DNA of 64,000 nucleotides from positions 1 through 64,000 of the forward strand of contig JAGTRT010000004.1 of NCBI GenBank assembly GCA_018261895.1, given 5' to 3'. This DNA is from Pseudomonadota bacterium (GTDB lineage Bacteria > Pseudomonadota > Gammaproteobacteria > Burkholderiales > Rhodocyclaceae). The notes beneath the pieces were generated by a model. That model ran no database searches and was not told the DNA's origin. It worked only from the letters and a program-made list of their open reading frames with translations. Shown here one piece after another: positions 1 to 64,000 of the stretch (positions are counted from its first letter, which is position 1; each line of letters starts with the position of its first letter). A program made the translations under genes and the position numbers.

Positions 1-1305
1 GCTGTAGGTGTCGCCGGAATAGGTCGTCGGCGTACCGGTGAAACTGCCCGGCACGTACAGCGGATTGTTGGCCGTGCCGAGGTTGCGCAGCGCCCAGCGG
101 ATCGACTCCTCGCGCAGGTATTCGGCGCCGGTCACGACTTCGTGCTTCATGCCGAGCAGCGAGAACGCGGTGTTGAAATCGCTCTGCAAAACATAGTTGT
201 CGGTTTCGAACTCGCGCGTTTTGGCCTGGCCAGCCGTGCTCGCCGCGGTCAGCGTGCCCTGCCCGGCCACCGCCCAGTACGAGCGCTTGTAGTTGGCCCG
301 ACGCAGCACCGTGCGCCATTCGGTGTCGGGCGCAAAGCGGTGCACATAGCTCGCCGTCGTGATGTTGGTGTCGCTGTTGTCGAAATTGCCATCGACGCCG
401 TAGTAATTGCCGGCCTTGGCCATCGCCTCGTTGGGCCGGCGATTGACGAAGGGCACGCCGTAGTCGGCCGTGTCGCGCGTCTTGACCCAGAGATGGCTGA
501 GCGTCACCTCGTCGGCCGTGCCAAGCCCAAAGGCAATGCTCGGCGCGACGCCGGTGCGGTGGATTTCCGGCTCGCTGCCGGTGTAGGGATTGGACCTAGC
601 GCTGCCCTCGTCGCGGTTCATGACGTTGAGGCGGAACGCCGTCGTCTCGCCGAGGCGCTGGTTGAGGTCGGCCTTCACTTCCTGGAAACCATCGCTGCCG
701 ATGCCGGCGCCGGCCTTGTTGATGCCGTACAGCATCGGCGTCTTGCTCACCTGGTTGATCACGCCGCCGGCCTGGCCACGGCCGAAGAGCATGGCGGCCG
801 AACCGCGCAGCACATCGACCTGCTCCAGATTGAAGACCTCGCGGTTGTATTGCGCCGTGTCGCGGATGCCGTCGAGGTACATGTCGCCGAAGGTGTAAAA
901 GCCGCGCAGCATCATGTTGTCGCCCGAGCGGCCGCCCTCGGCGGCGTTGAAGGTCAGGCCGGAGACATTGCGCAGCGCCTCGCGCAGCGAATTGGCCTCC
1001 TGCTCTTCCATGAGCGCCTTGGTCACCGTCGTAATGGCCTGCGGCACGTCGTGCGGATCCTGCACCACCTTGCCGACGCGCGTTTTCGTCGCGACGTAGC
1101 GATCCTCCTGCTCGGCGGCGGCCTTGACCGTCACCGGCGCCAGCGTCTGCTCCTCAGCCGCGCCAGCATCCGCCACGCCGAGCAAACCAGCGACGACGGC
1201 CGCCCCGAGCGGCAACAGGCCGGCCTGACGCCCGCCCTGAAAGCGGCTGGCAACCCCGCCGGCCCGCCGTATCGAAATCTTTTTATGGCTGTTTTTCACA
1301 AGCAT
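1..1305 (-). CDS. TonB-dependent siderophore receptor, 3' end outside the window
   Basis: N-terminal 435 codons of an outer-membrane receptor that would import ferric chelates using TonB energy. The frame runs from an ATG at 1303-1305, preceded by AGGGGA, to the window edge without a stop. A hydrophobic export segment (about residues 28-46) precedes a TonB-box-like stretch (TLAPVTVKA) and the plug domain. The plug pieces VPQAITTVTKALMEEQ, LREALRNVSGLTF and GDNMMLRG resemble Fiu/BfrD-type catecholate siderophore receptors. It diverges from hemP-tonB-exbBD across a Fur-type palindrome, so iron repression is likely. The substrate is inferred from family resemblance only. Confidence 0.88.
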   Translation of the reverse strand, partial: MLVKNSHKKISIRRAGGVASRFQGGRQAGLLPLGAAVVAGLLGVADAGAAEEQTLAPVTVKAAAEQEDRYVATKTRVGKVVQDPHDVPQAITTVTKALMEEQEANSLREALRNVSGLTFNAAEGGRSGDNMMLRGFYTFGDMYLDGIRDTAQYNREVFNLEQVDVLRGSAAMLFGRGQAGGVINQVSKTPMLYGINKAGAGIGSDGFQEVKADLNQRLGETTAFRLNVMNRDEGSARSNPYTGSEPEIHRTGVAPSIAFGLGTADEVTLSHLWVKTRDTADYGVPFVNRRPNEAMAKAGNYYGVDGNFDNSDTNITTASYVHRFAPDTEWRTVLRRANYKRSYWAVAGQGTLTAASTAGQAKTREFETDNYVLQSDFNTAFSLLGMKHEVVTGAEYLREESIRWALRNLGTANNPLYVPGSFTGTPTTYSGDTYS

Positions 1306-1607
1306 TCCCCTGTCGAGTCAGAAACTTGGCTGGCTGGCAGGAAGCTGGCTTGCCGAACAAAAAATGTTCGAGAGTTGAAACCGTCGCGCTTAACCGGATG
1401 ACCGACAAAACGCGCAAATGCCCTCTGGAACACACTTAGGGACATGGCTGGCGGAATTTCGGCTGGCTAGTCGAACAACGTTGATGAGAATGTATCGCAT
1501 TTGCAACATATCGACAAGTCAATTGCGAATAATTCGCAATTGCAATTGACATCCATTCTCATCAAAGGGAAGATGCGATCAATTCTTGTTTGCAACAGGT
1601 CATCAAC
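1306..1607. other. Intergenic region between divergent iron genes
   Basis: About 300 bases without a gene. It holds a 21-bp Fur-type palindrome at 1521-1541, further Fur-like stretches around 1482-1504 (TGATGAGAATGTATCGCATT) and 1549-1568, and a candidate -35 hexamer TTGACA at 1546-1551 for hemP. Confidence 0.6.
1521..1541. promoter_or_regulatory. Candidate Fur box (21-bp palindrome)
   Basis: AATTGCGAAT-A-ATTCGCAATT is a perfect inverted repeat around one central base. Its TGCGAAT/ATTCGCA arms resemble betaproteobacterial Fur operators. It ends 4 bases before a candidate -35 hexamer (TTGACA, 1546-1551) for hemP and lies between two iron-uptake transcription units. Confidence 0.65.
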
Positions 1608-1784
1608 ATGCCTCAACCGCCCAAGCCCGCTGCCCCGATTCCCGCCCCGGAAAAGACCGAAACGCGCCGCCGCATCGATAGCGAAACGCTGCTCGGCGGC
1701 GAATCGATCCTCGAGATCGACCACGCCGGACAGCGCTACCTGCTGCGGGTCACCCGCGAAAACAAGCTGATCCTGACCAAATGA
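1608..1784 (+). CDS. hemP: Hemin uptake protein HemP
   Basis: A 58-residue protein. The C-terminal half carries the HemP family core: [14 protein letters not shown], then [17 protein letters not shown]. HemP proteins are small iron-regulated proteins found beside haem or siderophore uptake genes; their biochemical role is poorly defined. The ATG at 1608 is preferred because ACAGG precedes it at normal spacing; a TTG six codons upstream (1590) is the alternative. It leads a hemP-tonB-exbB-exbD unit and lies just downstream of a Fur-type palindrome. Confidence 0.85.
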
Positions 1785-1860
1785 CGCGCCACCCACCGCC
1801 ATCGCATCCCGCCGGCCCGGGCATCTGCCCGGCGACGACGGCCATCACCGGAAGAAGCTG

Positions 1861-2493
1861 ATGAGCTACACCCTTTCCCGCCCCTCGCCTTTCCGCCGCA
1901 GCGGTTTGCTCAGCGTGGTCGTCGGCCTGCATGTCGGCGTTCTCCTGCTACTCCTCGCGGCGAAGACCGTTGCGCCGCAGATCATGGAAATCCCGCTCGT
2001 CGTCGATCTGCTGCAACCCGAAGCGCAGAAGGCCCCTGAAGCGAAGCCGCTGCCCATGGCCAAGCCGACGCCGGTCAAGGCACCGCCGACGCCCGCGCCG
2101 AAGGCTGCGGCGCCGCAGATCGAGGCGACGCAAAGCAACGTGCCCGCACCGGCAGCCCCGGTCGCCCCGCCGGTCGAGGCCAAACCGACGCCGCCCGCCC
2201 CAGAACCGGTCAGCCAGGCCCGCTTCGACGCCGACTACCTGCGCAATCCCACCCCACCCTATCCCCCGCTGGCCCGCCGCATGGGCGAAGAGGGCAAGGT
2301 CTTGCTGCGCGTGCTGGTCAATGCCCAGGGCACGGCCGACAGCGTCGAGATCAAGACGTCCTCGGGCAGCGAGCGCCTCGACGATTCGGCGCAAAGAACG
2401 GTTCGCAACTGGAAATTCATTCCGGCCAAACGCGGCGAGAACGCCGTGCAGAGCTGGGTACTGGTTCCCATCATTTTCAAATTGGAGCACTAA
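1861..2493 (+). CDS. tonB: TonB energy transducer
   Basis: A 210-residue inner-membrane protein that transmits proton-motive force from ExbBD to outer-membrane receptors. It has one N-terminal membrane anchor (about residues 19-37), a Pro/Ala/Lys-rich periplasmic spacer (about 55-125), and a C-terminal TonB domain beginning near NPTPPYPPLARRMGEEGKV and ending in WVLVPIIFKLEH. The start has GGAAGAAG upstream. exbB begins 2 bases after the stop, so the genes are cotranscribed. It probably serves the divergent siderophore receptor. A second, unrelated tonB lies at 52931-53665. Confidence 0.93.
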   Translation: MSYTLSRPSPFRRSGLLSVVVGLHVGVLLLLLAAKTVAPQIMEIPLVVDLLQPEAQKAPEAKPLPMAKPTPVKAPPTPAPKAAAPQIEATQSNVPAPAAPVAPPVEAKPTPPAPEPVSQARFDADYLRNPTPPYPPLARRMGEEGKVLLRVLVNAQGTADSVEIKTSSGSERLDDSAQRTVRNWKFIPAKRGENAVQSWVLVPIIFKLEH

Positions 2494-2495
2494 AA

Positions 2496-3230
2496 ATGCA
2501 GGAAAACGCTTTCGGCTTTACCCACCTGTGGGCCAGCGGCGACACGATTTCGCACGCCGTCGCCCTCATTCTCGCGATCATGTCGGTCATCAGCTGGTAC
2601 CTGATCCTGGCCAAGGCCGTCGATTGGTGGGCCATGCGCCGCGCCGCCAAGGCGCTCGGCGCCTTCTGGTCGGCGAGCAGCGTCAGCGACGGCATCGCCC
2701 TGCTCAACCAGGCCGGCGCCGACAGTCCTTACGCCCAGCTGGCCACCCAGGCAAATGGCTGCAACAACGATTGCGAAGCAGCACCCGGCCGCCTCGCCTC
2801 GCGCTTCGACCCGGCTGAGCAGATGGAACGCGCCCTGCGCCAGCAGCTTTCGACGACACAGGCCGGCATGGAAAGCGGCCTGACCCTGCTCGCCACGACT
2901 GGCGCCACGGCGCCTTTCGTCGGCCTGCTCGGCACTGTCTGGGGCATCTATCACGCGCTGATCGCCATCGGCCTGTCCGGTCAGGCGGCGCTCGAAAAAG
3001 TCGCCGGCCCGGTCGGCGAGGCGCTGATCATGACCGCCGCCGGCCTCGCCGTCGCGCTGCCAGCCGTCTTCGCCTACAACGCCTTCACCCGCGCCAACCG
3101 CGTCATCCTGGCCGACCTCGACGCCTTCGCCCACGACCTGCATGCCTTCTTCACCGTCGGCAAGCCGTTTGTCGCCAACAGCGCGCAGATCCATCCGATG
3201 CGCGCCCGCGTTGCGACGGAGGCGGCATGA
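2496..3230 (+). CDS. exbB: ExbB proton-channel subunit
   Basis: A 244-residue MotA/TolQ/ExbB family inner-membrane protein, part of the ExbB-ExbD motor that powers TonB. It shows an N-terminal membrane helix (about 18-40) and the family signature LLATTGATAPFVGLLGTVWG (about residues 129-148), followed by GPVGEALIMTAAGLAVALPA in the third helix. Length is normal for the family. It follows tonB by 2 bases and precedes exbD. Confidence 0.95.
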   Translation: MQENAFGFTHLWASGDTISHAVALILAIMSVISWYLILAKAVDWWAMRRAAKALGAFWSASSVSDGIALLNQAGADSPYAQLATQANGCNNDCEAAPGRLASRFDPAEQMERALRQQLSTTQAGMESGLTLLATTGATAPFVGLLGTVWGIYHALIAIGLSGQAALEKVAGPVGEALIMTAAGLAVALPAVFAYNAFTRANRVILADLDAFAHDLHAFFTVGKPFVANSAQIHPMRARVATEAA

Positions 3231-3266
3231 TGACGGCCCCCCTTCACTCACTTCGTTCATTGCCCC

Positions 3267-3293
3267 CCCGAGGGAGCACAGGCCTCCCTTGGG
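3267..3293. repeat. Hairpin in the exbB-exbD spacer
   Basis: CCCGAGGGAG pairs with CTCCCTTGGG (9 of 10 positions) around a 7-base loop. It lies in an 85-base C/G-rich spacer between exbB and exbD, inside an otherwise tight operon. It has no T-run, so it is not a standard terminator; it may be an intergenic repeat or mRNA-processing hairpin. Confidence 0.5.
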
Positions 3294-3315
3294 ACGGCCC
3301 GGCGGGAGACCTGAC

Positions 3316-3744
3316 ATGACCATGGGCAGCTTCAATTCGCAGAACCACCCGATGCCGACGGCGGAAATCAACATGACACCGCTCGTCGATGTGATGCTGG
3401 TTCTGCTCATCATCTTCATCATCACGGCGCCGCTCATGACGCACCAGGTGCCGGTCGACCTGCCGCGCGCCTCAAGCACGCCGACGCCGGAAAAGCCGCT
3501 GACCCTGCAGGTCAGCATTGATGCCGATAACCACGTCTTCATCGCGGCCGAAGCAGTCGACACCAACAGCCTAGAAGCCCGCTTCCGCGACGCCGTCGCG
3601 CAGGACGCCAAGGTCGAAATGCACCTGCGCGCCGACCGCGCGACGCGCTACGAAGCCGTGGCCGAAACGATGAGCGCGGCGCGCCGGGCCGGGCTGACCA
3701 AAATCGGCTTCGTCACGCAGCCAGGACAGGCCGCGGGCGGTTAA
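3316..3744 (+). CDS. exbD: ExbD proton-channel subunit
   Basis: A 142-residue protein with a single membrane helix (VMLVLLIIFIITAPLM, about residues 25-40). The helix starts with the ExbD/TolR signature EINMTPLVDVML, including the functional Asp, and is followed by a periplasmic domain. The ATG at 3316 gives the normal length; an upstream in-frame extension to 3142 runs through exbB and is rejected. It completes the TonB-ExbBD energiser encoded in this operon. Confidence 0.93.
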   Translation: MTMGSFNSQNHPMPTAEINMTPLVDVMLVLLIIFIITAPLMTHQVPVDLPRASSTPTPEKPLTLQVSIDADNHVFIAAEAVDTNSLEARFRDAVAQDAKVEMHLRADRATRYEAVAETMSAARRAGLTKIGFVTQPGQAAGG

Positions 3745-3754
3745 ACCCCGATTC

Positions 3755-3790
3755 CACGGTCAACCGGAAAAAAAGGCCAAAATTGAAATC
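3755..3790 (+). repeat. 36-bp dispersed element, copy 1 (sub-type A)
   Basis: CACGGTCAACCGG followed by an A-run, GGCCAAAA and TTGAAATC. It lies 10 bases after the exbD stop and upstream of the sensor kinase. Confidence 0.9.
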
Positions 3791-3950
3791 CAGCTGAAAG
3801 GAGCCGACGCAGCGAAACACGACATTGGCAAAACTGAAAATCTGCGCAATATTACCTATGACTTATGTAATAACTCTGGGAAAATAGCGGGATACGTTTA
3901 CTCCTTGCCTTTGTCGTGTTGTCGTTTTCCATCAGGTCCGTTTTCCAATC

Positions 3951-6530
3951 ATGAGTCCAGCCCGCCGCGCCCGCGTATTGTTGGTTATCGCGCTGGCGGT
4001 TGCCAACCTGCTCGTTCTTGTCCTGGCCATGTATTCGCTGGAACGCAGCAGGACGCTCTACGAAGAGCAGGCAAAAACGCTGACGCAGAATGTCGTCGGC
4101 TCCCTGGACCAATCGGTTTCCGGCAGCATTCGCAGCATCGACCTCGCCCTCCATGCCATCGTCGATGAAATGGAGCAGCAGCTGGCCTCGGGTCATTTCG
4201 ACGAAGCCGCGATCAACGCCTACATCGCCCGCCAGCAAGCGCGTCTGCCCGAACTCGAAGGGCTGCGCATCGCCGACGCCTCCGGGCTGGTCTACCTCGG
4301 GACCGGTGTCAGGAAAAGCGATGCGGTGTCCTGGGCCGACCGCGACTATTTCATTTACCACCGCGACAATCCCGACGGTGGGCTGCACTTCCGCAAGCCC
4401 CGCCTGGGCCGCGTCGCCAAGCAGTTCATCGTCAATTTCTCGCGTCGCTACAACGACCGCGATGGCCATTTCGCCGGCGTCATCTCGGCCCCGATCGCCA
4501 CGGCCTATTTCTCCGAACTCCTCAAGCAATACCAGCTTCCGCCCGACAGCACCGTGCTCCTGCGCGACGCCGATCTCGGCCTGGTAGCCCGTGCCCCGGA
4601 AATGCCCGGACACCCGTCGGGCGACATCGGCAACACCAACGTATCGCCGGAACTTCGCCGCCTGCATGAATCCGGCAGCCGTTTCGCCACCTATTACAAT
4701 TCAAACTCACCGGATGGCCACCAGCGCATGCTGTCTTTCCGTCGCCTCAATAACGTCCCGATGGTCGCCATCGTCGGCATTTCCAGCGATCACTACATGG
4801 CTGGCTGGCGCGCCGAGGTTTACAAGACGGCGGGCATGGTCGCCTGTTTCCTGCTGCTTTCCGTGCTGCTCGGCATGCTCCTGCTGCGCTCGCTGACGCG
4901 CTCGGAGCAGGACCAGATCCAACTGGGCCTCAGCGAAGGAAAATTGCGCTCCATCATCGAAACCGAGCCGGAGTGCGTCAAGCTGCTGGACACCGAGGGG
5001 CACCTGCTGCAAATGAACCCGGCCGGCCTGGCGATGATCGAGTCACCGTCGCTGGCGCAGGTCGCCGGACGGTCAGTCTTCGATCTCATCGCACCCGAGG
5101 ATCGCCAGTCCTTCGTCGACTTCCATGGACGCGTGATCAAAGGCCAAAGCGGCACCCTTGAGTACGGGATCGTCGGCCTCAACGGCACGCGCCGGACCAT
5201 GGAATCGCACGCCGTGCCCATCCAGATTGCCGGCCAGGTCGCCCACCTCGCCGTGACCCGCGATATTTCGGCGCGCAAACAGGCCGAACGCGAACTCGAA
5301 TCCTATCGCGACCACCTGGAACTGCTGGTCAAGGCCCGCACGGCCGAGCTCAGTACCGCCAAGAATGTGGCCGAAGCGGCGAGCCGGGCGAAAAGCACCT
5401 TCCTCGCCAACATGAGCCACGAGTTGCGCACGCCGCTCAACGGCATCATCGGCATGATCCGCATGGCGCGCGCCCGGATGGCCGACGACAAGGGCAAGGA
5501 GCAGCTCGACAAGGCCAAGTTCGCCGCCGACCACCTGCTCTCGATCATCAACGACATCCTCGACATTTCGAAAATCGAAGCCGACCGCCTCGAACTCGAA
5601 ACGACCGATTTCAAGCTCCTGCCCGTCCTCGAGAGCCTGATGAGCCTGCTCGGCGAAAAAGCCACGGCCAAGGGCCTCGAACTGCGTACCGACCTGCCGC
5701 CACACCTCACCGAAACAGCCTTCACCGGCGATCCGCTGCGGGTCGGGCAAATCCTCATCAACCTGGTCGCCAATGCCATCAAATTCACCGAACACGGCAG
5801 CATCAGCATTCACATTACCGAACGCGAAGTAACCGGGGAAAGCAGCCTGCTGCGTTTCGAAGTCATCGACACCGGTATCGGCCTGAGCCCCGAAGACCGC
5901 GCCCGAATCTTCTCCGCCTTCGAACAGGCCGACAGCTCGATGACCCGCAAATACGGCGGCACCGGCCTCGGCCTCGCCATCAGCAAGCGCCTCGTCCAGC
6001 TCATGGGCGGCGAAATCGGTGTCGACAGCGTCGAAGGTCAAGGCAGCACCTTCTGGTTCGAAATCACCCTGCCGAAGGCCGCCGGCGCGGTTGCCGACCA
6101 GGCACATGCGGCCCTGGAAAACCTGGCCAATGAACTGATTCGCCTGCACACCGGCAAACGCATCCTGCTCGTCGAAGACGAACTCATCAACCGGGAAGTG
6201 GCCCTCAACATGCTCGAACACGTCGGCCTGATCACCGACATCGCCGGCGACGGCGAACAGGCCGTGCAATGCGCGCAGCAGCACGAATACGCGCTCATTC
6301 TCATGGACATCCAGATGCCCGTCATGAACGGTCTGGACGCCACGCGCGCCATCCTCGCCGACACGAAGAACAGCCAGACGCCGATCATCGCCATGACCGC
6401 CAACGTCTTCACCGAAGACCGGGCCAACTGCCTGGAAGCCGGCATGAAAGGCTACATCGGCAAGCCCTTCCAGCCCGAACGCCTGTACCAGACGCTACTG
6501 ACCTGGCTGTCGGCCGACCGCCCGAACTAA
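3951..6530 (+). CDS. Hybrid sensor histidine kinase (Cache-PAS-HisKA-HATPase-REC)
   Basis: An 859-residue membrane sensor. A TM helix at about 10-29 and a second at about 286-307 bracket a periplasmic Cache-type sensor region. A PAS domain follows (about 325-440), then HisKA with the H-box [12 protein letters not shown] (His490). The ATPase domain has an N-box NLVANAIKF and G-boxes DTGIGLSP and [11 protein letters not shown]-terminal receiver has LLVEDE and the phospho-acceptor Asp786 ([13 protein letters not shown]). The ligand is unknown. Phosphate could pass to a separate partner since no Hpt domain is visible. It appears monocistronic. Confidence 0.92.
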
Positions 6531-6605
6531 GCAACCGACCACCGGCCCGTTTTGCCGGCGCCCGCCCATCTGCGAGAATGCGGCTTTTCCCGCTTTCCTC
6601 CGACC

Positions 6606-6968
6606 ATGATCCAAGGCCAGTTCCGCGCATCCGTCCTGCAAGTCCCCGCCGACGTCACCCCCCTCAAGCTGCGCGGCTACCTGCGCAAGGAAATCGAGGC
6701 CGTGCAGGCGACCGCCGTCAATCAGGAAGACATCATCGTCGTCCGCCTCTTCGTCCTCGAAAAAATCCTCTTCGGCCTCGGCGCCCGGAAAGTCGACAGC
6801 ATCCTCAACGGCATCGTCGGCAAATGCCCCAACATCCAGCGCATCGAACTCGAAGCCCTCTCCCGCCCCCTGACCGCCGAAGAAATGCAGGAAGCCGCCG
6901 CCGACGCCCAAGCCACCGTCCAGGCCCTCAGCGAACGCGTCATGGCCTCCGGCGCCAAGCTGGGCTGA
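6606..6968 (+). CDS. Conserved-looking small protein of unknown function
   Basis: A 120-residue soluble protein that I do not recognise. It has no signal peptide or membrane helix. The first part mixes basic and hydrophobic residues (LRGYLRKEIEAVQAT) and the C-terminal 40 residues are Ala/Glu-rich and probably helical. The ATG at 6606 is the first plausible start; an upstream in-frame ATG at 6552 overlaps a likely promoter region. Its last 12 codons (SERVMASGAKLG) recur as a detached fragment at 11147-11185, so its 3' end belongs to a larger repeated block. Confidence 0.6.
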   Translation: MIQGQFRASVLQVPADVTPLKLRGYLRKEIEAVQATAVNQEDIIVVRLFVLEKILFGLGARKVDSILNGIVGKCPNIQRIELEALSRPLTAEEMQEAAADAQATVQALSERVMASGAKLG

Positions 6969-7051
6969 GCCCAAACGCCGTCTGAAGCGGCATCTCGCCC
7001 CCGCTAGCATCCTTTGACGGTCAACCGGAAAAAATGGCCAAAATTGAAATC
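6963..7051 (+). repeat. Long form of the dispersed element (module copy A)
   Basis: A module of about 55 bases starting GGCTGAGCCCAAACGCCG, running into CCTTTGACGG and then the 36-bp element. Related modules lie at 7991-8083 and 11178-11268. This copy begins inside the last codons of the preceding gene. Confidence 0.75.
7016..7051 (+). repeat. 36-bp dispersed element, copy 2 (sub-type A)
   Basis: GACGGTCAACCGG, A-run, TGGCCAAAA, TTGAAATC. It lies between convergent genes. Confidence 0.9.
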
Positions 7052-7401
7052 GGTCACCTGGACAGCAGGTGACAAGCCGGATTGTTCTAGTTGTTGCTTG
7101 CTTCGCTGATGGCATCGATGGCCTTCACCCGCGAAAAGCCCTTGCGCCAGGCAATGGCCACTCGCCTGGATGGCAGAGGAACCTCAAAGAAACGATTGGC
7201 GTCAGACCCAAATTTTTTCGGGGGAAAAATGAGTCGTCGCCAATTAGCGACGAGCGAAACCCATCAAAATCGCCATATGGCAGCCGCTCATGCAAATGAT
7301 GTCGCCATAAAACGACGATGGCCCACCAAATTTTGGTAGGCCATCGCATTTTCGGGCGTTTCTACCGCCGGCAAGCGACGGTAGTGACCCAGCACCGTGA
7401 C
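7052..7401. other. Gene-free region between convergent genes
   Basis: Several short open frames occur here, but none has a convincing start or composition. The only structure I see is the terminator hairpin at 7316-7347. Confidence 0.5.
7316..7347. terminator. Hairpin terminator
   Basis: CGATGGCC.ACCAAA and TTTGGT.GGCCATCG form a long stem. It is followed by CATTTT on the + strand and lies 55 bases beyond the stop of the minus-strand Cache gene. It could work in both directions. Confidence 0.65.
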
Positions 7402-7848
7402 TTACTTGTAGTAACCCACCGCGCAGACCTGATCACCAATTTTGGTAACGTAGCTATATTTTTGTACCGCTTCAGCTGAACCAGGACGAGGCCACATGTA
7501 CGAAACCTCGGAGATGCTGCCATCCTTTGCCGCGTCGTAGAGCTTGGCGCCAACGGGCTCCCCCGTCTTGCTCACCAGATCCTTCATACTCTTTCCGGTC
7601 AGGCTCGGATGCGCCGTAAAGTTGCCGTCAGGGCCGCCGCAGAAGGGATAGAGGTCACGATCCCGAAAGCCGTTTTCGCCCTTGGCCATTTGGGCCAGCG
7701 CAGTCGGCTTGTCCGCCTTGACTGCGGAAATGGCCTTTTCCAGCATTGCCTTTGCTTCAGTGGCGTTGCCAAATTCTCCTGCGCTAATTGCCGCTGTACT
7801 GAATCCGCTAGCGATAGCGACCAGACTCATTGCGATGATTTTTTTCAA
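7402..7848 (-). CDS. Periplasmic single-Cache domain protein
   Basis: A 148-residue exported protein. Residues 1-23 form a signal peptide (MKKIIAMSLVAIASGFSTAA). The rest matches a small Cache domain seen alone in the periplasm: EAKAMLEKAISAVKADK, FRDRDLYPFC, GNFTAHPSLTGKSM and SYVTKIGDQVCAVGYYK. Such domains bind small ligands or support chemotaxis, but this one has no signalling domain attached. The start is TTG, supported by AGGAG 6 bases upstream. A relative with two copies of this domain lies at 58152-59018 next to a quinoprotein dehydrogenase. Confidence 0.82.
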   Translation of the reverse strand: MKKIIAMSLVAIASGFSTAAISAGEFGNATEAKAMLEKAISAVKADKPTALAQMAKGENGFRDRDLYPFCGGPDGNFTAHPSLTGKSMKDLVSKTGEPVGAKLYDAAKDGSISEVSYMWPRPGSAEAVQKYSYVTKIGDQVCAVGYYK

Positions 7849-7990
7849 TTGGGCTCCTTTTTTGTGGATTTATTGCCGTCACCGATGGGTAACGGTCAGT
7901 CCTATCCACCGCAAGATTAATGCCAATTGAATTTGACACCCGGCTCAGTATCCGTGGTGCCCACTCAGGGGTCGGGTACTCGAGAAAAAT

Positions 7991-8083
7991 AGGGGCTGAG
8001 CCCAAACGCCGCCTGACGCGGCTTCACGCCCCCCGGCTGGACCCTTTGACGGTCTACCGGAAATTTTGGCCAAAATCGAAATC
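7991..8083 (+). repeat. Long form of the dispersed element (module copy B)
   Basis: Starts GGGGCTGAGCCCAAACG, shares CGCCTGACGCGGCTTCACGC and GGCTGGACCCTTT with copy C, and ends in the 36-bp element. It lies between the divergent Cache and OLD genes. Confidence 0.75.
8048..8083 (+). repeat. 36-bp dispersed element, copy 3 (sub-type B)
   Basis: GACGGTCTACCGG then AAATTTTGGCC, AAAATCGAAATC. The AAATTTT form makes the second half palindromic. Confidence 0.9.
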
Positions 8084-8127
8084 GCAAGCCTCCCGCATCT
8101 GACGTAACAACCCGAAAAGCTGTGTCA

Positions 8128-8151
8128 GTGTGACGCAAGACCCTGTCACAC
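8128..8151. promoter_or_regulatory. 7-bp inverted repeat upstream of the OLD gene
   Basis: GTGTGAC and GTCACAC are perfect inverted arms 10 bases apart, 149 bases before the OLD start. It is a candidate operator or small hairpin. There is no T-run. Confidence 0.4.
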
Positions 8152-8299
8152 AACTTTTGAATGGCATAATTAGCCAAATACATAAGCATAGGGGGCGGCC
8201 TTGGCTGCGCTGATACCGGCAATCGGCACCTGCGTCTGCGAGATGGACGCAAAGATCATTTTCGATCTCGTCAGCGCGCCTCAGAAAGGCTGAAATCAA

Positions 8300-10063
8300 A
8301 TGAAATCCAGCGTATTTCTCCACGGCGTTGCGCTAGCAAACTATCGCGGAATCGGTAACAAAACTGCTTACATTGGACCATTCCGGCGGTTCAACTTCAT
8401 GATCGGTGCCAACAACGCGGGCAAATCATGTGTTCTGCACTTTATCGCCAATCATCTCCACTCCCATGTATGTGAAAACCAGCACCGATATAACGACAGA
8501 AGAGAACGAAAAGAACTCGACTCACTGGACGTTCACCTTGGAGCATCTCGTCCCCAGGTAAAAATGGGGATTGGCATACCTACGGAATTTGTACTCAGAA
8601 GTTTTGCAACGGAAAATCCAAACCTGAAAGGCCGTGGTAATTTGCCCATATTCGCCGAATCGATCGTCAAGAAAGTTGCATCGGGCGATTTGATCTGGCT
8701 ATCCCGTACAGGTCCAGAAGGCCAGCTTGCTTTGATGATTGAGCAGTCGCTTGAAGCACTGAAAAGTGCTGGAGAGCCAGAAGAATGGAGTCGGTTATGG
8801 ACTGCTCTTACAAACCAACGGCAGGGAGGAATCGATCAACATTGGATTCCAGAAACGATGCGGGCATTGGTCTCCTCAATCTCGCTTGCCATGCCATCCA
8901 TTTCCCTGATACCCGCAATTCGGCAGATTTCCCCAAAAGGTCAGGAATTTTCCGGGTGGACTGGCGCAGGGTTAATAGAGGAGCTAGCTCGCTTACAGAA
9001 CCCAAAGGTACATGAACGAGATCGCTTAGAGAAATTCCATAAAATAAATGGATTTCTACAGGCAGTAACCGAGCGAGCCAGCGCGCGCATTGAAATTCCC
9101 CATGACCGCGAGTGCGTTCTCGTACATATGGATGACAAGGTATTGCCGCTCGAGTCTTTAGGTACGGGTATCCACGAGGTCGTAATGCTTGCAGCCTTTT
9201 GTACCTTGATGGAGAAACAGATCGTCTGTATCGAAGAGCCTGAAATCCATTTGCACCCCTTGCTGCAGCGTCGGTTGGTTCAGTACCTTGAAGAGAAGAC
9301 CGATAACCAATATTTCATCGCAACTCACTCCGCAAGCCTGATCGACACAGCAGATGCTGCAGTCTTTCATGTCCGCAATAGCTCAGGCTGTACCGAGATC
9401 GCTCCGGCAACCAACTCGGCTAAACGCTTCGATGTATGCCGGGATTTGGGATACAAGGCATCTGACATCCTTCAATCGAACGCGGTTATCTGGGTTGAAG
9501 GGCCATCTGATCGTATTTACCTGCAGCATTGGATAAAGTCGATTGCACCAGAACTACGCGAAGGTGTCGATTTCTCCATCATGTTTTACGGAGGACGTTT
9601 GCTTAGTCACTTGCGTGCAGACGATGCAGACTCAGCAAATGAAGACGTTCAATCGTTAATTGCCGTCAGGCAACTGAATCGCCACCTAGCCGTGGTGATC
9701 GATAGCGACAAAGATAGTGAAGAAAAACCGGTCAATGCCACAAAGGTTCGAATTCTTGAAGAACTCTCAAAAAATGGCGGTATAGGCTGGCTCACGGCAG
9801 GACGGGAAATCGAGAACTATGTCCCCAAAGAGTTAATGACAAAAGCTCTTCGGGTCGTTTACTCGAAATTTGATCGCCGTATCAAGACAGGGAAATTTGA
9901 TCATGTACTTCCATTTAAGATTGCCGATGGACAAACCATCAAGGATGTAGATAAGGTCAGAGTGGCCAAAGCAGTATGTGCGGAAGAAGCAGACCTGAGC
10001 GTTCTAGACCTTAAAACACGCATTGCAAACTTAGTTGATCTGATTCGAAAAGCTAACAGGTAA
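8300..10063 (+). CDS. OLD-family ATP-dependent nuclease (AAA ATPase + TOPRIM)
   Basis: A 587-residue protein of the overcoming-lysogenization-defect family. The N-terminal ABC-type ATPase has Walker A GANNAGKS (about residues 37-44), signature-like LESLGTGIHEVV, Walker B IVCIEEPEIHLHP and H-loop IATHSASLID. The C-terminal TOPRIM nuclease domain begins at VIWVEGPSDRIY and continues to VVIDSDKDSE. OLD proteins are nucleases; many act in phage defence, alone or with a helicase partner such as GajB. No helicase or reverse transcriptase is adjacent, so it looks like a stand-alone OLD. By eye its codon use is much more AT-rich than its neighbours, suggesting acquisition by transfer. Copies of the 36-bp element flank the region. 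Confidence 0.88.
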   Translation: MKSSVFLHGVALANYRGIGNKTAYIGPFRRFNFMIGANNAGKSCVLHFIANHLHSHVCENQHRYNDRRERKELDSLDVHLGASRPQVKMGIGIPTEFVLRSFATENPNLKGRGNLPIFAESIVKKVASGDLIWLSRTGPEGQLALMIEQSLEALKSAGEPEEWSRLWTALTNQRQGGIDQHWIPETMRALVSSISLAMPSISLIPAIRQISPKGQEFSGWTGAGLIEELARLQNPKVHERDRLEKFHKINGFLQAVTERASARIEIPHDRECVLVHMDDKVLPLESLGTGIHEVVMLAAFCTLMEKQIVCIEEPEIHLHPLLQRRLVQYLEEKTDNQYFIATHSASLIDTADAAVFHVRNSSGCTEIAPATNSAKRFDVCRDLGYKASDILQSNAVIWVEGPSDRIYLQHWIKSIAPELREGVDFSIMFYGGRLLSHLRADDADSANEDVQSLIAVRQLNRHLAVVIDSDKDSEEKPVNATKVRILEELSKNGGIGWLTAGREIENYVPKELMTKALRVVYSKFDRRIKTGKFDHVLPFKIADGQTIKDVDKVRVAKAVCAEEADLSVLDLKTRIANLVDLIRKANR

Positions 10064-10133
10064 GTCACAGATATCTAGCGGGCGTTTTCCGACAATTGCC
10101 AGCACCGCACCCTGCAAGAACCAAGGAGCCACC

Positions 10134-11078
10134 ATGACCCTGTCCATGGACGAATTCCGCAAACAGCTTCAGGAAGCCTTGCATGCCGCGCAGGAGCAGG
10201 CAAGGCGGGCTGGGCCGCAGCCTTGGCATGGGTTCTGGTATCACCGGCCAGACAGGGATTTTCCGCCGCGTAGCGTGCAGCGGCCAGAGGAGTACGCGGG
10301 CGGTGAAAACCTGGCCATTGCCTGCACTCAGACCGATCTGCCGTCCAAGGCCCAGAAGGCACTGGTGCAGAGCTGGTGCGAGTTCTTGCCGACGCTGAAG
10401 GGCGTGCGCTATCTGTGGTTCCAGTCGCGCACGCCGCAGGAGTTGTTCGACGCGGCTTGCCGCATGCCCTCGCTCGAAGGCCTTTACGTGAAATGGAGCG
10501 GCATTTCCTCGCTGGCTGCGCTGCCGGCGCTGAGCAGGCTGCAGGCGCTGCATCTCGGCAGTTCGCCGAGCGTGACGAATATCGACGTGCTCGGCGAGAT
10601 GTCGTCGCTGCGCTGGCTGGAACTCGATAATCTGAAGACGATCACCGATCTCTCGCCGCTCGCCAGTCTGACGGGGCTCGAAGGCCTCGGCTTTTCGGGC
10701 GCTGAGGGCAAGCGCCAGACGCTGAACACACTGGCGCCGCTCGCTGCGCTGACCCGGCTGGTCTGGCTGCACCTTGGCGCGATTCACGTTGCCGATGGCT
10801 CCCTGCGCCCGCTCGGCAACCTCAAGGCATTGCGCTGGGTCGGGCTGGGCAATTTCTTCGATGTCAGCGAGTTCGCCTGGCTGGCCGCCGCGCTGCCGGA
10901 CGTGACGTCGGACTGGACGAAACCTTATCTCGACCTGAGCCACCTCGGCATCCGCTGCAAGAAGTGCCGCAGCCATGCGATGGTGATGCTGACCGGCAAG
11001 GGGCGCGGCACGATCTGCCCGGAATGCGACGCCGCGAAGCTGCAAAAGCAGATGGCGGCCTTTAAGCCAGCCCCATGA
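10134..11078 (+). CDS. Leucine-rich-repeat protein with C-terminal CxxC pairs
   Basis: A 314-residue cytoplasmic protein without signal peptide. From about residue 95 to 260 it has a run of irregular leucine-rich repeats (PSLEGLYVKWS, LSRLQALHLGSS, MSSLRWLELDNL, LTGLEGLGFSG, LTRLVWLHLGA, LKALRWVGLGN). The C-terminus holds CKKC and CPEC 27 residues apart, likely a small zinc ribbon. LRR proteins usually bind proteins; no partner is evident. AAGGAG lies 6 bases before the ATG. It is 70 bases after the OLD gene but has host-like GC content, so a functional link is unproven. Confidence 0.75.
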   Translation: MTLSMDEFRKQLQEALHAAQEQARRAGPQPWHGFWYHRPDRDFPPRSVQRPEEYAGGENLAIACTQTDLPSKAQKALVQSWCEFLPTLKGVRYLWFQSRTPQELFDAACRMPSLEGLYVKWSGISSLAALPALSRLQALHLGSSPSVTNIDVLGEMSSLRWLELDNLKTITDLSPLASLTGLEGLGFSGAEGKRQTLNTLAPLAALTRLVWLHLGAIHVADGSLRPLGNLKALRWVGLGNFFDVSEFAWLAAALPDVTSDWTKPYLDLSHLGIRCKKCRSHAMVMLTGKGRGTICPECDAAKLQKQMAAFKPAP

Positions 11079-11101
11079 AGCCGCTGCCGGCCCTCGATTG
11101 G

Positions 11102-11137
11102 CATTTCGATTTTGGCTGATTTTTCCGGTTGACCGTA
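11102..11137 (-). repeat. 36-bp dispersed element, copy 4 (sub-type A, diverged)
   Basis: Read on the minus strand it is TACGGTCAACCGG, AAAAATCAGCC, AAAATCGAAATG. It is one of the less perfect copies and faces copy 5. Confidence 0.8.
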
Positions 11138-11146
11138 AAAACCTTC

Positions 11147-11185
11147 TGCGAACGCGCCTTGGCTTCGGGCGGCAAGCTGGGATGA
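11147..11185 (+). pseudogene. Detached 3' fragment related to the gene at 6606-6968
   Basis: The 13 codons read CERALASGGKLG-stop. The intact gene at 6606-6968 ends SERVMASGAKLG-stop, and the nucleotides downstream also match. There is no start or upstream coding homology. The fragment begins 10 bases after copy 4 of the 36-bp element, which is consistent with rearrangement at the element. Confidence 0.65.
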
Positions 11186-11268
11186 GGCCAAAGGCGGCCT
11201 GACGCGGCTTCACGCCCCCGGCTGGACCCTTTCACGGTCAACCGGAAAAAACGCCCAAAATTGAAATC
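11178..11268 (+). repeat. Long form of the dispersed element (module copy C)
   Basis: GGATGAGGCCAAAGGCGGCC, CTGACGCGGCTTCACGC, GGCTGGACCCTTT and the 36-bp element. It matches copy B closely and extends left into the gene remnant. Confidence 0.75.
11233..11268 (+). repeat. 36-bp dispersed element, copy 5 (sub-type A)
   Basis: CACGGTCAACCGG, AAAAAACGCCC, AAAATTGAAATC. Confidence 0.9.
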
Positions 11269-11422
11269 GTTGGCGACGCGTCGACCAGCCTGACGCCCGC
11301 GCCTCGAAGCAATCGATTGCGTGGTTGATGGCAGCCCAGGCTTCGCGCCGAAAAAACGCTGGCTGGAGCGAACCTGGGCGACAGCACGCGCGCCGGCGAT
11401 CTTCTGCGCGACAACAAATCTA

Positions 11423-11438
11423 TGATAAATTCATATCA
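11423..11438. promoter_or_regulatory. TGATA-N6-TATCA inverted repeat upstream of the peroxidase gene
   Basis: A 5-6-5 dyad in an AT-rich stretch 132 bases before the start codon. The spacing is that of CRP/FNR-superfamily operators, although the half-sites do not match the FNR consensus. Confidence 0.35.
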
Positions 11439-11569
11439 AATCTCATTTGGCATAAATCGCCATCTCCTTGAGATTTTATTTCACAGAAAATCAATAACTT
11501 GAATAACCCGCCGCGTTTTTGCGGATATGCGAACCCATCCCGTTCGTTACCAACAGAAGGAAGATCCAC

Positions 11570-12565
11570 ATGAAAAAACAGACACTGCTTGCCTGCCTGA
11601 TCGCCACCAGCACCTCGCTCGCCCTTGCGGCGACGGGCGAACCGATCCAGCCGATCCCGCCGGCGAAAATCACGAATCCGGCCCTGGTCGAGCTGGGCAA
11701 GAAGCTTTATTTCGATCCGCGCCTGTCCAAATCCGGCTTCATTTCGTGCAACTCCTGCCACAACCTGTCGATGGGCGGCACCGACAACATCAAGACCTCC
11801 ATCGGCCACAACTGGCAGGAAGGCCCGATCAACGCGCCGACCGTGCTCAATTCCAGCCTCAATCTCGCCCAGTTCTGGGACGGCCGCGCCGCCGACCTCA
11901 AGGCGCAGGCGGGCGGACCGATCGCCAATCCCGGTGAAATGGCCTTCACCCACCCCTTGGCGGTCGAGGTGCTGCAATCCATCCCCGGCTACGTTGCCGA
12001 CTTCAAGAAAGCCTTCGGCACCGAGAAAGTCACCATCGACGAAGTCACCAAGGCCATTGCCGCCTTCGAGGAGACGCTGGTCACGCCCAATTCCCGCTTC
12101 GACAAGTGGCTGAAGGGCGACAAGAAGGCGCTGAGCGCCAACGAGGTGGCCGGCTACAAGCTGTTCAAGGAAACGGGTTGCGTCGCCTGCCACAACGGCC
12201 CGGCCGTCGGTGGCAACTCCTTCCAGAAGATGGGCCAGGTCGAGGCGTACAAGGCTTCCAGCCCGGCCGAGGGGCGTTTCGCCGTGACCGGCAAGGACGC
12301 CGACCGCTTCAATTTCAAGGTGCCGACCCTGCGCAACGTCGAAATGACCTATCCGTACTTCCACGACGGCGCCGCCAACACGCTGCCGGAAGCTGTCGAC
12401 ACGATGGCCCGCATCCAGTTGGGCAAGAAGTTCACGCCGGATGAAAACGCCAAAGTCGTCGCCTTCCTCAAGACCCTGACCGGCGAGCAGCCGAGCTTCA
12501 GGCTGCCCGCCCTGCCGCCTTCGGCCGACGCCACGCCGCGCCCGAAGCCGTTCGAGAAGAAGTAA
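11570..12565 (+). CDS. Di-haem cytochrome c peroxidase
   Basis: A 331-residue periplasmic protein that reduces H2O2 with electrons from small cytochromes. A signal peptide (MKKQTLLACLIATSTSLALA) precedes two CxxCH haem sites: CNSCH (about residue 58) and CVACH (about residue 204). The CCP/MauG layout is present: KKLYFDPRLSKSG, NAPTVLNSSLN, FWDGRA, then KVPTLRNVEMTYPYFHDGA. The ATG at 11570 has GAAGGAAG upstream; an in-frame extension to 11519 is rejected because it would precede the signal peptide. A terminator follows. Confidence 0.93.
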   Translation: MKKQTLLACLIATSTSLALAATGEPIQPIPPAKITNPALVELGKKLYFDPRLSKSGFISCNSCHNLSMGGTDNIKTSIGHNWQEGPINAPTVLNSSLNLAQFWDGRAADLKAQAGGPIANPGEMAFTHPLAVEVLQSIPGYVADFKKAFGTEKVTIDEVTKAIAAFEETLVTPNSRFDKWLKGDKKALSANEVAGYKLFKETGCVACHNGPAVGGNSFQKMGQVEAYKASSPAEGRFAVTGKDADRFNFKVPTLRNVEMTYPYFHDGAANTLPEAVDTMARIQLGKKFTPDENAKVVAFLKTLTGEQPSFRLPALPPSADATPRPKPFEKK

Positions 12566-12579
12566 GTCAGCGGCGCATT

Positions 12580-12605
12580 GCCAGGGGGCTTCGGCCCCCT
12601 TTTTC
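12580..12605 (+). terminator. Rho-independent terminator after the peroxidase gene
   Basis: AGGGGGC-TTCG-GCCCCCT followed by TTTT, 15 bases after the stop. Confidence 0.85.
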
Positions 12606-12622
12606 GTTTCCGCCGGGCATTC

Positions 12623-12658
12623 CACGGTCTACCGGAAATTTTGCCCAAAATTGAAATC
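12623..12658 (+). repeat. 36-bp dispersed element, copy 6 (sub-type B)
   Basis: CACGGTCTACCGG, AAATTTTGCCC, AAAATTGAAATC. Confidence 0.9.
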
Positions 12659-12756
12659 CGCCCTGGCCGGATTTGCATGCTGGCTGACTGCGCCGACAAT
12701 GGCGCCGGCGTGCCGCGTCGCCTAGGATGGCGCTTTCGAATAACAAGGGGCACAGC

Positions 12757-13221
12757 ATGAAGGCGTTTCAGGATTACTACCCGGAGAACCTCGCCCACTG
12801 CTACGGCTGCGGCCGGGAGAATGGGCAGGGGCACCAGATCAAGACCTTTTGGGACGGCGACGAGACGGTCACGCGTTTTCAGCCGCGCCCGGAGCACACG
12901 GCGATTCCGGGCTTCGTTTATGGCGGCCTGCTGGCCTCGTTGATCGATTGCCACGGCACGGGGACGGCCGCCGCCGCGATGTATCGCGCCGAAAACCGCG
13001 ACATGGACAGCCTGCCAGCCTTTCGTTTCGTCACCGGCTCGCTGCAGGTCAGCTACCTGAAGCCGACACCGATGGGGCCGGAACTCGAAATTCGCGGCAA
13101 GGTGAAGGAGATCAAGGGCCGCAAGGTGGTGGTCGAGGCGACGGTGTTTGCCGAGGGCGTGGCGACGGCGCGCGGCGAGGTGGTGGCGCTGCAGATGCCG
13201 GATACCTTCGTCGCCAAGTAG
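12757..13221 (+). CDS. PaaI-type hotdog-fold thioesterase
   Basis: A 154-residue cytoplasmic protein of the 4HBT/PaaI superfamily, which hydrolyses acyl-CoA thioesters. Visible family features are CYGCGRENGQG near the N-terminus, the active-site region HTAIPGFVYGGLLASLIDCHGTG (given here in pieces: PGFVYGG then SLIDCHG), and the C-terminal strand pairs SYLKPTPMG and VEATVFAEG. The ATG at 12757 has AAGGGG upstream; an in-frame ATG 10 codons earlier lacks one. The substrate cannot be read from sequence. Confidence 0.82.
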   Translation: MKAFQDYYPENLAHCYGCGRENGQGHQIKTFWDGDETVTRFQPRPEHTAIPGFVYGGLLASLIDCHGTGTAAAAMYRAENRDMDSLPAFRFVTGSLQVSYLKPTPMGPELEIRGKVKEIKGRKVVVEATVFAEGVATARGEVVALQMPDTFVAK

Positions 13222-13298
13222 GCACTCGCGGCGTCTGTCGCAAAGCCTGCAATGCCCCGACGCCGAAAAATTTAATCCTTTTGAATCAATGCTGTGCG

Positions 13299-13325
13299 GA
13301 CGGGCATCGCTCTTGCATGCCCGTC
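13299..13325. promoter_or_regulatory. 8-bp inverted repeat just before the CooA-like gene
   Basis: GACGGGCA and TGCCCGTC are perfect arms separated by 11 bases and end 4 bases before the start codon. It could be an autoregulatory site or a leader hairpin masking translation initiation; no Shine-Dalgarno is obvious. Confidence 0.4.
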
Positions 13326-13329
13326 TTGC

Positions 13330-13998
13330 ATGGATACCATCGCCCGCCACGCCAGCCCCGAACACGCCGCCATGGCGCATAGCGCGGCGCCGTCCGGGCT
13401 GCTCGACGGCTTTGCCCGGCGCGAGTTGGCGAAGGGCTACCTGCTATCCACCCCGGCCAGCCCGCACAACCAGGTGCTGATGGTGCATTCCGGCCGCCTG
13501 CGCGTCTATCTGGCCGGCGACAACCGCGAACTGAACCTGAGCTTCCTCGAACCCGGCGACATCTACACGACGCACACGCCGACCTATGTCGAAGCCGTGG
13601 TGGCGAGCAGCATCTGGCTCATCGACACACGGACCTTCGCGCAGAAGCTGGCCACCGACCCGTCGGTCACGCCGGTCATGATGCGCGTCATGGGCCGCCT
13701 GCTCAGCAACGCCGTCGGACTCATCGAGGACCTCGCCTTTCGCGAGGTGCCCGCCCGCCTCGCCCGCTTTCTCTGCCAACTGGCCGAACGGCGCGGCCTG
13801 CGCCAGGAACACGGCTGGCTCGTGCCGCTCGAATTCAGCATGCAGGACATCGCCAGCCTGCTCGGCACGACGCGGCAAACCGTCTCGTCGCTGATCAACC
13901 AGTGGGAGCGCGACGGCATCCTCCTGCGCCAGAGCCGGCGCAGCCTGCTGCTGCCGTCGCTGGAAAGTCTCAAGGCACGCTGTTCGCCCATTCCCTGA
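13330..13998 (+). CDS. CooA-like CO-sensing Crp/Fnr-family regulator
   Basis: A 222-residue transcription factor, the same length as Rhodospirillum rubrum CooA. The effector domain aligns with CooA through GRLRVYLAGDNREL, LEPGDIYTTHTPTYVEA and DTRTFAQKL (CooA: GRLRVYLVGEEREI, DIRTFEQKL). CooA binds haem through Cys75 and His77. Here His82 aligns with His77, while Thr80 replaces the redox-switch Cys75, as in some other CooA homologues. The C-terminal helix-turn-helix is MQDIASLLGTTRQTVSSLIN. The next gene is a cowN homologue, which fits a CO-response role. Haem binding is inferred. Confidence 0.78.
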   Translation: MDTIARHASPEHAAMAHSAAPSGLLDGFARRELAKGYLLSTPASPHNQVLMVHSGRLRVYLAGDNRELNLSFLEPGDIYTTHTPTYVEAVVASSIWLIDTRTFAQKLATDPSVTPVMMRVMGRLLSNAVGLIEDLAFREVPARLARFLCQLAERRGLRQEHGWLVPLEFSMQDIASLLGTTRQTVSSLINQWERDGILLRQSRRSLLLPSLESLKARCSPIP

Positions 13999-14002
13999 AA
14001 AA

Positions 14003-14018
14003 CGTCGGCCAGCCGACG
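14003..14018. promoter_or_regulatory. CGTCGGC/GCCGACG palindrome
   Basis: A 16-bp perfect dyad with a CA centre, 4 bases after the CooA-like stop and 58 bases before the cowN start. It may be an operator or a weak hairpin. Confidence 0.35.
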
Positions 14019-14043
14019 GACAGCCGGCGCCGGCCCGGCTAAA

Positions 14044-14059
14044 GTGTTCGCGACAACAC
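14044..14059. promoter_or_regulatory. Candidate Crp/CooA-type operator upstream of cowN
   Basis: GTGTT-CGCGAC-AACAC has the 5-6-5 dyad geometry and TGT/ACA cores of CRP-superfamily sites. It is close to the cowN start (17 bases), which is awkward for simple activation. Confidence 0.35.
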
Positions 14060-14075
14060 CATCAGGGAGAACCTC

Positions 14076-14423
14076 ATGTCGCAAGACTGCGCCTGCCGCA
14101 AGGCCGACCGCTACATCAGCTTCCAGGACATCGACTGCGCCGGCAACGCCCGCCGGCTCATGGCCTACCTCGACCGCAACCTGGCCATCCCCGGCCGCAG
14201 CAACGCCTTCTGGGACTACTTCACGCAAAAGCGCGCCGGCAATTCGGTGACCAAACCGGACGACCTCTTCCTGATCCACTCCAACATCAACCAGTTCCGC
14301 GAATTCTTCGAGCACAAGCACTGTCGCCTCGCTAACCAGCGATTTGGTTCAGGGCGACTGGCGGCCACGAACTGGCATGCGACATTCCAGAAAGCCGGTC
14401 ATTTGAACGGCTGCTTGGCCTAG
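14076..14423 (+). pseudogene. cowN: cowN homologue with a replaced C-terminus
   Basis: CowN protects nitrogenase from carbon monoxide. Residues 1-82 carry the family core: DRYISFQDIDCAGNARRLMA, NAFWDYFTQKR, PDDLFLIHSNINQFREFFE. Family members normally continue for about 15 more residues with an acidic tail. Here homology stops after FFEHKH (near 14321) and 33 unrelated residues follow before a stop at 14423. The downstream DNA shares GGCGACTGGCGGCCACGA with DNA at 20389-20406, suggesting a rearrangement junction. Start context GGGAGA is normal. The product may be inactive, so it is called a broken gene, with moderate certainty. Confidence 0.7.
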
Positions 14424-14495
14424 AAACCCGCTGGCACCCTTATGCGTCCAGGTCGGCCATTGCCGATATTCAATTGCTGCTCCGTGTCAGGTCGC

Positions 14496-16145
14496 CTAGA
14501 GAACAAATCGCTGCGTGGATTCCTTCAGCGACTCGCCCAAGCTTTGCAAACCGGAAATCTGCTGGCCAACTTCCTGCACTGCAAAATTGTTGTGATCAGT
14601 TGCATCAGCGATCGTCGCAACCCTCTGGGCAATGTCCTCTATCGCTCGCGATTGTTCATCCAGGGCAAAACTGATCTCGCTCGTAACGCTGACCACTCTG
14701 CTTGCAGCAACCCGAATGCTGTGAATGATCTCGTCTGTCGAGTTGATATGAGAGGTGTCTTTGGAGACATGCTCAACCATGCTGCGCATCTCGTCGACAG
14801 AAGCCCGCGCGCCGCTCTGAATGCGCTGAATCACGGATGCAATTTCCATCGTGGCGCCGCTGGTTCTCTCGGCGAGCTTCCGAACTTCGTCAGCGACGAC
14901 AGCAAAGCCACGGCCTTGCTCACCGGCTCTAGCAGCTTCGATTGCTGCATTCAAGGCAAGCAGATTGGTCTGATCAGCCACATCTTTAATGACCTGAACG
15001 ATGCCGGAAATCTGTTCGGATTCACTACCAAGTTGCTCAATCGTTGCAGAAGTGTGCCGCACCAGCTCCACGGTTTCCTTCATTTCATGGAGGGCGTCTT
15101 CCAGATTTTCCACGCCATTTGTCGCAAGCCTGGAAGATTCTTCCGAGAGCGCTTTGGCTTCCGCCGCACTATCTTTCACGACGGCAATACTTGTCGCCGT
15201 TTGTTCGATGGCAGAGGCTATAGCCGCCGTTGAATCACTCTGGGCATGGGCTGATTCGCCGAGGCTGCTTGAGAGTCGCATGAGCGTCTGATTGGCCTCA
15301 TTTATCCCAGTTACGCCATCTCTAACGCGAATGACAATATCGTGAAAACTTCCCATCAGTGCATTAAATACGCCTGCCGTGACAGCAATTTCATCCCGGC
15401 CAGTGACGCCAACACGCAGGTTCATATTCCAGGTGCGCGCGACTTCCCCCATCGTTTTTTCCAAGTCCCGGATGGCTGTATTGATACGACGCCCGGTTGT
15501 AACGGATAAGGCTATTTGCAGGATAGCCGCAGTGAGCATGCCAAAAATCAGGATGTTTCTAACCGTGGTGTAAATTTCCTCGGCATGCGCTTTACTTTCC
15601 TCTCGCCCCTTGGCTCCCATCGTCTCGACCTGTGCGACCAAGACATCCATGGCCTGCGCCAGCGGGCGATCCTTGCCTCGCACAGCGGCATCCACAAGAT
15701 GCCCCGAATTAGGCACGCCATCGGCCATCGGCTTTAACGCCGTGCGATAAACGCGACCCAGTTCGAGATGCTTCGCTAAAGCATCTTCAATGGCGCCCTT
15801 AACCTCTCCTCCGGCAACGGATTGGCCACGGGCAGCGGTCAGTAACGCCTGAACTTTTTGCTCTTCCTTACCGAATTGAGCAAGGTACTTTTCAAAATCT
15901 GTCTGATTGTGGCCGCGCAACAGGATGTTTTTCCACTCCTGCACCTGAATCTTGAAAGCGATCTGCGCTTCCTCGATTGATTGGATCATCTGTGTTTCTT
16001 CAGCGACGCGGGCTGCATCAGCCTGTGTTGCCTGATGCAATCGACTCAATTCAAAGATTCCCAGAAATCCAATCGTGACAATCGAAACAAGCGCAATCGC
16101 CAACTGCAATTTCAGCCGGAAATTAATCGAGATATTCTGGAACAT
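14496..16145 (-). CDS. Methyl-accepting chemotaxis protein
   Basis: A 549-residue membrane chemoreceptor. TM1 is at about 11-31 ([19 protein letters not shown]) and TM2 at about 197-217 ([18 protein letters not shown]), with a helical periplasmic ligand region between. A HAMP linker follows, then the signalling domain with the conserved hairpin tip [20 protein letters not shown] and [15 protein letters not shown]. It probably couples to a CheW-CheA array elsewhere. The ligand is unknown and no che genes are nearby. Confidence 0.92.
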
Positions 16146-16636
16146 ACCTGATCACTTAAGATAGAAAGGATGAAATACGATTTTTATCATATTTCATCCT
16201 TTATAAAGAAAAATTATTTTTGCCAAACCTGAAAACTATTTTTCTGACCATTGAAAGAAAACACCATGGTGTATTTTGTTCGCAGCGACCAGATGTTCAG
16301 AACCCGCTCCCTGGCAGCCAAATTTCCCGAGCGTTTTCATACAGCCTCTCCGATGACATGTCGGTGAACAATCCTCCGGAACGGCCGCTCCGCATCTGAA
16401 ACCAGCCACCAAAGCGCTGATGCCCCGAAAGGCTGCAATGGGCTACTGCCGTTCGGCATTGGCCGGTCAAGTTGATGAATCGTCCTGTTCAGATCGGATG
16501 CGATTCAGCGTTCAACCCAGCGCAATTCCCCAGCCCACCGCCGATCTCACGGTCAACCGGAAAAAAGGGCCAAAATTGAAATTTTGATGGCGGCAAAACG
16601 CGTATCCTTTCCAGCCGTGCCCGTTTTTCCGTTGCA
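16146..16636. other. Intergenic region between MCP and MFS genes
   Basis: About 490 bases. The first 110 are AT-rich and likely hold the chemoreceptor promoter. 16260-16540 shows no supported gene or structure. Copy 7 of the 36-bp element lies at the right end. Confidence 0.5.
16548..16583 (+). repeat. 36-bp dispersed element, copy 7 (sub-type A)
   Basis: CACGGTCAACCGG, AAAAAAGGGCC, AAAATTGAAATT, 54 bases before the MFS start. Confidence 0.9.
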
Positions 16637-17848
16637 ATGACCGCCGAGCTTTCCCCCCGCGCCGAACGTTTTTTCCTGCTGACCCTGGCCGGCATCCAGT
16701 TCAGCCACATTCTCGATTTCATGATCATGATGCCGCTCGGGCCGATCCTGATGGCGGCCTTCGGCATCGGCACGCACGAATTCGGCCTGCTCGTCGCGGC
16801 CTACAGCTTCAGCGCCGCGGTCTCCGGCATCCTGGCCGCCACCTTCGTCGACCAGTTCGAACGTAAACGCCTCGTGCTCATCATCTTCGGCCTGTTCGGC
16901 GTGGCGACGCTAGCCTGCGGCCTGGCGCCGGGCTATTCGACGCTCATCCTGGCGCGCGGACTGGCCGGCGTCTTCGGCGGCATCATGGGGGCCATGGTGC
17001 AAACCATGGTCGCCGACGCCATTCCCTTCTCGCGCCGGGCGCGGGCCAGCGGCGTGGTGTCGAGCGCCTTCTCGATTTCGACCATCGCCGGCGTGCCGCT
17101 CTCGCTGTGGCTGGCCAACCATCTCGGCTGGCGCGCCCCCTTCGTGTTCATCGCCGCGCTGACCGTCGTCTTTCTCATCGTCGGCCTGCGCTTCCTGCCC
17201 GAGCTGCACCACCATCTGAGCGCCGAAAAGCGCGCCCACCTGCTCTCCGCCACCTTTGACGTGCTCGCCGACCACAACCACCTGCGCGCCCTGCTCTTCT
17301 CGTCGCTCATCATCTTTTCGGGCTTCACGGTCATCCCCTACATCACCGTCTATGCGGTCAGCAACGTCGGCATCGCCCAATCCGACATCCCGATCATCTA
17401 CCTGTTCGGCGGCGCCGCCACATTCATCAGCGCCAGGCTCATCGGGCATTGGGCGGACAAGCACGGCAAGGTCGAGGTCTATCGCCGCGTCGCCCTGCTC
17501 GCCATGGTGCCGACCCTTGTCCTCACCCACGCCGGCGTCGTGCCGCTGTGGGGCTGGCTGATCATCTCGACCAGCTTTTTCGTGCTGATCTCCGGCCGCA
17601 TGATCCCGGCCATGGCGATCATCGCCTCGTCCGCCCAACCCCAGCTGCGCGGCACCTTCATGTCGCTCAACGCCACCGTGCAATCGCTGGCCATGGGCCT
17701 CGCCACCACGCTCTCCGGCTTCCTGACATCGCTTGACGCCAGCGGCCACATCGTCGGCTACCCGCTGGTCGGCTACGTCGCCGTTGCCGCCAACCTCATC
17801 GCCATGTGGTTCGCCGGGCACATCGTGATGCACGGCAAGAACGCCTGA
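16637..17848 (+). CDS. MFS transporter (DHA1-like)
   Basis: A 403-residue inner-membrane protein with about 12 hydrophobic helices. The family loop after helix 2 appears as DQFERKRLVL and the loop between helices 8 and 9 as GHWADKHGKVEV. The FMIMMPLGPIL motif in helix 1 is common in drug or sugar-efflux MFS proteins. Substrate and direction cannot be read. It has no adjacent regulator; the 36-bp element sits in its upstream region. Confidence 0.85.
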   Translation: MTAELSPRAERFFLLTLAGIQFSHILDFMIMMPLGPILMAAFGIGTHEFGLLVAAYSFSAAVSGILAATFVDQFERKRLVLIIFGLFGVATLACGLAPGYSTLILARGLAGVFGGIMGAMVQTMVADAIPFSRRARASGVVSSAFSISTIAGVPLSLWLANHLGWRAPFVFIAALTVVFLIVGLRFLPELHHHLSAEKRAHLLSATFDVLADHNHLRALLFSSLIIFSGFTVIPYITVYAVSNVGIAQSDIPIIYLFGGAATFISARLIGHWADKHGKVEVYRRVALLAMVPTLVLTHAGVVPLWGWLIISTSFFVLISGRMIPAMAIIASSAQPQLRGTFMSLNATVQSLAMGLATTLSGFLTSLDASGHIVGYPLVGYVAVAANLIAMWFAGHIVMHGKNA

Positions 17849-17987
17849 GGCCGACAGGCCAATCACCCGCCGGCGCAAGCGCCTGAAGGCTGCGAATCGC
17901 CAACCGGCAGATTGACCGCCCCTCCGCTCAAGGCCGATACTCTGCCGGCCATTGTTCCCGCAGCCCCCACCCGACGAAAGTATCGGC

Positions 17988-19067
17988 ATGGATTTCGACT
18001 TCATTCTGACCAGCCTCAGCAAGCTACCCGTTTTCGACCAATGGGCCTGGGGCACGGTGGGGCTTGCCGGGCTGGCCACCGCCGGACTGATCCTGTTTCT
18101 CGAACGCCGCTACTTCTCGGCGCGCGACAAGGCCGGAAGCTGGCTAGCGCTGCGCGTGCTCTCGCTCTTCATCCTGCTGCCGCTGACGGCGGGCATCATC
18201 ATCGTTCCGGCCATGGCTATTTCCGGGCCCGAAGCCCTGGCCTATTTCTATGTCGCACTGCTCATCGTCGGCCCGCTCGTCTGGTTCGCCAGCCACACCC
18301 TCTGCGGCCGCCTGTTGCGGCCAGCCTTGAGCAAGGGCGAAAGCCGGTCACTGGCGGCCAGTGGCCTGCTGATCCTGCTCCTTCCCTTTTTGCTCGCAAC
18401 CGTCGCCCAGGGACCGATTTTCATGGCTTCGCGCGGCCTGAGCGACAGCGCTTTCCGAAATGCCCCGCCTGCTGCCCTGCCCTACACCGTCGGCCCCGTG
18501 CGCAGTTTTACGCTGCCTACCGTCGGCCTGATTTTCACGCAATCGCTCACCGCACCGGCCGGCCTCGAACTCGAGCGCGTCGACCGCAAGGTGGGCGAGC
18601 ACTGGGCCGATACCGCCACCAGCAGCCGCGACATCGTGTGCCGCGACCAGCAGAACATCCACCTCATGTGGTCGGCCCGCGAACCGACGCCCGTCCTGCG
18701 CCTCTACTGGCGCCTCAATGGCCGGCGCGTCCATGCCGACTTCTCGCCGGCGCCCGCCCCGGCCAACGCAGCCGAAGCGGGCGAATTCAAGATCCGCTTT
18801 CGCCCCGACGGCATCGACCCGCCGGCCCCCATTCCCCGTTCACGCGCCTCGATTGCCTATTTCGTCGGCCCGGATAATCTCTACTTCAACTCGCTGAACC
18901 CGCTCCAACCGGGCGAAACCTTCGAAAACGACTGCATCCTGCCCGGCTACAAACGCGTCGCCTGGGAAAAGGAGGGCCCGCCGCAAGCCATCACCCTGAG
19001 CTTCTTCCAGCGCGCCGACGCACCCTACCTGCGCGCCGAAATCAGACGGCCAGCCGATTCACCGTAA
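17988..19067 (+). CDS. Membrane protein of unknown function
   Basis: A 359-residue protein that I do not recognise. It has four hydrophobic helices in the first 160 residues (about 20-40, 57-80, 88-110, 130-152). A long soluble, probably periplasmic, C-terminal part contains paired segments such as DIVCRDQQNIHLMW and FENDCILPGYKRVAW, whose two cysteines may form a disulfide. The ATG at 17988 was chosen over an in-frame start at 17952 because the membrane segment follows directly. Confidence 0.6.
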   Translation: MDFDFILTSLSKLPVFDQWAWGTVGLAGLATAGLILFLERRYFSARDKAGSWLALRVLSLFILLPLTAGIIIVPAMAISGPEALAYFYVALLIVGPLVWFASHTLCGRLLRPALSKGESRSLAASGLLILLLPFLLATVAQGPIFMASRGLSDSAFRNAPPAALPYTVGPVRSFTLPTVGLIFTQSLTAPAGLELERVDRKVGEHWADTATSSRDIVCRDQQNIHLMWSAREPTPVLRLYWRLNGRRVHADFSPAPAPANAAEAGEFKIRFRPDGIDPPAPIPRSRASIAYFVGPDNLYFNSLNPLQPGETFENDCILPGYKRVAWEKEGPPQAITLSFFQRADAPYLRAEIRRPADSP

Positions 19068-19154
19068 ATCCTCCCGGCATAAGCCGTAAAATTCACACTC
19101 CGGCCGGCATTGCTAGCCGATGCAAGCAACACCCAATTCAACAAAGGCGAAGAC

Positions 19155-19565
19155 ATGTTCGACAATCTGCTGGGCTTTTTCATCCACTGGGGCATCACCG
19201 CCTTGTCCCTGTGGGGCGCCAGCCTGGTGTTCAAGGGCATCCGCTTTTCCAGCACCTCGTCGCTCATCGTCTCGGCCCTGCTCCTCGGCTTCGCCAACGC
19301 CGTGCTGCGCCCGCTGCTCGTCGTCCTGACCCTGCCGCTCACCCTGCTCACGCTCGGCCTCTTCGTCCTCGTCATCAACGCCCTGCTGCTCATGCTCGTC
19401 GCCAAAATGGTCCGCGGCTTCACGCTCTCCGGCTTCTGGACAGCCTTCTTCGCCAGCCTCTTCATCTCCATCCTCAGCCTCGCCCTCGGCACCCTGGCGC
19501 CCAACGCCGAGACGACTATCTACCGGCTACCGACCGACCCGTCGGTACCCACCTTTTCTGCCTGA
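19155..19565 (+). CDS. Small four-helix membrane protein (YvlD / phage-holin-4 family)
   Basis: A 136-residue protein with four membrane helices. The family pattern is visible: a short amphipathic N-terminus, LLGFANAVLRPLLVVLTLPLTLL, then GLFVLVINALLLMLVAKMV (quoted in part: FANAVLRPLL, LFVLVINALLLM). The 'holin' name is historical and cellular members have no known lysis role. The ATG at 19155 has AAAGGCGAAG upstream. nudC starts 10 bases after the stop, so the two are probably cotranscribed. Confidence 0.75.
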   Translation: MFDNLLGFFIHWGITALSLWGASLVFKGIRFSSTSSLIVSALLLGFANAVLRPLLVVLTLPLTLLTLGLFVLVINALLLMLVAKMVRGFTLSGFWTAFFASLFISILSLALGTLAPNAETTIYRLPTDPSVPTFSA

Positions 19566-19575
19566 GGCCCGAGGC

Positions 19576-20340
19576 ATGCACCAACCCGCCTACTGGATAC
19601 TGCGCTGCGAGCACCGCCTGCTCACCCTGAGCGGCGATGCAGCGCTCTTCCCGCGCGGCCATGCCGCCGACCTCGGCCACCCGGAAAACGCGGTCCATGT
19701 CGGCGAACTCGATGGCCTGCCCTGCCACGCGGCCGATGTCGCGCAATTCCCCGACCTTCCCGGCAGCGAAGCAACGCCCCTTCGCGCCATCTTCCAGTTG
19801 GCCGGCCCACAGCTCTTCATGCTCGCCGGCCGCGCCACGCAGTTGCTCGACTGGCAGGCCAACCACCGCTTCTGCGGCAAATGCGGCACGCCGACCCGGC
19901 GCAAGGCCGACGAACCCGCCATGCAATGTCCGGCCTGCGGCCTGCTCGCCTACCCGCGTATTTCCCCGGCCGTCATGGTGCTGGTGCGCGACGGCGACAA
20001 GCTGTTGCTGGCGCGCGGTGCACAATTCAAGCCCGGCGTCTTCAGCGCCCTTGCCGGCTTCGTCGAACCCGGCGAAACGCTCGAAGAATGCGCCGCCCGC
20101 GAAGTCCGCGAGGAAGTCGGCATCGAGATCGCCAACCTGCGCTACTTCAGCAGCCAGCCCTGGCCCTTCCCGAATTCGCTGATGGTCGCCTTCTTCGCCG
20201 ACTACGCCGGCGGCACCATCACCCCGCAACCCGGCGAAATCGAAGCCGCCGACTGGTTCCCCCCCAACGCCCTGCCCATCCTCCCCGACCCCATCAGCAT
20301 CTCCCGCCGCCTGATCGACGCCGCGCTGCAGGAACGCTAA
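19576..20340 (+). CDS. nudC: NADH pyrophosphatase NudC
   Basis: A 254-residue Nudix hydrolase that cleaves NADH to NMNH and AMP and, in E. coli, removes NAD caps from RNA. A zinc ribbon (CGKCG and CPACG, about residues 101-121) precedes the Nudix box GFVEPGETLEECAAREVREE (about 156-175). The NudC-specific motif SQPWPFPNSLM follows. Length matches the family. GAGG lies just before the ATG. Confidence 0.95.
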   Translation: MHQPAYWILRCEHRLLTLSGDAALFPRGHAADLGHPENAVHVGELDGLPCHAADVAQFPDLPGSEATPLRAIFQLAGPQLFMLAGRATQLLDWQANHRFCGKCGTPTRRKADEPAMQCPACGLLAYPRISPAVMVLVRDGDKLLLARGAQFKPGVFSALAGFVEPGETLEECAAREVREEVGIEIANLRYFSSQPWPFPNSLMVAFFADYAGGTITPQPGEIEAADWFPPNALPILPDPISISRRLIDAALQER

Positions 20341-20597
20341 GCCCGCTCGGAAATTTCATTTTTGGGCATTTTTTCCGGTTGACCGTGAGGCGACTGGCGG
20401 CCACGAGCGGACACTTGGTTACCCCTCTCAAAAGCAGACACTGCCCCGCGGCAGTTGTCCGGCATATTGATGTTGTTATACTGACAGTCGATATTCCAAG
20501 TGACTGAAAGCAATGTGCTTAGAGCAACAAATACGGCGTCAACAATATCAATTGTTATACGGACCCCTGCGTCCGTGTAAACACTGTTAGAGCCCGT
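20341..20597. other. Left edge of the cassette cluster
   Basis: No gene is supported. It contains copy 8 of the 36-bp element, then two GTTATAC core-like sites (20475-20481 and 20554-20560), a hairpin TTATACGGAC/GTCCGTGTAA, and the core site GTTAGAGC at 20586-20593 that starts the first cassette. It looks like remains of attI or attC sites. Confidence 0.5.
20352..20387 (-). repeat. 36-bp dispersed element, copy 8 (sub-type A)
   Basis: On the minus strand: CACGGTCAACCGG, AAAAAATGCCC, AAAAATGAAATT. It lies 11 bases after nudC. Confidence 0.9.
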
Positions 20598-21197
20598 ATG
20601 CCCATCCTTCGCGTAACAAAGAACGACATCCCCCTCTGCACCGTTGGCTCCGATGACGTATGGATGTTCTCGGCGAGCGTATGGGGTGAACTGTGGGGGC
20701 CAGAAATCTCCTTCTTGGACGTCTCCGGTGGAGGAAAACGCCGCGAAAACGGTGAAAGTGATTTCCTAATTTGGGAAATGCCTCACGAACTCGTCAAAGG
20801 AGACCGTGTAGCGTTTTTCTTTGAAGATGGAAACATCTCATCACCCCAAGGAAAATTGTTTGATCCCTCGGCTGACGTACCGGAGGAGCCCAAAATGGAT
20901 ATTTCCTTCCCGCCAACCGCCGAAGACATTGTCAAGCGAGAGTCCCGTCCACCACTCAATGCCGATCTCACATGGGCCTTCACGATCAATCAAGCTCCTG
21001 GCATTTCCGTTGCGCCTGACAACATAAGGCAACATGTCAGCCTCCACGTTCTATGGAATGAAGATCAACCGCAACGCCTTCGGGTCAATCTCTCAAAGTC
21101 ATCGCTTCGTGAAATTGTTGGCCGAACTGGTGGAGAAGAACTATTTCTTGAATACGTTCCACTCGGGAGTTCCTTTGAAATCGCCGTCGGGCTCTAA
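20598..21197 (+). CDS. Integron cassette protein of unknown function
   Basis: A 199-residue soluble protein that I do not recognise. It has no signal peptide. Composition is lower in GC than nudC or bfr, as is common for cassette genes. The start codon is 4 bases after the core site GTTAGAGC and the stop lies inside the left end of attC, the compact layout of a cassette. There is no obvious Shine-Dalgarno. The C-terminal half is rich in beta-like segments (HVSLHVLWNEDQPQRLRVNL). Confidence 0.65.
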   Translation: MPILRVTKNDIPLCTVGSDDVWMFSASVWGELWGPEISFLDVSGGGKRRENGESDFLIWEMPHELVKGDRVAFFFEDGNISSPQGKLFDPSADVPEEPKMDISFPPTAEDIVKRESRPPLNADLTWAFTINQAPGISVAPDNIRQHVSLHVLWNEDQPQRLRVNLSKSSLREIVGRTGGEELFLEYVPLGSSFEIAVGL

Positions 21198-21257
21198 CCC
21201 TGCGTTCGAGGCGACCTGCGCGAAAAGCCGCGCAGGTGCCTCAACTCCACGTTAGCG
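21191..21257 (+). repeat. attC recombination site of the first cassette
   Basis: Starts with R'' GCTCTAAC, the exact complement of the cassette's own 5' core site GTTAGAGC (20586-20593). L'' is TGCGTTCGAGG. The arms GAGGCGACCTGCGCG and CGCGCAGGTGCCTC form the stem around AAAAGC, L' is CCTCAACTCCA, and R' is GTTAGCG (21251-21257). The length of about 65 bases and the unpaired L''/L' asymmetry are typical of attC. Confidence 0.85.
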
Positions 21258-21263
21258 ATCAAA

Positions 21264-21746
21264 ATGTCACGGCGCAGAATCCTTTTAGCTGCTACAGCCT
21301 TCCTTGGGCTTATTGCGATCGTTATCGTAGCCGTGCCGTTTGTTGCCTCTTTTAGCCCTAGTGTTGGCACAAAAAACAATCGCGAGACACCAATTCCCCT
21401 CACTGCCATCCCTTCCGATGATTTCAAAGAATTTGACTGGAATGGATGGAAAGTTTTTTTGAAACGCTCTCCTCAAGTAAAGGGTTTCTTAATGCCCTTC
21501 CAAGACGGCACATATCGCTTGCCCGATCTAACTTGGGCGAGGACAGCGGTTCGCTGTAGCACCTTTCGTTTCGAAGCTGGTTTTTTTCAGTGTTTTGACA
21601 CAAGTCTTGCTTCGTGGTGGCTTGACAATGCTCGTTGGAGTGAAAACGGCGTCAGTCAAAGTAGATATTTCCCACCACTTCAAACCCCGCCATTTGTAGT
21701 GGAGGGCAATGATGTCATCTTGGGTAGGCTCCCGAATGATCGCTAA
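21264..21746 (+). CDS. Membrane-anchored cassette protein of unknown function
   Basis: A 160-residue protein starting 6 bases after the GTTAGCG core site. Residues 7-30 form one membrane anchor (ILLAATAFLGLIAIVIVAVPF), and the rest is probably periplasmic, with a Cys pair (VRCSTFRFEAGFFQC). I do not recognise it. Its final bases GATCGCTAAC are the exact complement of the cassette's 5' core GTTAGCGATC, as expected for an R'' site, but no convincing attC follows. The stop overlaps the next start by 11 bases (ATGATCGCTAA), implying coupled translation. Confidence 0.6.
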   Translation: MSRRRILLAATAFLGLIAIVIVAVPFVASFSPSVGTKNNRETPIPLTAIPSDDFKEFDWNGWKVFLKRSPQVKGFLMPFQDGTYRLPDLTWARTAVRCSTFRFEAGFFQCFDTSLASWWLDNARWSENGVSQSRYFPPLQTPPFVVEGNDVILGRLPNDR

Positions 21747-22308
21747 CCATACGCTTTTTCGCCTGGCACTCTTGGGGTTGCTATCGCAATCAGCAATTGC
21801 GGACTCATGGCAATTTGACCCGGTTGAAAAAAGCAAAGTCGAAACCTTTGGCGACTTAAAAATTGTGCAGACCACTGACGCACGAAATAACCGCCAGTAC
21901 CCTGACTTTCTACTAAGCGTCTACTTCAAAGATGAATTGCTTGCCAAGTACAAGGGGGTTTCGTTCCAAAAGCTTTTTGCTTCACCTGATAATTCCAGTT
22001 TTGTCGGCTTATCAAACCGTGGCTTGCCTGGAACCGCTATTGTTGTTTTCGACAGCAAAGGCAATTTACTTTTGGAAGTAAAACACGGCTTGGCAGCATT
22101 TGATTACTGCGATGAAAGTGTGACTCTCGTACGACGGTGGTATGACGAAGACAAGCCAGACGTTGAATTCGTACCAGATGAAAAATATGGCGGCTACAAA
22201 GAAATTAAGGTGCGTGACTGTAGAGGAAAGAGCGAGGATTTATTAAAACTTGTCCTGCGCGCGTATAACAACTCGTTCCAGCGGACCACCGCAAGCCACG
22301 GCCGCTAA
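21736..22308 (+). CDS. Exported cassette protein of unknown function
   Basis: A 190-residue protein. A start at 21736 gives a signal peptide (MIANHTLFRLALLGLLSQSAIA) and cleavage before DSWQF; an in-frame ATG nine codons earlier would spoil it. The mature part is soluble and Lys/Asp-rich, with two cysteines (FDYCDE and VRDCRG). No family is recognised. The last 40 bases overlap the truncated attC at 22263-22313. Confidence 0.6.
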   Translation: MIANHTLFRLALLGLLSQSAIADSWQFDPVEKSKVETFGDLKIVQTTDARNNRQYPDFLLSVYFKDELLAKYKGVSFQKLFASPDNSSFVGLSNRGLPGTAIVVFDSKGNLLLEVKHGLAAFDYCDESVTLVRRWYDEDKPDVEFVPDEKYGGYKEIKVRDCRGKSEDLLKLVLRAYNNSFQRTTASHGR

Positions 22309-22313
22309 ACTCC
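22263..22313 (+). repeat. Truncated attC-like site at the right end of the cluster
   Basis: R'' is GTATAAC (22263-22269), followed by L'' ACTCGTTCCAGCGG, arms AGCGGACC and GGCCGCT, and L' TAAACTCC. The expected R' (GTTATAC or similar) is missing and ordinary DNA follows, so the site appears broken. Confidence 0.6.
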
Positions 22314-22555
22314 AACCTTCCTGAACGTCCGCTTTTCAAAATAGCCTACGGCAGCAAAGGGCACATATCAGCCATCCGTTCCGCTCGCCTCCCCCGCCAG
22401 CAATCAACCTCCCCCAAAAAGCACTGAACTCCCGGCCAAACCCGCGGTCTGGTCAGACATCTGGGTAGAAAAACGCGGTTGCCGGGCCTAGAATAGGGCC
22501 TCCGGCAAGCCAGCCGCTTCTAGCCAGCCAGCCTCCAACCACCTCGGAGAACGCT

Positions 22556-23041
22556 ATGAAGGGCGACAAGAAAATCATCGATATCCTCAACGGCCTGCTG
22601 GCCGGCGAATTGACGGCTGTCGATCAATACCTGATCCACGGCGAGATGTATGCCGACAAGGGCTTTCAGCATCTGGCCGACAAGGCCCTGCATGAATCGG
22701 CACACGAACTGCAGCATGCCCGCGCCCTGATCCAGCGCATTCTCTTCCTCGAAGGCACGCCGAATCTGGCCAAGCGCGAGGCGTTGAAGATCGGCAAGAC
22801 GGTGCCGGACATGCTGAAGGCCGACCTTGATGTGGAATACAAGGTCGTCGGCGAGCTCAAGAAGGCGATTGCCGCCTGCGAGAAGGCCCAGGATTACGTG
22901 AGCCGCGACATGCTGGTCGTCCAGTTGGAAGACACGGAAATGGATCACGCCTATTACCTCGAAAAGCAGATCGGCCTGATCGAGCTGGTGGGCCTGGCCA
23001 ATTACCAGCAGAGCCAGATGGGCTCGGGCGCGGCGGCTTAA
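22556..23041 (+). CDS. bfr: Bacterioferritin, ferroxidase-type subunit
   Basis: A 161-residue iron-storage subunit. The E. coli Bfr ferroxidase ligands are present: Glu18, Glu51 and His54 (HELQH), Glu94, and a Glu128/His131 pair equivalent to Glu127/His130. The haem ligand Met52 is replaced by Leu52. The next gene shows the reverse pattern, so the two probably co-assemble into mixed 24-mers. CGGAG precedes the ATG. It starts 12 bases before the second bfr. Confidence 0.92.
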   Translation: MKGDKKIIDILNGLLAGELTAVDQYLIHGEMYADKGFQHLADKALHESAHELQHARALIQRILFLEGTPNLAKREALKIGKTVPDMLKADLDVEYKVVGELKKAIAACEKAQDYVSRDMLVVQLEDTEMDHAYYLEKQIGLIELVGLANYQQSQMGSGAAA

Positions 23042-23053
23042 GGAGCGATACCG

Positions 23054-23536
23054 ATGAAAGGCGACAAGAAAGTCATCGAAGCACTGAACAAGGTGCTGAA
23101 GAACGAGCTGACGGCGATCAACCAGTATTTCCTGCATGCCCGCATGTTCCGCAACTGGGGCCTGGAAAAGCTCAACGACTACCAGTACAAGCAGTCGATC
23201 CGCGTCATGAAGGAAGCCGACAAGGTGATCGAGCGCGTGCTCTTCCTCGAAGGCCTGCCCAACCTGCAGAACCTCGGCAAGTTGCTGATCGGCGAGCATG
23301 TGGTCGAATGTCTGGCAGGCGATCTGAAGTACGAACGCGAGATCCAGCGGCCCTTGCTGGTTGACAGCATCGCGCTGTGCGAAAGCCTGCAAGACTACGT
23401 CAGCCGCGACCTGCTCGAGGAACTGCTGGAACACTGCGAGGAGGCCATCGACTGGCTGGAAACGCAGCAGACGCTGATCAAGGACGTCACCCTGCCGAAC
23501 TACCTGCAGGCCCACATGGAGCCGGGCGAAGGCTGA
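23054..23536 (+). CDS. bfr: Bacterioferritin, haem-binding subunit
   Basis: A 160-residue subunit retaining the haem ligand Met52 (RVMKEAD). Ferroxidase residues are lost: Val51 and Glu54 replace Glu51 and His54, and the Glu127/His130 pair aligns with Cys128/Ala131. This matches two-subunit bacterioferritins such as those of Neisseria and Magnetospirillum, where one subunit oxidises iron and the other carries haem for iron release. It is directly downstream of the first bfr and followed by a terminator. Confidence 0.92.
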
Positions 23537-23558
23537 GCGTCACGCCCGCCTCGCCCCG

Positions 23559-23587
23559 AAAAGCCGCAGCCAGTCTGCGGCTTTTTT
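23559..23587 (+). terminator. Rho-independent terminator after the bfr pair
   Basis: AAAAGCCGCAG-CCAGT-CTGCGGCTTTTTT. Confidence 0.88.
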
Positions 23588-23703
23588 GTGCCCGACCGGC
23601 CGGCACGACGCCTGGCGTGCGAATTGCTCATGTCCTGAAATGCAGCGCGCGATTGTCGCAAAGGCCACAGGCGATCATGGCGCCCGCTGCAAAAAGATAG
23701 TTG

Positions 23704-23749
23704 TTGACAACCATTCTCAACTGCGTAGGATGAGAATTGTTCGCATTAA
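23704..23749 (+). promoter_or_regulatory. bfd promoter with overlapping Fur-box sequence
   Basis: A -35 hexamer TTGACA at 23704-23709 and weak -10 TAGGAT at 23726-23731. ATTCTCA and TGAGAAT (23713-23719 and 23731-23737) form a perfect inverted pair, and TGAGAATTGTTCGCATTA resembles a Fur box. Repression of bfd by iron-loaded Fur is expected. Confidence 0.65.
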
Positions 23750-23770
23750 GCAAGTATCAGGAGTCAGTTC

Positions 23771-23974
23771 ATGTACGTCTGCGTTTGCAAGGCCGTTACC
23801 GACCGACAAATTCGTGAAGCCGCCCACGGTGGCGCCCGCACGCTGGGCGACCTGCGGCGCGAGCTGGGCGTGACCGCCGATTGCGGCCGCTGCGCCTCGT
23901 GCGCGCGGGATTGCCTCAAGGAGGCCCAGCACTGCGCAGCGCATGCCGATACCATCCTGCCGCTTGCGGCCTGA
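23771..23974 (+). CDS. bfd: Bacterioferritin-associated ferredoxin
   Basis: A 67-residue [2Fe-2S] protein that reduces the bacterioferritin core so iron can be released. The ligands Cys4, Cys6, Cys38 and Cys41 match E. coli Bfd (MYVCVCKAVTD and CGRC). Two further cysteines follow (Cys44, Cys48). It sits between the bfr pair and feoBA and has its own Fur-type promoter, consistent with expression under iron limitation. Confidence 0.93.
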   Translation: MYVCVCKAVTDRQIREAAHGGARTLGDLRRELGVTADCGRCASCARDCLKEAQHCAAHADTILPLAA

Positions 23975-23988
23975 AGAGTCGCCCCCGA

Positions 23989-24024
23989 CATTTCAATTTT
24001 GGGCAAAAATTCCGGTTGACCGTC
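23989..24024 (-). repeat. 36-bp dispersed element, copy 9 (sub-type B)
   Basis: On the minus strand: GACGGTCAACCGG, AATTTTTGCCC, AAAATTGAAATG. It lies 14 bases after bfd. Confidence 0.9.
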
Positions 24025-24136
24025 GAAATACACTATCGAAAATTGTCTCGGGGTCGCGAAACCCTGACCCGTTCGTCGTAAAGTTACGATTTGCGCCCAC
24101 TACCGGGCAAGCAGCACCACCCCTCACCACTCGAAC

Positions 24137-26086
24137 GTGACCTCTTCCGCCCCCACTGCCAACGCCATCCTGCTTGTCGGCCATCCCAATGTCGGTAAAT
24201 CGGTTCTCTTCCACCGCCTGACCGGCGCCTACGTCAACGTTTCGAACTATCCCGGCACCACCGTCGAAGTCACCCGCGCCAGCGCCCGCTTCGACCGCGA
24301 GGCCATGCTCCTCGACACCCCCGGCGTGCTAGCCCTGCCCTCGCGCAGCGACGATGAACGGGCAACCATGCGCGCGCTGCTCAACGAATCCTCGCGCTGC
24401 CTCGTCCAGGTTGGCGATGCCAAGAACCTGCGCCGCACACTGACCCTGACCGCCCTCCTCGTCGAGCTCGGCCTGCCCATGGTCCTGGCGCTCAACATGC
24501 ACGACGAAGCGGCGGCGCGTGGCGTCATGGTCGATGTTTCGGCCCTTTCCGAAGAACTCGGCATCCCGGTGCTGGCCACGGTGGCGACCGGCGGCGAGGG
24601 CATCGGCGAATTGACCCACGGCCTCGGTCACGCCCAGCCGGCCGAAGCCCTGCTGCGCTACGACGCCGAAATCGAGGCAGACATCGAACGCATGGCCGTC
24701 GCCATCACGCGCCTCGCCCCGCACCCGCTGCTCGCCGCCCGCGGGCTGGCGATTCTTTACCTGGGCGGCGACTCGGTCGTCGCCGACTGGCTGACCGAGC
24801 GCGCCGGCAAGCGCTACACCGAACTCGACGCCCTCCGCCAAGCTGCCGCCGAGCACGCCGACGGCGACCTCCCCACCCTGCTCGCCCGCGAACGCACCGA
24901 AGCGGCCGACGCGCTGGCCGCCAGCGTCATCCAGCGCGCGCTCAAGAGCAGCCCGCTGCTCTCGCAACGCGTCGGACAATACGTCGTCCATCCGGTCTGG
25001 GGCGTGCCCATCCTGCTCGGCGTGCTCTACGCCGTCTATCAGTTCGTCGGCGTTTTCGGCGCCAGCGTGCTGGTCGGCCTCATGGAAAAGGACTTGTTCG
25101 AAGGCATCCTCAACCCGGCCTTCACCGACCTCGTCGCCCGCCTGGTCGGCGAAGGCTGGCTGCAAGACCTGCTGGTCGGCCAGTATGGCCTATGGACCAT
25201 GGGCATGACCTACGCGCTGGCCCTCATCCTGCCCATCGTCACCACCTTCTTCTTCGCCTTCGGCGTGCTCGAAGATTCCGGCTACCTGCCGCGCCTGACC
25301 GTCATCGCCAACCGTCTGTTTTCGCTGATCGGCCTCAACGGCCGCGCCGTGCTGCCCATGGTCCTCGGCCTCGGCTGCGTGACAATGGCGACGCTGACCA
25401 CGCGCATCCTGCACAGCCCGCGCGAACGGATGATCACCATCTTCCTGCTCGCCTTGGCCATTCCCTGCTCGGCGCAACTCGGCGTTGTGTTGGGCATGCT
25501 CGGTGGCGTATCCTTCACCGCCGTCGTCATCTGGGCGCTGGCCATGGTCGGCATCCTGCTGCTCTCCGGCTTCCTTGCAGCCAAGCTCATTCCCGGTCGG
25601 CGCATTCCGCTCGTCACCGAACTGCCCCCGATGCGCCTGCCGATTTTCGCCAACGTCCTCAAGAAAACTGGCGGCCGGCTCAAGTGGTATTTGATTGAAG
25701 TCATCCCGCTCTTCCTGCTCGGCACCTTCATCATGTTTGCGCTGGATAAATCCGGTGCCCTGCCGGCCATCATCGAAGCCGGCGAACCCTTGGTTTCCGG
25801 CTGGCTCGGCCTGCCCAAGGAAGCCTCGGCCGCCTTCGTCATGGGTTTCCTGCGCCGCGACTTCGGCGCCACCGGCCTGTTCGCCATGGCGCACAGCCTG
25901 TCGCCGATTCAGGCCGTCGTCGGCATGATCACCCTCACGCTGTTCATCCCCTGCTTCGCCAGCCTCATGATGATGGTCAAGGAACAGGGCACCAAGGTCG
26001 CCCTCGGCATGGTCGCCGTCATCGTCCCCTTCGCCTTCTTCGTCGGCGGCCTGTTCAACCTCATTCTGCGCGCCGTCTGGTCATGA
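24137..26086 (+). CDS. feoB: FeoB-family ferrous iron transporter (divergent)
   Basis: A 649-residue inner-membrane Fe(II) transporter with an N-terminal GTPase: G1 GHPNVGKS (about 16-23), G3 DTPG, G4 NMHD. About eight or more membrane helices follow from residue 290. It is shorter than E. coli FeoB (773), and the usual GCNVPA and CSARLP pore motifs read GCVTMA and CSAQLG. It may belong to a distinct FeoB subgroup, so metal specificity is less certain. Start is GTG at 24137. The stop overlaps feoA by 4 bases. Confidence 0.82.
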   Translation: MTSSAPTANAILLVGHPNVGKSVLFHRLTGAYVNVSNYPGTTVEVTRASARFDREAMLLDTPGVLALPSRSDDERATMRALLNESSRCLVQVGDAKNLRRTLTLTALLVELGLPMVLALNMHDEAAARGVMVDVSALSEELGIPVLATVATGGEGIGELTHGLGHAQPAEALLRYDAEIEADIERMAVAITRLAPHPLLAARGLAILYLGGDSVVADWLTERAGKRYTELDALRQAAAEHADGDLPTLLARERTEAADALAASVIQRALKSSPLLSQRVGQYVVHPVWGVPILLGVLYAVYQFVGVFGASVLVGLMEKDLFEGILNPAFTDLVARLVGEGWLQDLLVGQYGLWTMGMTYALALILPIVTTFFFAFGVLEDSGYLPRLTVIANRLFSLIGLNGRAVLPMVLGLGCVTMATLTTRILHSPRERMITIFLLALAIPCSAQLGVVLGMLGGVSFTAVVIWALAMVGILLLSGFLAAKLIPGRRIPLVTELPPMRLPIFANVLKKTGGRLKWYLIEVIPLFLLGTFIMFALDKSGALPAIIEAGEPLVSGWLGLPKEASAAFVMGFLRRDFGATGLFAMAHSLSPIQAVVGMITLTLFIPCFASLMMMVKEQGTKVALGMVAVIVPFAFFVGGLFNLILRAVWS

Positions 26087-26340
26087 GCCCCGCCCACGAA
26101 GCCCGCCTCCCCCTCGCCTTCATCCCGCCCGGCAGCGAAGTCCGCCTCGCCGCGCTGGGCAGCGAAATCGACCCGCTCCAGCGCGAGCAACTGACCGCCT
26201 ACGGCCTGGCCGAAAACCGCCCGATCCGCGTGTTACAGCAACGGCCGATGACGGTCATCCTGGCCGACGAGGTGGAGTTGGCACTGGAACACGCCGTCGC
26301 CCGCTACATCTGGGTCGAAAAGTCGCCAATCACCACCTGA
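26083..26340 (+). CDS. feoA: FeoA-domain protein
   Basis: An 85-residue SH3-like cytoplasmic protein. The FeoA pattern is clear: PPGSEVRLAALGS, REQLTAYGLAENRPIRVLQQ, and VELALEHAVARYIWV. FeoA is thought to regulate FeoB. Its start overlaps the feoB stop (ATGA), so the two are translationally coupled. The feoB-feoA order is the reverse of the common feoA-feoB arrangement. Confidence 0.85.
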   Translation: MSPAHEARLPLAFIPPGSEVRLAALGSEIDPLQREQLTAYGLAENRPIRVLQQRPMTVILADEVELALEHAVARYIWVEKSPITT

Positions 26341-26354
26341 TCCGGCCGTCAGGA

Positions 26355-26390
26355 AATTTCAATTTTGGGCAAAATTTCCGGTAGACCGTG
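26355..26390 (-). repeat. 36-bp dispersed element, copy 10 (sub-type B)
   Basis: On the minus strand: CACGGTCTACCGG, AAATTTTGCCC, AAAATTGAAATT. It lies between the convergent feoA and selD genes. Confidence 0.9.
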
Positions 26391-26437
26391 AAATCGGCCC
26401 CGGGGCGCCGATCTCACCGGTAGGCGAGCGAAATCGC

Positions 26438-27484
26438 TCAGACGACGTCGATCCCCGGCGCGCCCTCGACGATTTCGCCGATGACCGACACGTGCGAGAA
26501 GCCTTGCTGGAGGAAGAGCGAGAGGACTTCCGTGACCGTTTCGGGCGTGCACGAGACGAGCAGCCCGCCGGAGGTTTGCGGGTCGGTGATCAGCGTCTTC
26601 GCGGCACTGTCCAGCGTGGGCGACAGATTGATGCTGTCGCCGTAACTGGCCCAGTTGCGCCCCGAGGCGCCGGTCATGTGGCCGGCCTCGACGAACTCGC
26701 GGGCGCGGGTGAGCAGCGGCAGGTCGGCGTAGGTGACCGTGGCCCGCAGATTGCTGCCCTTGCAGACTTCGAGCAGATGCCCGGCCAGCCCGAAGCCGGT
26801 CACATCGGTCACGGCATGTACGCCATCCAGGCAGGCCAGCATGGGTCCCGGCGTGTTGAGCTGGGTCGTGGTCTCGATCATCGCCTCGTAATCGCTGGTG
26901 TGCAGCAGATCCTTCTTGAGCGCGGCGCTATACACGCCGACTCCGAGCTGCTTGCCGAGGATCAGCTTGTCGCCCGGTTGGGCGCCGGAATTGCGCTTGA
27001 GATGGGTCGGATTGACGATACCGATGGCAACCAGGCCGTAAATCGGCTCGACCGAATCGATGGTGTGCCCGCCGGCGATGGGAATGCAGGCGGCCCGGCA
27101 GACGGCTTCGCCGCCTTGCAGGATCTGGCCGATGGTTTCCAGCGGTAGCGTATTGACGGGCATGCCGACGATGGCCAGCGCGAAGAGCGGCGTGCCGCCC
27201 ATGGCATAGACGTCGGAAATGGCGTTGGTCGCGGCAATGCGCCCGAAGTCGTAGGGATCGTCGACGATGGGCATGAAAAAATCCGTCGTCGCGACAATCG
27301 CCTGCTGCGGGTTGATCTGGTAAACCGCGGCATCGTCGCTGGTTTCGGTGCCGACCAGGAGCTGCGGCGGAATGATGCCGGACGGCGCCCCGGCCAGGAT
27401 CTTCTGCAGGACGGCGGGCGCAATCTTGCAGCCGCAGCCGCCGCCATGCGACAACTGGGTAAGTCTGATTTTTTCTGATGACAC
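26438..27484 (-). CDS. selD: Selenophosphate synthetase
   Basis: A 348-residue ATP-dependent enzyme making selenophosphate for selenocysteine and selenouridine. The catalytic Cys17 and Lys20 are in HGGGCGCK, so this is a Cys rather than Sec form. ATP-site acidic residues are in TETSDDAAVYQ and ATTDFFMPIVDDPYDFG, and IAGGHTIDSVEPIYG follows. It is last in a minus-strand run copA, GGDEF-EAL, copZ, selD. No selA/selB/selC or selenoprotein gene was recognised in the window. Confidence 0.95.
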   Translation of the reverse strand: MSSEKIRLTQLSHGGGCGCKIAPAVLQKILAGAPSGIIPPQLLVGTETSDDAAVYQINPQQAIVATTDFFMPIVDDPYDFGRIAATNAISDVYAMGGTPLFALAIVGMPVNTLPLETIGQILQGGEAVCRAACIPIAGGHTIDSVEPIYGLVAIGIVNPTHLKRNSGAQPGDKLILGKQLGVGVYSAALKKDLLHTSDYEAMIETTTQLNTPGPMLACLDGVHAVTDVTGFGLAGHLLEVCKGSNLRATVTYADLPLLTRAREFVEAGHMTGASGRNWASYGDSINLSPTLDSAAKTLITDPQTSGGLLVSCTPETVTEVLSLFLQQGFSHVSVIGEIVEGAPGIDVV

Positions 27485-27519
27485 GGCTGTTCTCTCGAAA
27501 TTCGATCGGGATTTGTTTT

Positions 27520-27726
27520 TTATTCGGCGTCGAAGCCGGCATCCTCGATGGCACCCACCAGCGCATCGCGCGTCACGCTCTGCGGATCGAAGGCAACGCG
27601 CGCCTCGGCGGCTTCCAGTGACACTTCGGCGCTGGCGACACCCGCCAGGCCGGTGAGGACGCCGGTGATGTTCTTGACGCAGCCCTGGCAGCTCATGCCG
27701 CCGACCTTGATGACCGTGTTTTCCAT
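27520..27726 (-). CDS. copZ: CopZ-like copper chaperone
   Basis: A 68-residue heavy-metal-associated domain protein with GGMSCQGC near the N-terminus and DALVGAIEDAGFDAE at the end. Such proteins bind Cu(I) and hand it to copper ATPases. The ATG at 27726 is chosen because it gives the standard length; its codon ends 1 base after the stop of the GGDEF-EAL gene. copA is two genes upstream, which supports a copper role. Confidence 0.88.
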   Translation of the reverse strand: MENTVIKVGGMSCQGCVKNITGVLTGLAGVASAEVSLEAAEARVAFDPQSVTRDALVGAIEDAGFDAE

Positions 27727-27727
27727 G

Positions 27728-29497
27728 TTATGACCTGTTGACGAAGGGTTGAAGACGCAGGATTTCGGCAATGCCGGCGGGCGATGTCGGCCGGCTGAAC
27801 AGATATCCCTGCGCCATATTGCAGCCCATTTTACGCAATTGCGCCAGTTGTTCAGCCGTTTCGACGCCCTCGGCGAGTACCGTCATGCGCAGGCTCTTGC
27901 CCATGCTGACGATGGTCGAGGCGATGGCCCAGTCGTCGGGGTCGGTTTCGAGGTCGTTGACGAAGGAGCGGTCGATCTTGAGCTTGCCGACCGGAAAGCG
28001 CTTGAGATAGGCCAGCGAGGAATAGCCGGTACCGAAGTCATCGAGCGACAGTTCGACGCCCATGCGATGCAGTGCCGACAGCGTCCCGAGGTTGATGTCG
28101 GCGTCGTGCATGACGGTCCGCTCGGTCAGTTCGAGTTCGAGCAGGCCGGGCTCCAGCCCGGACGAGGCCAGCGCGCCGGCGACCATTTCAACGAAACCGG
28201 GCTGGCGGAACTGCACCGGCGCCACATTGACGGCCATGACAATCGGCGGCAAGCCCTCGTCGCACCAGGCCTTGGCCTGCCGGCAGGCTTCGCACAATAC
28301 CCAGTCGCCGATCGGGTTGATCAGGCCGGTTTCTTCCGCCACATGGATGAACCTGTCCGGCATGATCATGCCGAGATCCGGGTGCTGCCAGCGAATCAGC
28401 GCCTCGACGCCGATCACGATTCCGGTTTCCAGATTGACCAGCGGCTGGTACTGCAGGATGAATTCGTTCTGGGCCAGCGCCCGGCGCAGATTGCTTTCCA
28501 TGAGCAGGCGATCGAGCGTCGCCGTGTTCATCTCGCTGGAATAGAACTGGAAGGTATTGCGGCCGATTTCCTTGGCGCGGTACATCGCCGTGTCGGCGTT
28601 CTTGAGCAGGGTTTCCAGATCCAGCCCGTCGTGCGGGTAGATGCCGATCCCCAGCGACGCCGTGATGGTCAGCTCATGGCCGGCGATCTCGAAGGGCCGC
28701 GAAAAGACGTCGATCAGGCGACGTGCCACCTCGGTCGCCGCCGCCGCATGAAAGCCCGGCATGGCAAAAATGAATTCGTCGCCCCCCAGGCGGGCCAGCG
28801 TATCGATGCGGCGCACCACGCTGTCCAGCCGGCGCGCCACTTCGCACAGCAATTCGTCGCCGACGCTGTGCCCGAGCGAATCGTTGACCCGCTTGAAATG
28901 GTCGAGATCGAGAAAGACGACGGCGATTTCGCTCCTTTCGCGCTCGGCCGCAGCCAGCAACTGGATGAAGCGTTCGCGCAACAGGCGACGATTGGGCAGC
29001 CCGGTCAGGACATCGTAATCGGCCAGTTCGCGGATGCGTTGTTCGGCCACCTTTTGCGAGGAAATGTCGAGCAGGGTGCCGACCGAGGCCGGCCGGCCGT
29101 CGTAGATTGACGGCGCCCCGAAGACCATGGCGGGAAATACCGTACCATCCTTGCGCAAGGCGGTAATTTCATACTGATGGCCCATCTCGCCGTTGCTGCG
29201 GGCATGCATCTGCTCGATCACGAAGGCGTGCTCCTCGGGCGCCACGAGGTCGAGCGGGCCCATGCGTTCGAGCATGTCGGCCTCGGTGAAGCCGAACAAT
29301 CGGGTCAGGAAAGGATTGACGTACTTGAAGCGCAGATCCTGCAGGACGAATATGCCGACCTGCGCAGCCTCCATCGTCGTCCGGAACATGGCTTCCCGTT
29401 CGTTGAAAGACGACGAATCACGCTCTGATGTCACGCATCCCCCACCCTCTCCGGCAATAGTTTGTCCGCCCCGTTTCCCGCTGCCACCCGTGGTCAT
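27728..29497 (-). CDS. PAS-GGDEF-EAL cyclic-di-GMP protein
   Basis: A 589-residue cytoplasmic protein. A PAS domain (about 25-145) precedes a GGDEF domain with an intact RLGGDEF active site and an EAL domain with EALIRW, DDFGTGYSSL and EGVETAEQ. Both synthesis and hydrolysis sites look complete, so net activity is not predictable. The ATG at 29497 has AAAGGG upstream; a GTG one codon earlier is possible. It is sandwiched between copA (22-base gap) and copZ (adjacent), an unusual place for a second-messenger enzyme. Confidence 0.9.
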   Translation of the reverse strand: MTTGGSGKRGGQTIAGEGGGCVTSERDSSSFNEREAMFRTTMEAAQVGIFVLQDLRFKYVNPFLTRLFGFTEADMLERMGPLDLVAPEEHAFVIEQMHARSNGEMGHQYEITALRKDGTVFPAMVFGAPSIYDGRPASVGTLLDISSQKVAEQRIRELADYDVLTGLPNRRLLRERFIQLLAAAERERSEIAVVFLDLDHFKRVNDSLGHSVGDELLCEVARRLDSVVRRIDTLARLGGDEFIFAMPGFHAAAATEVARRLIDVFSRPFEIAGHELTITASLGIGIYPHDGLDLETLLKNADTAMYRAKEIGRNTFQFYSSEMNTATLDRLLMESNLRRALAQNEFILQYQPLVNLETGIVIGVEALIRWQHPDLGMIMPDRFIHVAEETGLINPIGDWVLCEACRQAKAWCDEGLPPIVMAVNVAPVQFRQPGFVEMVAGALASSGLEPGLLELELTERTVMHDADINLGTLSALHRMGVELSLDDFGTGYSSLAYLKRFPVGKLKIDRSFVNDLETDPDDWAIASTIVSMGKSLRMTVLAEGVETAEQLAQLRKMGCNMAQGYLFSRPTSPAGIAEILRLQPFVNRS

Positions 29498-29522
29498 CAC
29501 AACCCTTTGCCCCGGCCCAAGA

Positions 29523-31685
29523 TTATCGCCCGGACCGCCAACGCTTGAGCAGCAACGAGTTCGAGACGACAGACACCGAACTCATCGCCATGGCAGCCCC
29601 CGCCACCACCGGATTCAGCAAACCCAAGGCAGCGAGCGGAATTCCCATCACATTGTAGATGAAAGCGAAGAAAAGATTTTGTCGAATTTTGCCCAAAGTG
29701 GCCGCCGATAGGTCGATTGCATCGACCACCCCCATCAGGTCGCTGCGTATCAATGTCAAATCCGCCGCCTCCACCGCCGCGTCGGAGCCGGCACCAATGG
29801 CGAAACTCACATCGGCCGCCGCCAGCGCGGGCGCATCGTTGATGCCATCACCCACCATGGCCACCAAACCGCCGCCGGACTTCAATTCATTGATGGCCGC
29901 CGCCTTGTCGCCGGGCAGGATACCGGCGCGGAACTCGTCGATCCCCGCCGCGGCAGCAATGGCGGCCGCCGTGGCCACATTGTCTCCGGTCAACATGACA
30001 ATCCGAAGACCACGCTGGCGCAGGCGCTCGACCGCCGCCCGCGACGTCGGCCGCAAGGCATCCGCGACCGCAAACAGCGCCAGCACCGTCTCGCCCTCGG
30101 CCAGCACGACCACCGTCTTGCCGGCCCGTTGCAAGGCATCGACCGCGTCGTCGGATGCCAGGCCCAGCCAGCCCGGCGAACCCAGGCGCAATGGCCGTCC
30201 ATCGACCTCGCCCTCGACGCCCAGGCCCGGCGTGGATTTGAAATTTGCGGCTTTTTTCCGGTTGACCGTCAAATCCGCCGCGACGATCGCCCGGGCCAGC
30301 GGATGCTCGGAATTTTCTTCCAGCGCGGCGGCCAGCGTCAGCGCTTCCTCGCGCCCAAGGCCGAAGGCGACGACATCGGTCACTTGCGGCGTGCCGCAGG
30401 TCAGCGTTCCGGTCTTGTCCAGCGCCAGCACCGAAATCTTCTCGGCCCGCTCCAGCGCCTCGGCATTCTTGACCAGAATGCCCGCCCGCGCGCCCTGCCC
30501 GGTACCGACCATGATCGCCGTCGGCGTCGCCAGCCCGAGCGCGCACGGACAGGCGATGACGAGCACGGCAACCGCATTGACCAGCGCCTCGGCAAAGTCG
30601 CCGGCGTACCACCACCAGCCAGCAAAGGTGGCGAGCGCAATGGCGCACACCGTCGGCACGAAAATGGCCGAAATCCGGTCAGCCAGCCGCTGCACGGGCG
30701 CCTTCGACCCCTGCGCCTCGCCGACCATGCGGATGATGCCGGCGAGCAGCGTGTGTTCGCCGACGCCGGTCGCCCGGCAGCGCATCGCGCCCTGGCCGTT
30801 GGCCGTGGCCGCGAACACCTTGTCGCCGGCCCGCTTGGCCACCGGCATGCTCTCGCCGGTCAGCATCGCCTCGTCCACGCTCGATTCGCCGTCGATCAAT
30901 TCGCCATCAACCGGCACGCTTTCGCCCGGCCGAACGAGGAAGACATCGCCCGGCATCAACGCCTCGACCGGCATGTCGACCCACTGCCCGTCGCGCTCGA
31001 CGCGCGCCGTCTTCGGCTGCAGGCGGATCAGCGATTCGATGGCCTCCGAGGTCCGCGCCTTGGCCCGCGCTTCAAGCAGCTTGCCAAGCAGGACCAGCGT
31101 GATGACCGCCGCGCCGCCTTCGAAATAGACATGCTGATCGAGCCCGAACAGCGTCACCACCGTCGAGAAGCCCCAGGCCATGCTCGTCCCGAGAGCAACC
31201 AGCACATCCATGTTCGCCCCGCCACCGCGCAGGGACTTGAAGGCGCCGTCGTAGAAACGCCAGCCGATCCAGAACTGGACCGGCGTCGCCAGCGCCAGTT
31301 GCAACCAGCGCGGCAATTCGTTGTGGTGGCCGTGTTCGCCGAACATGAAGAACATCTGCCCGACAAGCGGCAGGGTCAAGGCAACCGATATCCAGAAACG
31401 CCGGATTTCGCTGTGGTAAATGCGCTGCTTCTCGGCCTTTTCGCGCGCCCGGGTCTGCGCATCGACGACGGCCGCCGAGAATCCCGCCTTGGCCACGGCC
31501 GCGACGACCGCGGCTTCGTCCGCCCCCGCCGACAGGCGCACCCGCGCCCGTTCGGCCGCCAGATTGACATTGGCCTGCATGCCGGCCTGGCGATTCAGCA
31601 CCTTCTCCAGACGCGCCGAACAGGCGGCACAGGTCATGCCGCCGATGGCAAACTCGACGACCCGCCCCGTGCCCGCTTCGGTCAT
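29523..31685 (-). CDS. copA: Copper-exporting P1B-type ATPase
   Basis: A 720-residue ATPase. The HMA domain has GGMTCAAC (about 15-22), the membrane metal site is CPC ([12 protein letters not shown]), the phosphorylation loop is DKTGTLT, and the hinge is [10 protein letters not shown]. Start ATG at 31685 overlaps the usp stop by 4 bases; an upstream in-frame start at 31706 lies inside usp. Next to hemN/fnr it might serve cbb3-oxidase copper delivery (CcoI-like) or detoxification. Residues about 472-484 ([13 protein letters not shown]) are encoded by a copy of the 36-bp dispersed element, in a region that is variable and surface-exposed in the family. Confidence 0.93.
30235..30270 (-). repeat. 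36-bp dispersed element, copy 11 (sub-type A), inside copA
   Basis: On the minus strand: GACGGTCAACCGG, AAAAAAGCCGC, AAATTTCAAATC. It is read in frame as [11 protein letters not shown]. Confidence 0.85.
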
Positions 31686-32107
31686 TTGACCAGGAGGACG
31701 GGGCAAGGCGCCAGATGCAGTACGCGGCTGGCGACCGACCCCGTGACCAGCCCGGCCACGCCGCTCCAGCCGCGCGAACCCATGACGATGAGTTCGCAGG
31801 CGAGTTCGCCGGCCATCTTGCCGATCACCTCGGCCGGCTGGCCAACGTGGATGTGCGTCGTATGGAAGCGCCCGGCCGCATCGAGTTTCTTCTGCGCTTC
31901 AAGCAGGCGTTCCTGACCCTCTTCCAGATAGTAGGCATGCAGGGTTTCCTTGCCGACATGCGCCTGGACCCGGCCGATCGGAATCGGCGCATGGACGTGC
32001 AGCAGATGGATTTCCGGCACGTCGCGGAACCAGCCGACATGCGTGATCAGATGATCGACCGCGCGCAGGGAACATTCGGAACCATCAACCGGCAACAGGA
32101 TTTTCAT
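31682..32107 (-). CDS. Universal stress protein (UspA family)
   Basis: A 141-residue cytoplasmic protein: [12 protein letters not shown] at the start, and the ATP-binding loop [20 protein letters not shown] near the C-terminus (G-2x-G-9x-G-S pattern). The ATG at 32107 has GGGAAG upstream; a TTG five codons earlier is less likely. It lies between safE and copA with 4-bp and 15-bp junctions, a grouping common near fnr/hemN and cbb3-oxidase genes. Confidence 0.88.
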
Positions 32108-32122
32108 GATGTCACTTCCCAA

Positions 32123-32797
32123 CTAGAGCCATCCCGCCAAACGGAACAGGCCAATGAATCCATACAAGCCGAAGCCTAGCACCAACAGGCCGGACAGGTT
32201 ACGTACGACCGGCCGCCGGACAAATTCGTTCAACCGCGCCAGCACGATCCCGGCCAGCAACAAATTGGGCAAGGTGCCCAGCCCGAAAGCCAGCATCATC
32301 AGCCCGCCCCGCGTTGCCGAACCGGCCGTCAGCGCACTGGCCAGCGCGCTATAGACCAGGCCGCAAGGCAACCAGCCCCAGAGCAGGCCGAGCGGAAAAG
32401 CCTGAGCCATGCTGCGCGCCGGCAGGAAACGCCGCGTCAACGGCTGCAGGTAGCGCCACAGGCTTTGCCCGGCCCGCTCGGTAAAGGCCAGCGCCCGGGT
32501 CACCCCGAGCAGATAAAGCCCGAGCGCGACGAGCATGAGATTGGCCAAGAAATAAAGAAGCATGCGGACCGGAACCTGTCCCTCCAGCCCCATGCTGGCC
32601 GCACCCAGCGCCCCCGCGAGCGCCCCGGCTGCACCGTAGGAAAGGATACGACCGCTGTTGTAGGCAAGATGCATGGACCAGCGCGCCGTGACGCCCATCG
32701 ACAGGGCACCGACAATGCCGCCACACATGCCGACACAATGCGTGCCGCCAAGCAGGCCGACGAGGAAAAGGGCAAGAAAACCGGAATCGGGCATCAA
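32123..32797 (-). CDS. SafE/UreH-type membrane protein
   Basis: A 224-residue inner-membrane protein with about six helices. The family signature GGTHCVGMCGGIVGAL is at residues 16-31 and a second half-motif GLLWGWLPCGLVYSAL at about 138-153. These cysteine-containing motifs recall CcdA-like metal or electron carriers. Homologues sit in cbb3-oxidase maturation clusters beside a copper ATPase, which matches the local order. The 'sulfite exporter' label is only a family name. Confidence 0.82.
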   Translation of the reverse strand: MMPDSGFLALFLVGLLGGTHCVGMCGGIVGALSMGVTARWSMHLAYNSGRILSYGAAGALAGALGAASMGLEGQVPVRMLLYFLANLMLVALGLYLLGVTRALAFTERAGQSLWRYLQPLTRRFLPARSMAQAFPLGLLWGWLPCGLVYSALASALTAGSATRGGLMMLAFGLGTLPNLLLAGIVLARLNEFVRRPVVRNLSGLLVLGFGLYGFIGLFRLAGWL

Positions 32798-32857
32798 ACA
32801 GGATCTACAAAAGCAAAGCGGGCAGTTTACCTGCCCGCTCTGTTGGCTGCATACCGG

Positions 32858-34261
32858 TCAGATTACTTTCGAGTAGGTCGCGCGCTGACGACCGGCCCGC
32901 AGATACTTGTCGAAGACCATGGAAATGATGCGCACCAGCAGACGGCCCGGTGGCAGGACCGTGATCCACTCCCGCTCGATCTTGAGCAGGCCGGCCCGTT
33001 CCATTTCCTTCATGTCTTCCAGTTCGGCTTCGAAATACTTGCGGAAGTCGATCAGGTGGGCGCTTTCAATACTTTCGATGGACAGCTCGAAATGGCACAT
33101 CAAGGCCTGGATGATGGAGCGGCGCAGGATGTCGTCGGCAGTCAGTTCGATGCCACGGAACACCGGCAACGTGCCGGTATCGAGCGCATCGTAATACTCG
33201 TCCGCCGTCTTGACGTTCTGGTAGTAGCTCGGCCCGACCTTGCTGATCGACGAAATGCCGAAGGACAGCATGTCGCAGTCGGCGTAGGTCGAATAGCCCT
33301 GGAAGTTGCGGTGCAGGCGGCCCTGACGCTGGGCGACGGCGAGTTCGTCATCCGGCTTGGCGAAATGGTCCATGCCGATGAAGACGTAACCGGCATCGGT
33401 CAGTTTCTTGATGGCCAGCGCCAGAATCTGCAACTTGGTATCGGCCGACGGCAGATCGGCATCGTTGATCCGGCGCTGCGGCTTGAACATGCTCGGCATG
33501 TGCGCATAGTTGTAGATCGACAGGCGATCCGGATCCATGGCCAGGACGCGCTCAATGGTCCGGTTGAAGCCCATGACTGTCTGGTGCGGCAGGCCGTAGA
33601 TCAAATCGACCGAGACCGACTTGAAGCCATTGGCGCGCGCATCGCGGATCACGCTGTAGGTTTCTTCCTCGGTCTGCACGCGGTTGACGGCAACCTGAAC
33701 GCGCTCGTCGAAGTCCTGCACACCCACGCTCATGCGGTTGAAGCCGAGTTCGCCGAGCAGCGCGACCGTCGCCGTATCGACCTTGCGCGGATCGACTTCG
33801 ATCGAATATTCACCACCATCCAGCAATTTGAAGTGCTTGCGCGTCTCGCCCATCAACTGGCGCATTTCGTCATGCGACAGGAATGTCGGCGTGCCGCCAC
33901 CCCAATGCAACTGGATGACTTCGTGCTCGCCATCACGCCCTTCCAGCGCTGCTGCCTGAATATCCAGCTCTTTTGCCAGATACCGGAGATATTTGGCACT
34001 ACGCCCGTGATCCTTGGTGATAATTTTGTTGCAGGCGCAGTAATAGCAAATAGTGTTGCAGAAGGGGATGTGGAAGTATAATGAGAGCGGTCGGCTAATG
34101 CCGCCAATGTTACGTTTGCCCAGCCACAGCTTCGCAGCCTCGGAATCGAAGGCTTCCACGAAGCGATCGGCCGTCGGATAGGATGTGTATCGGGGGCCGT
34201 TTACATCAAAACGGCGAATGATCTGGGGATCGAATACGAGGTTTTCTGTTGCGAAATTCAT
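32858..34261 (-). CDS. hemN: Oxygen-independent coproporphyrinogen III dehydrogenase
   Basis: A 467-residue radical-SAM enzyme of anaerobic haem synthesis. The [4Fe-4S] motif CNTICYYCAC is at about residues 62-71 after the HemN-type YTSYPTADRF. HWGGGTPTFL and SVGVQDFDERVQ are also typical. The start is uncertain: ATG at 34261 or GTG at 34273, neither with a strong Shine-Dalgarno. It diverges from fnr and shares an intergenic region with a near-perfect FNR box, so anaerobic induction is expected. Confidence 0.95.
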   Translation of the reverse strand: MNFATENLVFDPQIIRRFDVNGPRYTSYPTADRFVEAFDSEAAKLWLGKRNIGGISRPLSLYFHIPFCNTICYYCACNKIITKDHGRSAKYLRYLAKELDIQAAALEGRDGEHEVIQLHWGGGTPTFLSHDEMRQLMGETRKHFKLLDGGEYSIEVDPRKVDTATVALLGELGFNRMSVGVQDFDERVQVAVNRVQTEEETYSVIRDARANGFKSVSVDLIYGLPHQTVMGFNRTIERVLAMDPDRLSIYNYAHMPSMFKPQRRINDADLPSADTKLQILALAIKKLTDAGYVFIGMDHFAKPDDELAVAQRQGRLHRNFQGYSTYADCDMLSFGISSISKVGPSYYQNVKTADEYYDALDTGTLPVFRGIELTADDILRRSIIQALMCHFELSIESIESAHLIDFRKYFEAELEDMKEMERAGLLKIEREWITVLPPGRLLVRIISMVFDKYLRAGRQRATYSKVI

Positions 34262-34315
34262 TAGGCCAGCCACTGAAAGTAGCTCTGATTATGTTCGGAA
34301 GGTTCGAATTTTCGG

Positions 34316-34329
34316 TTGACATGGATCAA
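34316..34329. promoter_or_regulatory. FNR box between hemN and fnr
   Basis: TTGAC-ATGG-ATCAA differs from the TTGAT-N4-ATCAA consensus at one base. It is 17 bases before the fnr start and 54 bases before hemN. It would allow FNR to repress itself and activate hemN. Confidence 0.75.
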
Positions 34330-34346
34330 GCGAACGCAGGTTGCGA

Positions 34347-35090
34347 ATGCCTCACACACACCCGCTAAATCAAGAGGTCACGCTGTCCGTCATCAAGACG
34401 GCGTGCTCGAATTGCAACCTTCGCGAGTTGTGCCTGCCGTTCGGCCTGAGCCTCGAAGAACTCGAGAAGCTCGATGACCTCGTGTCGACCCGTCGGCGGA
34501 TCAAGCGCGGCGATCACCTCTATCGAGCAGGCGAAGCCTTCGACGCCATTTACGCCATCCGCAGCGGCTTCTTCAAGACGGACGTGCTGCTCGAAGACGG
34601 CCGCGACCAGGTGACCGGTTTCCAGATGGCCGGCGAACTGCTTGGCCTCGACGGCATCAGCACCGAACACCATACGTGCAATGCCATTGCGCTCGAAGAC
34701 AGCGAGATTTGCGCCATTCCGTTCTCGCGTCTGGAAGGTTTGTCGCGGGAGATTCACACGCTGCAGCATCATTTCCATAAGGTGATGAGCCGCGAGATCG
34801 TGCGCGACCACGGTGTCATGATGCTGCTCGGCACGATGCGCGCCGAGGAACGTCTGGCCGCTTTTCTGCTCAACCTGTCGCAGCGCTTCACGGCGCGCGG
34901 CTTTTCGCACGCCGAGTTCTACCTGCGCATGACGCGCGAGGAGATCGGCAGCTATCTCGGCCTGAAACTGGAAACGGTTTCCCGTGCCTTCTCGCGCTTC
35001 CAGGAAGAAGGCCATATCGCCGTCCAGCAAAAACACATCCGGATTCTGAACGTCAATGGGCTCAAGGCCCTGATGAATCACCGGGCCTGA
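34347..35090 (+). CDS. fnr: FNR anaerobic regulator
   Basis: A 247-residue Crp-family regulator sensing oxygen through a [4Fe-4S] cluster. The N-terminal cysteines are in ACSNCNLRELC and the fourth in EHHTCNAIA, matching E. coli Fnr. The DNA-binding helix is TREEIGSYLGLKLETVSRAFSR, with the FNR-type E-SR contacts (ETVSR). ATG at 34347 has AGG upstream; a TTG two codons earlier is possible. Confidence 0.95.
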   Translation: MPHTHPLNQEVTLSVIKTACSNCNLRELCLPFGLSLEELEKLDDLVSTRRRIKRGDHLYRAGEAFDAIYAIRSGFFKTDVLLEDGRDQVTGFQMAGELLGLDGISTEHHTCNAIALEDSEICAIPFSRLEGLSREIHTLQHHFHKVMSREIVRDHGVMMLLGTMRAEERLAAFLLNLSQRFTARGFSHAEFYLRMTREEIGSYLGLKLETVSRAFSRFQEEGHIAVQQKHIRILNVNGLKALMNHRA

Positions 35091-35100
35091 TCCTGCTTCC

Positions 35101-35631
35101 TTACCAGCGCAGTCTTGCCAGTTCTGCCGCGCGTTTGACGATGCGCTGCAGGAGTGCGTCGGCACGTTGCCGCCCGGCGGTCGCGCTGCCCGGAGAACGG
35201 TAGGCAAGGCGGATCTCGGTCGCATCATCCTTCAGGTTGTAGAGGGCAATGGACAGGGGGCATAGCGTCAGCTGCTCCGGCGCCTCACGCACCAGGTCGG
35301 CAGCCAGCAGGCTGCTACAAAACTGGACAATTTCAGCCTCGCCGTAGGGAATCCCCGCCACGTCCCGGCTGGTGCGCGTAAGCATGTCGCGAAACGGCAG
35401 CACATTGCCAACGACCAGCCCTTCGCTTTCAATGGCTTCGATCAGGCCATCGTGGGCCGCCCGGAAAGTCGACTGGGTGACGCGCAGGACGACGGTGTCG
35501 TCTGCCACCGCGGCAAAAGGCAGGCCGAGCAGGCAGAGGCAAAAAGCAAAAAAAAGGGGCACCCCGCGAGGCGCCCCGAACAGATGTGAAGAGACCATCT
35601 GACGCAAGAGTTCGTTGGCCGGTCGGATCAT
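35101..35631 (-). CDS. Exported DUF302 protein
   Basis: Up to 176 residues, exported. A hydrophobic segment PLFFAFCLCLLGLPFAAVA precedes the mature start DDTVVLRV. The DUF302 pattern is seen in HDGLIEAIESEGLVVGNVLPF, EAEIVQFCSSLLAADLV and CPLSIALYNL. DUF302 proteins have no settled function. The start is unclear (35631 or 35598); neither has a good Shine-Dalgarno. A terminator-like hairpin with eight T's (35548-35577) lies inside the signal-peptide codons. The gene converges with fnr (10-base gap). Confidence 0.75.
   Translation of the reverse strand: MIRPANELLRQMVSSHLFGAPRGVPLFFAFCLCLLGLPFAAVADDTVVLRVTQSTFRAAHDGLIEAIESEGLVVGNVLPFRDMLTRTSRDVAGIPYGEAEIVQFCSSLLAADLVREAPEQLTLCPLSIALYNLKDDATEIRLAYRSPGSATAGRQRADALLQRIVKRAAELARLRW
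35548..35577 (-). terminator. Terminator-like hairpin inside the DUF302 leader
   Basis: On the minus strand GGGGCGCC pairs with GGTGCCCC (one mismatch) and is followed by TTTTTTTT. It may end porin read-through or attenuate the DUF302 gene. Confidence 0.55.
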
Positions 35632-35738
35632 GTGACGATCAGGGTTTTCGGCCCCGATTGGGTTGTTGAGCTGTGTTCATGCTCGCAGTCCTGAAGATCC
35701 GGCGCAAGGGCAAAGTGCTGCCCTGGCCGTGAGGAACG

Positions 35739-35789
35739 GTCAGCGGCTGCCGATGCGGCCGCTGACCTGAAAACTCGGCGTGTGCCGAG
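35739..35789 (-). terminator. Double hairpin after the porin gene
   Basis: On the minus strand the first stem is CTCGGC-ACAC-GCCGAG followed by TTTT (35770-35789). The second is a perfect 10-bp stem GGTCAGCGGC/GCCGCTGACC (35739-35767). Confidence 0.65.
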
Positions 35790-35795
35790 CATGTT

Positions 35796-36926
35796 TTAGA
35801 AGTTGTGCTTGATACCGAAGTCGATACCGCTCACACCGCCGCTGGTACCGGAGTTGTTGCCCATCGGGTTCATCGTGAACCGCGCATTGGCGTCATTGCG
35901 GATACGTGCATAGTCAGCATACAGCTCGGTACGCTTCGACAGCTCGTAGCGAACGCCGATACCCCACTTGCTGGCATCTGCATTGGTCAGGGTCTTGTCC
36001 TTGACCTGGCCATAGCTCACGAGACCCTTGAATTTGCCGAATGGAACGGCTGCGCCGACAAACCAGTTGCGGCGGTTGTATTGCTGATCCGCGGCCAGGT
36101 TGCCGAGGTTCTGCAAGCCGGCTGTCGTGGCATCGAGGTCGATGTTGCCGCCGATCAGGGAGTTGCGGTCGCCCTTGATGATGTCGTAGAGGCCGGAGAT
36201 CTTGACCACGCCGAAGTCGTAGGAAGCACCTGCGGTTGCGACGAACAGGCGGCTATCGCCGTAGCCGACGGCGCGGGTGGTTTCGTAGTCAAGATCGATG
36301 CTCAGGGGGCCGTTGGCGTAGATCAGGTTGACCGAATACAACTGGTCGTCACCCTTGTTGCCACCGGCTGGGCCAGCGGGAACGTGTACGGCGTTCAGGC
36401 CGCCTTCGGTGGATTGGGTGTTGGTGGCGTAGGCGACAATCGCGGTGAAGCCGGCGAAGCTCGGCGAAATGTAGGCGACGGCGTTTTGCGCGCGGTCATA
36501 CTGGGTGGTCATGGACGTGAAGTTGCCCACCGAGTAGTTGCCGAACGGGTTGTACTTGCCGTAGATGCCGTAACGGATGCCGTCGAGGTAGCCGGCAACG
36601 GCGGTACCGAAACCGCCCGTCAGGCCGACGTATTGATGGCCGGCGGTCCCCAGTCCGGTATTGGAGTCCGGCGTGATGCGGTATTGCAAATCAAACAGCG
36701 CCTTCAGGCCGTTGCCCAGGTCCTCGATACCCTTGAAGCCAATGGCGCTTTGTGCGGAGTTGCTTTGCAGGTTATGCGAACCCAGCGTGTTCTGGACACC
36801 GCCGCTATTGCCGCCACGGTGCAGATAGCCCATGTCGACGGTACCGTAGATGGTGACGTTGGTTTGTGCAAACGCGGCGCCAGACGTTGCTGCAGCGACA
36901 GCCAGTGCGATCAGTTTTTTCTGCAT
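35796..36926 (-). CDS. Outer-membrane porin (Gram-negative porin, Burkholderia/Neisseria type)
   Basis: A 376-residue trimeric-porin family protein. Signal peptide MQKKLIALAVAAATSGAAFA, then QTNVTIYGTVDMGYLHRGG, which is the standard first strand of betaproteobacterial general porins. Later come QSAIGFKGIEDLGNGLKALF and the C-terminal strand ending in Phe (GIDFGIKHNF), needed for BAM recognition. GAGGAG precedes the ATG at 36926. It probably allows diffusion of small solutes. Confidence 0.93.
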   Translation of the reverse strand: MQKKLIALAVAAATSGAAFAQTNVTIYGTVDMGYLHRGGNSGGVQNTLGSHNLQSNSAQSAIGFKGIEDLGNGLKALFDLQYRITPDSNTGLGTAGHQYVGLTGGFGTAVAGYLDGIRYGIYGKYNPFGNYSVGNFTSMTTQYDRAQNAVAYISPSFAGFTAIVAYATNTQSTEGGLNAVHVPAGPAGGNKGDDQLYSVNLIYANGPLSIDLDYETTRAVGYGDSRLFVATAGASYDFGVVKISGLYDIIKGDRNSLIGGNIDLDATTAGLQNLGNLAADQQYNRRNWFVGAAVPFGKFKGLVSYGQVKDKTLTNADASKWGIGVRYELSKRTELYADYARIRNDANARFTMNPMGNNSGTSGGVSGIDFGIKHNF

Positions 36927-37089
36927 TGAATTGCTCCTCAATCATCTTTGTGTGAATAAACCCCCGAAGCGTTTTCCGCCTCGTTCGAATCTCCCCCCTC
37001 CTGATGGAGGACAGTGTTCGCCACTAACGATTGCGAAGGGCGTGCCAGGCCGATAAAACGTTCGTTAGTTTTCCCGGAAATCCTGACAG

Positions 37090-37125
37090 GACTTTGATTT
37101 TGGGCGTTTTTTCCGGTTGACCGTG
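37090..37125 (-). repeat. 36-bp dispersed element, copy 12 (sub-type A)
   Basis: On the minus strand: CACGGTCAACCGG, AAAAAACGCCC, AAAATCAAAGTC. Confidence 0.88.
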
Positions 37126-37218
37126 AAAGTCTGCCAGAGCGTCCGGGACGTTCATTTTCTGGACAATTGCTGCGCCGCTGAGCCAAAACGAAACAGTGTT
37201 CAGCGTTTCAACAGGCAG

Positions 37219-37243
37219 AAAAAAGCCCGGCCGGGGCCGGGCT
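37219..37243 (-). terminator. Rho-independent terminator after the PqqU-like gene
   Basis: On the minus strand AGCCCGGCC and GGCCGGGCT form the stem, followed by TTTTTT. Confidence 0.85.
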
Positions 37244-37265
37244 TGAGCGCTTGGAATGGAGGGGC

Positions 37266-39353
37266 TCAGAAACTGTAGCGGGCGCTGATGCCGGCCAGCC
37301 AGGTGCGGCCCGGCGCGGCTTCGTAGTAGCGGCTGTTGCCGTCGCCGACGATGACCGAGCCGACGTACTGGCGGTCGAACACGTTGTCGAAGCGGAGGAA
37401 GGTGCGCAGATTGACGGCGCCGTATTTGCGATCGACGCCGAAGCGCAGGTTGGCGATGGCGTAGCCGGGCGCCGCCTGCCGCGTGTTGGTGTCCTCGACA
37501 TAGACCTTGCTGCGGGCGATGCCTTCGACGGCGGCGTGGAAGCCGCTGGCCGGATGCTTCCAGGCCAGCTCGCCGAACAAGGTGTGGGCGGCGACACCGG
37601 GCAAGCGGTTGTCGGCATTGATCACCCCCGATGAGCTCGTAAAGGGCTGGTCGTAGCGGGCATCGAGGTAGGTGTAGGCGACGCGGCTGGAAAGGTTGTT
37701 GGCCCAACGGCTGTCGAGCGCGGTTTCAAGACCGCGGCGCATCGTCTGGCCGGCATTGCGGTAGCTGGTCCGGCCGCTGTCGGCGGAATCGACGACCAGT
37801 TCATCCTTGGTTTCGATCTGGAAGACGGCGAGATCGAAGCGCGAACTGCTGCCGACGAAGGCTTTGAGGCCGGTCTCGTAGTGCGTGCTGGTGGAGGGCT
37901 TGAGGTTGTAGCTGAACGAGAAACCAGGACCGGAGTAGAACAGCTCGTTGAAAGTCGGCGCCTCGAAACCGCGCGCCGCGCTGGCGTAGACATTGACCGA
38001 GGGCGTCAGGCGGTACATCGCGGCCAGCGTCGGGGTCGTTTTTTCATAGCTGACGTTGCCGCTACCATCGCCATTGCTCAGGAAGGCATCCTTGACGTTG
38101 AAGGAGACCTGGCTGTGGCGCAGGCCACCGCTGAAGGTCCAGCGCTCGCCCTGCCATTCGGCTTGGGCGTACTGGTCGAAGGTCGCCACGCGGTCCTCTT
38201 CGGCGCGACGCAGCGCACCCTTGACGCCGAGCGTGGTGCCGATGAAGTTTTCGTAGCCACGTCGATTGTCGATGGCCTGCTCATACTCGATGCCGGCCGT
38301 CGTCGTCAGCTTGCCGCCGGCGAGTTGAAAGCGACCAATCCAGCGCGCCGAGGCGCCGGCGAAATCGCGGTCGAAATCGATGACGCCGCCGGAATGGCTG
38401 GTCGACGCCTGTTGCGTGGCTTTCGGAATGGACTGGAAGGCCAGTGTCGAGCGCTGTCCGGCATAGGCCGAGACGAGTACGGAATGGTCGCCAAAGCGGT
38501 GCTCGTAAGTCAGCCCGCCCTGCATGTGGTCGATGCTTTTGCGCGTGTTGTAGGTCAGCGGCGCCGCCGCGACGCTGCGCGGATTGGCCTGATAGCCGGC
38601 CCAGGTCTGGCCTTGCGGGTCTTCGGCCGTCTGCTTGAAGCTGTTGGCGATGAAGGTCAGCTTGCCGTCCACGCTCGGGCGGTAGGTCAGCTTGACCATG
38701 GTCTGGTCGCGCTCGGCCTTGCTGTGCTGGCGATAGCCGTCGGTCGTGAAATGCGAGGCGTCGATGACATAACCCAGGCCGCCGATTTCGCCCTGCAGGC
38801 TGACGTCCTCCTTCCAGGTGTTGTTGCTGCCGCCGACGAAGCTGCCTTCGAGGGTGGGCGAACCCTTGCCATCCGGCGTGAACATCTGGATGACGCCACC
38901 GGCGTGGTTGCCGTACACCACCGCCATCGGGCCGCGCAGGACTTCGATGCGTTCGGCGCGGTCGAGGTTGAAGGTCGCCGCCTGCCCCTGGCCATCGGGC
39001 ATCGAAGCGGGAATGCCGTCGGCAATCAGGCGGATGCCGCGCACGCCGAAGGCGGAACGGGCGCCGAAGCCGCGCGACGAAATCTGCAGGTCCTGCGCGT
39101 AGTTCTGGCGGTTCTGCACCGTGATGCCGGGCACCGCGACGAGCGCCTCAGAAGCATTGACCCGCGCCTGATCGGCACCGATCCGTTCGGCATCGACGAC
39201 ATCGACCGCCGCGGGCAGGTCGAAAGTGTTGTGCTCGACGCGGCTGCCGCTGACGACGACCGAATCGAGGGTCAGCGAATTTTCGGCAGCGGCGGCGAAG
39301 CAGGGAAAGGTCGCGGCGAGGATGACAGCAAGGCGTTTCGGGGTATGTCTCAT
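37266..39353 (-). CDS. pqqU: TonB-dependent receptor, PqqU (YncD) type: likely PQQ uptake
   Basis: A 695-residue outer-membrane receptor with signal peptide (residues 1-22). It matches E. coli YncD closely from memory: the plug has SEALVAVPGITVQNRQNYAQ, DLQISSRGFGARS, GIRLIADGIPASMPDGQGQA and EVLRGPMAVVYGNHAGGV. The C-terminus has QYVGSVIVGDGNSRYYE and a terminal Phe. YncD was reported to import the redox cofactor PQQ and renamed PqqU. The ATG at 39353 is chosen because upstream codons are a 36-bp element. Function fits the PQQ dehydrogenase at 55792-57576. No pqq synthesis genes are in the window. Confidence 0.82.
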   Translation of the reverse strand: MRHTPKRLAVILAATFPCFAAAAENSLTLDSVVVSGSRVEHNTFDLPAAVDVVDAERIGADQARVNASEALVAVPGITVQNRQNYAQDLQISSRGFGARSAFGVRGIRLIADGIPASMPDGQGQAATFNLDRAERIEVLRGPMAVVYGNHAGGVIQMFTPDGKGSPTLEGSFVGGSNNTWKEDVSLQGEIGGLGYVIDASHFTTDGYRQHSKAERDQTMVKLTYRPSVDGKLTFIANSFKQTAEDPQGQTWAGYQANPRSVAAAPLTYNTRKSIDHMQGGLTYEHRFGDHSVLVSAYAGQRSTLAFQSIPKATQQASTSHSGGVIDFDRDFAGASARWIGRFQLAGGKLTTTAGIEYEQAIDNRRGYENFIGTTLGVKGALRRAEEDRVATFDQYAQAEWQGERWTFSGGLRHSQVSFNVKDAFLSNGDGSGNVSYEKTTPTLAAMYRLTPSVNVYASAARGFEAPTFNELFYSGPGFSFSYNLKPSTSTHYETGLKAFVGSSSRFDLAVFQIETKDELVVDSADSGRTSYRNAGQTMRRGLETALDSRWANNLSSRVAYTYLDARYDQPFTSSSGVINADNRLPGVAAHTLFGELAWKHPASGFHAAVEGIARSKVYVEDTNTRQAAPGYAIANLRFGVDRKYGAVNLRTFLRFDNVFDRQYVGSVIVGDGNSRYYEAAPGRTWLAGISARYSF

Positions 39354-39380
39354 GATTTTGTCTTTATCTGTGCGGTGCAG

Positions 39381-39416
39381 GATTTCAGTTTTGGCCAAAT
39401 TTTCCGGTCGACCGTG
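39381..39416 (-). repeat. 36-bp dispersed element, copy 13 (sub-type B)
   Basis: On the minus strand: CACGGTCGACCGG, AAAATTTGGCC, AAAACTGAAATC. It lies 27 bases upstream of the pqqU-like start. Confidence 0.88.
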
Positions 39417-39556
39417 AAAGGCGACCTCGAACTGATTATCGGCAGAGCGCAAAGAACCGGCGACGCAGCAATCGCCAAAAGAGACTCATGAAAATCATGA
39501 GATGCCGTCCAGCCCCCGCCCCCTTTGGCAGGCGGGCGGCTGGAACGACAAGCGCG

Positions 39557-40471
39557 TCAAAGCGCGCGCAGGAAGAAGCGGACGACCTTGTGGCGGGACT
39601 TGTACGCCTGTTCAACATTGGGCGTCAGCGTCGCCTCGCCACCGCGCCCGAGATGGGCAAACGGGTCGTCAATCTTGATGGGCACCATCAGGCGATCCCA
39701 GGCATGCTCGGCGTTGTCGTAGGCCACGACCTCGACCCCGGCCTGCTCGGCAGGCGGCAGGCTGGCCTTGAGCTGGCGGCAGGGCAGCGGGCTCTCGTCA
39801 TAGGCGTCCCGATCGCCGATCTGGATCAGGATGGGCGCGCCGGTCAGCGGATTGCCGGCCTGGCTGCCGAACTCCGAATGCGGGATGTAGGGATTGTTGT
39901 AGCCGTAGCACAGAGGGTAATGGGCCACATGCGCCTTGAAGCGCGTATCGCCGTAGCCGAATTTCGCCCCCTGATTGTTCTCGGTCGCCGTCGCCATGGC
40001 GATGACGCCGCCCCAGGAAAATCCGAGCACGCCGATGCGCTCCGCATCGACCTCTGGACGGGCGGCGAGCAGATTGAGCGCACCAAACGCATCCGGGTAC
40101 GTCATCATCGGTAAGGGCGGGCGATTCGTCGCGCCAGCCACGTCGCGGGCTTCCCACATGTCGATTTCCAGCGTGGCGATGCCGACCTCGTTGAGTGCGT
40201 CGGCATAAAAGGCGCCGCGAAAATCGACACCGGCCGAGCCATGCAGGATCACCACGGCCGGCACGGGGTGCCGGGAATGCCGGCGGCAACGGTCAGGCAG
40301 CGTCAGCTTGCCCTTGACCGTCAAACTGCCGCCATGCATGAGATCGGGCGTCGGAAATTCAACGAAGGAAATGGCGGGCTGGCACGCCGTCGATTCGTGC
40401 GCCGAAACTGCAGACGACATGAGAAAAAGCGGGGCCAGGCCCAGTATCAGGGCGAAAGAATTGGGTTTCAT
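39557..40471 (-). CDS. Exported dienelactone-hydrolase-family protein
   Basis: A 304-residue alpha/beta hydrolase with a signal peptide (residues 1-24, ending AVSAHES). VVILHGSAGVDFRG is the oxyanion region and GFSWGG carries the nucleophile Ser (Cys in true dienelactone hydrolases). GDRDAYDE and YDNAEHAWDR would supply the acid and His. The substrate is unknown. The export signal points to a periplasmic esterase. It lies 203 bases upstream of the pqqU-like start on the same strand, with an element between them. Confidence 0.8.
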   Translation of the reverse strand: MKPNSFALILGLAPLFLMSSAVSAHESTACQPAISFVEFPTPDLMHGGSLTVKGKLTLPDRCRRHSRHPVPAVVILHGSAGVDFRGAFYADALNEVGIATLEIDMWEARDVAGATNRPPLPMMTYPDAFGALNLLAARPEVDAERIGVLGFSWGGVIAMATATENNQGAKFGYGDTRFKAHVAHYPLCYGYNNPYIPHSEFGSQAGNPLTGAPILIQIGDRDAYDESPLPCRQLKASLPPAEQAGVEVVAYDNAEHAWDRLMVPIKIDDPFAHLGRGGEATLTPNVEQAYKSRHKVVRFFLRAL

Positions 40472-40807
40472 GATGATCTCCGGAACGGGTTGGGCAGACG
40501 CGCTGCGCGCTGAACTGACTCTAAAAGGCTAGATGCAAATCGCATAGCTGGCAAGGAAAGTTAGCCATTGATGCGCTTCACCTCCAACCGGGCTCAACGG
40601 AAAAACCGCTCCCCGTCGTCCCCGCCCAACGCGAATCGGGCGCGGCACGATTTCAATTTTGGGCAAAATTTCCGGTTGACCGTCAAAGCACATCCAAAGC
40701 CCCATCGATCAGGCGCCCAAAGCGAAAAATCCAAGCAGAATGCATGACAAATGGAATTACTCTGGGCTAGAGTGCGCCGTTTTCATTTCATTCAGGACTG
40801 ATCGCGG
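40472..40807. other. Divergent intergenic region
   Basis: No gene is supported. Copy 14 of the 36-bp element is in the middle and an AT-richer promoter-like stretch precedes the AAA gene. Confidence 0.5.
40649..40684 (-). repeat. 36-bp dispersed element, copy 14 (sub-type B)
   Basis: On the minus strand: GACGGTCAACCGG, AAATTTTGCCC, AAAATTGAAATC; closest to the sub-type B consensus. Confidence 0.92.
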
Positions 40808-42280
40808 ATGGACGACCTTGCCAGGCTAGAAGAGCTCCTGCTCCAGAAACAGGGGCTGGTCATCATCAATTCCCACGAGGAGCAGCGCATCCTGGCGATG
40901 CTCGACCGCTTCGCCCTGCTCAACGGGCGCAGCGTGACGACGTGGAGCGTCACCGCGGGACTGCGCGAAGGCAGCACGCGCAAGCCGGTCTACAACACCG
41001 AGGAAATCCCCGACGCGCTGCGGCACGTCATGACCTCGCCCAACAATTCGATCTACGTCTTCTTCGACGCCCACCATTTCCTCGCCGACCCGACGGTCAT
41101 TCGCCTGGTGAAGGACATCATGGCCATGGATTCCGGGCGCATGATGGTCATGATCACGCCCGACTTCGAGTTGCCCGACGACCTGAAAAAAGTAGCGGCC
41201 GTGCTAGAACCCAAATTGCCGAGCCGCGAACGGGTTTTCGCCATCCTCAAGGAAGAAGCCGGGAAATGGGCCGATCAATCCGGCCAGAAGGTCGCCGCCT
41301 CGCGCGAGTCGATCAGCCTGATGACGCAGCACCTGAGCGGCCTGACCGAAAGCGATGTACGCAAGCTGTGCCGCATGTCGATCCATGACGACGGCGCCGT
41401 GACGGCCGCCGACATCAATCGCGTGCTGCGCCACAAGCACCAGATGATGGAATCCGCCGAACTGCTCACGCTGGAAACCGAGGTGCCGACGCTGGATGAA
41501 ATCGGCGGCCTGAGCCGCCTCAAGCAGTGGCTAAAGATTCGCCGCGAGGTCTTCATCTCGCCGGACAACGCGCCCGGCCTGCCGCCGCCCAAGGGCGTCC
41601 TGCTCCTCGGCGTGCAGGGTGCCGGCAAGAGCCTGGCCGCCAAATGCGTCGCCGGTTCCTGGCAACTGCCGCTGTTCCGCCTCGATTTCGGGCAGTTGTA
41701 CGGCAAATTCCACGGCGAAAGCGAAACCAACCTGCGCAACGCGCTGAACATCGCCCGCACCATCGCGCCCTGCGTGCTGTGGATGGACGAAATCGAAAAA
41801 GGCCTGGCCACCGACAGCGGCGACGGCGATGGCGGCGTCTCGCGGCGCATGCTCGCCACCCTGCTGACCTGGATGAACGAGCGCGAAGAACCCGTGTTCA
41901 TCGTCGCCACGGCCAACGACATCAGCTCGCTGCCGCCCGAATTGCTGCGCAAGGGGCGCTTCGACGAAATCTTCTTTGTCGACCTGCCCGACGACGCTGC
42001 CCGGTGCCAGATCTTCGGCATCCACCTGGCCAAGCGCAAGCTCGACCTGGCCGCCTTCTCCGTCGAACGCCTGGCCGAACTGGCCGACGGCTACTCCGGC
42101 GCCGAAATCGAGCAGGCCATCATCTCCGCCGCCTACGCCGGCCATGCCGAAAAGCGCGGCATCAACCAGGCCGACATCGAAAACGCCATCACCCAGACGC
42201 AACCCCTGTCCGTCGTCATGGCCGAGCAGATCGCCGCCCTGCGCGCCTGGGCCGGCAGCCGCACCGTACCCGCTAACTAA
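40808..42280 (+). CDS. Ycf46-like AAA+ ATPase
   Basis: A 490-residue AAA protein. The N-terminal 200 residues form a degenerate ATPase-like domain typical of cyanobacterial Ycf46. The second half is a full AAA module: Walker A GVQGAGKS (about 273-280), Walker B VLWMDEIEKG, sensor 1 VATANDISSLP, arginine finger region LLRKGRFDEIFF, and sensor 2 SGAEIEQAI. Ycf46 has been tied to inorganic-carbon responses in cyanobacteria; its role in proteobacteria is unknown. A small membrane protein follows 15 bases later. Confidence 0.82.
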   Translation: MDDLARLEELLLQKQGLVIINSHEEQRILAMLDRFALLNGRSVTTWSVTAGLREGSTRKPVYNTEEIPDALRHVMTSPNNSIYVFFDAHHFLADPTVIRLVKDIMAMDSGRMMVMITPDFELPDDLKKVAAVLEPKLPSRERVFAILKEEAGKWADQSGQKVAASRESISLMTQHLSGLTESDVRKLCRMSIHDDGAVTAADINRVLRHKHQMMESAELLTLETEVPTLDEIGGLSRLKQWLKIRREVFISPDNAPGLPPPKGVLLLGVQGAGKSLAAKCVAGSWQLPLFRLDFGQLYGKFHGESETNLRNALNIARTIAPCVLWMDEIEKGLATDSGDGDGGVSRRMLATLLTWMNEREEPVFIVATANDISSLPPELLRKGRFDEIFFVDLPDDAARCQIFGIHLAKRKLDLAAFSVERLAELADGYSGAEIEQAIISAAYAGHAEKRGINQADIENAITQTQPLSVVMAEQIAALRAWAGSRTVPAN

Positions 42281-42295
42281 TCCAGCGAGGAAACC

Positions 42296-42526
42296 ATGCT
42301 GCAGAAAACCCTGATCCTGCTCTTCGGCCTGATCTTCATCGTTCTCGGCGTGCGCAGCATCGTGACCCGTGAAGCCAACTTTTCAGTCAATCTCTGGGGA
42401 AACCGGGATCGTCACGGGCACGGCGACGTCGAGCACTTCGTCGAGGGATTTCCCGCCATCCTCATCGGCCTGTTCGAAATCGGCTTCGGCATTTACATCC
42501 TGATCTACCGCCATACGCCTTGGTAG
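42296..42526 (+). CDS. Small membrane protein of unknown function
   Basis: A 76-residue protein with two hydrophobic helices (about 5-21 and 52-70) joined by a polar loop rich in His/Arg/Asp (WGNRDRHGHGDVEHF). GAGGAAA precedes the ATG. It is probably cotranscribed with the Ycf46-like ATPase. I do not recognise a family. Confidence 0.65.
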   Translation: MLQKTLILLFGLIFIVLGVRSIVTREANFSVNLWGNRDRHGHGDVEHFVEGFPAILIGLFEIGFGIYILIYRHTPW

Positions 42527-42681
42527 CGGAACCAAAAGCGCGGTTTCCTCAACTCCAGCCCCTCCGGATTGGTATGAATGGACTATTGCAATTATCCGAA
42601 TTTCATGGAACATAGCTCCCATTCATCATTCATATTCTGTGCTTCACAAGGGCTAAAAAAGCACTTCCGTTGGGGATAACA

Positions 42682-43782
42682 ATGAACACCATCAGCAAAC
42701 GTAAACTTGCAACACATGGCATGATTCCAGTGTGCCTATCCGCTTTTTTCCTTGCATGCGGACCAGCCCATGCAGGTTTCGCAGACACCAACACAACTGT
42801 GTATTTGACTGCTGACGAATATTCCGGCGGAGTTTTGCACACAGAGCATGACTCAGTGATTCCTGGTTCAATTGCCCAGACATTCGGTGCTCCAAGTGTC
42901 ACATCGGGCAATCTGTTCAACTGGTCCGCAACCAACGTCGGGGCACACAGTGCCTTTGCCATGACCGAGCCATCTATGCAAACCCTGCGCTCATCGGTCG
43001 CGGTGTCGTCAAGTGGTGGAACTGAATACAACGCCATCCTGAAAAGTGCCTACAACGGACATTTGATCACCGTAGGCGCCGGAACGTCGGGGCTCAATGC
43101 GGGCGATCCCATAACGCTGAATTTCACGCTACATCTCGATGGGACGATGGTTGTGGGCAATTCGCACTATCCAGTCGGGGTTGGCCATATATTTCCCAAT
43201 ACCTATGGATATGCAGCTGCAACATCTGCCACGATGGACTACAAGGTTTTCGCAGACGGGCAAGACACTCCGACGGTTGCATTTCATTACCAGGGCGATG
43301 CGACCTACGGTTATTACACCGAACCTGCATACGACGTTCGCACTGACACCTATTCGTCATTCGGTCGCTATTCAACGGACGGGGCTTCGACATGGACCGA
43401 TCTGGCAAGCAACGAAAGTTACGACAAAACCATATCTCCGGTTCCTCTTGTTGAGGTTCCAGGCAGCCCGTCCAGCATGCGGATTCACACCATCAACACT
43501 GGGCCGATTGTTCTCTCGATGGACAGCCATGTTGGCGACACGCTCATGCTCATGGGCAGCCTCGTCACAGAAGCCAGAGCAAATGGGTTTTTGCGAATGA
43601 CTGCTTTGAGCGATTTCGGCTCAACGTTCGATGCAGAGGTAACCTCTTCTACCCCTGGCATCCAAATTCTGGGACTTCAAGCTGGCATTGCCCCCGTTCC
43701 TGAAGCATCTACTTACGCCATGTTCCTTGCCGGTCTCGGCCTCATCGGCTTCGTCGCACGTCGACGTCGAACTGATAATTGA
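42682..43782 (+). CDS. PEP-CTERM sorting-domain protein
   Basis: A 366-residue exported protein of unknown function. The signal peptide (about residues 1-31) ends CGPAHAG. The C-terminus is a textbook PEP-CTERM signal: VPEAST, a hydrophobic helix (YAMFLAGLGLIGFVA) and RRRR. Such proteins are processed by an exosortase and often belong to the extracellular matrix. The central part is Ser/Thr/Gly-rich and likely beta-structured. ATG at 42682 follows TTGGGG. The exosortase is not in the window. Confidence 0.88.
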   Translation: MNTISKRKLATHGMIPVCLSAFFLACGPAHAGFADTNTTVYLTADEYSGGVLHTEHDSVIPGSIAQTFGAPSVTSGNLFNWSATNVGAHSAFAMTEPSMQTLRSSVAVSSSGGTEYNAILKSAYNGHLITVGAGTSGLNAGDPITLNFTLHLDGTMVVGNSHYPVGVGHIFPNTYGYAAATSATMDYKVFADGQDTPTVAFHYQGDATYGYYTEPAYDVRTDTYSSFGRYSTDGASTWTDLASNESYDKTISPVPLVEVPGSPSSMRIHTINTGPIVLSMDSHVGDTLMLMGSLVTEARANGFLRMTALSDFGSTFDAEVTSSTPGIQILGLQAGIAPVPEASTYAMFLAGLGLIGFVARRRRTDN

Positions 43783-43827
43783 GACACAACCAAACTCTAA
43801 ACGTACCAAGCATCAATCGGTTCACGC

Positions 43828-43868
43828 CAAACAGACCACAGTATTGAAAATGCGTGGTCTGTTTTGCT
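43828..43868 (+). terminator. Terminator after the PEP-CTERM gene
   Basis: AAACAGACCAC and GTGGTCTGTTT form an 11-bp stem with a 15-base loop, followed by TGCTTTT. Confidence 0.7.
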
Positions 43869-44004
43869 TTTCCTAGTCCCATTAAACGCTTTCGTGCCGC
43901 AGCGTGAGCAAGGATCGCTATTTCACTAGCCAGAATTGCCTTCAACACCACTTCCCGCTAACGTGCGCGCTGGTCCGTTTTCAACCTCACAGGAAAGTCC
44001 CGCC

Positions 44005-44412
44005 ATGCAGAAACTCCCAGTTGCCAGCGCCGCCCTGCTCCTCGCCCTGGCCTTACCGGCCGTTGCCGCCGAACCGAACGAAGTCGTCACCGATTCCGGC
44101 ATCGGCATCACGATGCTCAAGGAAGGCAGCGGCGCCAGCCCGAAGGCCAGCGACACGGTCAGGGTGCACTATCGCGGCACGCTGACCAACGGCCAGGAAT
44201 TCGACAGTTCGTACAAGCGCAACGAACCGGCGGCTTTCCCGCTCAACCGCGTCATTCCGTGCTGGACCGAAGGCGTCCAGAAAATCAAGGTCGGCGGCAA
44301 GGCCAAGCTCGTCTGCCCGCCCAACCTGGCTTACGGCAGCCGTGGCGTGCCGGGCATTCCACCCAATTCGACGCTGATTTTCGAAGTCGAGCTGCTCGAC
44401 ATCGCGAAGTAA
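44005..44412 (+). CDS. Periplasmic FKBP-type peptidyl-prolyl isomerase
   Basis: A 135-residue protein. A signal peptide (MQKLPVASAALLLALALPAVAA) is followed by one FKBP domain: DTVRVHYRGTLTNGQEFDSS, NRVIPCWTEGVQKIKVGGKA, PPNLAYGSRGVPGIPPNSTL and IFEVELLDI. It would speed proline isomerisation in exported proteins. ATG at 44005 has AGGAAAG upstream; the in-frame extension to 43936 would bury the signal peptide. A terminator follows. Confidence 0.92.
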   Translation: MQKLPVASAALLLALALPAVAAEPNEVVTDSGIGITMLKEGSGASPKASDTVRVHYRGTLTNGQEFDSSYKRNEPAAFPLNRVIPCWTEGVQKIKVGGKAKLVCPPNLAYGSRGVPGIPPNSTLIFEVELLDIAK

Positions 44413-44417
44413 GACTT

Positions 44418-44441
44418 AAGCCGGCCGACGCCGGCTTTTTT
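44418..44441 (+). terminator. Rho-independent terminator after the FKBP gene
   Basis: AAGCCGG-CCGACG-CCGGCTT then TTTT. It overlaps the stop region of the convergent DsbA-like gene. Confidence 0.82.
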
Positions 44442-45090
44442 ACGGCCGTCGATCCGCCAGCGCGCGCTGGATGGCCGACGCAAGGACGGCCGGATCTTCG
44501 GCGCCGATCACGACCAGCCGACCATCGATGATGAAGGTCGGCACCTGCCGGATGCCGGCCTGGCGACCCTCCGCTTCCATCGCGCGCACGGCATCGACGT
44601 CCTGGCTCGACGCGAGATAGGCGGCCACTTCCTCGCCGGGATAGCCACATTCGACGGCAACCTGCAGCAACAGGGCCACATCGCCGACATGCTCGCCGCG
44701 CTGGAACTGGCCGATGAACAGGCGCTCGACCAGCGGACGGGCATCGCCGCGCTGCTGCGCCCAATGGATCAGCCGGTGGGCCTGCAGGGTGTTGGCGCGG
44801 ACCTCGATTTTCTCGAAGGCGTATTCAACGCCCCACGGCCGACCAGCGGCGCGGACCCGCTCGAACAAGGCATCGACCGCCGCCGGACCGCCAAATTTCT
44901 TTTCCAGAAACGGCCGGTAGGGCTCGCCTTCAGGCGGCGTGTCGGGATTCAGGAAGAACGGGCGCCAGCGCTTGACGCAGTCGAAGTCCGGCAATTCACG
45001 ACGCACCTCGGCGATGGCGGCATCCAGACGGCGCAGCCCGATGAAACACCACGGGCAAACAAGGTCGGAGACGATTTCGATGGTCAGCAT
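44440..45090 (-). CDS. FrnE-like DsbA-family oxidoreductase
   Basis: A 216-residue thioredoxin-fold protein with CPWC at about residues 12-15 (VSDLVCPWCFIG) and the cis-Pro loop GIRQVPTFIIDGRLVV near the C-terminus. The inserted helical domain is typical of FrnE/2-hydroxychromene-carboxylate-isomerase relatives. It has no signal peptide, so it is cytoplasmic. The ATG at 45090 has GGAAC upstream; other in-frame ATGs lie 3 and 4 codons earlier. Confidence 0.85.
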   Translation of the reverse strand: MLTIEIVSDLVCPWCFIGLRRLDAAIAEVRRELPDFDCVKRWRPFFLNPDTPPEGEPYRPFLEKKFGGPAAVDALFERVRAAGRPWGVEYAFEKIEVRANTLQAHRLIHWAQQRGDARPLVERLFIGQFQRGEHVGDVALLLQVAVECGYPGEEVAAYLASSQDVDAVRAMEAEGRQAGIRQVPTFIIDGRLVVIGAEDPAVLASAIQRALADRRP

Positions 45091-45221
45091 GCGTTCCATC
45101 ATAGCCGCGTTTGGCAAAAACAGGCGAATGAGCCTGCCAGCCTAACTTTCCGCCTATGGCGCTTGCATAATTCGGAGCCTATACTGAAACAGATAGGCAA
45201 GAATGAGCGGGCGGAGGAATC

Positions 45222-47603
45222 GTGTTTTCCTTATCGATCAATGGCATCTCGAACAGGCCTGGCCTGCACACGGCGCTCCTCGGCGCCTTGCTGTGCTGTG
45301 CCTCGGCCATGGCCGGGGACGCAGCGGAGCCCGCGCCGACGTCATCGATTGCGGTCGTCCTGAACGACACCCCGCTCTACCTGCAATATGCCGGCATCAG
45401 CCTGCTCACGCTGATCGTCATGGGCCTTGCCCTGCTCGCCTGGAACCGCATGCTGCACTGCCGGGTCCGCGCCAGCACGGCCAACCTGAAAAAGACGCTC
45501 GACTCGCTGAAGGCCGCCCAGGAGGAAACCCGGGCCGCCAACGAGCGCCTGGCAGCCACGCTCGAAGCCATTCCCGACCTGCTCCTCGAAATCCGCGAGG
45601 ATGGCCTGGTACTCGACGCCCGGACGACCCGAAGCTCGCCGATCACCCGGGCTCCGGCCGAGCTCATCGGGCGCAACTACCATGACTTCCTGCCGCCCGA
45701 AGCGGCAAAGACCGTCGACGAGTCCTTTGCCGTCGCGCTGGAAGACGGCAGCGACTACGGCCGCATGTTCTCCTTCATGGAGCACCATGCGCTGCACTGG
45801 CTGGAGTTCTCGGTCGCCCGGAAAATCAGCCCGGACCATGTCCTGTCATCCTTCATCGTCATTTCGCGCGACGTGACCGAGCGTGTCCTGGCCGAGCAGA
45901 CGAGCCGGATGGCCAACCGCGCCTTGCGCCTGGTCTCCGACTGCAATATCGCGCTGTTCCGCGCCGAGGATGAACAACAGCTGCTCGAAGAGGTCTGTCA
46001 CCAGCTCTGCGAATCCGGCGACTACCTCATGGCCTGGGTCGGCTACGCCATGGATGATGCTAACAAAACGGTGTTTCCCTTCGCCCACTGGGGCTTCGAG
46101 GAAGGTTACCTCGACAATATCCGCATCTCGTGGAGCGAAACCTCGCCGCTCGGCCAGGGGCCGACCGGGCTCGCCATCCGGACGAAAGTCACCCAGGTCA
46201 ACAACGACTTCCTCAACAATCCGAAGATGGCGCCCTGGCGGGATCGGGCCATCACCTGCGGCTACCAGTCGAGCATTGCCCTGCCGCTGATCGGCAAGAA
46301 CCGGGTGCTCGGCGCACTGATGATCTACTCGTCGTCACCCGATGCCTTCGTGCCCGATGAAGTCGAACTGCTCGAAGAACTGGCCCACAACCTCGGCTAC
46401 GGCATCACCACCATCGACGAACGCCAGCGCCGCCAGCAAGCGGAATCGGCGACGCAGGCCAAGAGCGAGTTCCTGGCCAACATGAGCCATGAGATCCGGA
46501 CGCCGCTCAATGCCATCATCGGGCTGACCTATCTGCTGCGAAAGAAGGCAGCCACCAACGACCAGATCGACAAACTGGAAAAAATCAGCCGCTCGGGCGA
46601 ACACCTGCTGGCCATCATCAACGACATTCTCGATTTCTCGAAAATCGAGGCCGGCCACCTCATCCTGGAAAAGCGCGAGGTCGACCTGCGCAGCCTGGCC
46701 AGCAACATCGTCTCGATGCTCTCCGAGACCGCGCGCCTCAAGGGAATCCAGCTCAGGGTCGAACTCGACGAACTGCCGCGCGACGTCTATGGCGACATCA
46801 CCCGGCTCACCCAGGCCTTCCTGAACCTGGCCAACAATGCCGTCAAATTCACGGATCGCGGCTCCGTCACGCTGCGTACGCTGAAACTGGCAGAAAATCA
46901 GGATTCGATCTGGGTGCGCTTCGAAGTCATCGACACCGGCATGGGCATCTCGCCCGATGTGCTGTCCCGGCTGTTTACCCCGTTCCAGCAAGCCGACAGC
47001 TCGACAACCCGGCAGTTTGGCGGCACCGGCCTGGGCCTGGCCATTACCCGGCGACTGGCCGAACTGATGGGCGGCGAAGCCGGCGCCGACAGCGCACCGG
47101 GCCGGGGCAGCACCTTCTGGTTCAGCGCCTGCCTGGACCGGGGCTCGCCGCTGGGCCAGGTGTCACCTGCTGTCCAGCATGGCGAATCGCCCGAAACCGT
47201 CCTTGCCCATTCGTATGCGGGAACGCGGCTGCTGCTGGTCGAAGACGACGAGATCAATCAGGAAGTCGGCCAGGAATTGCTCAACGAAGTCGGCCTCAAG
47301 GTCGACATCGCCTGCGACGGCATGGAAGCCGTGGAAATCATGCGCGACGCGCAGCCCTGCCCGTACGCGCTGATCCTCATGGACATGCAGATGCCACGCA
47401 TGGACGGCCTGGAAGCGACGCGACGGATTCGCGCCCTGCCGAGCCGACCGACCCTGCCCATCCTCGCCATGACGGCCAACGCCTTCGGCGAGGATCAGGA
47501 TCGTTGCCTGGCAGCCGGCATGAACGACTTCGTGACCAAGCCCGTCGATCCCGACGTGCTCTACGCCACGCTGCTCAAGTGGCTGAGCACGCAGCCGGGC
47601 TGA
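45222..47603 (+). CDS. Hybrid sensor histidine kinase (PAS-GAF-HisKA-HATPase-REC)
   Basis: A 793-residue sensor. A signal-like N-terminus (about 13-31) and a second hydrophobic helix (about 53-75) leave only a short periplasmic loop. A PAS domain (about 108-225) and a GAF domain (about 240-400) precede the H-box [12 protein letters not shown] (His423). N-box [10 protein letters not shown]-box GGTGLGLAI and a receiver with Asp721 ([13 protein letters not shown]) follow. Sensing is probably cytoplasmic. Start is GTG with GGAGGAA upstream. It is convergent with the peptidase gene (1-base gap). Confidence 0.92.
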
Positions 47604-47604
47604 C

Positions 47605-48522
47605 TCAAACCTCTTCGCAGGCGGCGATCCAGCCCAGCGCCTTGACGCAGGCGCGCGCCATGGCCGGCGTCAGCACATCGTGGCCGCCATCAGGCACCGG
47701 CACCCAGGTCGCATCGGGCCAGGCGCGGTGCAATTGCTCGGCAGCCACCGGCGGGCAGACGGGATCGGCCAGCCCCTGGACGATGACGGCAGGCAGGTGG
47801 CGAATGCGATCGATGCCGGCCAGCAATTGCCCGGGCACGAGGAAACAGTCGCGGCTCAGGTAATGCATCTGGATGCGCGCCCTGGCCAGTTGAATGGCAT
47901 CGGGCTCGGCCGGCAGCGGTGGCTTGCCGATCAGCTTGCGCTGGTAGTTGAGCCAGATGCGGGCAGCAAGGCTGGCCGTCTGGGCGTTCTCACCGAGGAT
48001 GCGCCGCGCGAAGGCGGCCAGCGGGTCATCCTGCTCGTCGGCCGGCAACAGACTGCCCAGGCCGCTCGCGTAGGCCACGATCTCCTCGCGCGAACCGAGG
48101 AAGATGCTGTGCAAGACCAGCCCATGGACACTTTCCGGGAAGATCTGGGCGTAGGCCAGCCCAAGCAGGCTGCCCCACGAACCGCCGAAAACGATCCAGC
48201 CGGGAATGCCCAGCGCCTCGCGCACGTAGTCGAGATCGGCCACCAGGTCGAGCGTCGTGTTCGCCTCCAGTTCGCCGCTCGGCAGGCTGCGCCCCGCCCC
48301 GCGCTGGTCGACCAGGACCACGCGGAAGACGGCCGGATCGAACAGCCGGCGATGTTCCAGCAGACAACCGCCCCCCGGACCGCCGTGCAGGAAGAGGACG
48401 GGAATGCCGTCAATCGGGCCGCATTCCTCGACGTGCAGGATGTGCCCGTCGCCGACGGCCATCTGCCGGATGCAGCGCGCCCGGCATTCGGGATAAAGAT
48501 GATCGATCGGTTCGACTTTCAT
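47605..48522 (-). CDS. pip: Proline iminopeptidase
   Basis: A 305-residue alpha/beta hydrolase that removes N-terminal proline from peptides. HGGPGGG forms the oxyanion hole, DQRGAGRS is the family DQRG motif, GGSWGS carries the catalytic Ser, and VQGLADPVCPP and DGGHDV supply Asp and His. Length is normal. It starts 20 bases after the stop of the LuxR-type regulator on the same strand, so it may be the tail of that operon without sharing its function. Confidence 0.92.
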   Translation of the reverse strand: MKVEPIDHLYPECRARCIRQMAVGDGHILHVEECGPIDGIPVLFLHGGPGGGCLLEHRRLFDPAVFRVVLVDQRGAGRSLPSGELEANTTLDLVADLDYVREALGIPGWIVFGGSWGSLLGLAYAQIFPESVHGLVLHSIFLGSREEIVAYASGLGSLLPADEQDDPLAAFARRILGENAQTASLAARIWLNYQRKLIGKPPLPAEPDAIQLARARIQMHYLSRDCFLVPGQLLAGIDRIRHLPAVIVQGLADPVCPPVAAEQLHRAWPDATWVPVPDGGHDVLTPAMARACVKALGWIAACEEV

Positions 48523-48541
48523 TGGCCTCTCGCTGGTTGGC

Positions 48542-49189
48542 TCACGCCTCGATCAAACCGTTGCGCACGGCGACCAGCGTGAGCTCGGCGGCGTTCTGCA
48601 CGTTGAGCTTCTGCTTGATGTGGTAGAGGTGCGTGCCGACCGTGCTCGGGCTCAGGCAGAAATCCTCGGCTACGTCATTGACCGAGCGCCCCTCTGCCAG
48701 CTTCATGAAGACGGCCAGTTCCTTCTCGGTCAGCGTCTCGACCGGGCTGGCCGAGCCGGACAGCTGGGCCAGCGCGACGGCCTGCGCCAGTTCGGGGTCG
48801 AGGTAACGGCGGTCGCTCGCCACCTGGCCGACGGCGCGCAGGAATTCCTCCGGCGATGCCCGCTTGCACAGGTAGCCACGGGCGCCGAGGCGCAGGGCGC
48901 GCACCGGCACGATGTCGTCGTTGTGCGCCGAGAGCATCAGCACCCGGGCTTTGGCCTCCCAGGCAATGAGCCGTTCCAGGGCGGCGAGGCCGCCGATGCC
49001 GGGCATCGAGACATCCATCACGACGACATCCGGGCTGGTTTCGGCGTAGAGGCGGACGGCGCTTTCGCCGTTCTCGGCCTCGCCGACCACCGTGGCGCCC
49101 GCCCCTTCGAGCAGACAGCGGAAGCCGAGGCGAACCATGGCGTGGTCGTCGGCGAGCAGGATGCGCTTGCCTTGCAGTGGGTTGTTCAT
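48542..49189 (-). CDS. LuxR/NarL-type response regulator of the quinoprotein locus
   Basis: A 215-residue regulator. The receiver has LLADDH, phospho-acceptor Asp59 (VVVMDVSMPGIGG) and Lys109. A LuxR helix-turn-helix covers about 150-210 (LTEKELAVFMKLAEGRSVND, LSPSTVGTHLYHIKQKL). The start overlaps the kinase stop by 4 bases (ATGA, 49186-49189), so the two form a two-component pair. In pseudomonads similar LuxR-type regulators (ErbR/AgmR, PedR2) control PQQ alcohol dehydrogenases. A matching role here is inferred from position. Confidence 0.9.
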   Translation of the reverse strand: MNNPLQGKRILLADDHAMVRLGFRCLLEGAGATVVGEAENGESAVRLYAETSPDVVVMDVSMPGIGGLAALERLIAWEAKARVLMLSAHNDDIVPVRALRLGARGYLCKRASPEEFLRAVGQVASDRRYLDPELAQAVALAQLSGSASPVETLTEKELAVFMKLAEGRSVNDVAEDFCLSPSTVGTHLYHIKQKLNVQNAAELTLVAVRNGLIEA

Positions 49190-50595
49190 GCGTATGCCTC
49201 CGGGGATGCTTGCAGGAGAGAGTCGGGCAGGCAGGCGCGGATACAGAATCCGCCGCCGGCTGCCGTTTCGAATTCGAGATGGCCGCCCAGGGCGGCGATG
49301 CGTTCGCCCATGCCGGCCAGGCCGAGGCCGCAACCGCGCTGCGCCGAAGGCTGGGCGGAACGTCCGACGCCGTTGTCGGCCAGCGTCAGTTGCAGCCAGC
49401 CGGCGACACGGGTCACGGCGAGGTCGACCTGCGTCGCCCGGGCGTGGCGCACGACATTGGTCAGGCCTTCCTGGACGATGCGGACGACGGTCATGGCCAG
49501 GTCGTCGGCCACGGCTTGCTCGCCGATGACCAGGCGGCTGTTGAGGGCGATTTCCGGATGCTGCACCTGCCAGCCGGCGAGCTGGCGTTCGAGCGTGGCG
49601 GCCAGTGTGTTGCCGGCGGCTGGACGCAGGCGATGCAGGATGTTGCGCACGCCGTCCTGCATCTCGCCGGTGACGGCGACAATGCCCTGGGCCGGCACAT
49701 GCAGCGACGGTGCGTCGGCGGTGCGCTGGACGATGGCGCCGGCCAGCGCGCGCACGGCGGTAATGCCCTGGGCCAGCTCGTCGTGCAGTTCGCGGGCGAT
49801 GACGCGGCGCTCTTCCTCGAGCCGGGCGTGCATCTGGCGATCGACCTCGCGGGCGCTTTCGAGACGAACGTTCTCGTCCACCGCTTCGCCGAGGCGGTCG
49901 GCCATGCCGTTGAAGGCGCGCGAGATGCGGCCGAGTTCCGGCGTCGCGAAAACAGGCAGGCGGGTATCGAAACGGCCGCGACCGGTGCGGTCGAGGGCGC
50001 GCATGATCTCGGCGAGCGGACTCAGGGCCCGGCCCAGCGCCGTGCGGGTGGCGACGAAGAGCGCGGCGAGCAAGGCCACTGCCCAGCCGGCCATGGCCGC
50101 CAGATCGTCCCAGGCGTCGAGGATGGCGCGCGAATCGTCGGGGCGCAGGCTCAGGTTGTAGCCGTCGATGGCCAAGGTGCGCACCGGCAGGCCGCTGGCC
50201 AGCAGGTCGGCAAACCACGCCGGCGCTGCCCGGCCGGCCTTGTAGGTCGGCGCCGGCGAGCGGTAGATCGTTTCACCGGCGGCATTGCGGATGTCGAGTT
50301 CGTTGGCGCGCACCCGGCCGATGGCGCGGGCGACGCCGAGCAGACGTTCTCCCCTCGCAATCGGTGGCACATCCTGAATCTCGCCGATGACGGCCTTGAG
50401 CCATTGCTCGGATACCCGCGTCGCCGCCTCCACCTCTTCATGGATGGCGTTGCGCGTGGCGTGCAGCCAGAAACCGGCCATCACCAGCAACAGGCAGGCC
50501 GCCAACCCGGTGAGGACGAGGCCGACGCGGGTGTGCAGGCTCAACCGCAGGCTTGCACGGTCAACCGGAAAAAAGGGCCAAATTTGAAATGTCAC
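49186..50595 (-). CDS. NarX/UhpB-type sensor kinase with repeat-encoded N-terminus
   Basis: A 469-residue inner-membrane kinase. TM1 is at about 25-46 and TM2 at about 170-190, bracketing a periplasmic sensor of about 125 residues. HAMP follows, then HisKA_3 with ARELHDELAQGITAVRALAG and an ATPase end with ADNGVG and GLGLAGMGERI. The GTG start (50593-50595) overlaps the receptor stop as GTGA and has GGGGGAGG just upstream. The first residues after the start (TFQIWPFFPVDRA) are encoded by a 36-bp dispersed element. Confidence 0.88.
   Translation of the reverse strand: MTFQIWPFFPVDRASLRLSLHTRVGLVLTGLAACLLLVMAGFWLHATRNAIHEEVEAATRVSEQWLKAVIGEIQDVPPIARGERLLGVARAIGRVRANELDIRNAAGETIYRSPAPTYKAGRAAPAWFADLLASGLPVRTLAIDGYNLSLRPDDSRAILDAWDDLAAMAGWAVALLAALFVATRTALGRALSPLAEIMRALDRTGRGRFDTRLPVFATPELGRISRAFNGMADRLGEAVDENVRLESAREVDRQMHARLEEERRVIARELHDELAQGITAVRALAGAIVQRTADAPSLHVPAQGIVAVTGEMQDGVRNILHRLRPAAGNTLAATLERQLAGWQVQHPEIALNSRLVIGEQAVADDLAMTVVRIVQEGLTNVVRHARATQVDLAVTRVAGWLQLTLADNGVGRSAQPSAQRGCGLGLAGMGERIAALGGHLEFETAAGGGFCIRACLPDSLLQASPEAYA
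50556..50591 (+). repeat. 36-bp dispersed element, copy 15 (sub-type A), at the kinase start
   Basis: CACGGTCAACCGG, AAAAAAGGGCC, AAATTTGAAATG on the + strand. On the minus strand it is translated as the first residues of the kinase. Confidence 0.88.
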
Positions 50596-52934
50596 TTTTC
50601 GCCTCCCCCGCCAAAGGCATAGCGCAGACCGATCCAGGCGGCACGCGGCGCGCCCGGCGCGACGAAGGTTTCACGACGCCAGTCGTCCGGATTGGCCTGG
50701 AAGCTGCCGCCGACGAAGGGGTTCTCGGCCAGCGCGCCGGCCGTGGCGTAATGCTTGTCGAACACGTTATTGACCTTGGCGAACAACTGCCAGCCGCCGC
50801 CCAGGTTGGCTTCGGCGTTGAGGTTGAGGATGGCGTAACCGGGAATCTTGCCCGGGCCGTCGAAGGTGCGCGTGCTGCCCAGCGCGTCGGTATAGGTGCC
50901 GCTCCGGTGCTGGTTGTTTTCGTTGCCGCGCACGTACTGGCCGGAGAAGGCCTGCACGTCGCCGCCCAGGCGCAGCCAGTCGGTCACGCGCCAGGCCAGG
51001 CCGAGCTTGAGGCTGTGCTGCGGCAGACCGGGAATGCGATTGCCCTTCTTGACGAGAATCTCGTCGTCCTGGCCGGCTGCCGTACATTCGGCGGAGGTGC
51101 CGCGCGTGCTGTTGTTGGCGCCGAGCAGGCAGGCGTCGGAGCGGAAGGTGGCCTGCAGCCAGGTGTAGTTGGCGTACCAGTCGACGCGGCGCAGGTTGCC
51201 GTTGAGGCCGAGTTCGAGGCCCTGGCGCAACGTCTTGCCGTAATTGGTGAAATAGCCGGCGCTGGTCGAGGTGCCGACGAACAGGATGTCGTCGCTGCTC
51301 ATGGTGCGGAAGACGCCTGCGTTCCAGTTCGTGTCGCCGGCCAGCTTGCCGCGCAGGCCGGCTTCGAGCGTGCGGGCGACGACCTGCTTGAGGTAGGGGT
51401 CGGCGGCCATTGAATTGGGCAGGGTGCAGGGATTGGCCGGGTCGGCACAGCCAAGCTCGATCGGCGTCGGCACGCGGTTGCCCTGGCTGAAACCGGCGTA
51501 CGCGTTGAGCACCGGGACGATCTGCCAGCTCAGGCCGAGGGCCGGGTTGAGCTTGTGGTACTTGTGGTCGCCGTCGAGGTTGGGCGCGGTGCGGGTGAGT
51601 TCGTCGAAGGTCGTGACGTGGCTCATGTTGTAGCGCGCCGAGCCGGTCAGGTGCAGGTTGGGCAGCAGCGACCAGGTGTCGGTCACAAAAACGCTAGCCG
51701 TGCTGGTCTTGCCGTTGATCTGGTTCTCGACGGTCAGCGGCGCCAGATGGCTGACGCCACGCGTGGCGTCGAGTTCGCCCAGTTCCTGCGTTTGCTGGAA
51801 GTCGATGCGCGCCTGGTCGTACGAAGCGCCGACCGCGAGCTGGTGCTGCTTGCTGCTGAAGTTCCACTGGCCGGCGATGCCCGTACCGCGCTGGGTTGTC
51901 CGCGTCCGGTTGTTGGCCCCGGTTTCATCCGGCGCCGGGCCGACCATGCCGCCGGTCACCCAGTTTTCGTAGTCGGTTTCGTAGTCGTCGTTCATGTCGC
52001 CGTTCAGCGTCCGCGTCTTGGTCCGGCGATGATAGACGCTGCCGGAGAGGCTCTGCGTGTCGCTGAGCCACAGCTTGCCGTTGAGGGCAAGCTGGGTGAG
52101 GTCGTTCCGCGTCTCGTCGGGGTACGTGAAGATGTTCTGGCGACGCTCGGCAAGCAGCGACTGCGGGACGAGGCCGTTGCCGACCAGCCGGCTGCGCGCC
52201 TTGGTCAGCGTCAGGTCGGCCTCGCCGGCGGTATTGCGGAAGGACAGCTTGCCAAAGAAGCTCTTGACGTCGGACGGCGAGTGATCCCGCCAGCCGTCCT
52301 CGCGGAACCAGTCGCCGGCTCCGTACCAGCCGAAGGTGCCGTTGTTGCCGCCGTATTCGAGTTCGGTGTTGGTCCGCCCGAAGCTGCCCCCGGACAGCTC
52401 GATCTTGCCACCGGGATGCGAAAAGCCGCTCTTGGTGCGCATGGACAGCGCACCGCCCAGCGTGTTGAGGCCGAAGGCCGGGTTGGAACCGGGCACGAGA
52501 TCGATGCCGGCGATGGCCGAATGCGGTATCAGATCCCAGTTCACCGTGTCGCCAAACGGCTCGTTTACGCGCACGCCATCGACGTAGACGGACAGACCCT
52601 GCGCCGTACCGAGCAGCGGCGACGCCGTGAAGCCACGGTAGTTCAGATCGACCTGGTACGGATTGCCCTGGATTTCATTGACCGTTACGGACGGCATCTG
52701 ACGCACCATCTGCTCGGCGATGTTGAGGCTTTCGATTTCCTCTAGACGCTGATCGTCGAAGGACTGGACGTTGGCCGGCAGGTGCAGGCGCGGCACACCG
52801 ATGCCGGACAGCGGCGTGGTGCCGACGACTTCGACGGTGGCCGTGGTGACGACCGGTTCGGCCGCGAAAGCCGGAGCGAAGGCGGCGGAGAGGGCAATGG
52901 CGATCAGCGAGCGCTTGGGGCTTTGTCTCTTCAT
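50592..52934 (-). CDS. TonB-dependent receptor of the quinoprotein operon
   Basis: A 780-residue outer-membrane receptor. Signal peptide (1-24), a possible TonB box (TATVEVVGTTPL), and a plug with NVQSFDDQRLEEIESLNIAE, VDLNYRGFTASPLLGTAQG and DGVRVNEPFGDTVNWDLIP. The last strand is WIGLRYAFGGGGEK. The substrate is unknown. It is coupled by 4-bp overlaps to its own tonB upstream and to the kinase downstream. Because the divergent dehydrogenase is predicted to need PQQ and a lanthanide, a chelated lanthanide or related cofactor is a reasonable guess, not shown by sequence. Confidence 0.88.
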   Translation of the reverse strand: MKRQSPKRSLIAIALSAAFAPAFAAEPVVTTATVEVVGTTPLSGIGVPRLHLPANVQSFDDQRLEEIESLNIAEQMVRQMPSVTVNEIQGNPYQVDLNYRGFTASPLLGTAQGLSVYVDGVRVNEPFGDTVNWDLIPHSAIAGIDLVPGSNPAFGLNTLGGALSMRTKSGFSHPGGKIELSGGSFGRTNTELEYGGNNGTFGWYGAGDWFREDGWRDHSPSDVKSFFGKLSFRNTAGEADLTLTKARSRLVGNGLVPQSLLAERRQNIFTYPDETRNDLTQLALNGKLWLSDTQSLSGSVYHRRTKTRTLNGDMNDDYETDYENWVTGGMVGPAPDETGANNRTRTTQRGTGIAGQWNFSSKQHQLAVGASYDQARIDFQQTQELGELDATRGVSHLAPLTVENQINGKTSTASVFVTDTWSLLPNLHLTGSARYNMSHVTTFDELTRTAPNLDGDHKYHKLNPALGLSWQIVPVLNAYAGFSQGNRVPTPIELGCADPANPCTLPNSMAADPYLKQVVARTLEAGLRGKLAGDTNWNAGVFRTMSSDDILFVGTSTSAGYFTNYGKTLRQGLELGLNGNLRRVDWYANYTWLQATFRSDACLLGANNSTRGTSAECTAAGQDDEILVKKGNRIPGLPQHSLKLGLAWRVTDWLRLGGDVQAFSGQYVRGNENNQHRSGTYTDALGSTRTFDGPGKIPGYAILNLNAEANLGGGWQLFAKVNNVFDKHYATAGALAENPFVGGSFQANPDDWRRETFVAPGAPRAAWIGLRYAFGGGGEK

Positions 52935-53665
52935 GTTGTTTTTTTGAGTTTGTAATTGATCGGTACGACGACTTGAATTTCGTTGCTGTCGAGCGCTTCG
53001 GGCAGCGGCGGCAAGCCGGCCAGGGCTTCGAGCATGGCCAGCGCGTGCTGGTCGAGTACCTCGAAACCGCTCGAGCGGTCGAGGGCGACCCCAAGCAGAT
53101 TGCCCCGGCGCGCCACTTTCAGGCGCAGGCGGACCTCGCCCTCCCAGCCGCGCATGGCGGCGATGCGCGGGTATTCCTGATGGCGGGCGAACAGTTCGCC
53201 GAGACGCTGGCGATAGTGATCGAGGATTTCGCTCTGCGGCCGCGCCTGGGCAGCCGCCGGCGCCGGGCGCGCCGCCTCGGCAACCGGTGCGGCGGCCGCG
53301 ACAGGCGCGACGCTTTCGCCGGACGAAGCCATCGACGGCGAGGCGGTTTGGGCCGGCACATTGGCCGGCCCGGCAGGCTGCGTAACACGCGGAGGCGTCC
53401 GTTGCTCCGTGGGTTGCGGGTTCTGCCGGGCCTTCTGGGGGACACTTGCCGGCGCGGATGCGGCGGCAACGGGTCCGGATTCGGCAACGGGATTCAGGCG
53501 GATCGAGGCGATGATCGCCGGCAAGGCGACCGGCCCATGCTGGCGCTGCCACGAGGTCAGGGCGAACAGCGCGGCGTGAAAGAGCACGGACAAGCCAAGA
53601 ATGGCCCAGAACTTCCGGCTGATCATGGGCACCGACGGCACCTCGACGAGGACACCCGGCGTCAT
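52931..53665 (-). CDS. Dedicated TonB protein of the quinoprotein operon
   Basis: A 244-residue TonB-family protein. One membrane anchor (about 17-38, FWAILGLSVLFHAALFAL) is followed by an Ala/Pro-rich spacer (about 60-145) and a C-terminal domain (YRQRLGELFARHQEYPRIAA, GEVRLRLKVARRGNLLGVAL, IQVVVPINYKL). The start overlaps the metallohydrolase stop and the stop overlaps the receptor start (both ATGA). It is distinct from the tonB at 1861-2493 and has no exbBD beside it, so it probably borrows those subunits. Confidence 0.87.
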   Translation of the reverse strand: MTPGVLVEVPSVPMISRKFWAILGLSVLFHAALFALTSWQRQHGPVALPAIIASIRLNPVAESGPVAAASAPASVPQKARQNPQPTEQRTPPRVTQPAGPANVPAQTASPSMASSGESVAPVAAAAPVAEAARPAPAAAQARPQSEILDHYRQRLGELFARHQEYPRIAAMRGWEGEVRLRLKVARRGNLLGVALDRSSGFEVLDQHALAMLEALAGLPPLPEALDSNEIQVVVPINYKLKKTT

Positions 53666-54600
53666 GGCTTGCCCCCCAGCGCTTCCTGCTCGGCGGCCGG
53701 GAAGAGATGCCCGACCGAGCGGCGATATTCGGTGGCGGCCAGCGGCATGTCGGCAAACTCGGCGGGCAGCGGTCGCGCCAGCACGTCGTTCATGTCCAGC
53801 CCGGACTTTGCCGATTCGCGCATGGCGGCCGTCAGCCAGCTCAGCCAGGCCCGCGTCTGGCGGATCGGCGCCGCATCGCTCGTCGGCTTGCCGTGGCCGG
53901 GCAGCAGGAGCTTGAAGCCCGATTCGCGGGTCAGCGCCTCCAGCCGGTCGAGCGCTGCCAGCCAGTGCGCCACGTCGGCATGCGGCGTGGTCGGTGCCCG
54001 GCCGTTGAAGACGAGGTCGCCGGCAAAGATCACCCCGCTCGCCTCGTCGTCGATGACCAGATCGGCGCCGGTGTGGCCGTCGAGCGCGACCAGGCGCAGG
54101 CTGCGCCCGGCCACGTCGAGGCGCCCGGGGCTCAGGGTACGGCTCGGCACCTGGACTTCGGTGCCCTTCATCCAGTCGCCGCTCATGCGGAACAGGTTTT
54201 CGGCGAAGGCGTTGCCGTCGGCGGCGATGCCGTTGCGCGTCTCGGCCAGCGCTGCGATGGGTACGTCGGCGAAGGCCTGGTTGCCAAGGAAATGATCCGG
54301 ATGGTGGTGGGTATTGATGACCAGCGCGATGGGCTTGGCGGTGACCGTCGCGATGGCCCGGCGCATTTGCTGGCCGTAGCGCAGCGACGAGCCGGTATCG
54401 ATGACGATGACACCCTGCGGCGCGACGATGAAAGCCGTGTTGACGATGTTGCCACCGTTGTCGGTGGTGAAATCCTCGGTCTTGCCGATGAAGGCGTAGA
54501 CGTCTTTGGCGACCTGGACGGCGGCGAGGCGGTAGTCGAAGTCGGCCGCCCCGAGCTGGCTGGCCAGCAGCATCAACAGTGCACAGGCCAGGCGTTTCAT
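53662..54600 (-). CDS. Quinoprotein relay-system zinc metallohydrolase
   Basis: A 312-residue exported metallo-beta-lactamase-fold protein (signal peptide 1-19). The metal motif THHHPDH is at residues 97-103, with DGHTGADLVIDD, AGDLVFNGR and LLLPGHGKP supplying further ligands. SoxH-like hydrolases of this type are encoded with SoxYZ-like carriers beside PQQ dehydrogenases and were named the quinoprotein relay system; their chemistry is not established. It overlaps the carrier gene by 4 bases. Confidence 0.87.
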   Translation of the reverse strand: MKRLACALLMLLASQLGAADFDYRLAAVQVAKDVYAFIGKTEDFTTDNGGNIVNTAFIVAPQGVIVIDTGSSLRYGQQMRRAIATVTAKPIALVINTHHHPDHFLGNQAFADVPIAALAETRNGIAADGNAFAENLFRMSGDWMKGTEVQVPSRTLSPGRLDVAGRSLRLVALDGHTGADLVIDDEASGVIFAGDLVFNGRAPTTPHADVAHWLAALDRLEALTRESGFKLLLPGHGKPTSDAAPIRQTRAWLSWLTAAMRESAKSGLDMNDVLARPLPAEFADMPLAATEYRRSVGHLFPAAEQEALGGKP

Positions 54601-55367
54601 TGCGCGATCCTCGCCTTGAAGGCGTTGCCGTTATTGTCGCGGCCGCTGGCTTCGAGCGGGCCAGCGGCTTCGCCACGATTGAGCGTGAAGACGGGGTTCT
54701 CGCTGACCGGCTCGTAGGTCTGGACGCGCATCACGCGCTTGCCGGCGGTATCGGTGAAATTGATTTCTTCGAGGAAGAAGGCCGGGGTACCGGCGACCAG
54801 GCCGGTATCCATGGGATGCACGATGCGCAGGCGGACGCGACCCGCATTCGGGCCTTCGCTCCACTGGCGACCGCTGACCTCGTTGAGGCGCTGCTGCCAT
54901 TCCTTCGAACCACCCGCCGCCGACGGTGCGGTACAGCCGCCACCGACGGTGTTGACCCAGGCGCCGCCAACATGCCAGACGCCATCAGCCGTACGGGCCG
55001 CAGCGCGGACCGGCGTCGATTGCTGCAGCTTGACGCGAAAGCCGAGGAAAGCCGGCGCCGCTTCGGGGAAGAAACGCAGCACCTGGACGATGGGATTGAA
55101 ATCGGCGAAGACCACGACCTCGACGACGCCGGGCAAGGCCGTGGCATCGACGGTAACCGGTACCTGCATCGGGTTTTCCGCCGTCGATGGCGCAATGACC
55201 TTGACGCGCGGATCGAACAGCACCGGTGCTCCGGCCAGGAAGGCCTTCCGCATTTCCGACCAGCGCGCCGAATCGAGCGGATCGCCGTTCTCGCGCAAGG
55301 CGGCGGCTTCCGCCGGCGGCATCAGGGCCGCCAGCGCAATCGCCGCGATGGTCAGTGGGTATTTCAT
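54597..55367 (-). CDS. Quinoprotein-associated SoxYZ-like carrier protein
   Basis: A 256-residue periplasmic protein (signal peptide 1-22). The SoxY-like N-terminal half ends in an internal GGGC (residues 142-145), where true SoxY ends in GGCGG with a Cys that carries substrate. The SoxZ-like half follows (RIVHPMDTGL, FFLEEINF, NPVFTLNRGEAAG). Fused carriers of this kind occur only beside PQQ dehydrogenases in known families. It leads the six-gene minus-strand unit. GGAGCGAG precedes the ATG at 55367. Confidence 0.85.
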   Translation of the reverse strand: MKYPLTIAAIALAALMPPAEAAALRENGDPLDSARWSEMRKAFLAGAPVLFDPRVKVIAPSTAENPMQVPVTVDATALPGVVEVVVFADFNPIVQVLRFFPEAAPAFLGFRVKLQQSTPVRAAARTADGVWHVGGAWVNTVGGGCTAPSAAGGSKEWQQRLNEVSGRQWSEGPNAGRVRLRIVHPMDTGLVAGTPAFFLEEINFTDTAGKRVMRVQTYEPVSENPVFTLNRGEAAGPLEASGRDNNGNAFKARIAQ

Positions 55368-55645
55368 CTTGTCTCGCTCCTGTTTTTGCCCTGTGGGCTG
55401 TTTGTGGGACTTAGTCTGCAAAGCGCGTGCCAAGACCCAGTCGATTTCGGCAAACCTTGATCTGGCCGGCAAAACCGCCTTTACCCGCAAGACTGTCACC
55501 CCCCCTGAACAACCCGGGTGTGCAACTTTGGAGCAGGTGGTGACAATTGGAACAGCGCTCGCCGCTCATGCTCACCCTCCCCCGAAATCGGGCAAAACCC
55601 TTGGCGAGCCCCGTCAACTGGCACGCCGGGCATTTCCGGGGTGCT

Positions 55646-55661
55646 TGGCACAGCCCTTGCA
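55646..55661 (+). promoter_or_regulatory. Candidate sigma-54 promoter of the PQQ dehydrogenase gene
   Basis: TGGCACAGCCCTTGCA has GG and GC exactly 10 bases apart and matches TGGCAC-N5-TTGCA. It is 131 bases upstream of the start codon. An enhancer-binding protein would be required; none is encoded in the window. Confidence 0.6.
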
Positions 55662-55719
55662 GACTGTGTTACCGCCAGCGAGCCGGTTCAGGGAATGGAG
55701 GTGGCTCGCCAGCATGACA

Positions 55720-55765
55720 TTCCGACCTCGCGGGCCGTTTCACGTTCGGCCCGCGAATGTCGGAA
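55720..55765 (+). promoter_or_regulatory. Long leader hairpin upstream of the dehydrogenase
   Basis: CGCGGGCCG (55729-55737) pairs perfectly with CGGCCCGCG (55747-55755) around TTTCACGTT. Outer arms TTCCGAC (55720-55726) and GTCGGAA (55759-55765) extend the stem. It ends 13 bases before the Shine-Dalgarno AAGGAG. It could stabilise the mRNA, act as an attenuator, or be a dyad bound by a regulator. Confidence 0.6.
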
Positions 55766-55791
55766 CCATCGGATAATCAAGGAGACAATCC

Positions 55792-57576
55792 ATGCATAGT
55801 CACACCCCTTTCAAGCGGAGAGTTGCTACCCTCGCGCTTCTGACGGCAGCCGCATTTGCCGGCAGCCAGGCCGGTGCCGTCGTCACTGACGCCGACATCC
55901 TCAACGATGCGAAAACCGCCGGTGACGTCGTCAGCTTCGGCCTCGGCACCCAGGGCCAGCGTTTCAGCCCGATGACCGCGATCAACACCAAGACGGTCAA
56001 GAACCTGGTTCCGGCCTGGTCGATGTCCTTCGGTGGCGAGAAGCAGCGCGGCCAGGAATCGCAACCGGTCATCCACAACGGCAAGATGTTCGTCACCGCT
56101 TCCTACAGCCGCCTGTTCGCCATCGATGCGAAGACCGGCAAGAAGCTGTGGAAGTACGAGCACCGTCTGCCGGACGGCATCATGCCGTGCTGTGACGTGA
56201 TCAACCGCGGCGCCGCCCTGTACGGCGACCTGGTCATCTTCGCGACACTGGACGCCCAGCTCGTCGCCATGAACCAGGACACCGGCAAGGTCGTCTGGAA
56301 GGAAAAGATCGGTGACTACGCTGCCGGCTACTCCGCTTCTGCCGCCCCGATCATCGCCAAGGGCAAGCTGATCACCGGTATCTCCGGTGGCGAATTCGGC
56401 GCCGTCGGCCGCATCGACGCCCGCGATCCGAAGACCGGCAAGCTGATCTGGACCCGTCCGACCGTCGAAGGCCACATGGGCTATCGCTACGACGCCGATG
56501 GCAAAGCCATCGAAAACGGCATTTCCGGCACCCTCAACGCCACCTGGACCGGCGACCTCTGGCAGACCGGCGGCGCAGCGACCTGGAACGGCGCCACCTA
56601 CGATCCGGAAACCAACCTGATCTTCGCCGGCACCGGCAATCCGGCCCCGTGGAACAGCCACCTGCGTCCGGGCGACAACCTGTTCTCGTCCTCCACCGTG
56701 GCCATCGACGCCGACACCGGCAAGATCGCCTGGCACTACCAGAACACCCCGCACGACGGCTGGGACTTCGACGGCGTGAACGAATTCGTTTCCTTCGACT
56801 ACAAGGATCCGAAGACGGGCAAGATCATCAAGGCTGGCGGCAAGGCCGACCGTAACGGTTTCTTCTTCGTGAACGACCGCACCAACGGCAAGCTGCTCAA
56901 CGCCTTCCCGTTCGTCAAGAAGATCACCTGGGCCACCGGCATCAACCTGGAAACGGGCCGTCCGAACTACATCGAAGAAGGCCGTCCGGGTGACCCGACC
57001 GCCAGCGCCGATGGCAAGAAGGGCAAGGTCGTCTTCTCGGCACCGTCCTTCCTCGGTGGCAAGAACCAGCAGCAGATGGCCTACTCGCCGCAGACCGGCC
57101 TGTTCTACGTGCCGGCCAACGAGTGGTCGATGGACATCTGGAACGAACCGGTTTCCTACAAGAAGGGCGCTGCCTACCTGGGCGCCGGCTTCACCATCAA
57201 GGCCATCCACGATGACCATATCGGCGTGCTGCGTGCCGTCGATCCGGCCACCGGCAAGATCGTCTGGGAAAACAAGAACTACGCTCCGCTCTGGGGCGGC
57301 GTCCTGACCACCGCTGGCGGCCTGATTTTCTACGGCACCCCGGAAGGCTTCCTGAAGGGTGTTGACGCCAAGACCGGCAAGGAACTGTGGTCCTTCCAGA
57401 CCGGTACCGGCATCGTTGCACCGCCGGTCACCTGGGAACAGGATGGCGAGCAGATGATCGCCGTGACAACCGGCTGGGGCGGCGCCGTTCCGCTCTGGGG
57501 CGGCGACGTGGCCAAGCGCGTGAACTTCCTCGAACAGGGCGGTTCCGTCTGGGTCTTCAAGCTGCACAAGGGCTAA
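55792..57576 (+). CDS. PQQ-dependent alcohol dehydrogenase, predicted lanthanide type
   Basis: A 594-residue periplasmic quinoprotein oxidising alcohols (signal peptide about 1-29). It follows the ExaA/PedE pattern: [15 protein letters not shown], the vicinal disulfide Cys133-Cys134 ([13 protein letters not shown]), EGHMGYR, and [20 protein letters not shown] near the end. The active site reads WDFDGVNE: Asp325 is the catalytic base, and Asp327 is the extra acidic residue that marks lanthanide-dependent enzymes (XoxF, PedH, ExaF); Ca-type ExaA has Ser there. There is no C-terminal haem domain; the next gene encodes a cytochrome c. Strong AAGGAG; unusually uniform, highly expressed-looking codon use. 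Confidence 0.93.
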
Positions 57577-57587
57577 GCCAGAAGTTC

Positions 57588-57651
57588 CGTCATCCCCGCG
57601 AAAGCGGGGATCCAGTTAGTCGCTGGATTCCCGCCGACGCGGCGATGACGG
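57588..57651. repeat. REP-like palindrome between dehydrogenase and cytochrome genes
   Basis: CGTCATCCCCGCGAAAGCGG, GGATCCAG and, inverted, CTGGATTCCCGCC, GCGGCGATGACGG. This is the common proteobacterial GTCATCCCCGCGAAAGCGGG palindrome and folds into a long stem. It may stabilise the upstream mRNA or limit read-through. Confidence 0.8.
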
Positions 57652-57704
57652 ATGCGCCCGCACCCGAACTTCCGTTTCATTCAATACCAACAAGGAAAAC
57701 CGTC

Positions 57705-58088
57705 ATGTTCCGTCACCACAAACTCGCCGCACTGCTGCTCGCCAGCATCGTTCTCAGCCCTGCGGCCATGGCCGACGCCAAGACTGACACCGACATGAAG
57801 AAGCTGGCCGTTGCCAGCGGCTGCACCACCTGCCACGGCATCGAAAAAGACAAGCCGGGCCCCGACGGTATGAAGCCGATCGGCCCCGCCTGGATCGACG
57901 TCGCCGCCCAGTATCGCGGCAAGCCGGGCGCCACCGATTTCCTGGTTCGCGTTGTCCAGGAAGGCTCCAATCCCTACTCCAGCCACTGGAAGAACCGCGT
58001 CTCCGGCATCGCCATGCCGCCCAACGCCGTCGCCATCAGCCCGGCCGACACGCGCCAGCTGGTTTCCTGGATCCTGTCGCTGAAGTAA
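57705..58088 (+). CDS. Class I cytochrome c, likely electron acceptor of the dehydrogenase
   Basis: A 127-residue periplasmic cytochrome with a signal peptide (about 1-23, ending AMADA). One haem site CTTCH (CTTCHGIEKDKPGPDG) and a distal Met in SGIAMPPN, typical of cytochrome c551/c552-like folds. AAGGAAA precedes the ATG at 57705; an in-frame extension back to 57387 lies inside the dehydrogenase gene. Position directly after the quinoprotein gene suggests it receives its electrons, as the cytochromes beside exaA and xoxF do. Confidence 0.9.
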   Translation: MFRHHKLAALLLASIVLSPAAMADAKTDTDMKKLAVASGCTTCHGIEKDKPGPDGMKPIGPAWIDVAAQYRGKPGATDFLVRVVQEGSNPYSSHWKNRVSGIAMPPNAVAISPADTRQLVSWILSLK

Positions 58089-58151
58089 TCTGACGACATC
58101 GTGGCCGCGGCCCTGCCTGCGGCCCGGTCCACCTTTCCGGAGTTTCCGAGT

Positions 58152-59018
58152 ATGAGCAAACCTTCCCTCGCTGCGCGTCTGGCCGCGCATCTGACCGGTC
58201 TCCTGCTGGCCGTCTGCTGCGGCACCGCGCTGGCCGGCGAGCGTGCCACCCCGCGCGAAGCCCGCGCCCTTTTTGACCAGGCCGTGAAGTACCTGCAGGC
58301 CAACGGCCCCGAGAAATCCTGGGCCACCTTCAGCAATCGCAAGGGACCTTTCGTCAAGAAAGACCTCTACGTCTACGTGATCGACCGCAAGGGCACCTAC
58401 GTCGCCAATGGTGCGGCGCCCGAGACGCTGGTCGGCCTCAATGTGCTCGACAGCGTCGATGCCGCCGGCACGCCACTCTTCCGCCACATGATCGCCGTCA
58501 CCGACAAGCAGACCGAAGCGCGCATCCGCTACGTCTGGCTCAACCGCAAGACCAACCACGTCGAGCCGAAGAACGCCTGGATCCATCGCTCAGGCGAATA
58601 CATCCTCGGCGTCGGCTACTACGCCCCGCACGCCACGGCCGCAGACGCCATCAAGCTGCTCGAGGACGCCGCCGCCTACGCCGGCGCCAACGGCATGGGC
58701 GCGGCCGCCAAGGCCTTCAACGACACCAAGGGCAGGTTCGTCCATGACGACCTGTATGTCTTCGCTGTCAATCTGGACTCCGGCAAGTTCGAGGCGCATG
58801 GCGTCAATCCCGCCTGGACCGGCACCGATGCCCGCGACCTGCACGATGTCGAAGGCCACGCCCTGATCCAGGAAATGATCGACCTCGCCAAGACCAAGGG
58901 CGAAGGCGCGGTGGATTACGTCTGGCGCAACCCGGTGACCAACGCCGTCGAACGCAAGCGCTCCTTCATCAAGCGCGTCAGCAACAGCCTGCTCGGCGTC
59001 GGCTACTACCTCGACTGA
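58152..59018 (+). CDS. Exported protein with two Cache-like domains
   Basis: A 288-residue periplasmic protein. Signal peptide (about 1-28, ending GTALAGE), then two repeats of a small Cache domain (about 35-155 and 165-288). Matching pieces are ARALFDQAVKYLQANG / AIKLLEDAAAYAGANG, FVKKDLYVYVIDRKG / FVHDDLYVFAVNLDSG and ILGVGYY / LLGVGYY. It lacks any signalling domain. It resembles the single-domain protein at 7402-7848. Being third in the quinoprotein transcription unit, it may bind substrate or cofactor; this is inference. Confidence 0.82.
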   Translation: MSKPSLAARLAAHLTGLLLAVCCGTALAGERATPREARALFDQAVKYLQANGPEKSWATFSNRKGPFVKKDLYVYVIDRKGTYVANGAAPETLVGLNVLDSVDAAGTPLFRHMIAVTDKQTEARIRYVWLNRKTNHVEPKNAWIHRSGEYILGVGYYAPHATAADAIKLLEDAAAYAGANGMGAAAKAFNDTKGRFVHDDLYVFAVNLDSGKFEAHGVNPAWTGTDARDLHDVEGHALIQEMIDLAKTKGEGAVDYVWRNPVTNAVERKRSFIKRVSNSLLGVGYYLD

Positions 59019-59038
59019 AGACCGGCACCGGAAAACCC

Positions 59039-59074
59039 CATTTCGATTTTGGGCAAAATTTCCGGTTGACCGTC
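59039..59074 (-). repeat. 36-bp dispersed element, copy 16 (sub-type B)
   Basis: On the minus strand: GACGGTCAACCGG, AAATTTTGCCC, AAAATCGAAATG. Confidence 0.92.
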
Positions 59075-59083
59075 AGATTCACC

Positions 59084-59108
59084 CAAACCGGCCTTCGTGG
59101 CCGGTTTT
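59084..59108 (+). terminator. Rho-independent terminator of the quinoprotein unit
   Basis: AACCGGCC-TTCGT-GGCCGGTTTTT, 66 bases after the double-Cache stop. Confidence 0.8.
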
Positions 59109-59144
59109 TCGTTGCCGGCAGCTTATTGCCGGGCTGCGCAGGGC

Positions 59145-60476
59145 TTATTTGCCGACGGGTTCGGCAGTGACCGGGCTGTCGGCGCCGAATACGCTGAGGC
59201 GGTTACGGCCAGCCGCCTTGGACTGGTACATCGCGGTATCGGCCCGTTTCAGGATCTCGTCGACATTGTCGCCGTCCCCCGAGAACAGGGTCAGGCCGAT
59301 GCTGGGCGTGCTGGCGTAGTTCAGGGCGCCGAGCTGGTAGGTCTGGTTGAGCGACAGCAGGAGCTTGCGGCCGACGTTCACGGCGTCTTCCAGCGCTTGC
59401 GATGGCGTGACCGCCAGGCCTTCGAGCAGGACGATGAATTCGTCGCCGCCGAGGCGGGCGACCGTATCCTGCTGGCGGACGCCGGCACTCAGGCGCCGGG
59501 CGACTTCCTGGAGCAGCAGGTCGCCCATGGCGTGTCCGAAGGTATCGTTGAGCTCCTTGAAACGGTCCATGTCGATGAACATCAGCGCCCCCTGCTGCTT
59601 GTTGCGCTGCGACTTGAACAGCGACTGCTGCAGGCGGTCGGTCATCAGGCGGCGGTTGGGCAGGTCGGTCAGCGTGTCGTAGAAGGCGAGATGATGGATT
59701 TCCGCCTCATAGCGCTTGCGCTCGTCGATGTTGCGGATGCTGCCGACCAGCCGCAACGGCCGCCCCTCAGCGTCACGCTGGACAACCTTGCCATGGTCGG
59801 ACACCCAGATGTAGTGGCCATCCGCATGGCGGATCTGATATTCGCAGGTGTAGTAGTCGACGCCGACGAAACAGGCATCGAGCGCGGCGCGCACGCCCTC
59901 GACAAAATCGGGATGGATGCGCTCGCTGTAGTTTTCGAGGGGGTGGTCGAGATAGGCCATCGACAGCCCGAGCATCCGGCACCACATCGAATTGTGGATG
60001 ACCCGCCCACTTTCCACGTGCCAGTCCCAGATGCCGTCGCCGGTCACTTCCATGACCAGGCTGAGCCGCTCTTCGCTGCGCTTGAGATCCTGCGACAGCT
60101 GCGTCAGCTTGAGGATGTTGCGCATGCGCTGGCGGACGAGTTCGACGCGAATGGGCTTGGTAATGAAGTCGGCACCGCCAACCTTGAGTCCGCTGACCTC
60201 CGATTCGACATCGGACAGCGCCGTGATGAAGATGACCGGAATGTCCGCCAGCAAAGGATCGGCCTTGAGGCGACGGCAGGTCTCGTAACCGTCCATCTGC
60301 GGCATCATGATGTCGAGCAGGATGAGATCGGGCGGCGACGATGCCGCCAGTGCCAGCCCCGCCGCGCCCGATGCCGCCAGCTGGAAGTCGAACTCCTTTT
60401 CCAGCGCAGTCGCCAGCAACACCAGGTTTTCCGGCGTATCGTCGATGGCGAGAATTTTCGGTCGAGCTACAGTCAT
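59145..60476 (-). CDS. Response-regulator diguanylate cyclase (REC-PAS-GGDEF)
   Basis: A 443-residue cytoplasmic protein. The receiver has LAIDDT and LILLDIMMPQMDG, a PAS domain follows (about 130-255), and the GGDEF domain has RLGGDEF, so cyclic-di-GMP synthesis is likely. I see no RxxD inhibitory site just before the motif, as the residues there read VRQQDTVARLGG. Its start overlaps the stop of the hybrid kinase by 4 bases, so the kinase probably phosphorylates it. Confidence 0.92.
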   Translation of the reverse strand: MTVARPKILAIDDTPENLVLLATALEKEFDFQLAASGAAGLALAASSPPDLILLDIMMPQMDGYETCRRLKADPLLADIPVIFITALSDVESEVSGLKVGGADFITKPIRVELVRQRMRNILKLTQLSQDLKRSEERLSLVMEVTGDGIWDWHVESGRVIHNSMWCRMLGLSMAYLDHPLENYSERIHPDFVEGVRAALDACFVGVDYYTCEYQIRHADGHYIWVSDHGKVVQRDAEGRPLRLVGSIRNIDERKRYEAEIHHLAFYDTLTDLPNRRLMTDRLQQSLFKSQRNKQQGALMFIDMDRFKELNDTFGHAMGDLLLQEVARRLSAGVRQQDTVARLGGDEFIVLLEGLAVTPSQALEDAVNVGRKLLLSLNQTYQLGALNYASTPSIGLTLFSGDGDNVDEILKRADTAMYQSKAAGRNRLSVFGADSPVTAEPVGK

Positions 60477-63361
60477 TCGGATTTCGCGCCTCCCAGCGCT
60501 TCGGCCAGTCTGGTCATGACTTCGGACACTTTGTCGAATTCCATCCGGTTCAGCAACGCACCGGCCTTTTCCAGACCTTCGGCATATTCTGTACCGATCA
60601 GGGCTGATTTTAGCTGCCCGAAGCAGGCAAAGGCATCAAATTTATGTTCAGCCAGCAGGGGCATCAATTGGCCCAAAATCGCCAGCACCTTCTCGCGATC
60701 AACCTCATGGGGCGTTTGATCGTCGGGAACGACCTCGGCCTCGGGCAGGAACTCGGCCAGGGTCCGGGCAAAATCGTCGAAATCGATGGGCTTCGTGACC
60801 ACCCCAAGCATTCCCGCTGCCAGGCACTGCTCCCTGTCCGACTCATAGGCCTGCGCGGTGATGGCCAGCACCTTCGGCAGGGGCGCTTGCGTGCGCTTGC
60901 ACCACGAGCGGATCTGTTCCATGGCTTCCAGGCCATCCATGATCGGCATCAACAGATCCATCAGGACCAGGTCGAATGGCTGCCCTGCGGTGATGGCTTC
61001 CACCGCCTGCTGACCGTTTTCCACTTCGACGGCAACGAGGCCGAGACGGCCGAGCGCCGAGGCGATGATCAGGCGGTGGGTGGCATTGTCCTCGGCCACC
61101 AGCACCCGTCCGACCAGGCGTTGAACGGGCCCGGCGACGGACTTTCCGGGCGGCGGCTGGTCGGTGCTGCCGGGGGATTCGACCGGCAGCGTATCGAGCC
61201 GGGTCTTGATCCTGAACCAGAAGCGCGAACCGCTTCCCGGCCGGGACTCGACCCCCGCTTCGCCGCCCATCTTGCGCGCCAGCTGGCGGACAATCGATAA
61301 CCCGAGGCCGCTGCCCCCATGTTGGCGCGTCGTCGAATCGTCGACCTGGGAAAACGGCTCGAACAGGTGCACCTGCTCCTCGGCCGAAATACCGGGCCCG
61401 GAGTCGGACACGGAAAATTCCAGAAACAGCCCGTCGATCCCCTCGTCCTGGGCCTCGACAGCGATGCTGATCGTCCCCGAGCGGGTGAATTTGACTGCAT
61501 TGCCGACCAGGTTGGACAGCATCTGGCGCAGGCGATCGGCGTCGCCCATGTAGCGCTGCCGGCTTTCCACCGACGAGCTCATATCCAGGGTCAGGCCCTT
61601 GCTGTAAGCGGATGCGGTAAACAGACGCATGGTTTCCTCGACCAGATCGCGTGGCGAAAATGCCACCGGAAAGAGTTCGAGGCGCCCGGCCTCGACCTTG
61701 GACAGGTCGAGGATGTCGTTGAGCAGGGAGAGCAGCGTCTGCCCGGCCCGCAGGATGGTGCGAACATACTCCTCCCGCTTGTGTTCCGGGGTATCGGGAT
61801 CGAGGAGGATCTGGGCCATGCCGAGGATGCCGTTCATCGGCGTGCGGATTTCGTGGCTGACGGTAGCCAGGAAGCGGCTCTTGGCCCTGCTTGCCGCCTC
61901 GGCCGCCTCCTTGGCGCGATAGACCTCGGTCAGGTCCATGCGGATGCCGATGATGTGTCCGTTCTGCGTGCGTCGCTCGCGAATGCGGATCCAGCGGCCA
62001 TTCTCGAGCTGCTGCAGGAGCTCCGAATCGGCGGCACGATGCCGCGCCAGGCGCTCGGCCACCCATTCATCGACCCGCCCGACAGCGGCAACATATTGAC
62101 CCCGCTCGGCGCCGTAACGAATGATTTCCTCGAAGGTTCGCCCGATCTCGATGATCGGCGCCGAGGTTTTGTAGATTTCGCGGTAAAGCTCGTTGCAGTA
62201 GATCAGGCGGTCGTCGGCGTCATAGATGACGAAGGCTTCGCCCATCGCTTCCACGGCCGAACCGAGGACCTGCTCGCTTTCGCTGAGCTTGTCCTTGAGG
62301 TCGTCGGAGAGACGTTCCAGGGCGTGGCGATTGCGCCCGAGCGACCAGACGGTCACGAACAGCAATAGATCGATGAGCAGCCCGCCGCCGAGGATCATTG
62401 GCGGCAGGAGTCGCTCCGAATCCGAACGGAACTCGGGCCGCGCCTTGAGGAAGAGCCGCCATGCGTGCGGACGGGTTGCAAGCGCCAACGACGCCGAGAG
62501 TTCGCCGGTTTGCCGTGCCGCCAGTGCGCTGAGGCCATTGTCCGGCACGCTGTCGTAGAGCAGATTGTCCCGGGAAGGCTCGGGGGCGCTGAATATCTCG
62601 AGCTCGATGTCGCCCAGATTGCCGAGACCGGTACCTTTGATGAACTTGGCTGCGCGGAAGGCGCTCAGCGTGTATCCGCGAATGGCCGCCCGCCGTTCGG
62701 CAATCGTTCCGGTGGGCATCACGGCATCGTAAATGGGCATGTAGAAAACGAAGCCGTCGCTGTGCACCTCCCGGTCGATCACCAGCTGCACCTGTGCGGA
62801 TACGGCAGGCTCGCCAATGTCGCGGGCGTGCTCCATGGCACTACGTCGCTGCGGATCGCTATAGGCATCGAAGCCGATGCCGCTCCGGGTTGCGTCGTTT
62901 TCCGGATCGAGATAGGCAATCGGCGCATAGATGTCGCGATCTCCGGGCGGCCAGACGGTATAGGCCGAATCGCCCATGCGCCGCATGCTGGCCACGTACT
63001 GCGGCAACTGCTTCGGCGAAACCAGCGGCGCATAGGCGACGCCAATCATGCCGGGGAAGGCGCGACCGGTCCCCAGGACATCGACAAATCGACGCCACTC
63101 ATCGGGGCTCACCCACTCGGAAGCGTTGACGAAACCGGCCGTTGCGCGCAGTACCGTCTGCGATTCATTGATCCGCTTGTCCAGCGACTCGCTGATTTCC
63201 CGGGTGCGATGCTCAAAGCGCAGATGAACCGTGTTCTCCACGTAGCGTTCGGCGAGATGCCAGGCCAGCCCGGTCAGGATCAGCGAGACGAGGAGGACCA
63301 GCCAGGCAACACGCTGGTTTCTCAGCAATCCGAAGCGCTTCATCAGTCGCGTGCTTGTCAA
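60473..63361 (-). CDS. CHASE-domain hybrid sensor histidine kinase
   Basis: A 962-residue sensor. TM1 (about 18-36) and TM2 (about 325-345) enclose a CHASE sensor (FPGMIGVAYAPLV, FYMPIYD). A PAS domain follows (about 365-475), HisKA with TVSHEIRTPMNG (His503), ATPase boxes NLVGNAVKF and GGSGLGLSI, a receiver with Asp802 (LVLMDLLMPIMDG) and a helical C-terminal extension. CHASE ligands can be cytokinin-like or other small molecules; this one is unknown. The TTG start has GGGAG upstream; an ATG at 63343 is the alternative. Confidence 0.9.
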   Translation of the reverse strand: MTSTRLMKRFGLLRNQRVAWLVLLVSLILTGLAWHLAERYVENTVHLRFEHRTREISESLDKRINESQTVLRATAGFVNASEWVSPDEWRRFVDVLGTGRAFPGMIGVAYAPLVSPKQLPQYVASMRRMGDSAYTVWPPGDRDIYAPIAYLDPENDATRSGIGFDAYSDPQRRSAMEHARDIGEPAVSAQVQLVIDREVHSDGFVFYMPIYDAVMPTGTIAERRAAIRGYTLSAFRAAKFIKGTGLGNLGDIELEIFSAPEPSRDNLLYDSVPDNGLSALAARQTGELSASLALATRPHAWRLFLKARPEFRSDSERLLPPMILGGGLLIDLLLFVTVWSLGRNRHALERLSDDLKDKLSESEQVLGSAVEAMGEAFVIYDADDRLIYCNELYREIYKTSAPIIEIGRTFEEIIRYGAERGQYVAAVGRVDEWVAERLARHRAADSELLQQLENGRWIRIRERRTQNGHIIGIRMDLTEVYRAKEAAEAASRAKSRFLATVSHEIRTPMNGILGMAQILLDPDTPEHKREEYVRTILRAGQTLLSLLNDILDLSKVEAGRLELFPVAFSPRDLVEETMRLFTASAYSKGLTLDMSSSVESRQRYMGDADRLRQMLSNLVGNAVKFTRSGTISIAVEAQDEGIDGLFLEFSVSDSGPGISAEEQVHLFEPFSQVDDSTTRQHGGSGLGLSIVRQLARKMGGEAGVESRPGSGSRFWFRIKTRLDTLPVESPGSTDQPPPGKSVAGPVQRLVGRVLVAEDNATHRLIIASALGRLGLVAVEVENGQQAVEAITAGQPFDLVLMDLLMPIMDGLEAMEQIRSWCKRTQAPLPKVLAITAQAYESDREQCLAAGMLGVVTKPIDFDDFARTLAEFLPEAEVVPDDQTPHEVDREKVLAILGQLMPLLAEHKFDAFACFGQLKSALIGTEYAEGLEKAGALLNRMEFDKVSEVMTRLAEALGGAKSE

Positions 63362-63565
63362 CGCTAGCTCCCGCAGTCCCGCCAGACAAATATCCGCAAT
63401 ATTGTAATGGTATTTTTTAACTTGATGCCATTTTTATTATTTTCATTTAACCCACGGCATGCACATCAAGTGGCACGACTTACGGCAGAACGCACCTTTT
63501 GCAATCGCAGGGGGCATCAGCGTCTACGTGATCGATTTCAAGGGCAGCGGCGCCGCCCCCGCCGA

Positions 63566-63655
63566 AAAACCCCATTTCGATTTTGGGCAAAATTTCCGGT
63601 TGACCGTCAGATTCACCCAAACTGGCCTTCGTGACCGGTTTTGCGTTGCCGGCAG
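63566..63655. repeat. 90-bp duplicated segment, copy 2
   Basis: Near-identical to 59032-59121. The terminator stem is weakened here (AACTGGCC/GACCGGTT) and the T-run is interrupted. Confidence 0.88.
63573..63608 (-). repeat. 36-bp dispersed element, copy 17 (sub-type B)
   Basis: Identical to copy 16. Confidence 0.92.
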
Positions 63656-63740
63656 GGACCGATGCGCTTGTGCAACACATTGCTCCGGTGCAGACGAGGG
63701 CTTACGGTGATCCGACGGGCAGGGTCGGTTGCCCGGCTTT

Positions 63741-64000
63741 TCAGAGCGTATTTGATTCAGCCGCTGACAGTCGGGCCTGCAGGGCGCGCAGGGTTTGTTC
63801 GGCGTTTTCGAAGTCGAACAGCTTGATTTGCCGCACGAGTTTTTCGCCTTCGTCGGCAAAGGCCGAGCGCAGGAGGGCGGCGTGTTTTTCGAGCAGGGCG
63901 ACGGCGGTGGTATCGCTTTGCTGGAGCAATTCGCCGAGTTCGCCGAGGACAGCGGACAACGATTCGCGGGAGGGAGCACTGACGCTAACGCTGGCGCTGG
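63741..64000 (-). CDS. C-terminal end of a probable sensor-kinase or receiver protein (partial)
   Basis: An open frame of 86 codons entering from the right edge and stopping at 63741. The pattern LGELGELLQQSDTTAVALLE, LRSAFADEGEKLVRQI and LFDFENAEQTLRAL matches the helical C-terminal extension of the hybrid kinase at 60473-63361 (LGQLMPLLAEHKFDA, MEFDKVSEVMTRLAEAL). The upstream codons are a Ser/Ala linker. The rest lies outside the window, so the identification rests on the tail only. Confidence 0.6.
   Translation of the reverse strand, partial: SASVSVSAPSRESLSAVLGELGELLQQSDTTAVALLEKHAALLRSAFADEGEKLVRQIKLFDFENAEQTLRALQARLSAAESNTL

Follow-up and report, generated by a model that had tools for sequence, protein, structure and literature searches.

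A genus-wide dispersed motif in Azonexus as a candidate DNA uptake sequence resembling that of Pasteurellaceae

In the excerpts of PMC7811141, PMC5031613 and PMC1626085 on which we draw, uptake sequences are described for two bacterial families, mainly dwellers on host mucosa. The extended consensus of the Pasteurellaceae sequence, USS, is given in part of PMC12616744 as AAAGTGCGGTCAATTTT and AACAAGCGGTCAAATTT, which contain GCGGTCAA. USS originate by mutation (PMC1626085, in excerpt), a likeness to the Azonexus motif considered here. The Neisseriaceae sequence, DUS, is continuous, up to about 13 nt long, with a CTG core and no flanking motifs, as far as the excerpts of PMC12616744 and PMC1626085 go.

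Here we analysed a window, by which we mean the whole stretch of 64,000 nt, from a genome referred to as G000; G002, G003 and so on are its congeners. The initial annotation had reported a 36-bp element 17 times in this window, and all 17 copies were found at their coordinates, seven on the + and ten on the - strand. When the window was scanned with a PWM built from the 17, exactly these exceeded 8 bits (lowest 48.2), and the reversed PWM gave no window match above 8 bits. Searched with up to 2 mismatches, CGGTCNACCGGAAA has 22 window matches against a shuffle mean of 2.3. The copies do lie mostly outside genes, though the proposed count of fifteen becomes 16/17 by the present gene calls, made with a simple home-made caller that has local errors (e.g., a doubtful - strand call at 1-1305). 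That the element has no fixed relation to gene starts or ends, and occurs in both orientations, still holds, as does its lack of a named family, in that the window has no Rfam match above the gathering score. The initial guess of Rhodocyclaceae as the taxon was also a good one. The copies are as follows; entries closed by (a) rest on the coordinate check, the PWM and the gene calls.

3755..3790, + strand, motif copy, intergenic (a)
7016..7051, + strand, motif copy, intergenic (a)
8048..8083, + strand, motif copy, intergenic (a)
11102..11137, - strand, motif copy, intergenic; the next copy lies 95 bp away in opposite orientation (a)
11233..11268, + strand, motif copy, intergenic (a)
12623..12658, + strand, motif copy, intergenic; G002 has a copy at the orthologous place
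16548..16583, + strand, motif copy upstream of an MFS transporter gene
20352..20387, - strand, motif copy directly past the stop of a NUDIX (NADH pyrophosphatase-like) gene
23989..24024, - strand, motif copy in the upstream region of a feoB gene, at a distance of about 110 bp
26355..26390, - strand, motif copy between convergent genes, the left of which is weakly called
30235..30270, - strand, motif copy within a P-type ATPase gene (29523-31706, - strand)
37090..37125, - strand, motif copy, intergenic (a)
39381..39416, - strand, motif copy, intergenic (a)
40649..40684, - strand, motif copy in a divergent gap (a)
50556..50591, + strand, motif copy between two - strand genes
59039..59074, - strand, motif copy in a convergent gap (a)
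63573..63608, - strand, motif copy, intergenic (a)

Several of these places could be followed into congeners. The position past the NUDIX gene is occupied in both G002 and G003, and weaker matches lie upstream of the MFS transporter orthologue in G033 and G028, with one weaker match further upstream in G003. The segment of the P-type ATPase gene that holds a copy differs in length among congeners. The copy at 50556..50591 overlaps an ORF if a GTG start is taken, so that its class depends on the choice of start codon.

The motif consists of a core, [AG]CGGTC[AG]AC, an A/T tract at about +12 to +17 and a second at about +24 to +27, with a GC block between the two tracts at about +20 to +22. Within the core, C1, G2, G3, T4, A7 and C8 are needed and position 0 is A or G by dialect. 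The core is preceded by approximately T[GC][CT][CT], and the motif reaches about 5 bp further 5' than the 36-mer, with 98% of 87 copies carrying T at -2. The dialect of G000 and G002 carries an extra third A-tract and measures 36-41 bp in full. Dialects differ in their letters and share one architecture, which amounts to a conserved core with dialects, and in the logo variation is concentrated at particular positions with particular alternatives. The two discrete subtypes first proposed, an A-run and a TTTT form, gave way to a spectrum in which the tract is mostly AAAAAA, AAATTT, AAAAAT or AAAATT. The step TpA is avoided, occurring in 5 of 102 all-A/T tracts where column shuffling gives a mean of 43 (based on the 114 copies in G000 and G002 with a score of at least 48). 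Once positions 0 and 6 are left open, the 9-mer without its tracts is as frequent as the reversed control in G000 (160/160) and hardly above that control in G002 and G013. A Markov ranking of 9-mers, too weak to recover the core in most congeners, did not place it at the top in G029, G008, G033, G005 or G034.

The initial annotation had left enrichment beyond the window to a genome-wide search, in which the 17 copies proved to be part of about 490: at up to 2 mismatches G000 holds about 491 (244 + 247 by strand; control 0). We then counted exact matches to the core, 16 bases and WWW, using the pattern read backward as control. Among 76 genomes of the Azonexus/Dechloromonas group, 40 have 412-2072 matches (controls 7-35) and the remaining 36 have 11-183; presence is bimodal, with no genome between 183 and 412. 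In 67 other genera of the family (118 genomes) there are 2-63 matches, with controls of 2-55, and the long form is absent from 24/24 genomes of other families in the order. Density reaches about 0.6 copies per kb. The motif is thus genus-wide, and the element in the window is one dialect of it. Hundreds to thousands of copies on both strands, far above the level in relatives, are what would be looked for in an uptake sequence, and the counts show them.

Judged from the window alone, the element would seem more confined to intergenic DNA than it is: across 445 kb sampled from G000, 28 of the 87 copies overlap with predicted genes; in G002 C1 (1-400 kb) 35 of 78 copies lie in genes. Coding copies in these two genomes are weaker than intergenic ones, but their A/T pattern is the same. 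In other congeners, bare-core sites, background included, fall within predicted genes in 81/99, 139/167, 65/95 and 48/86 cases, less often than DNA at large (e.g., in G011, 0.56 versus 0.80 coding). Gaps between convergent genes hold 14 copies per 26 in G000 and 9 per 18 in G002, compared with 5 per 38 and 7 per 39 divergent gaps. Frequent placement in convergent gaps and near stop codons would fit an element acting at the RNA level, either a bidirectional terminator or the processed hairpin suggested at the outset. However, eight of eight folded copies were no more stable than their shuffles, which removes the ground for a hairpin, and the lack of an Rfam match in the window, the many copies inside genes on both strands and the restriction of strong A/T tracts to a single side of the core all speak against such an element, which we regard as exceedingly unlikely. 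A terminator scan of positions 1-20000 found 28, with 22.8 expected.

A signal for replication or recombination with strand polarity, of the KOPS or Chi type, would also be genome-wide and overrepresented, and some local runs in one orientation are seen. Such a signal is nevertheless very improbable, given that strands are about equal in motif-rich genomes, that the motif is very variable between species and that orientation shows no regular dependence on GC skew, our proxy for replication direction, in the sampled stretches of G029, G008 and G013. Counts on the + and - strands in positive- and then negative-skew stretches are 51/46 and 31/39 in G029, 23/23 and 22/9 in G008, and 8/10 and 19/17 in G013. 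By this proxy, the strand bias along replichores of a KOPS- or Chi-like signal was not found, and a replichore bias suspected at first vanished on reading G002 C1 itself. Separately, neighbouring copies in G002 share a strand slightly above chance (48 of 77 pairs versus 40, p = 0.035).

We compared coding sites with their counterparts in motif-poor congeners. In 91 of 136 site-by-genome comparisons the alignment is ungapped, and 81 of these 91 have at least one core difference; for example, site C16:35127 aligns ungapped in 8/8 congeners. Two thirds of the coding comparisons are therefore consistent with substitution in place, that is, with origin by mutation rather than copying, and the 45 gapped ones do not decide. 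Gaps were fewer at control positions (9-20 of 128-131 when shifted 60-90 bp; 3/67 for the reversed 9-mer), and this excess means either that the sites tend to lie where indels are common or that some of them had another origin. In intergenic DNA, the congeners are too diverged for a comparison of sites with and without the element.

These alignments bear on whether the element is a mobile repeat, REP-like as first suggested or MITE-like, whose copying depends on a transposase gene at another locus. The high copy number, the small size, a mostly intergenic position in the window, the range of 0 to 480 long-form copies among congeners and the one third of coding comparisons gapped at the site would all suit such a repeat. 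The ungapped sites largely rule it out: in motif-poor orthologues, a gap-free counterpart exists for many coding copies. The RAYT to which it should be linked was sought and not found, with no Y1_Tnp/RAYT gene in G000, G002, G003, G005 or G028 (G002 is 100% complete; G000, at 85%, G003 and G028 are incomplete assemblies). Variation concentrated at particular positions with particular alternatives, and a logo that, taken alone, displays no terminal inverted repeat, also argue against mobility, which we consider highly doubtful.

The motif is scarce in new DNA, as seen in one insert and in low-GC windows. A 33.7-kb foreign insert in comEC of G002 has no copies where about 6.6 were expected, and low-GC 4-kb windows hold 11 copies in 34 versus 153 in 175 others (p = 4e-4). 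One viral stretch matches the long form exactly. Silencing proteins usually concentrate in low-GC and foreign DNA, so this scarcity tells against the reading of the copies as binding sites, kept for chromosome structure or silencing, at which an abundant protein of the nucleoid or of chromosome organisation recognises the core and phased A-tracts. Bimodal presence within one genus and changes in dialect letters would likewise be odd for a structural protein, and many sites lie within genes. On the other side, the site is long, strongly constrained, A-tract-shaped and spread over the chromosome, two thirds of the G000 sample lies outside genes, and G002 and G003 retain the element at the corresponding position although the intergenic DNA around it has diverged. 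Already guessed in the initial annotation, this explanation stays as a rival, albeit an unlikely one, and DNA uptake is favoured instead.

In the Azonexus/Dechloromonas group, matches to ComEC (75/76), ComEA (75/76) and a ComP_DUS-family minor pilin (70/76) are nearly universal, and in G000 fimT-like, pilV, pilW, pilX, pilY1 and pilE/comP-like genes lie in a row. The genes expected for uptake are thus present; since they also occur in motif-poor genomes, their presence does not discriminate. The ComEC and ComEA models also match 12/14 and 9/14 control genomes, and the PF16732 match may merely mark an ordinary minor pilin, PilE. By hand count, comEC is broken in 5/20 motif-poor and 3/31 motif-rich high-quality genomes, a difference that is not significant (p = 0.24), and a tie between motif loss and broken comEC was not retained; G002, G070 and G086 are motif-rich despite a split comEC. 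Among the literature matches listed, none is work on competence in these bacteria.

We consider it probable that the element is a DNA uptake sequence that functions as the Pasteurellaceae USS does, given that copy number, core with phased tracts, dialects and in-place origin match those of USS. The core would be read by a receptor on the outer surface, probably a minor pilin of the type IV system (FimT/GspH-like or PilE/ComP-like), and rigid A-tracts about one helical turn apart may help to bend the DNA for entry. Fragments with good copies would be preferentially taken up and recombined, and copies would accumulate by molecular drive as a result. Non-coding copies, such as those in the window, could then approach the full 36-41 bp consensus, copies inside genes would retain the core and A/T pattern, and lineages that cease transformation would lose the motif by mutation.

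On the best reading, Azonexus, a genus of mostly environmental bacteria, is a putative third family case of self-specific DNA uptake. If true, it would be a natural replicate in the debate on why uptake sequences evolve, and because motif-rich, motif-poor and intermediate species occur alongside several dialects, a single genus can serve to test gain, loss, dialect change and receptor coevolution.

REP/RAYT elements are short, often intergenic and present in hundreds of copies, and the Azonexus motif resembles them in these respects; it differs in that G000 and G002, the richest in the long form, have no RAYT and in that coding copies mostly evolve in place. Like the Neisseriaceae DUS, whose receptor is ComP, it is a genome-wide tag with species dialects (PMC3630211, in excerpt), and the Azonexus group encodes a ComP_DUS-family minor pilin, possibly ordinary PilE. 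The two have no evident sequence likeness, and the Azonexus motif is not a continuous CTG-core sequence free of flanking tracts. The resemblance to USS of Haemophilus influenzae and Actinobacillus pleuropneumoniae goes further, with hundreds to thousands of copies, clade dialects and, in the part of PMC12616744 concerned, a short core followed by two downstream AT-rich segments. The families differ, as do the bases preceding the core; Azonexus has A or G where USS has G, and its AT tracts start at about +12 and +24 rather than just 3' of the core. The third A-tract and 36-41 bp length of the G000/G002 dialect also set it apart. Azonexus thus lacks a USS-proper core, AAGTGCGGT or ACAAGCGGT, with an AT segment at once after it, yet GCGGTCAA is common to the USS extended core (PMC12616744, in excerpt) and the G-dialect core GCGGTC[AG]AC. 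This sharing, together with the downstream A/T tracts, would follow if the minor pilins that read the two tags (FimT/PpdA-like) shared a common ancestor; sequence-specific DNA uptake would then be ancient in Proteobacteria and lost repeatedly, rather than invented separately. We offer this as speculation that is probably wrong, and the likeness in GCGGTCAA is open to a direct receptor test.

We located all 17 copies of the 36-bp element reported in the window, and a PWM scan recovered exactly those 17, with no hits from the reversed matrix. A genome-wide degenerate search found the enrichment to extend beyond the window: in the carrier assembly G000 (3.3 Mb, 93 contigs, 85% complete), a 23-bp pattern with up to two mismatches had 244 matches on one strand and 247 on the other, and its reversed (backward-read) control had 0. 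A logo built from 87 copies within 445 kb of G000 indicated a motif extending past 36 bp: 98% of copies have T at -2, and ACGGTCAACCGG is almost without variation. A/T tracts occupy positions 14-19, 25-29, and 32-35, with GC separating the first two. AAAAAA, AAATTT, AAAAAT, or AAAATT predominate in tract 14-19, and TpA is found in 5 of 102 all-A/T tracts, versus a mean of 43 under column shuffling. The initial annotation had divided the copies into A-run and TTTT sub-types; given the tract variants and TpA avoidance, these instead look like alternative spellings of one rigid A-tract.

A processed RNA hairpin had also been proposed. However, all eight of the 17 copies that were folded were no stabler than shuffles, and Rfam gave no match anywhere in the window, which agrees with the earlier view that no named family fits; an RNA element was rejected on these two results. 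Closely spaced head-to-head pairs occur at G000:C31:7366-7419 and at G002:C1:359168-359245, the latter in another genome of the Azonexus/Dechloromonas group (a congener). Pairing of their cores could yield a long hairpin preceded by a T-run and followed by an A-run, an order that would be the reverse of a terminator arrangement. Separately, the window copies at 59039-59074 and 63573-63608 are identical, and the 12 bases flanking them on either side nearly so; hence one of the two may belong to a more extensive local duplication.

The long form of the motif is unevenly distributed among 35 congeners (G002 480, G003 181, G033 109, G005 70, G028 55, G016 37, G013 19, G011 12, all others 0-8), and none of 24 genomes from the order's other families contains it. 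The unevenness is due in part to dialect. The core alone, [AG]CGGTC[AG]AC (positions 0-8), exceeds its reversed control in G029 (165 vs 26 in 270 kb), G008 (77 vs 20), G013 (54 vs 20), G033 (26 vs 9), and G003 (20 vs 6), with no enrichment in G005 (6 vs 12) or G034 (5 vs 7). Freeing both position 0 and position 6 removes the enrichment in G000 (160/160) and almost all of it in G002 (233/209) and G013 (72/68); those positions and the tract therefore carry the signal. The dialect logos share one layout: approximately A.T[GC][CT][CT] precedes the core, which is followed by an A/T tract that is weak (about +12 to +17), a block of GC (about +20 to +22), and finally a strong A/T tract (+24 to +27). 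When single core changes were tested for association with the distant tract, C1, G2, G3, T4, A7, and C8 were required, position 5 was C in most cases, and position 6 was tolerant. Position 0 is G in one species set and A in another. Across 397 pooled G-dialect sites, A/T content has its maxima ten bases apart, at +16 and +26.

Exact matches to the core plus 16 bases plus WWW number 412-2072 in 40 of 76 genus genomes and 11-183 in the remaining 36, with controls of 7-35 and about even strands in motif-rich genomes. As a guess, intermediate counts (e.g., G097 183, G005 164) could reflect decay following loss. Core-plus-tract counts in 118 genomes from 67 other genera of the family were 2-63 (controls 2-55), using a pattern that counted some sites twice; a few lie two- to four-fold above control (G130 63/21, G204 41/11, G151 45/16, G202 35/13, G124 54/26).

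Predicted genes overlap 28 of 87 sampled copies in G000 and 35 of 78 in G002 by at least 20 bp. Genic copies have lower scores than intergenic copies (medians 47 vs 65, p 7e-10, in G000; 43 vs 51, p 0.003, in G002), yet they retain the core and A/T pattern. Bare-core sites lie within predicted genes in 81/99 cases in G068, 139/167 in G029, 65/95 in G065, and 48/86 in G011, slightly below the proportion of the DNA that is coding (0.90, 0.89, 0.86, and 0.80, respectively); the reversed control suggests that background makes up about one sixth (G029) to one third (G068) of them. Convergent gaps hold 14 copies in G000 (26 gaps of at least 40 bp) versus 5 in divergent gaps (38), and 9 in G002 (18 gaps) versus 7 (39). 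The G000 distribution resembles promoter avoidance.

A REP-like element moved by a transposase was another early suggestion. Of 40 genus genomes searched for RAYT genes (PF01797), 17 have them; neither G000 nor G002 does, and the mobile repeat was rejected on that ground and on the ungapped alignments below. We also aligned six coding copies with congeners: W:30235 in the window and C16:22584, C16:26130, C16:28283, C16:31766, and C16:35127 on G000 contig C16. C16:35127 aligned without gaps in 8/8 congeners, which have partial motifs, and C16:28283 in 5/6. The other four were ungapped in G002, and in G003 where found; G008 and G034 were ungapped at one of these sites each, and all other congeners had indels. 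In a wider comparison of coding sites from seven motif-rich genomes with three motif-poor ones (G034, G006, G005), the site was ungapped in 91 of 136 comparisons, and the 9-bp core differed in 81 of those 91. Judging from these alignments, insertion of a ready-made element is no explanation for the ungapped two thirds. The alignment of a site can change with query length, W:30235 versus G034 being gapped with one and ungapped with another. Counting against substitution in place, control positions 60 or 90 bp away had gaps in just 9-20 of 128-131 comparisons; for a reversed 9-mer the figure was 3/67. Since controls are less often gapped, the sites prefer indel-prone segments, and some minority could have an origin other than substitution in place.

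Other repeats were seen on contig C16. One of about 235 bp (L158:5513-5749, i.e., G000:C16:25513-25749) is dispersed; G034 lacks it at the orthologous position. Related places number at least eight in G033, and others occur in G013, G005, and, in part, G034. A stretch of about 72 bp (L158:12905-12978) matches several G013 and G005 places on both strands and is thus probably palindromic.

A polar signal was rejected because copy orientation did not follow GC skew consistently in G029, G008, or G013. Neighbouring copies in G002 share a strand in 48 of 77 pairs, versus 40 expected (p 0.035).

In G002, comEC is split by approximately 33.7 kb of 51.6% GC (61.9% in C1); a serine recombinase gene adjoins the break, and a phage-type integrase lies further inside. 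This insert contains no motif copies, with about 6.6 expected (P 0.0014). When the G000 and G002 samples were divided into 4-kb windows, the 34 with GC below 0.59, a cut picked after inspection of four bins, held 11 copies versus 153 in the other 175 (p 4e-4). By chance an A/T-rich motif should be commoner in low-GC windows, the opposite of this count. The viral collection yielded a single exact hit to a 27-base version of the long form (L304:9386-9412).

Loci of the competence machinery
Split comEC: G002:C33:109264-144789 (stretches L302, L303); also G090, G086, G064, G070, G005, G017, G028, G099, G035
Broken comEC, motif-poor genomes: G064, G017, G034, G090, G099
Broken comEC, motif-rich genomes: G070, G002, G086
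G000 pilin cluster: fimT-like (GspH), pilV, pilW, pilX, pilY1, pilE/comP-like; adjoins a lytB/ispH gene

About ten congeners have a fragmented comEC, its two or three pieces separated by as much as roughly 64 kb of a single contig. Most breaks fall close to profile positions 145-166 or around 590, a pattern that would arise if this DNA-uptake channel gene were a target of several mobile elements.

ComEC matches were found in 75 of 76 genus genomes (68 over the cut-off) and in 12 of 14 control genomes, and ComEA matches in 75 (67 over) and 9, respectively. A ComP_DUS-family pilin is present in 70/76 genus genomes and 0/14 controls. The pilE/comP-like protein of the G000 cluster resembles PilE of known structure (4noa) and may be plain PilE only. 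Motif-poor genomes have the uptake machinery as well. Among 51 high-quality genomes, comEC was split on one contig or frameshifted in 5/20 poor versus 3/31 rich, not a significant association (p 0.24), in a hand tally that left G006, G008, G018, and G076 uncounted because of contig ends or ambiguous frames.

Copy numbers in the hundreds to thousands with both strands used, a strict core accompanied by softer, phased AT tracts, the existence of dialects, mutational origin, and scarcity in foreign DNA jointly form the signature of an uptake sequence, and the element is likely a DNA uptake sequence similar to the uptake signal sequence (USS) of Pasteurellaceae. Cells would take up DNA through the element as a tag, a minor pilin may act as its reader, and copies could spread by drive. 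Among the open-access PubMed Central matches listed, none described this motif or uptake sequences in Rhodocyclaceae, Rhodocyclales, Dechloromonas, or Azonexus, and an earlier description elsewhere is possible. Uptake sequences are known in two families, according to sections of three papers (PMC7811141, PMC5031613, PMC1626085). As described in part of one, the Pasteurellaceae sequence has a core, two AT-rich segments 3' of it, about one copy per kb, and two dialects, and arose by mutation rather than copying (PMC1626085). Uptake there is linked, in a section of another, to A-tract rigidity and a slight bend (PMC7811141). The extended USS forms, as excerpted, are AAAGTGCGGTCAATTTT and AACAAGCGGTCAAATTT (PMC12616744), and they have GCGGTCAA in common with the Azonexus G-dialect.
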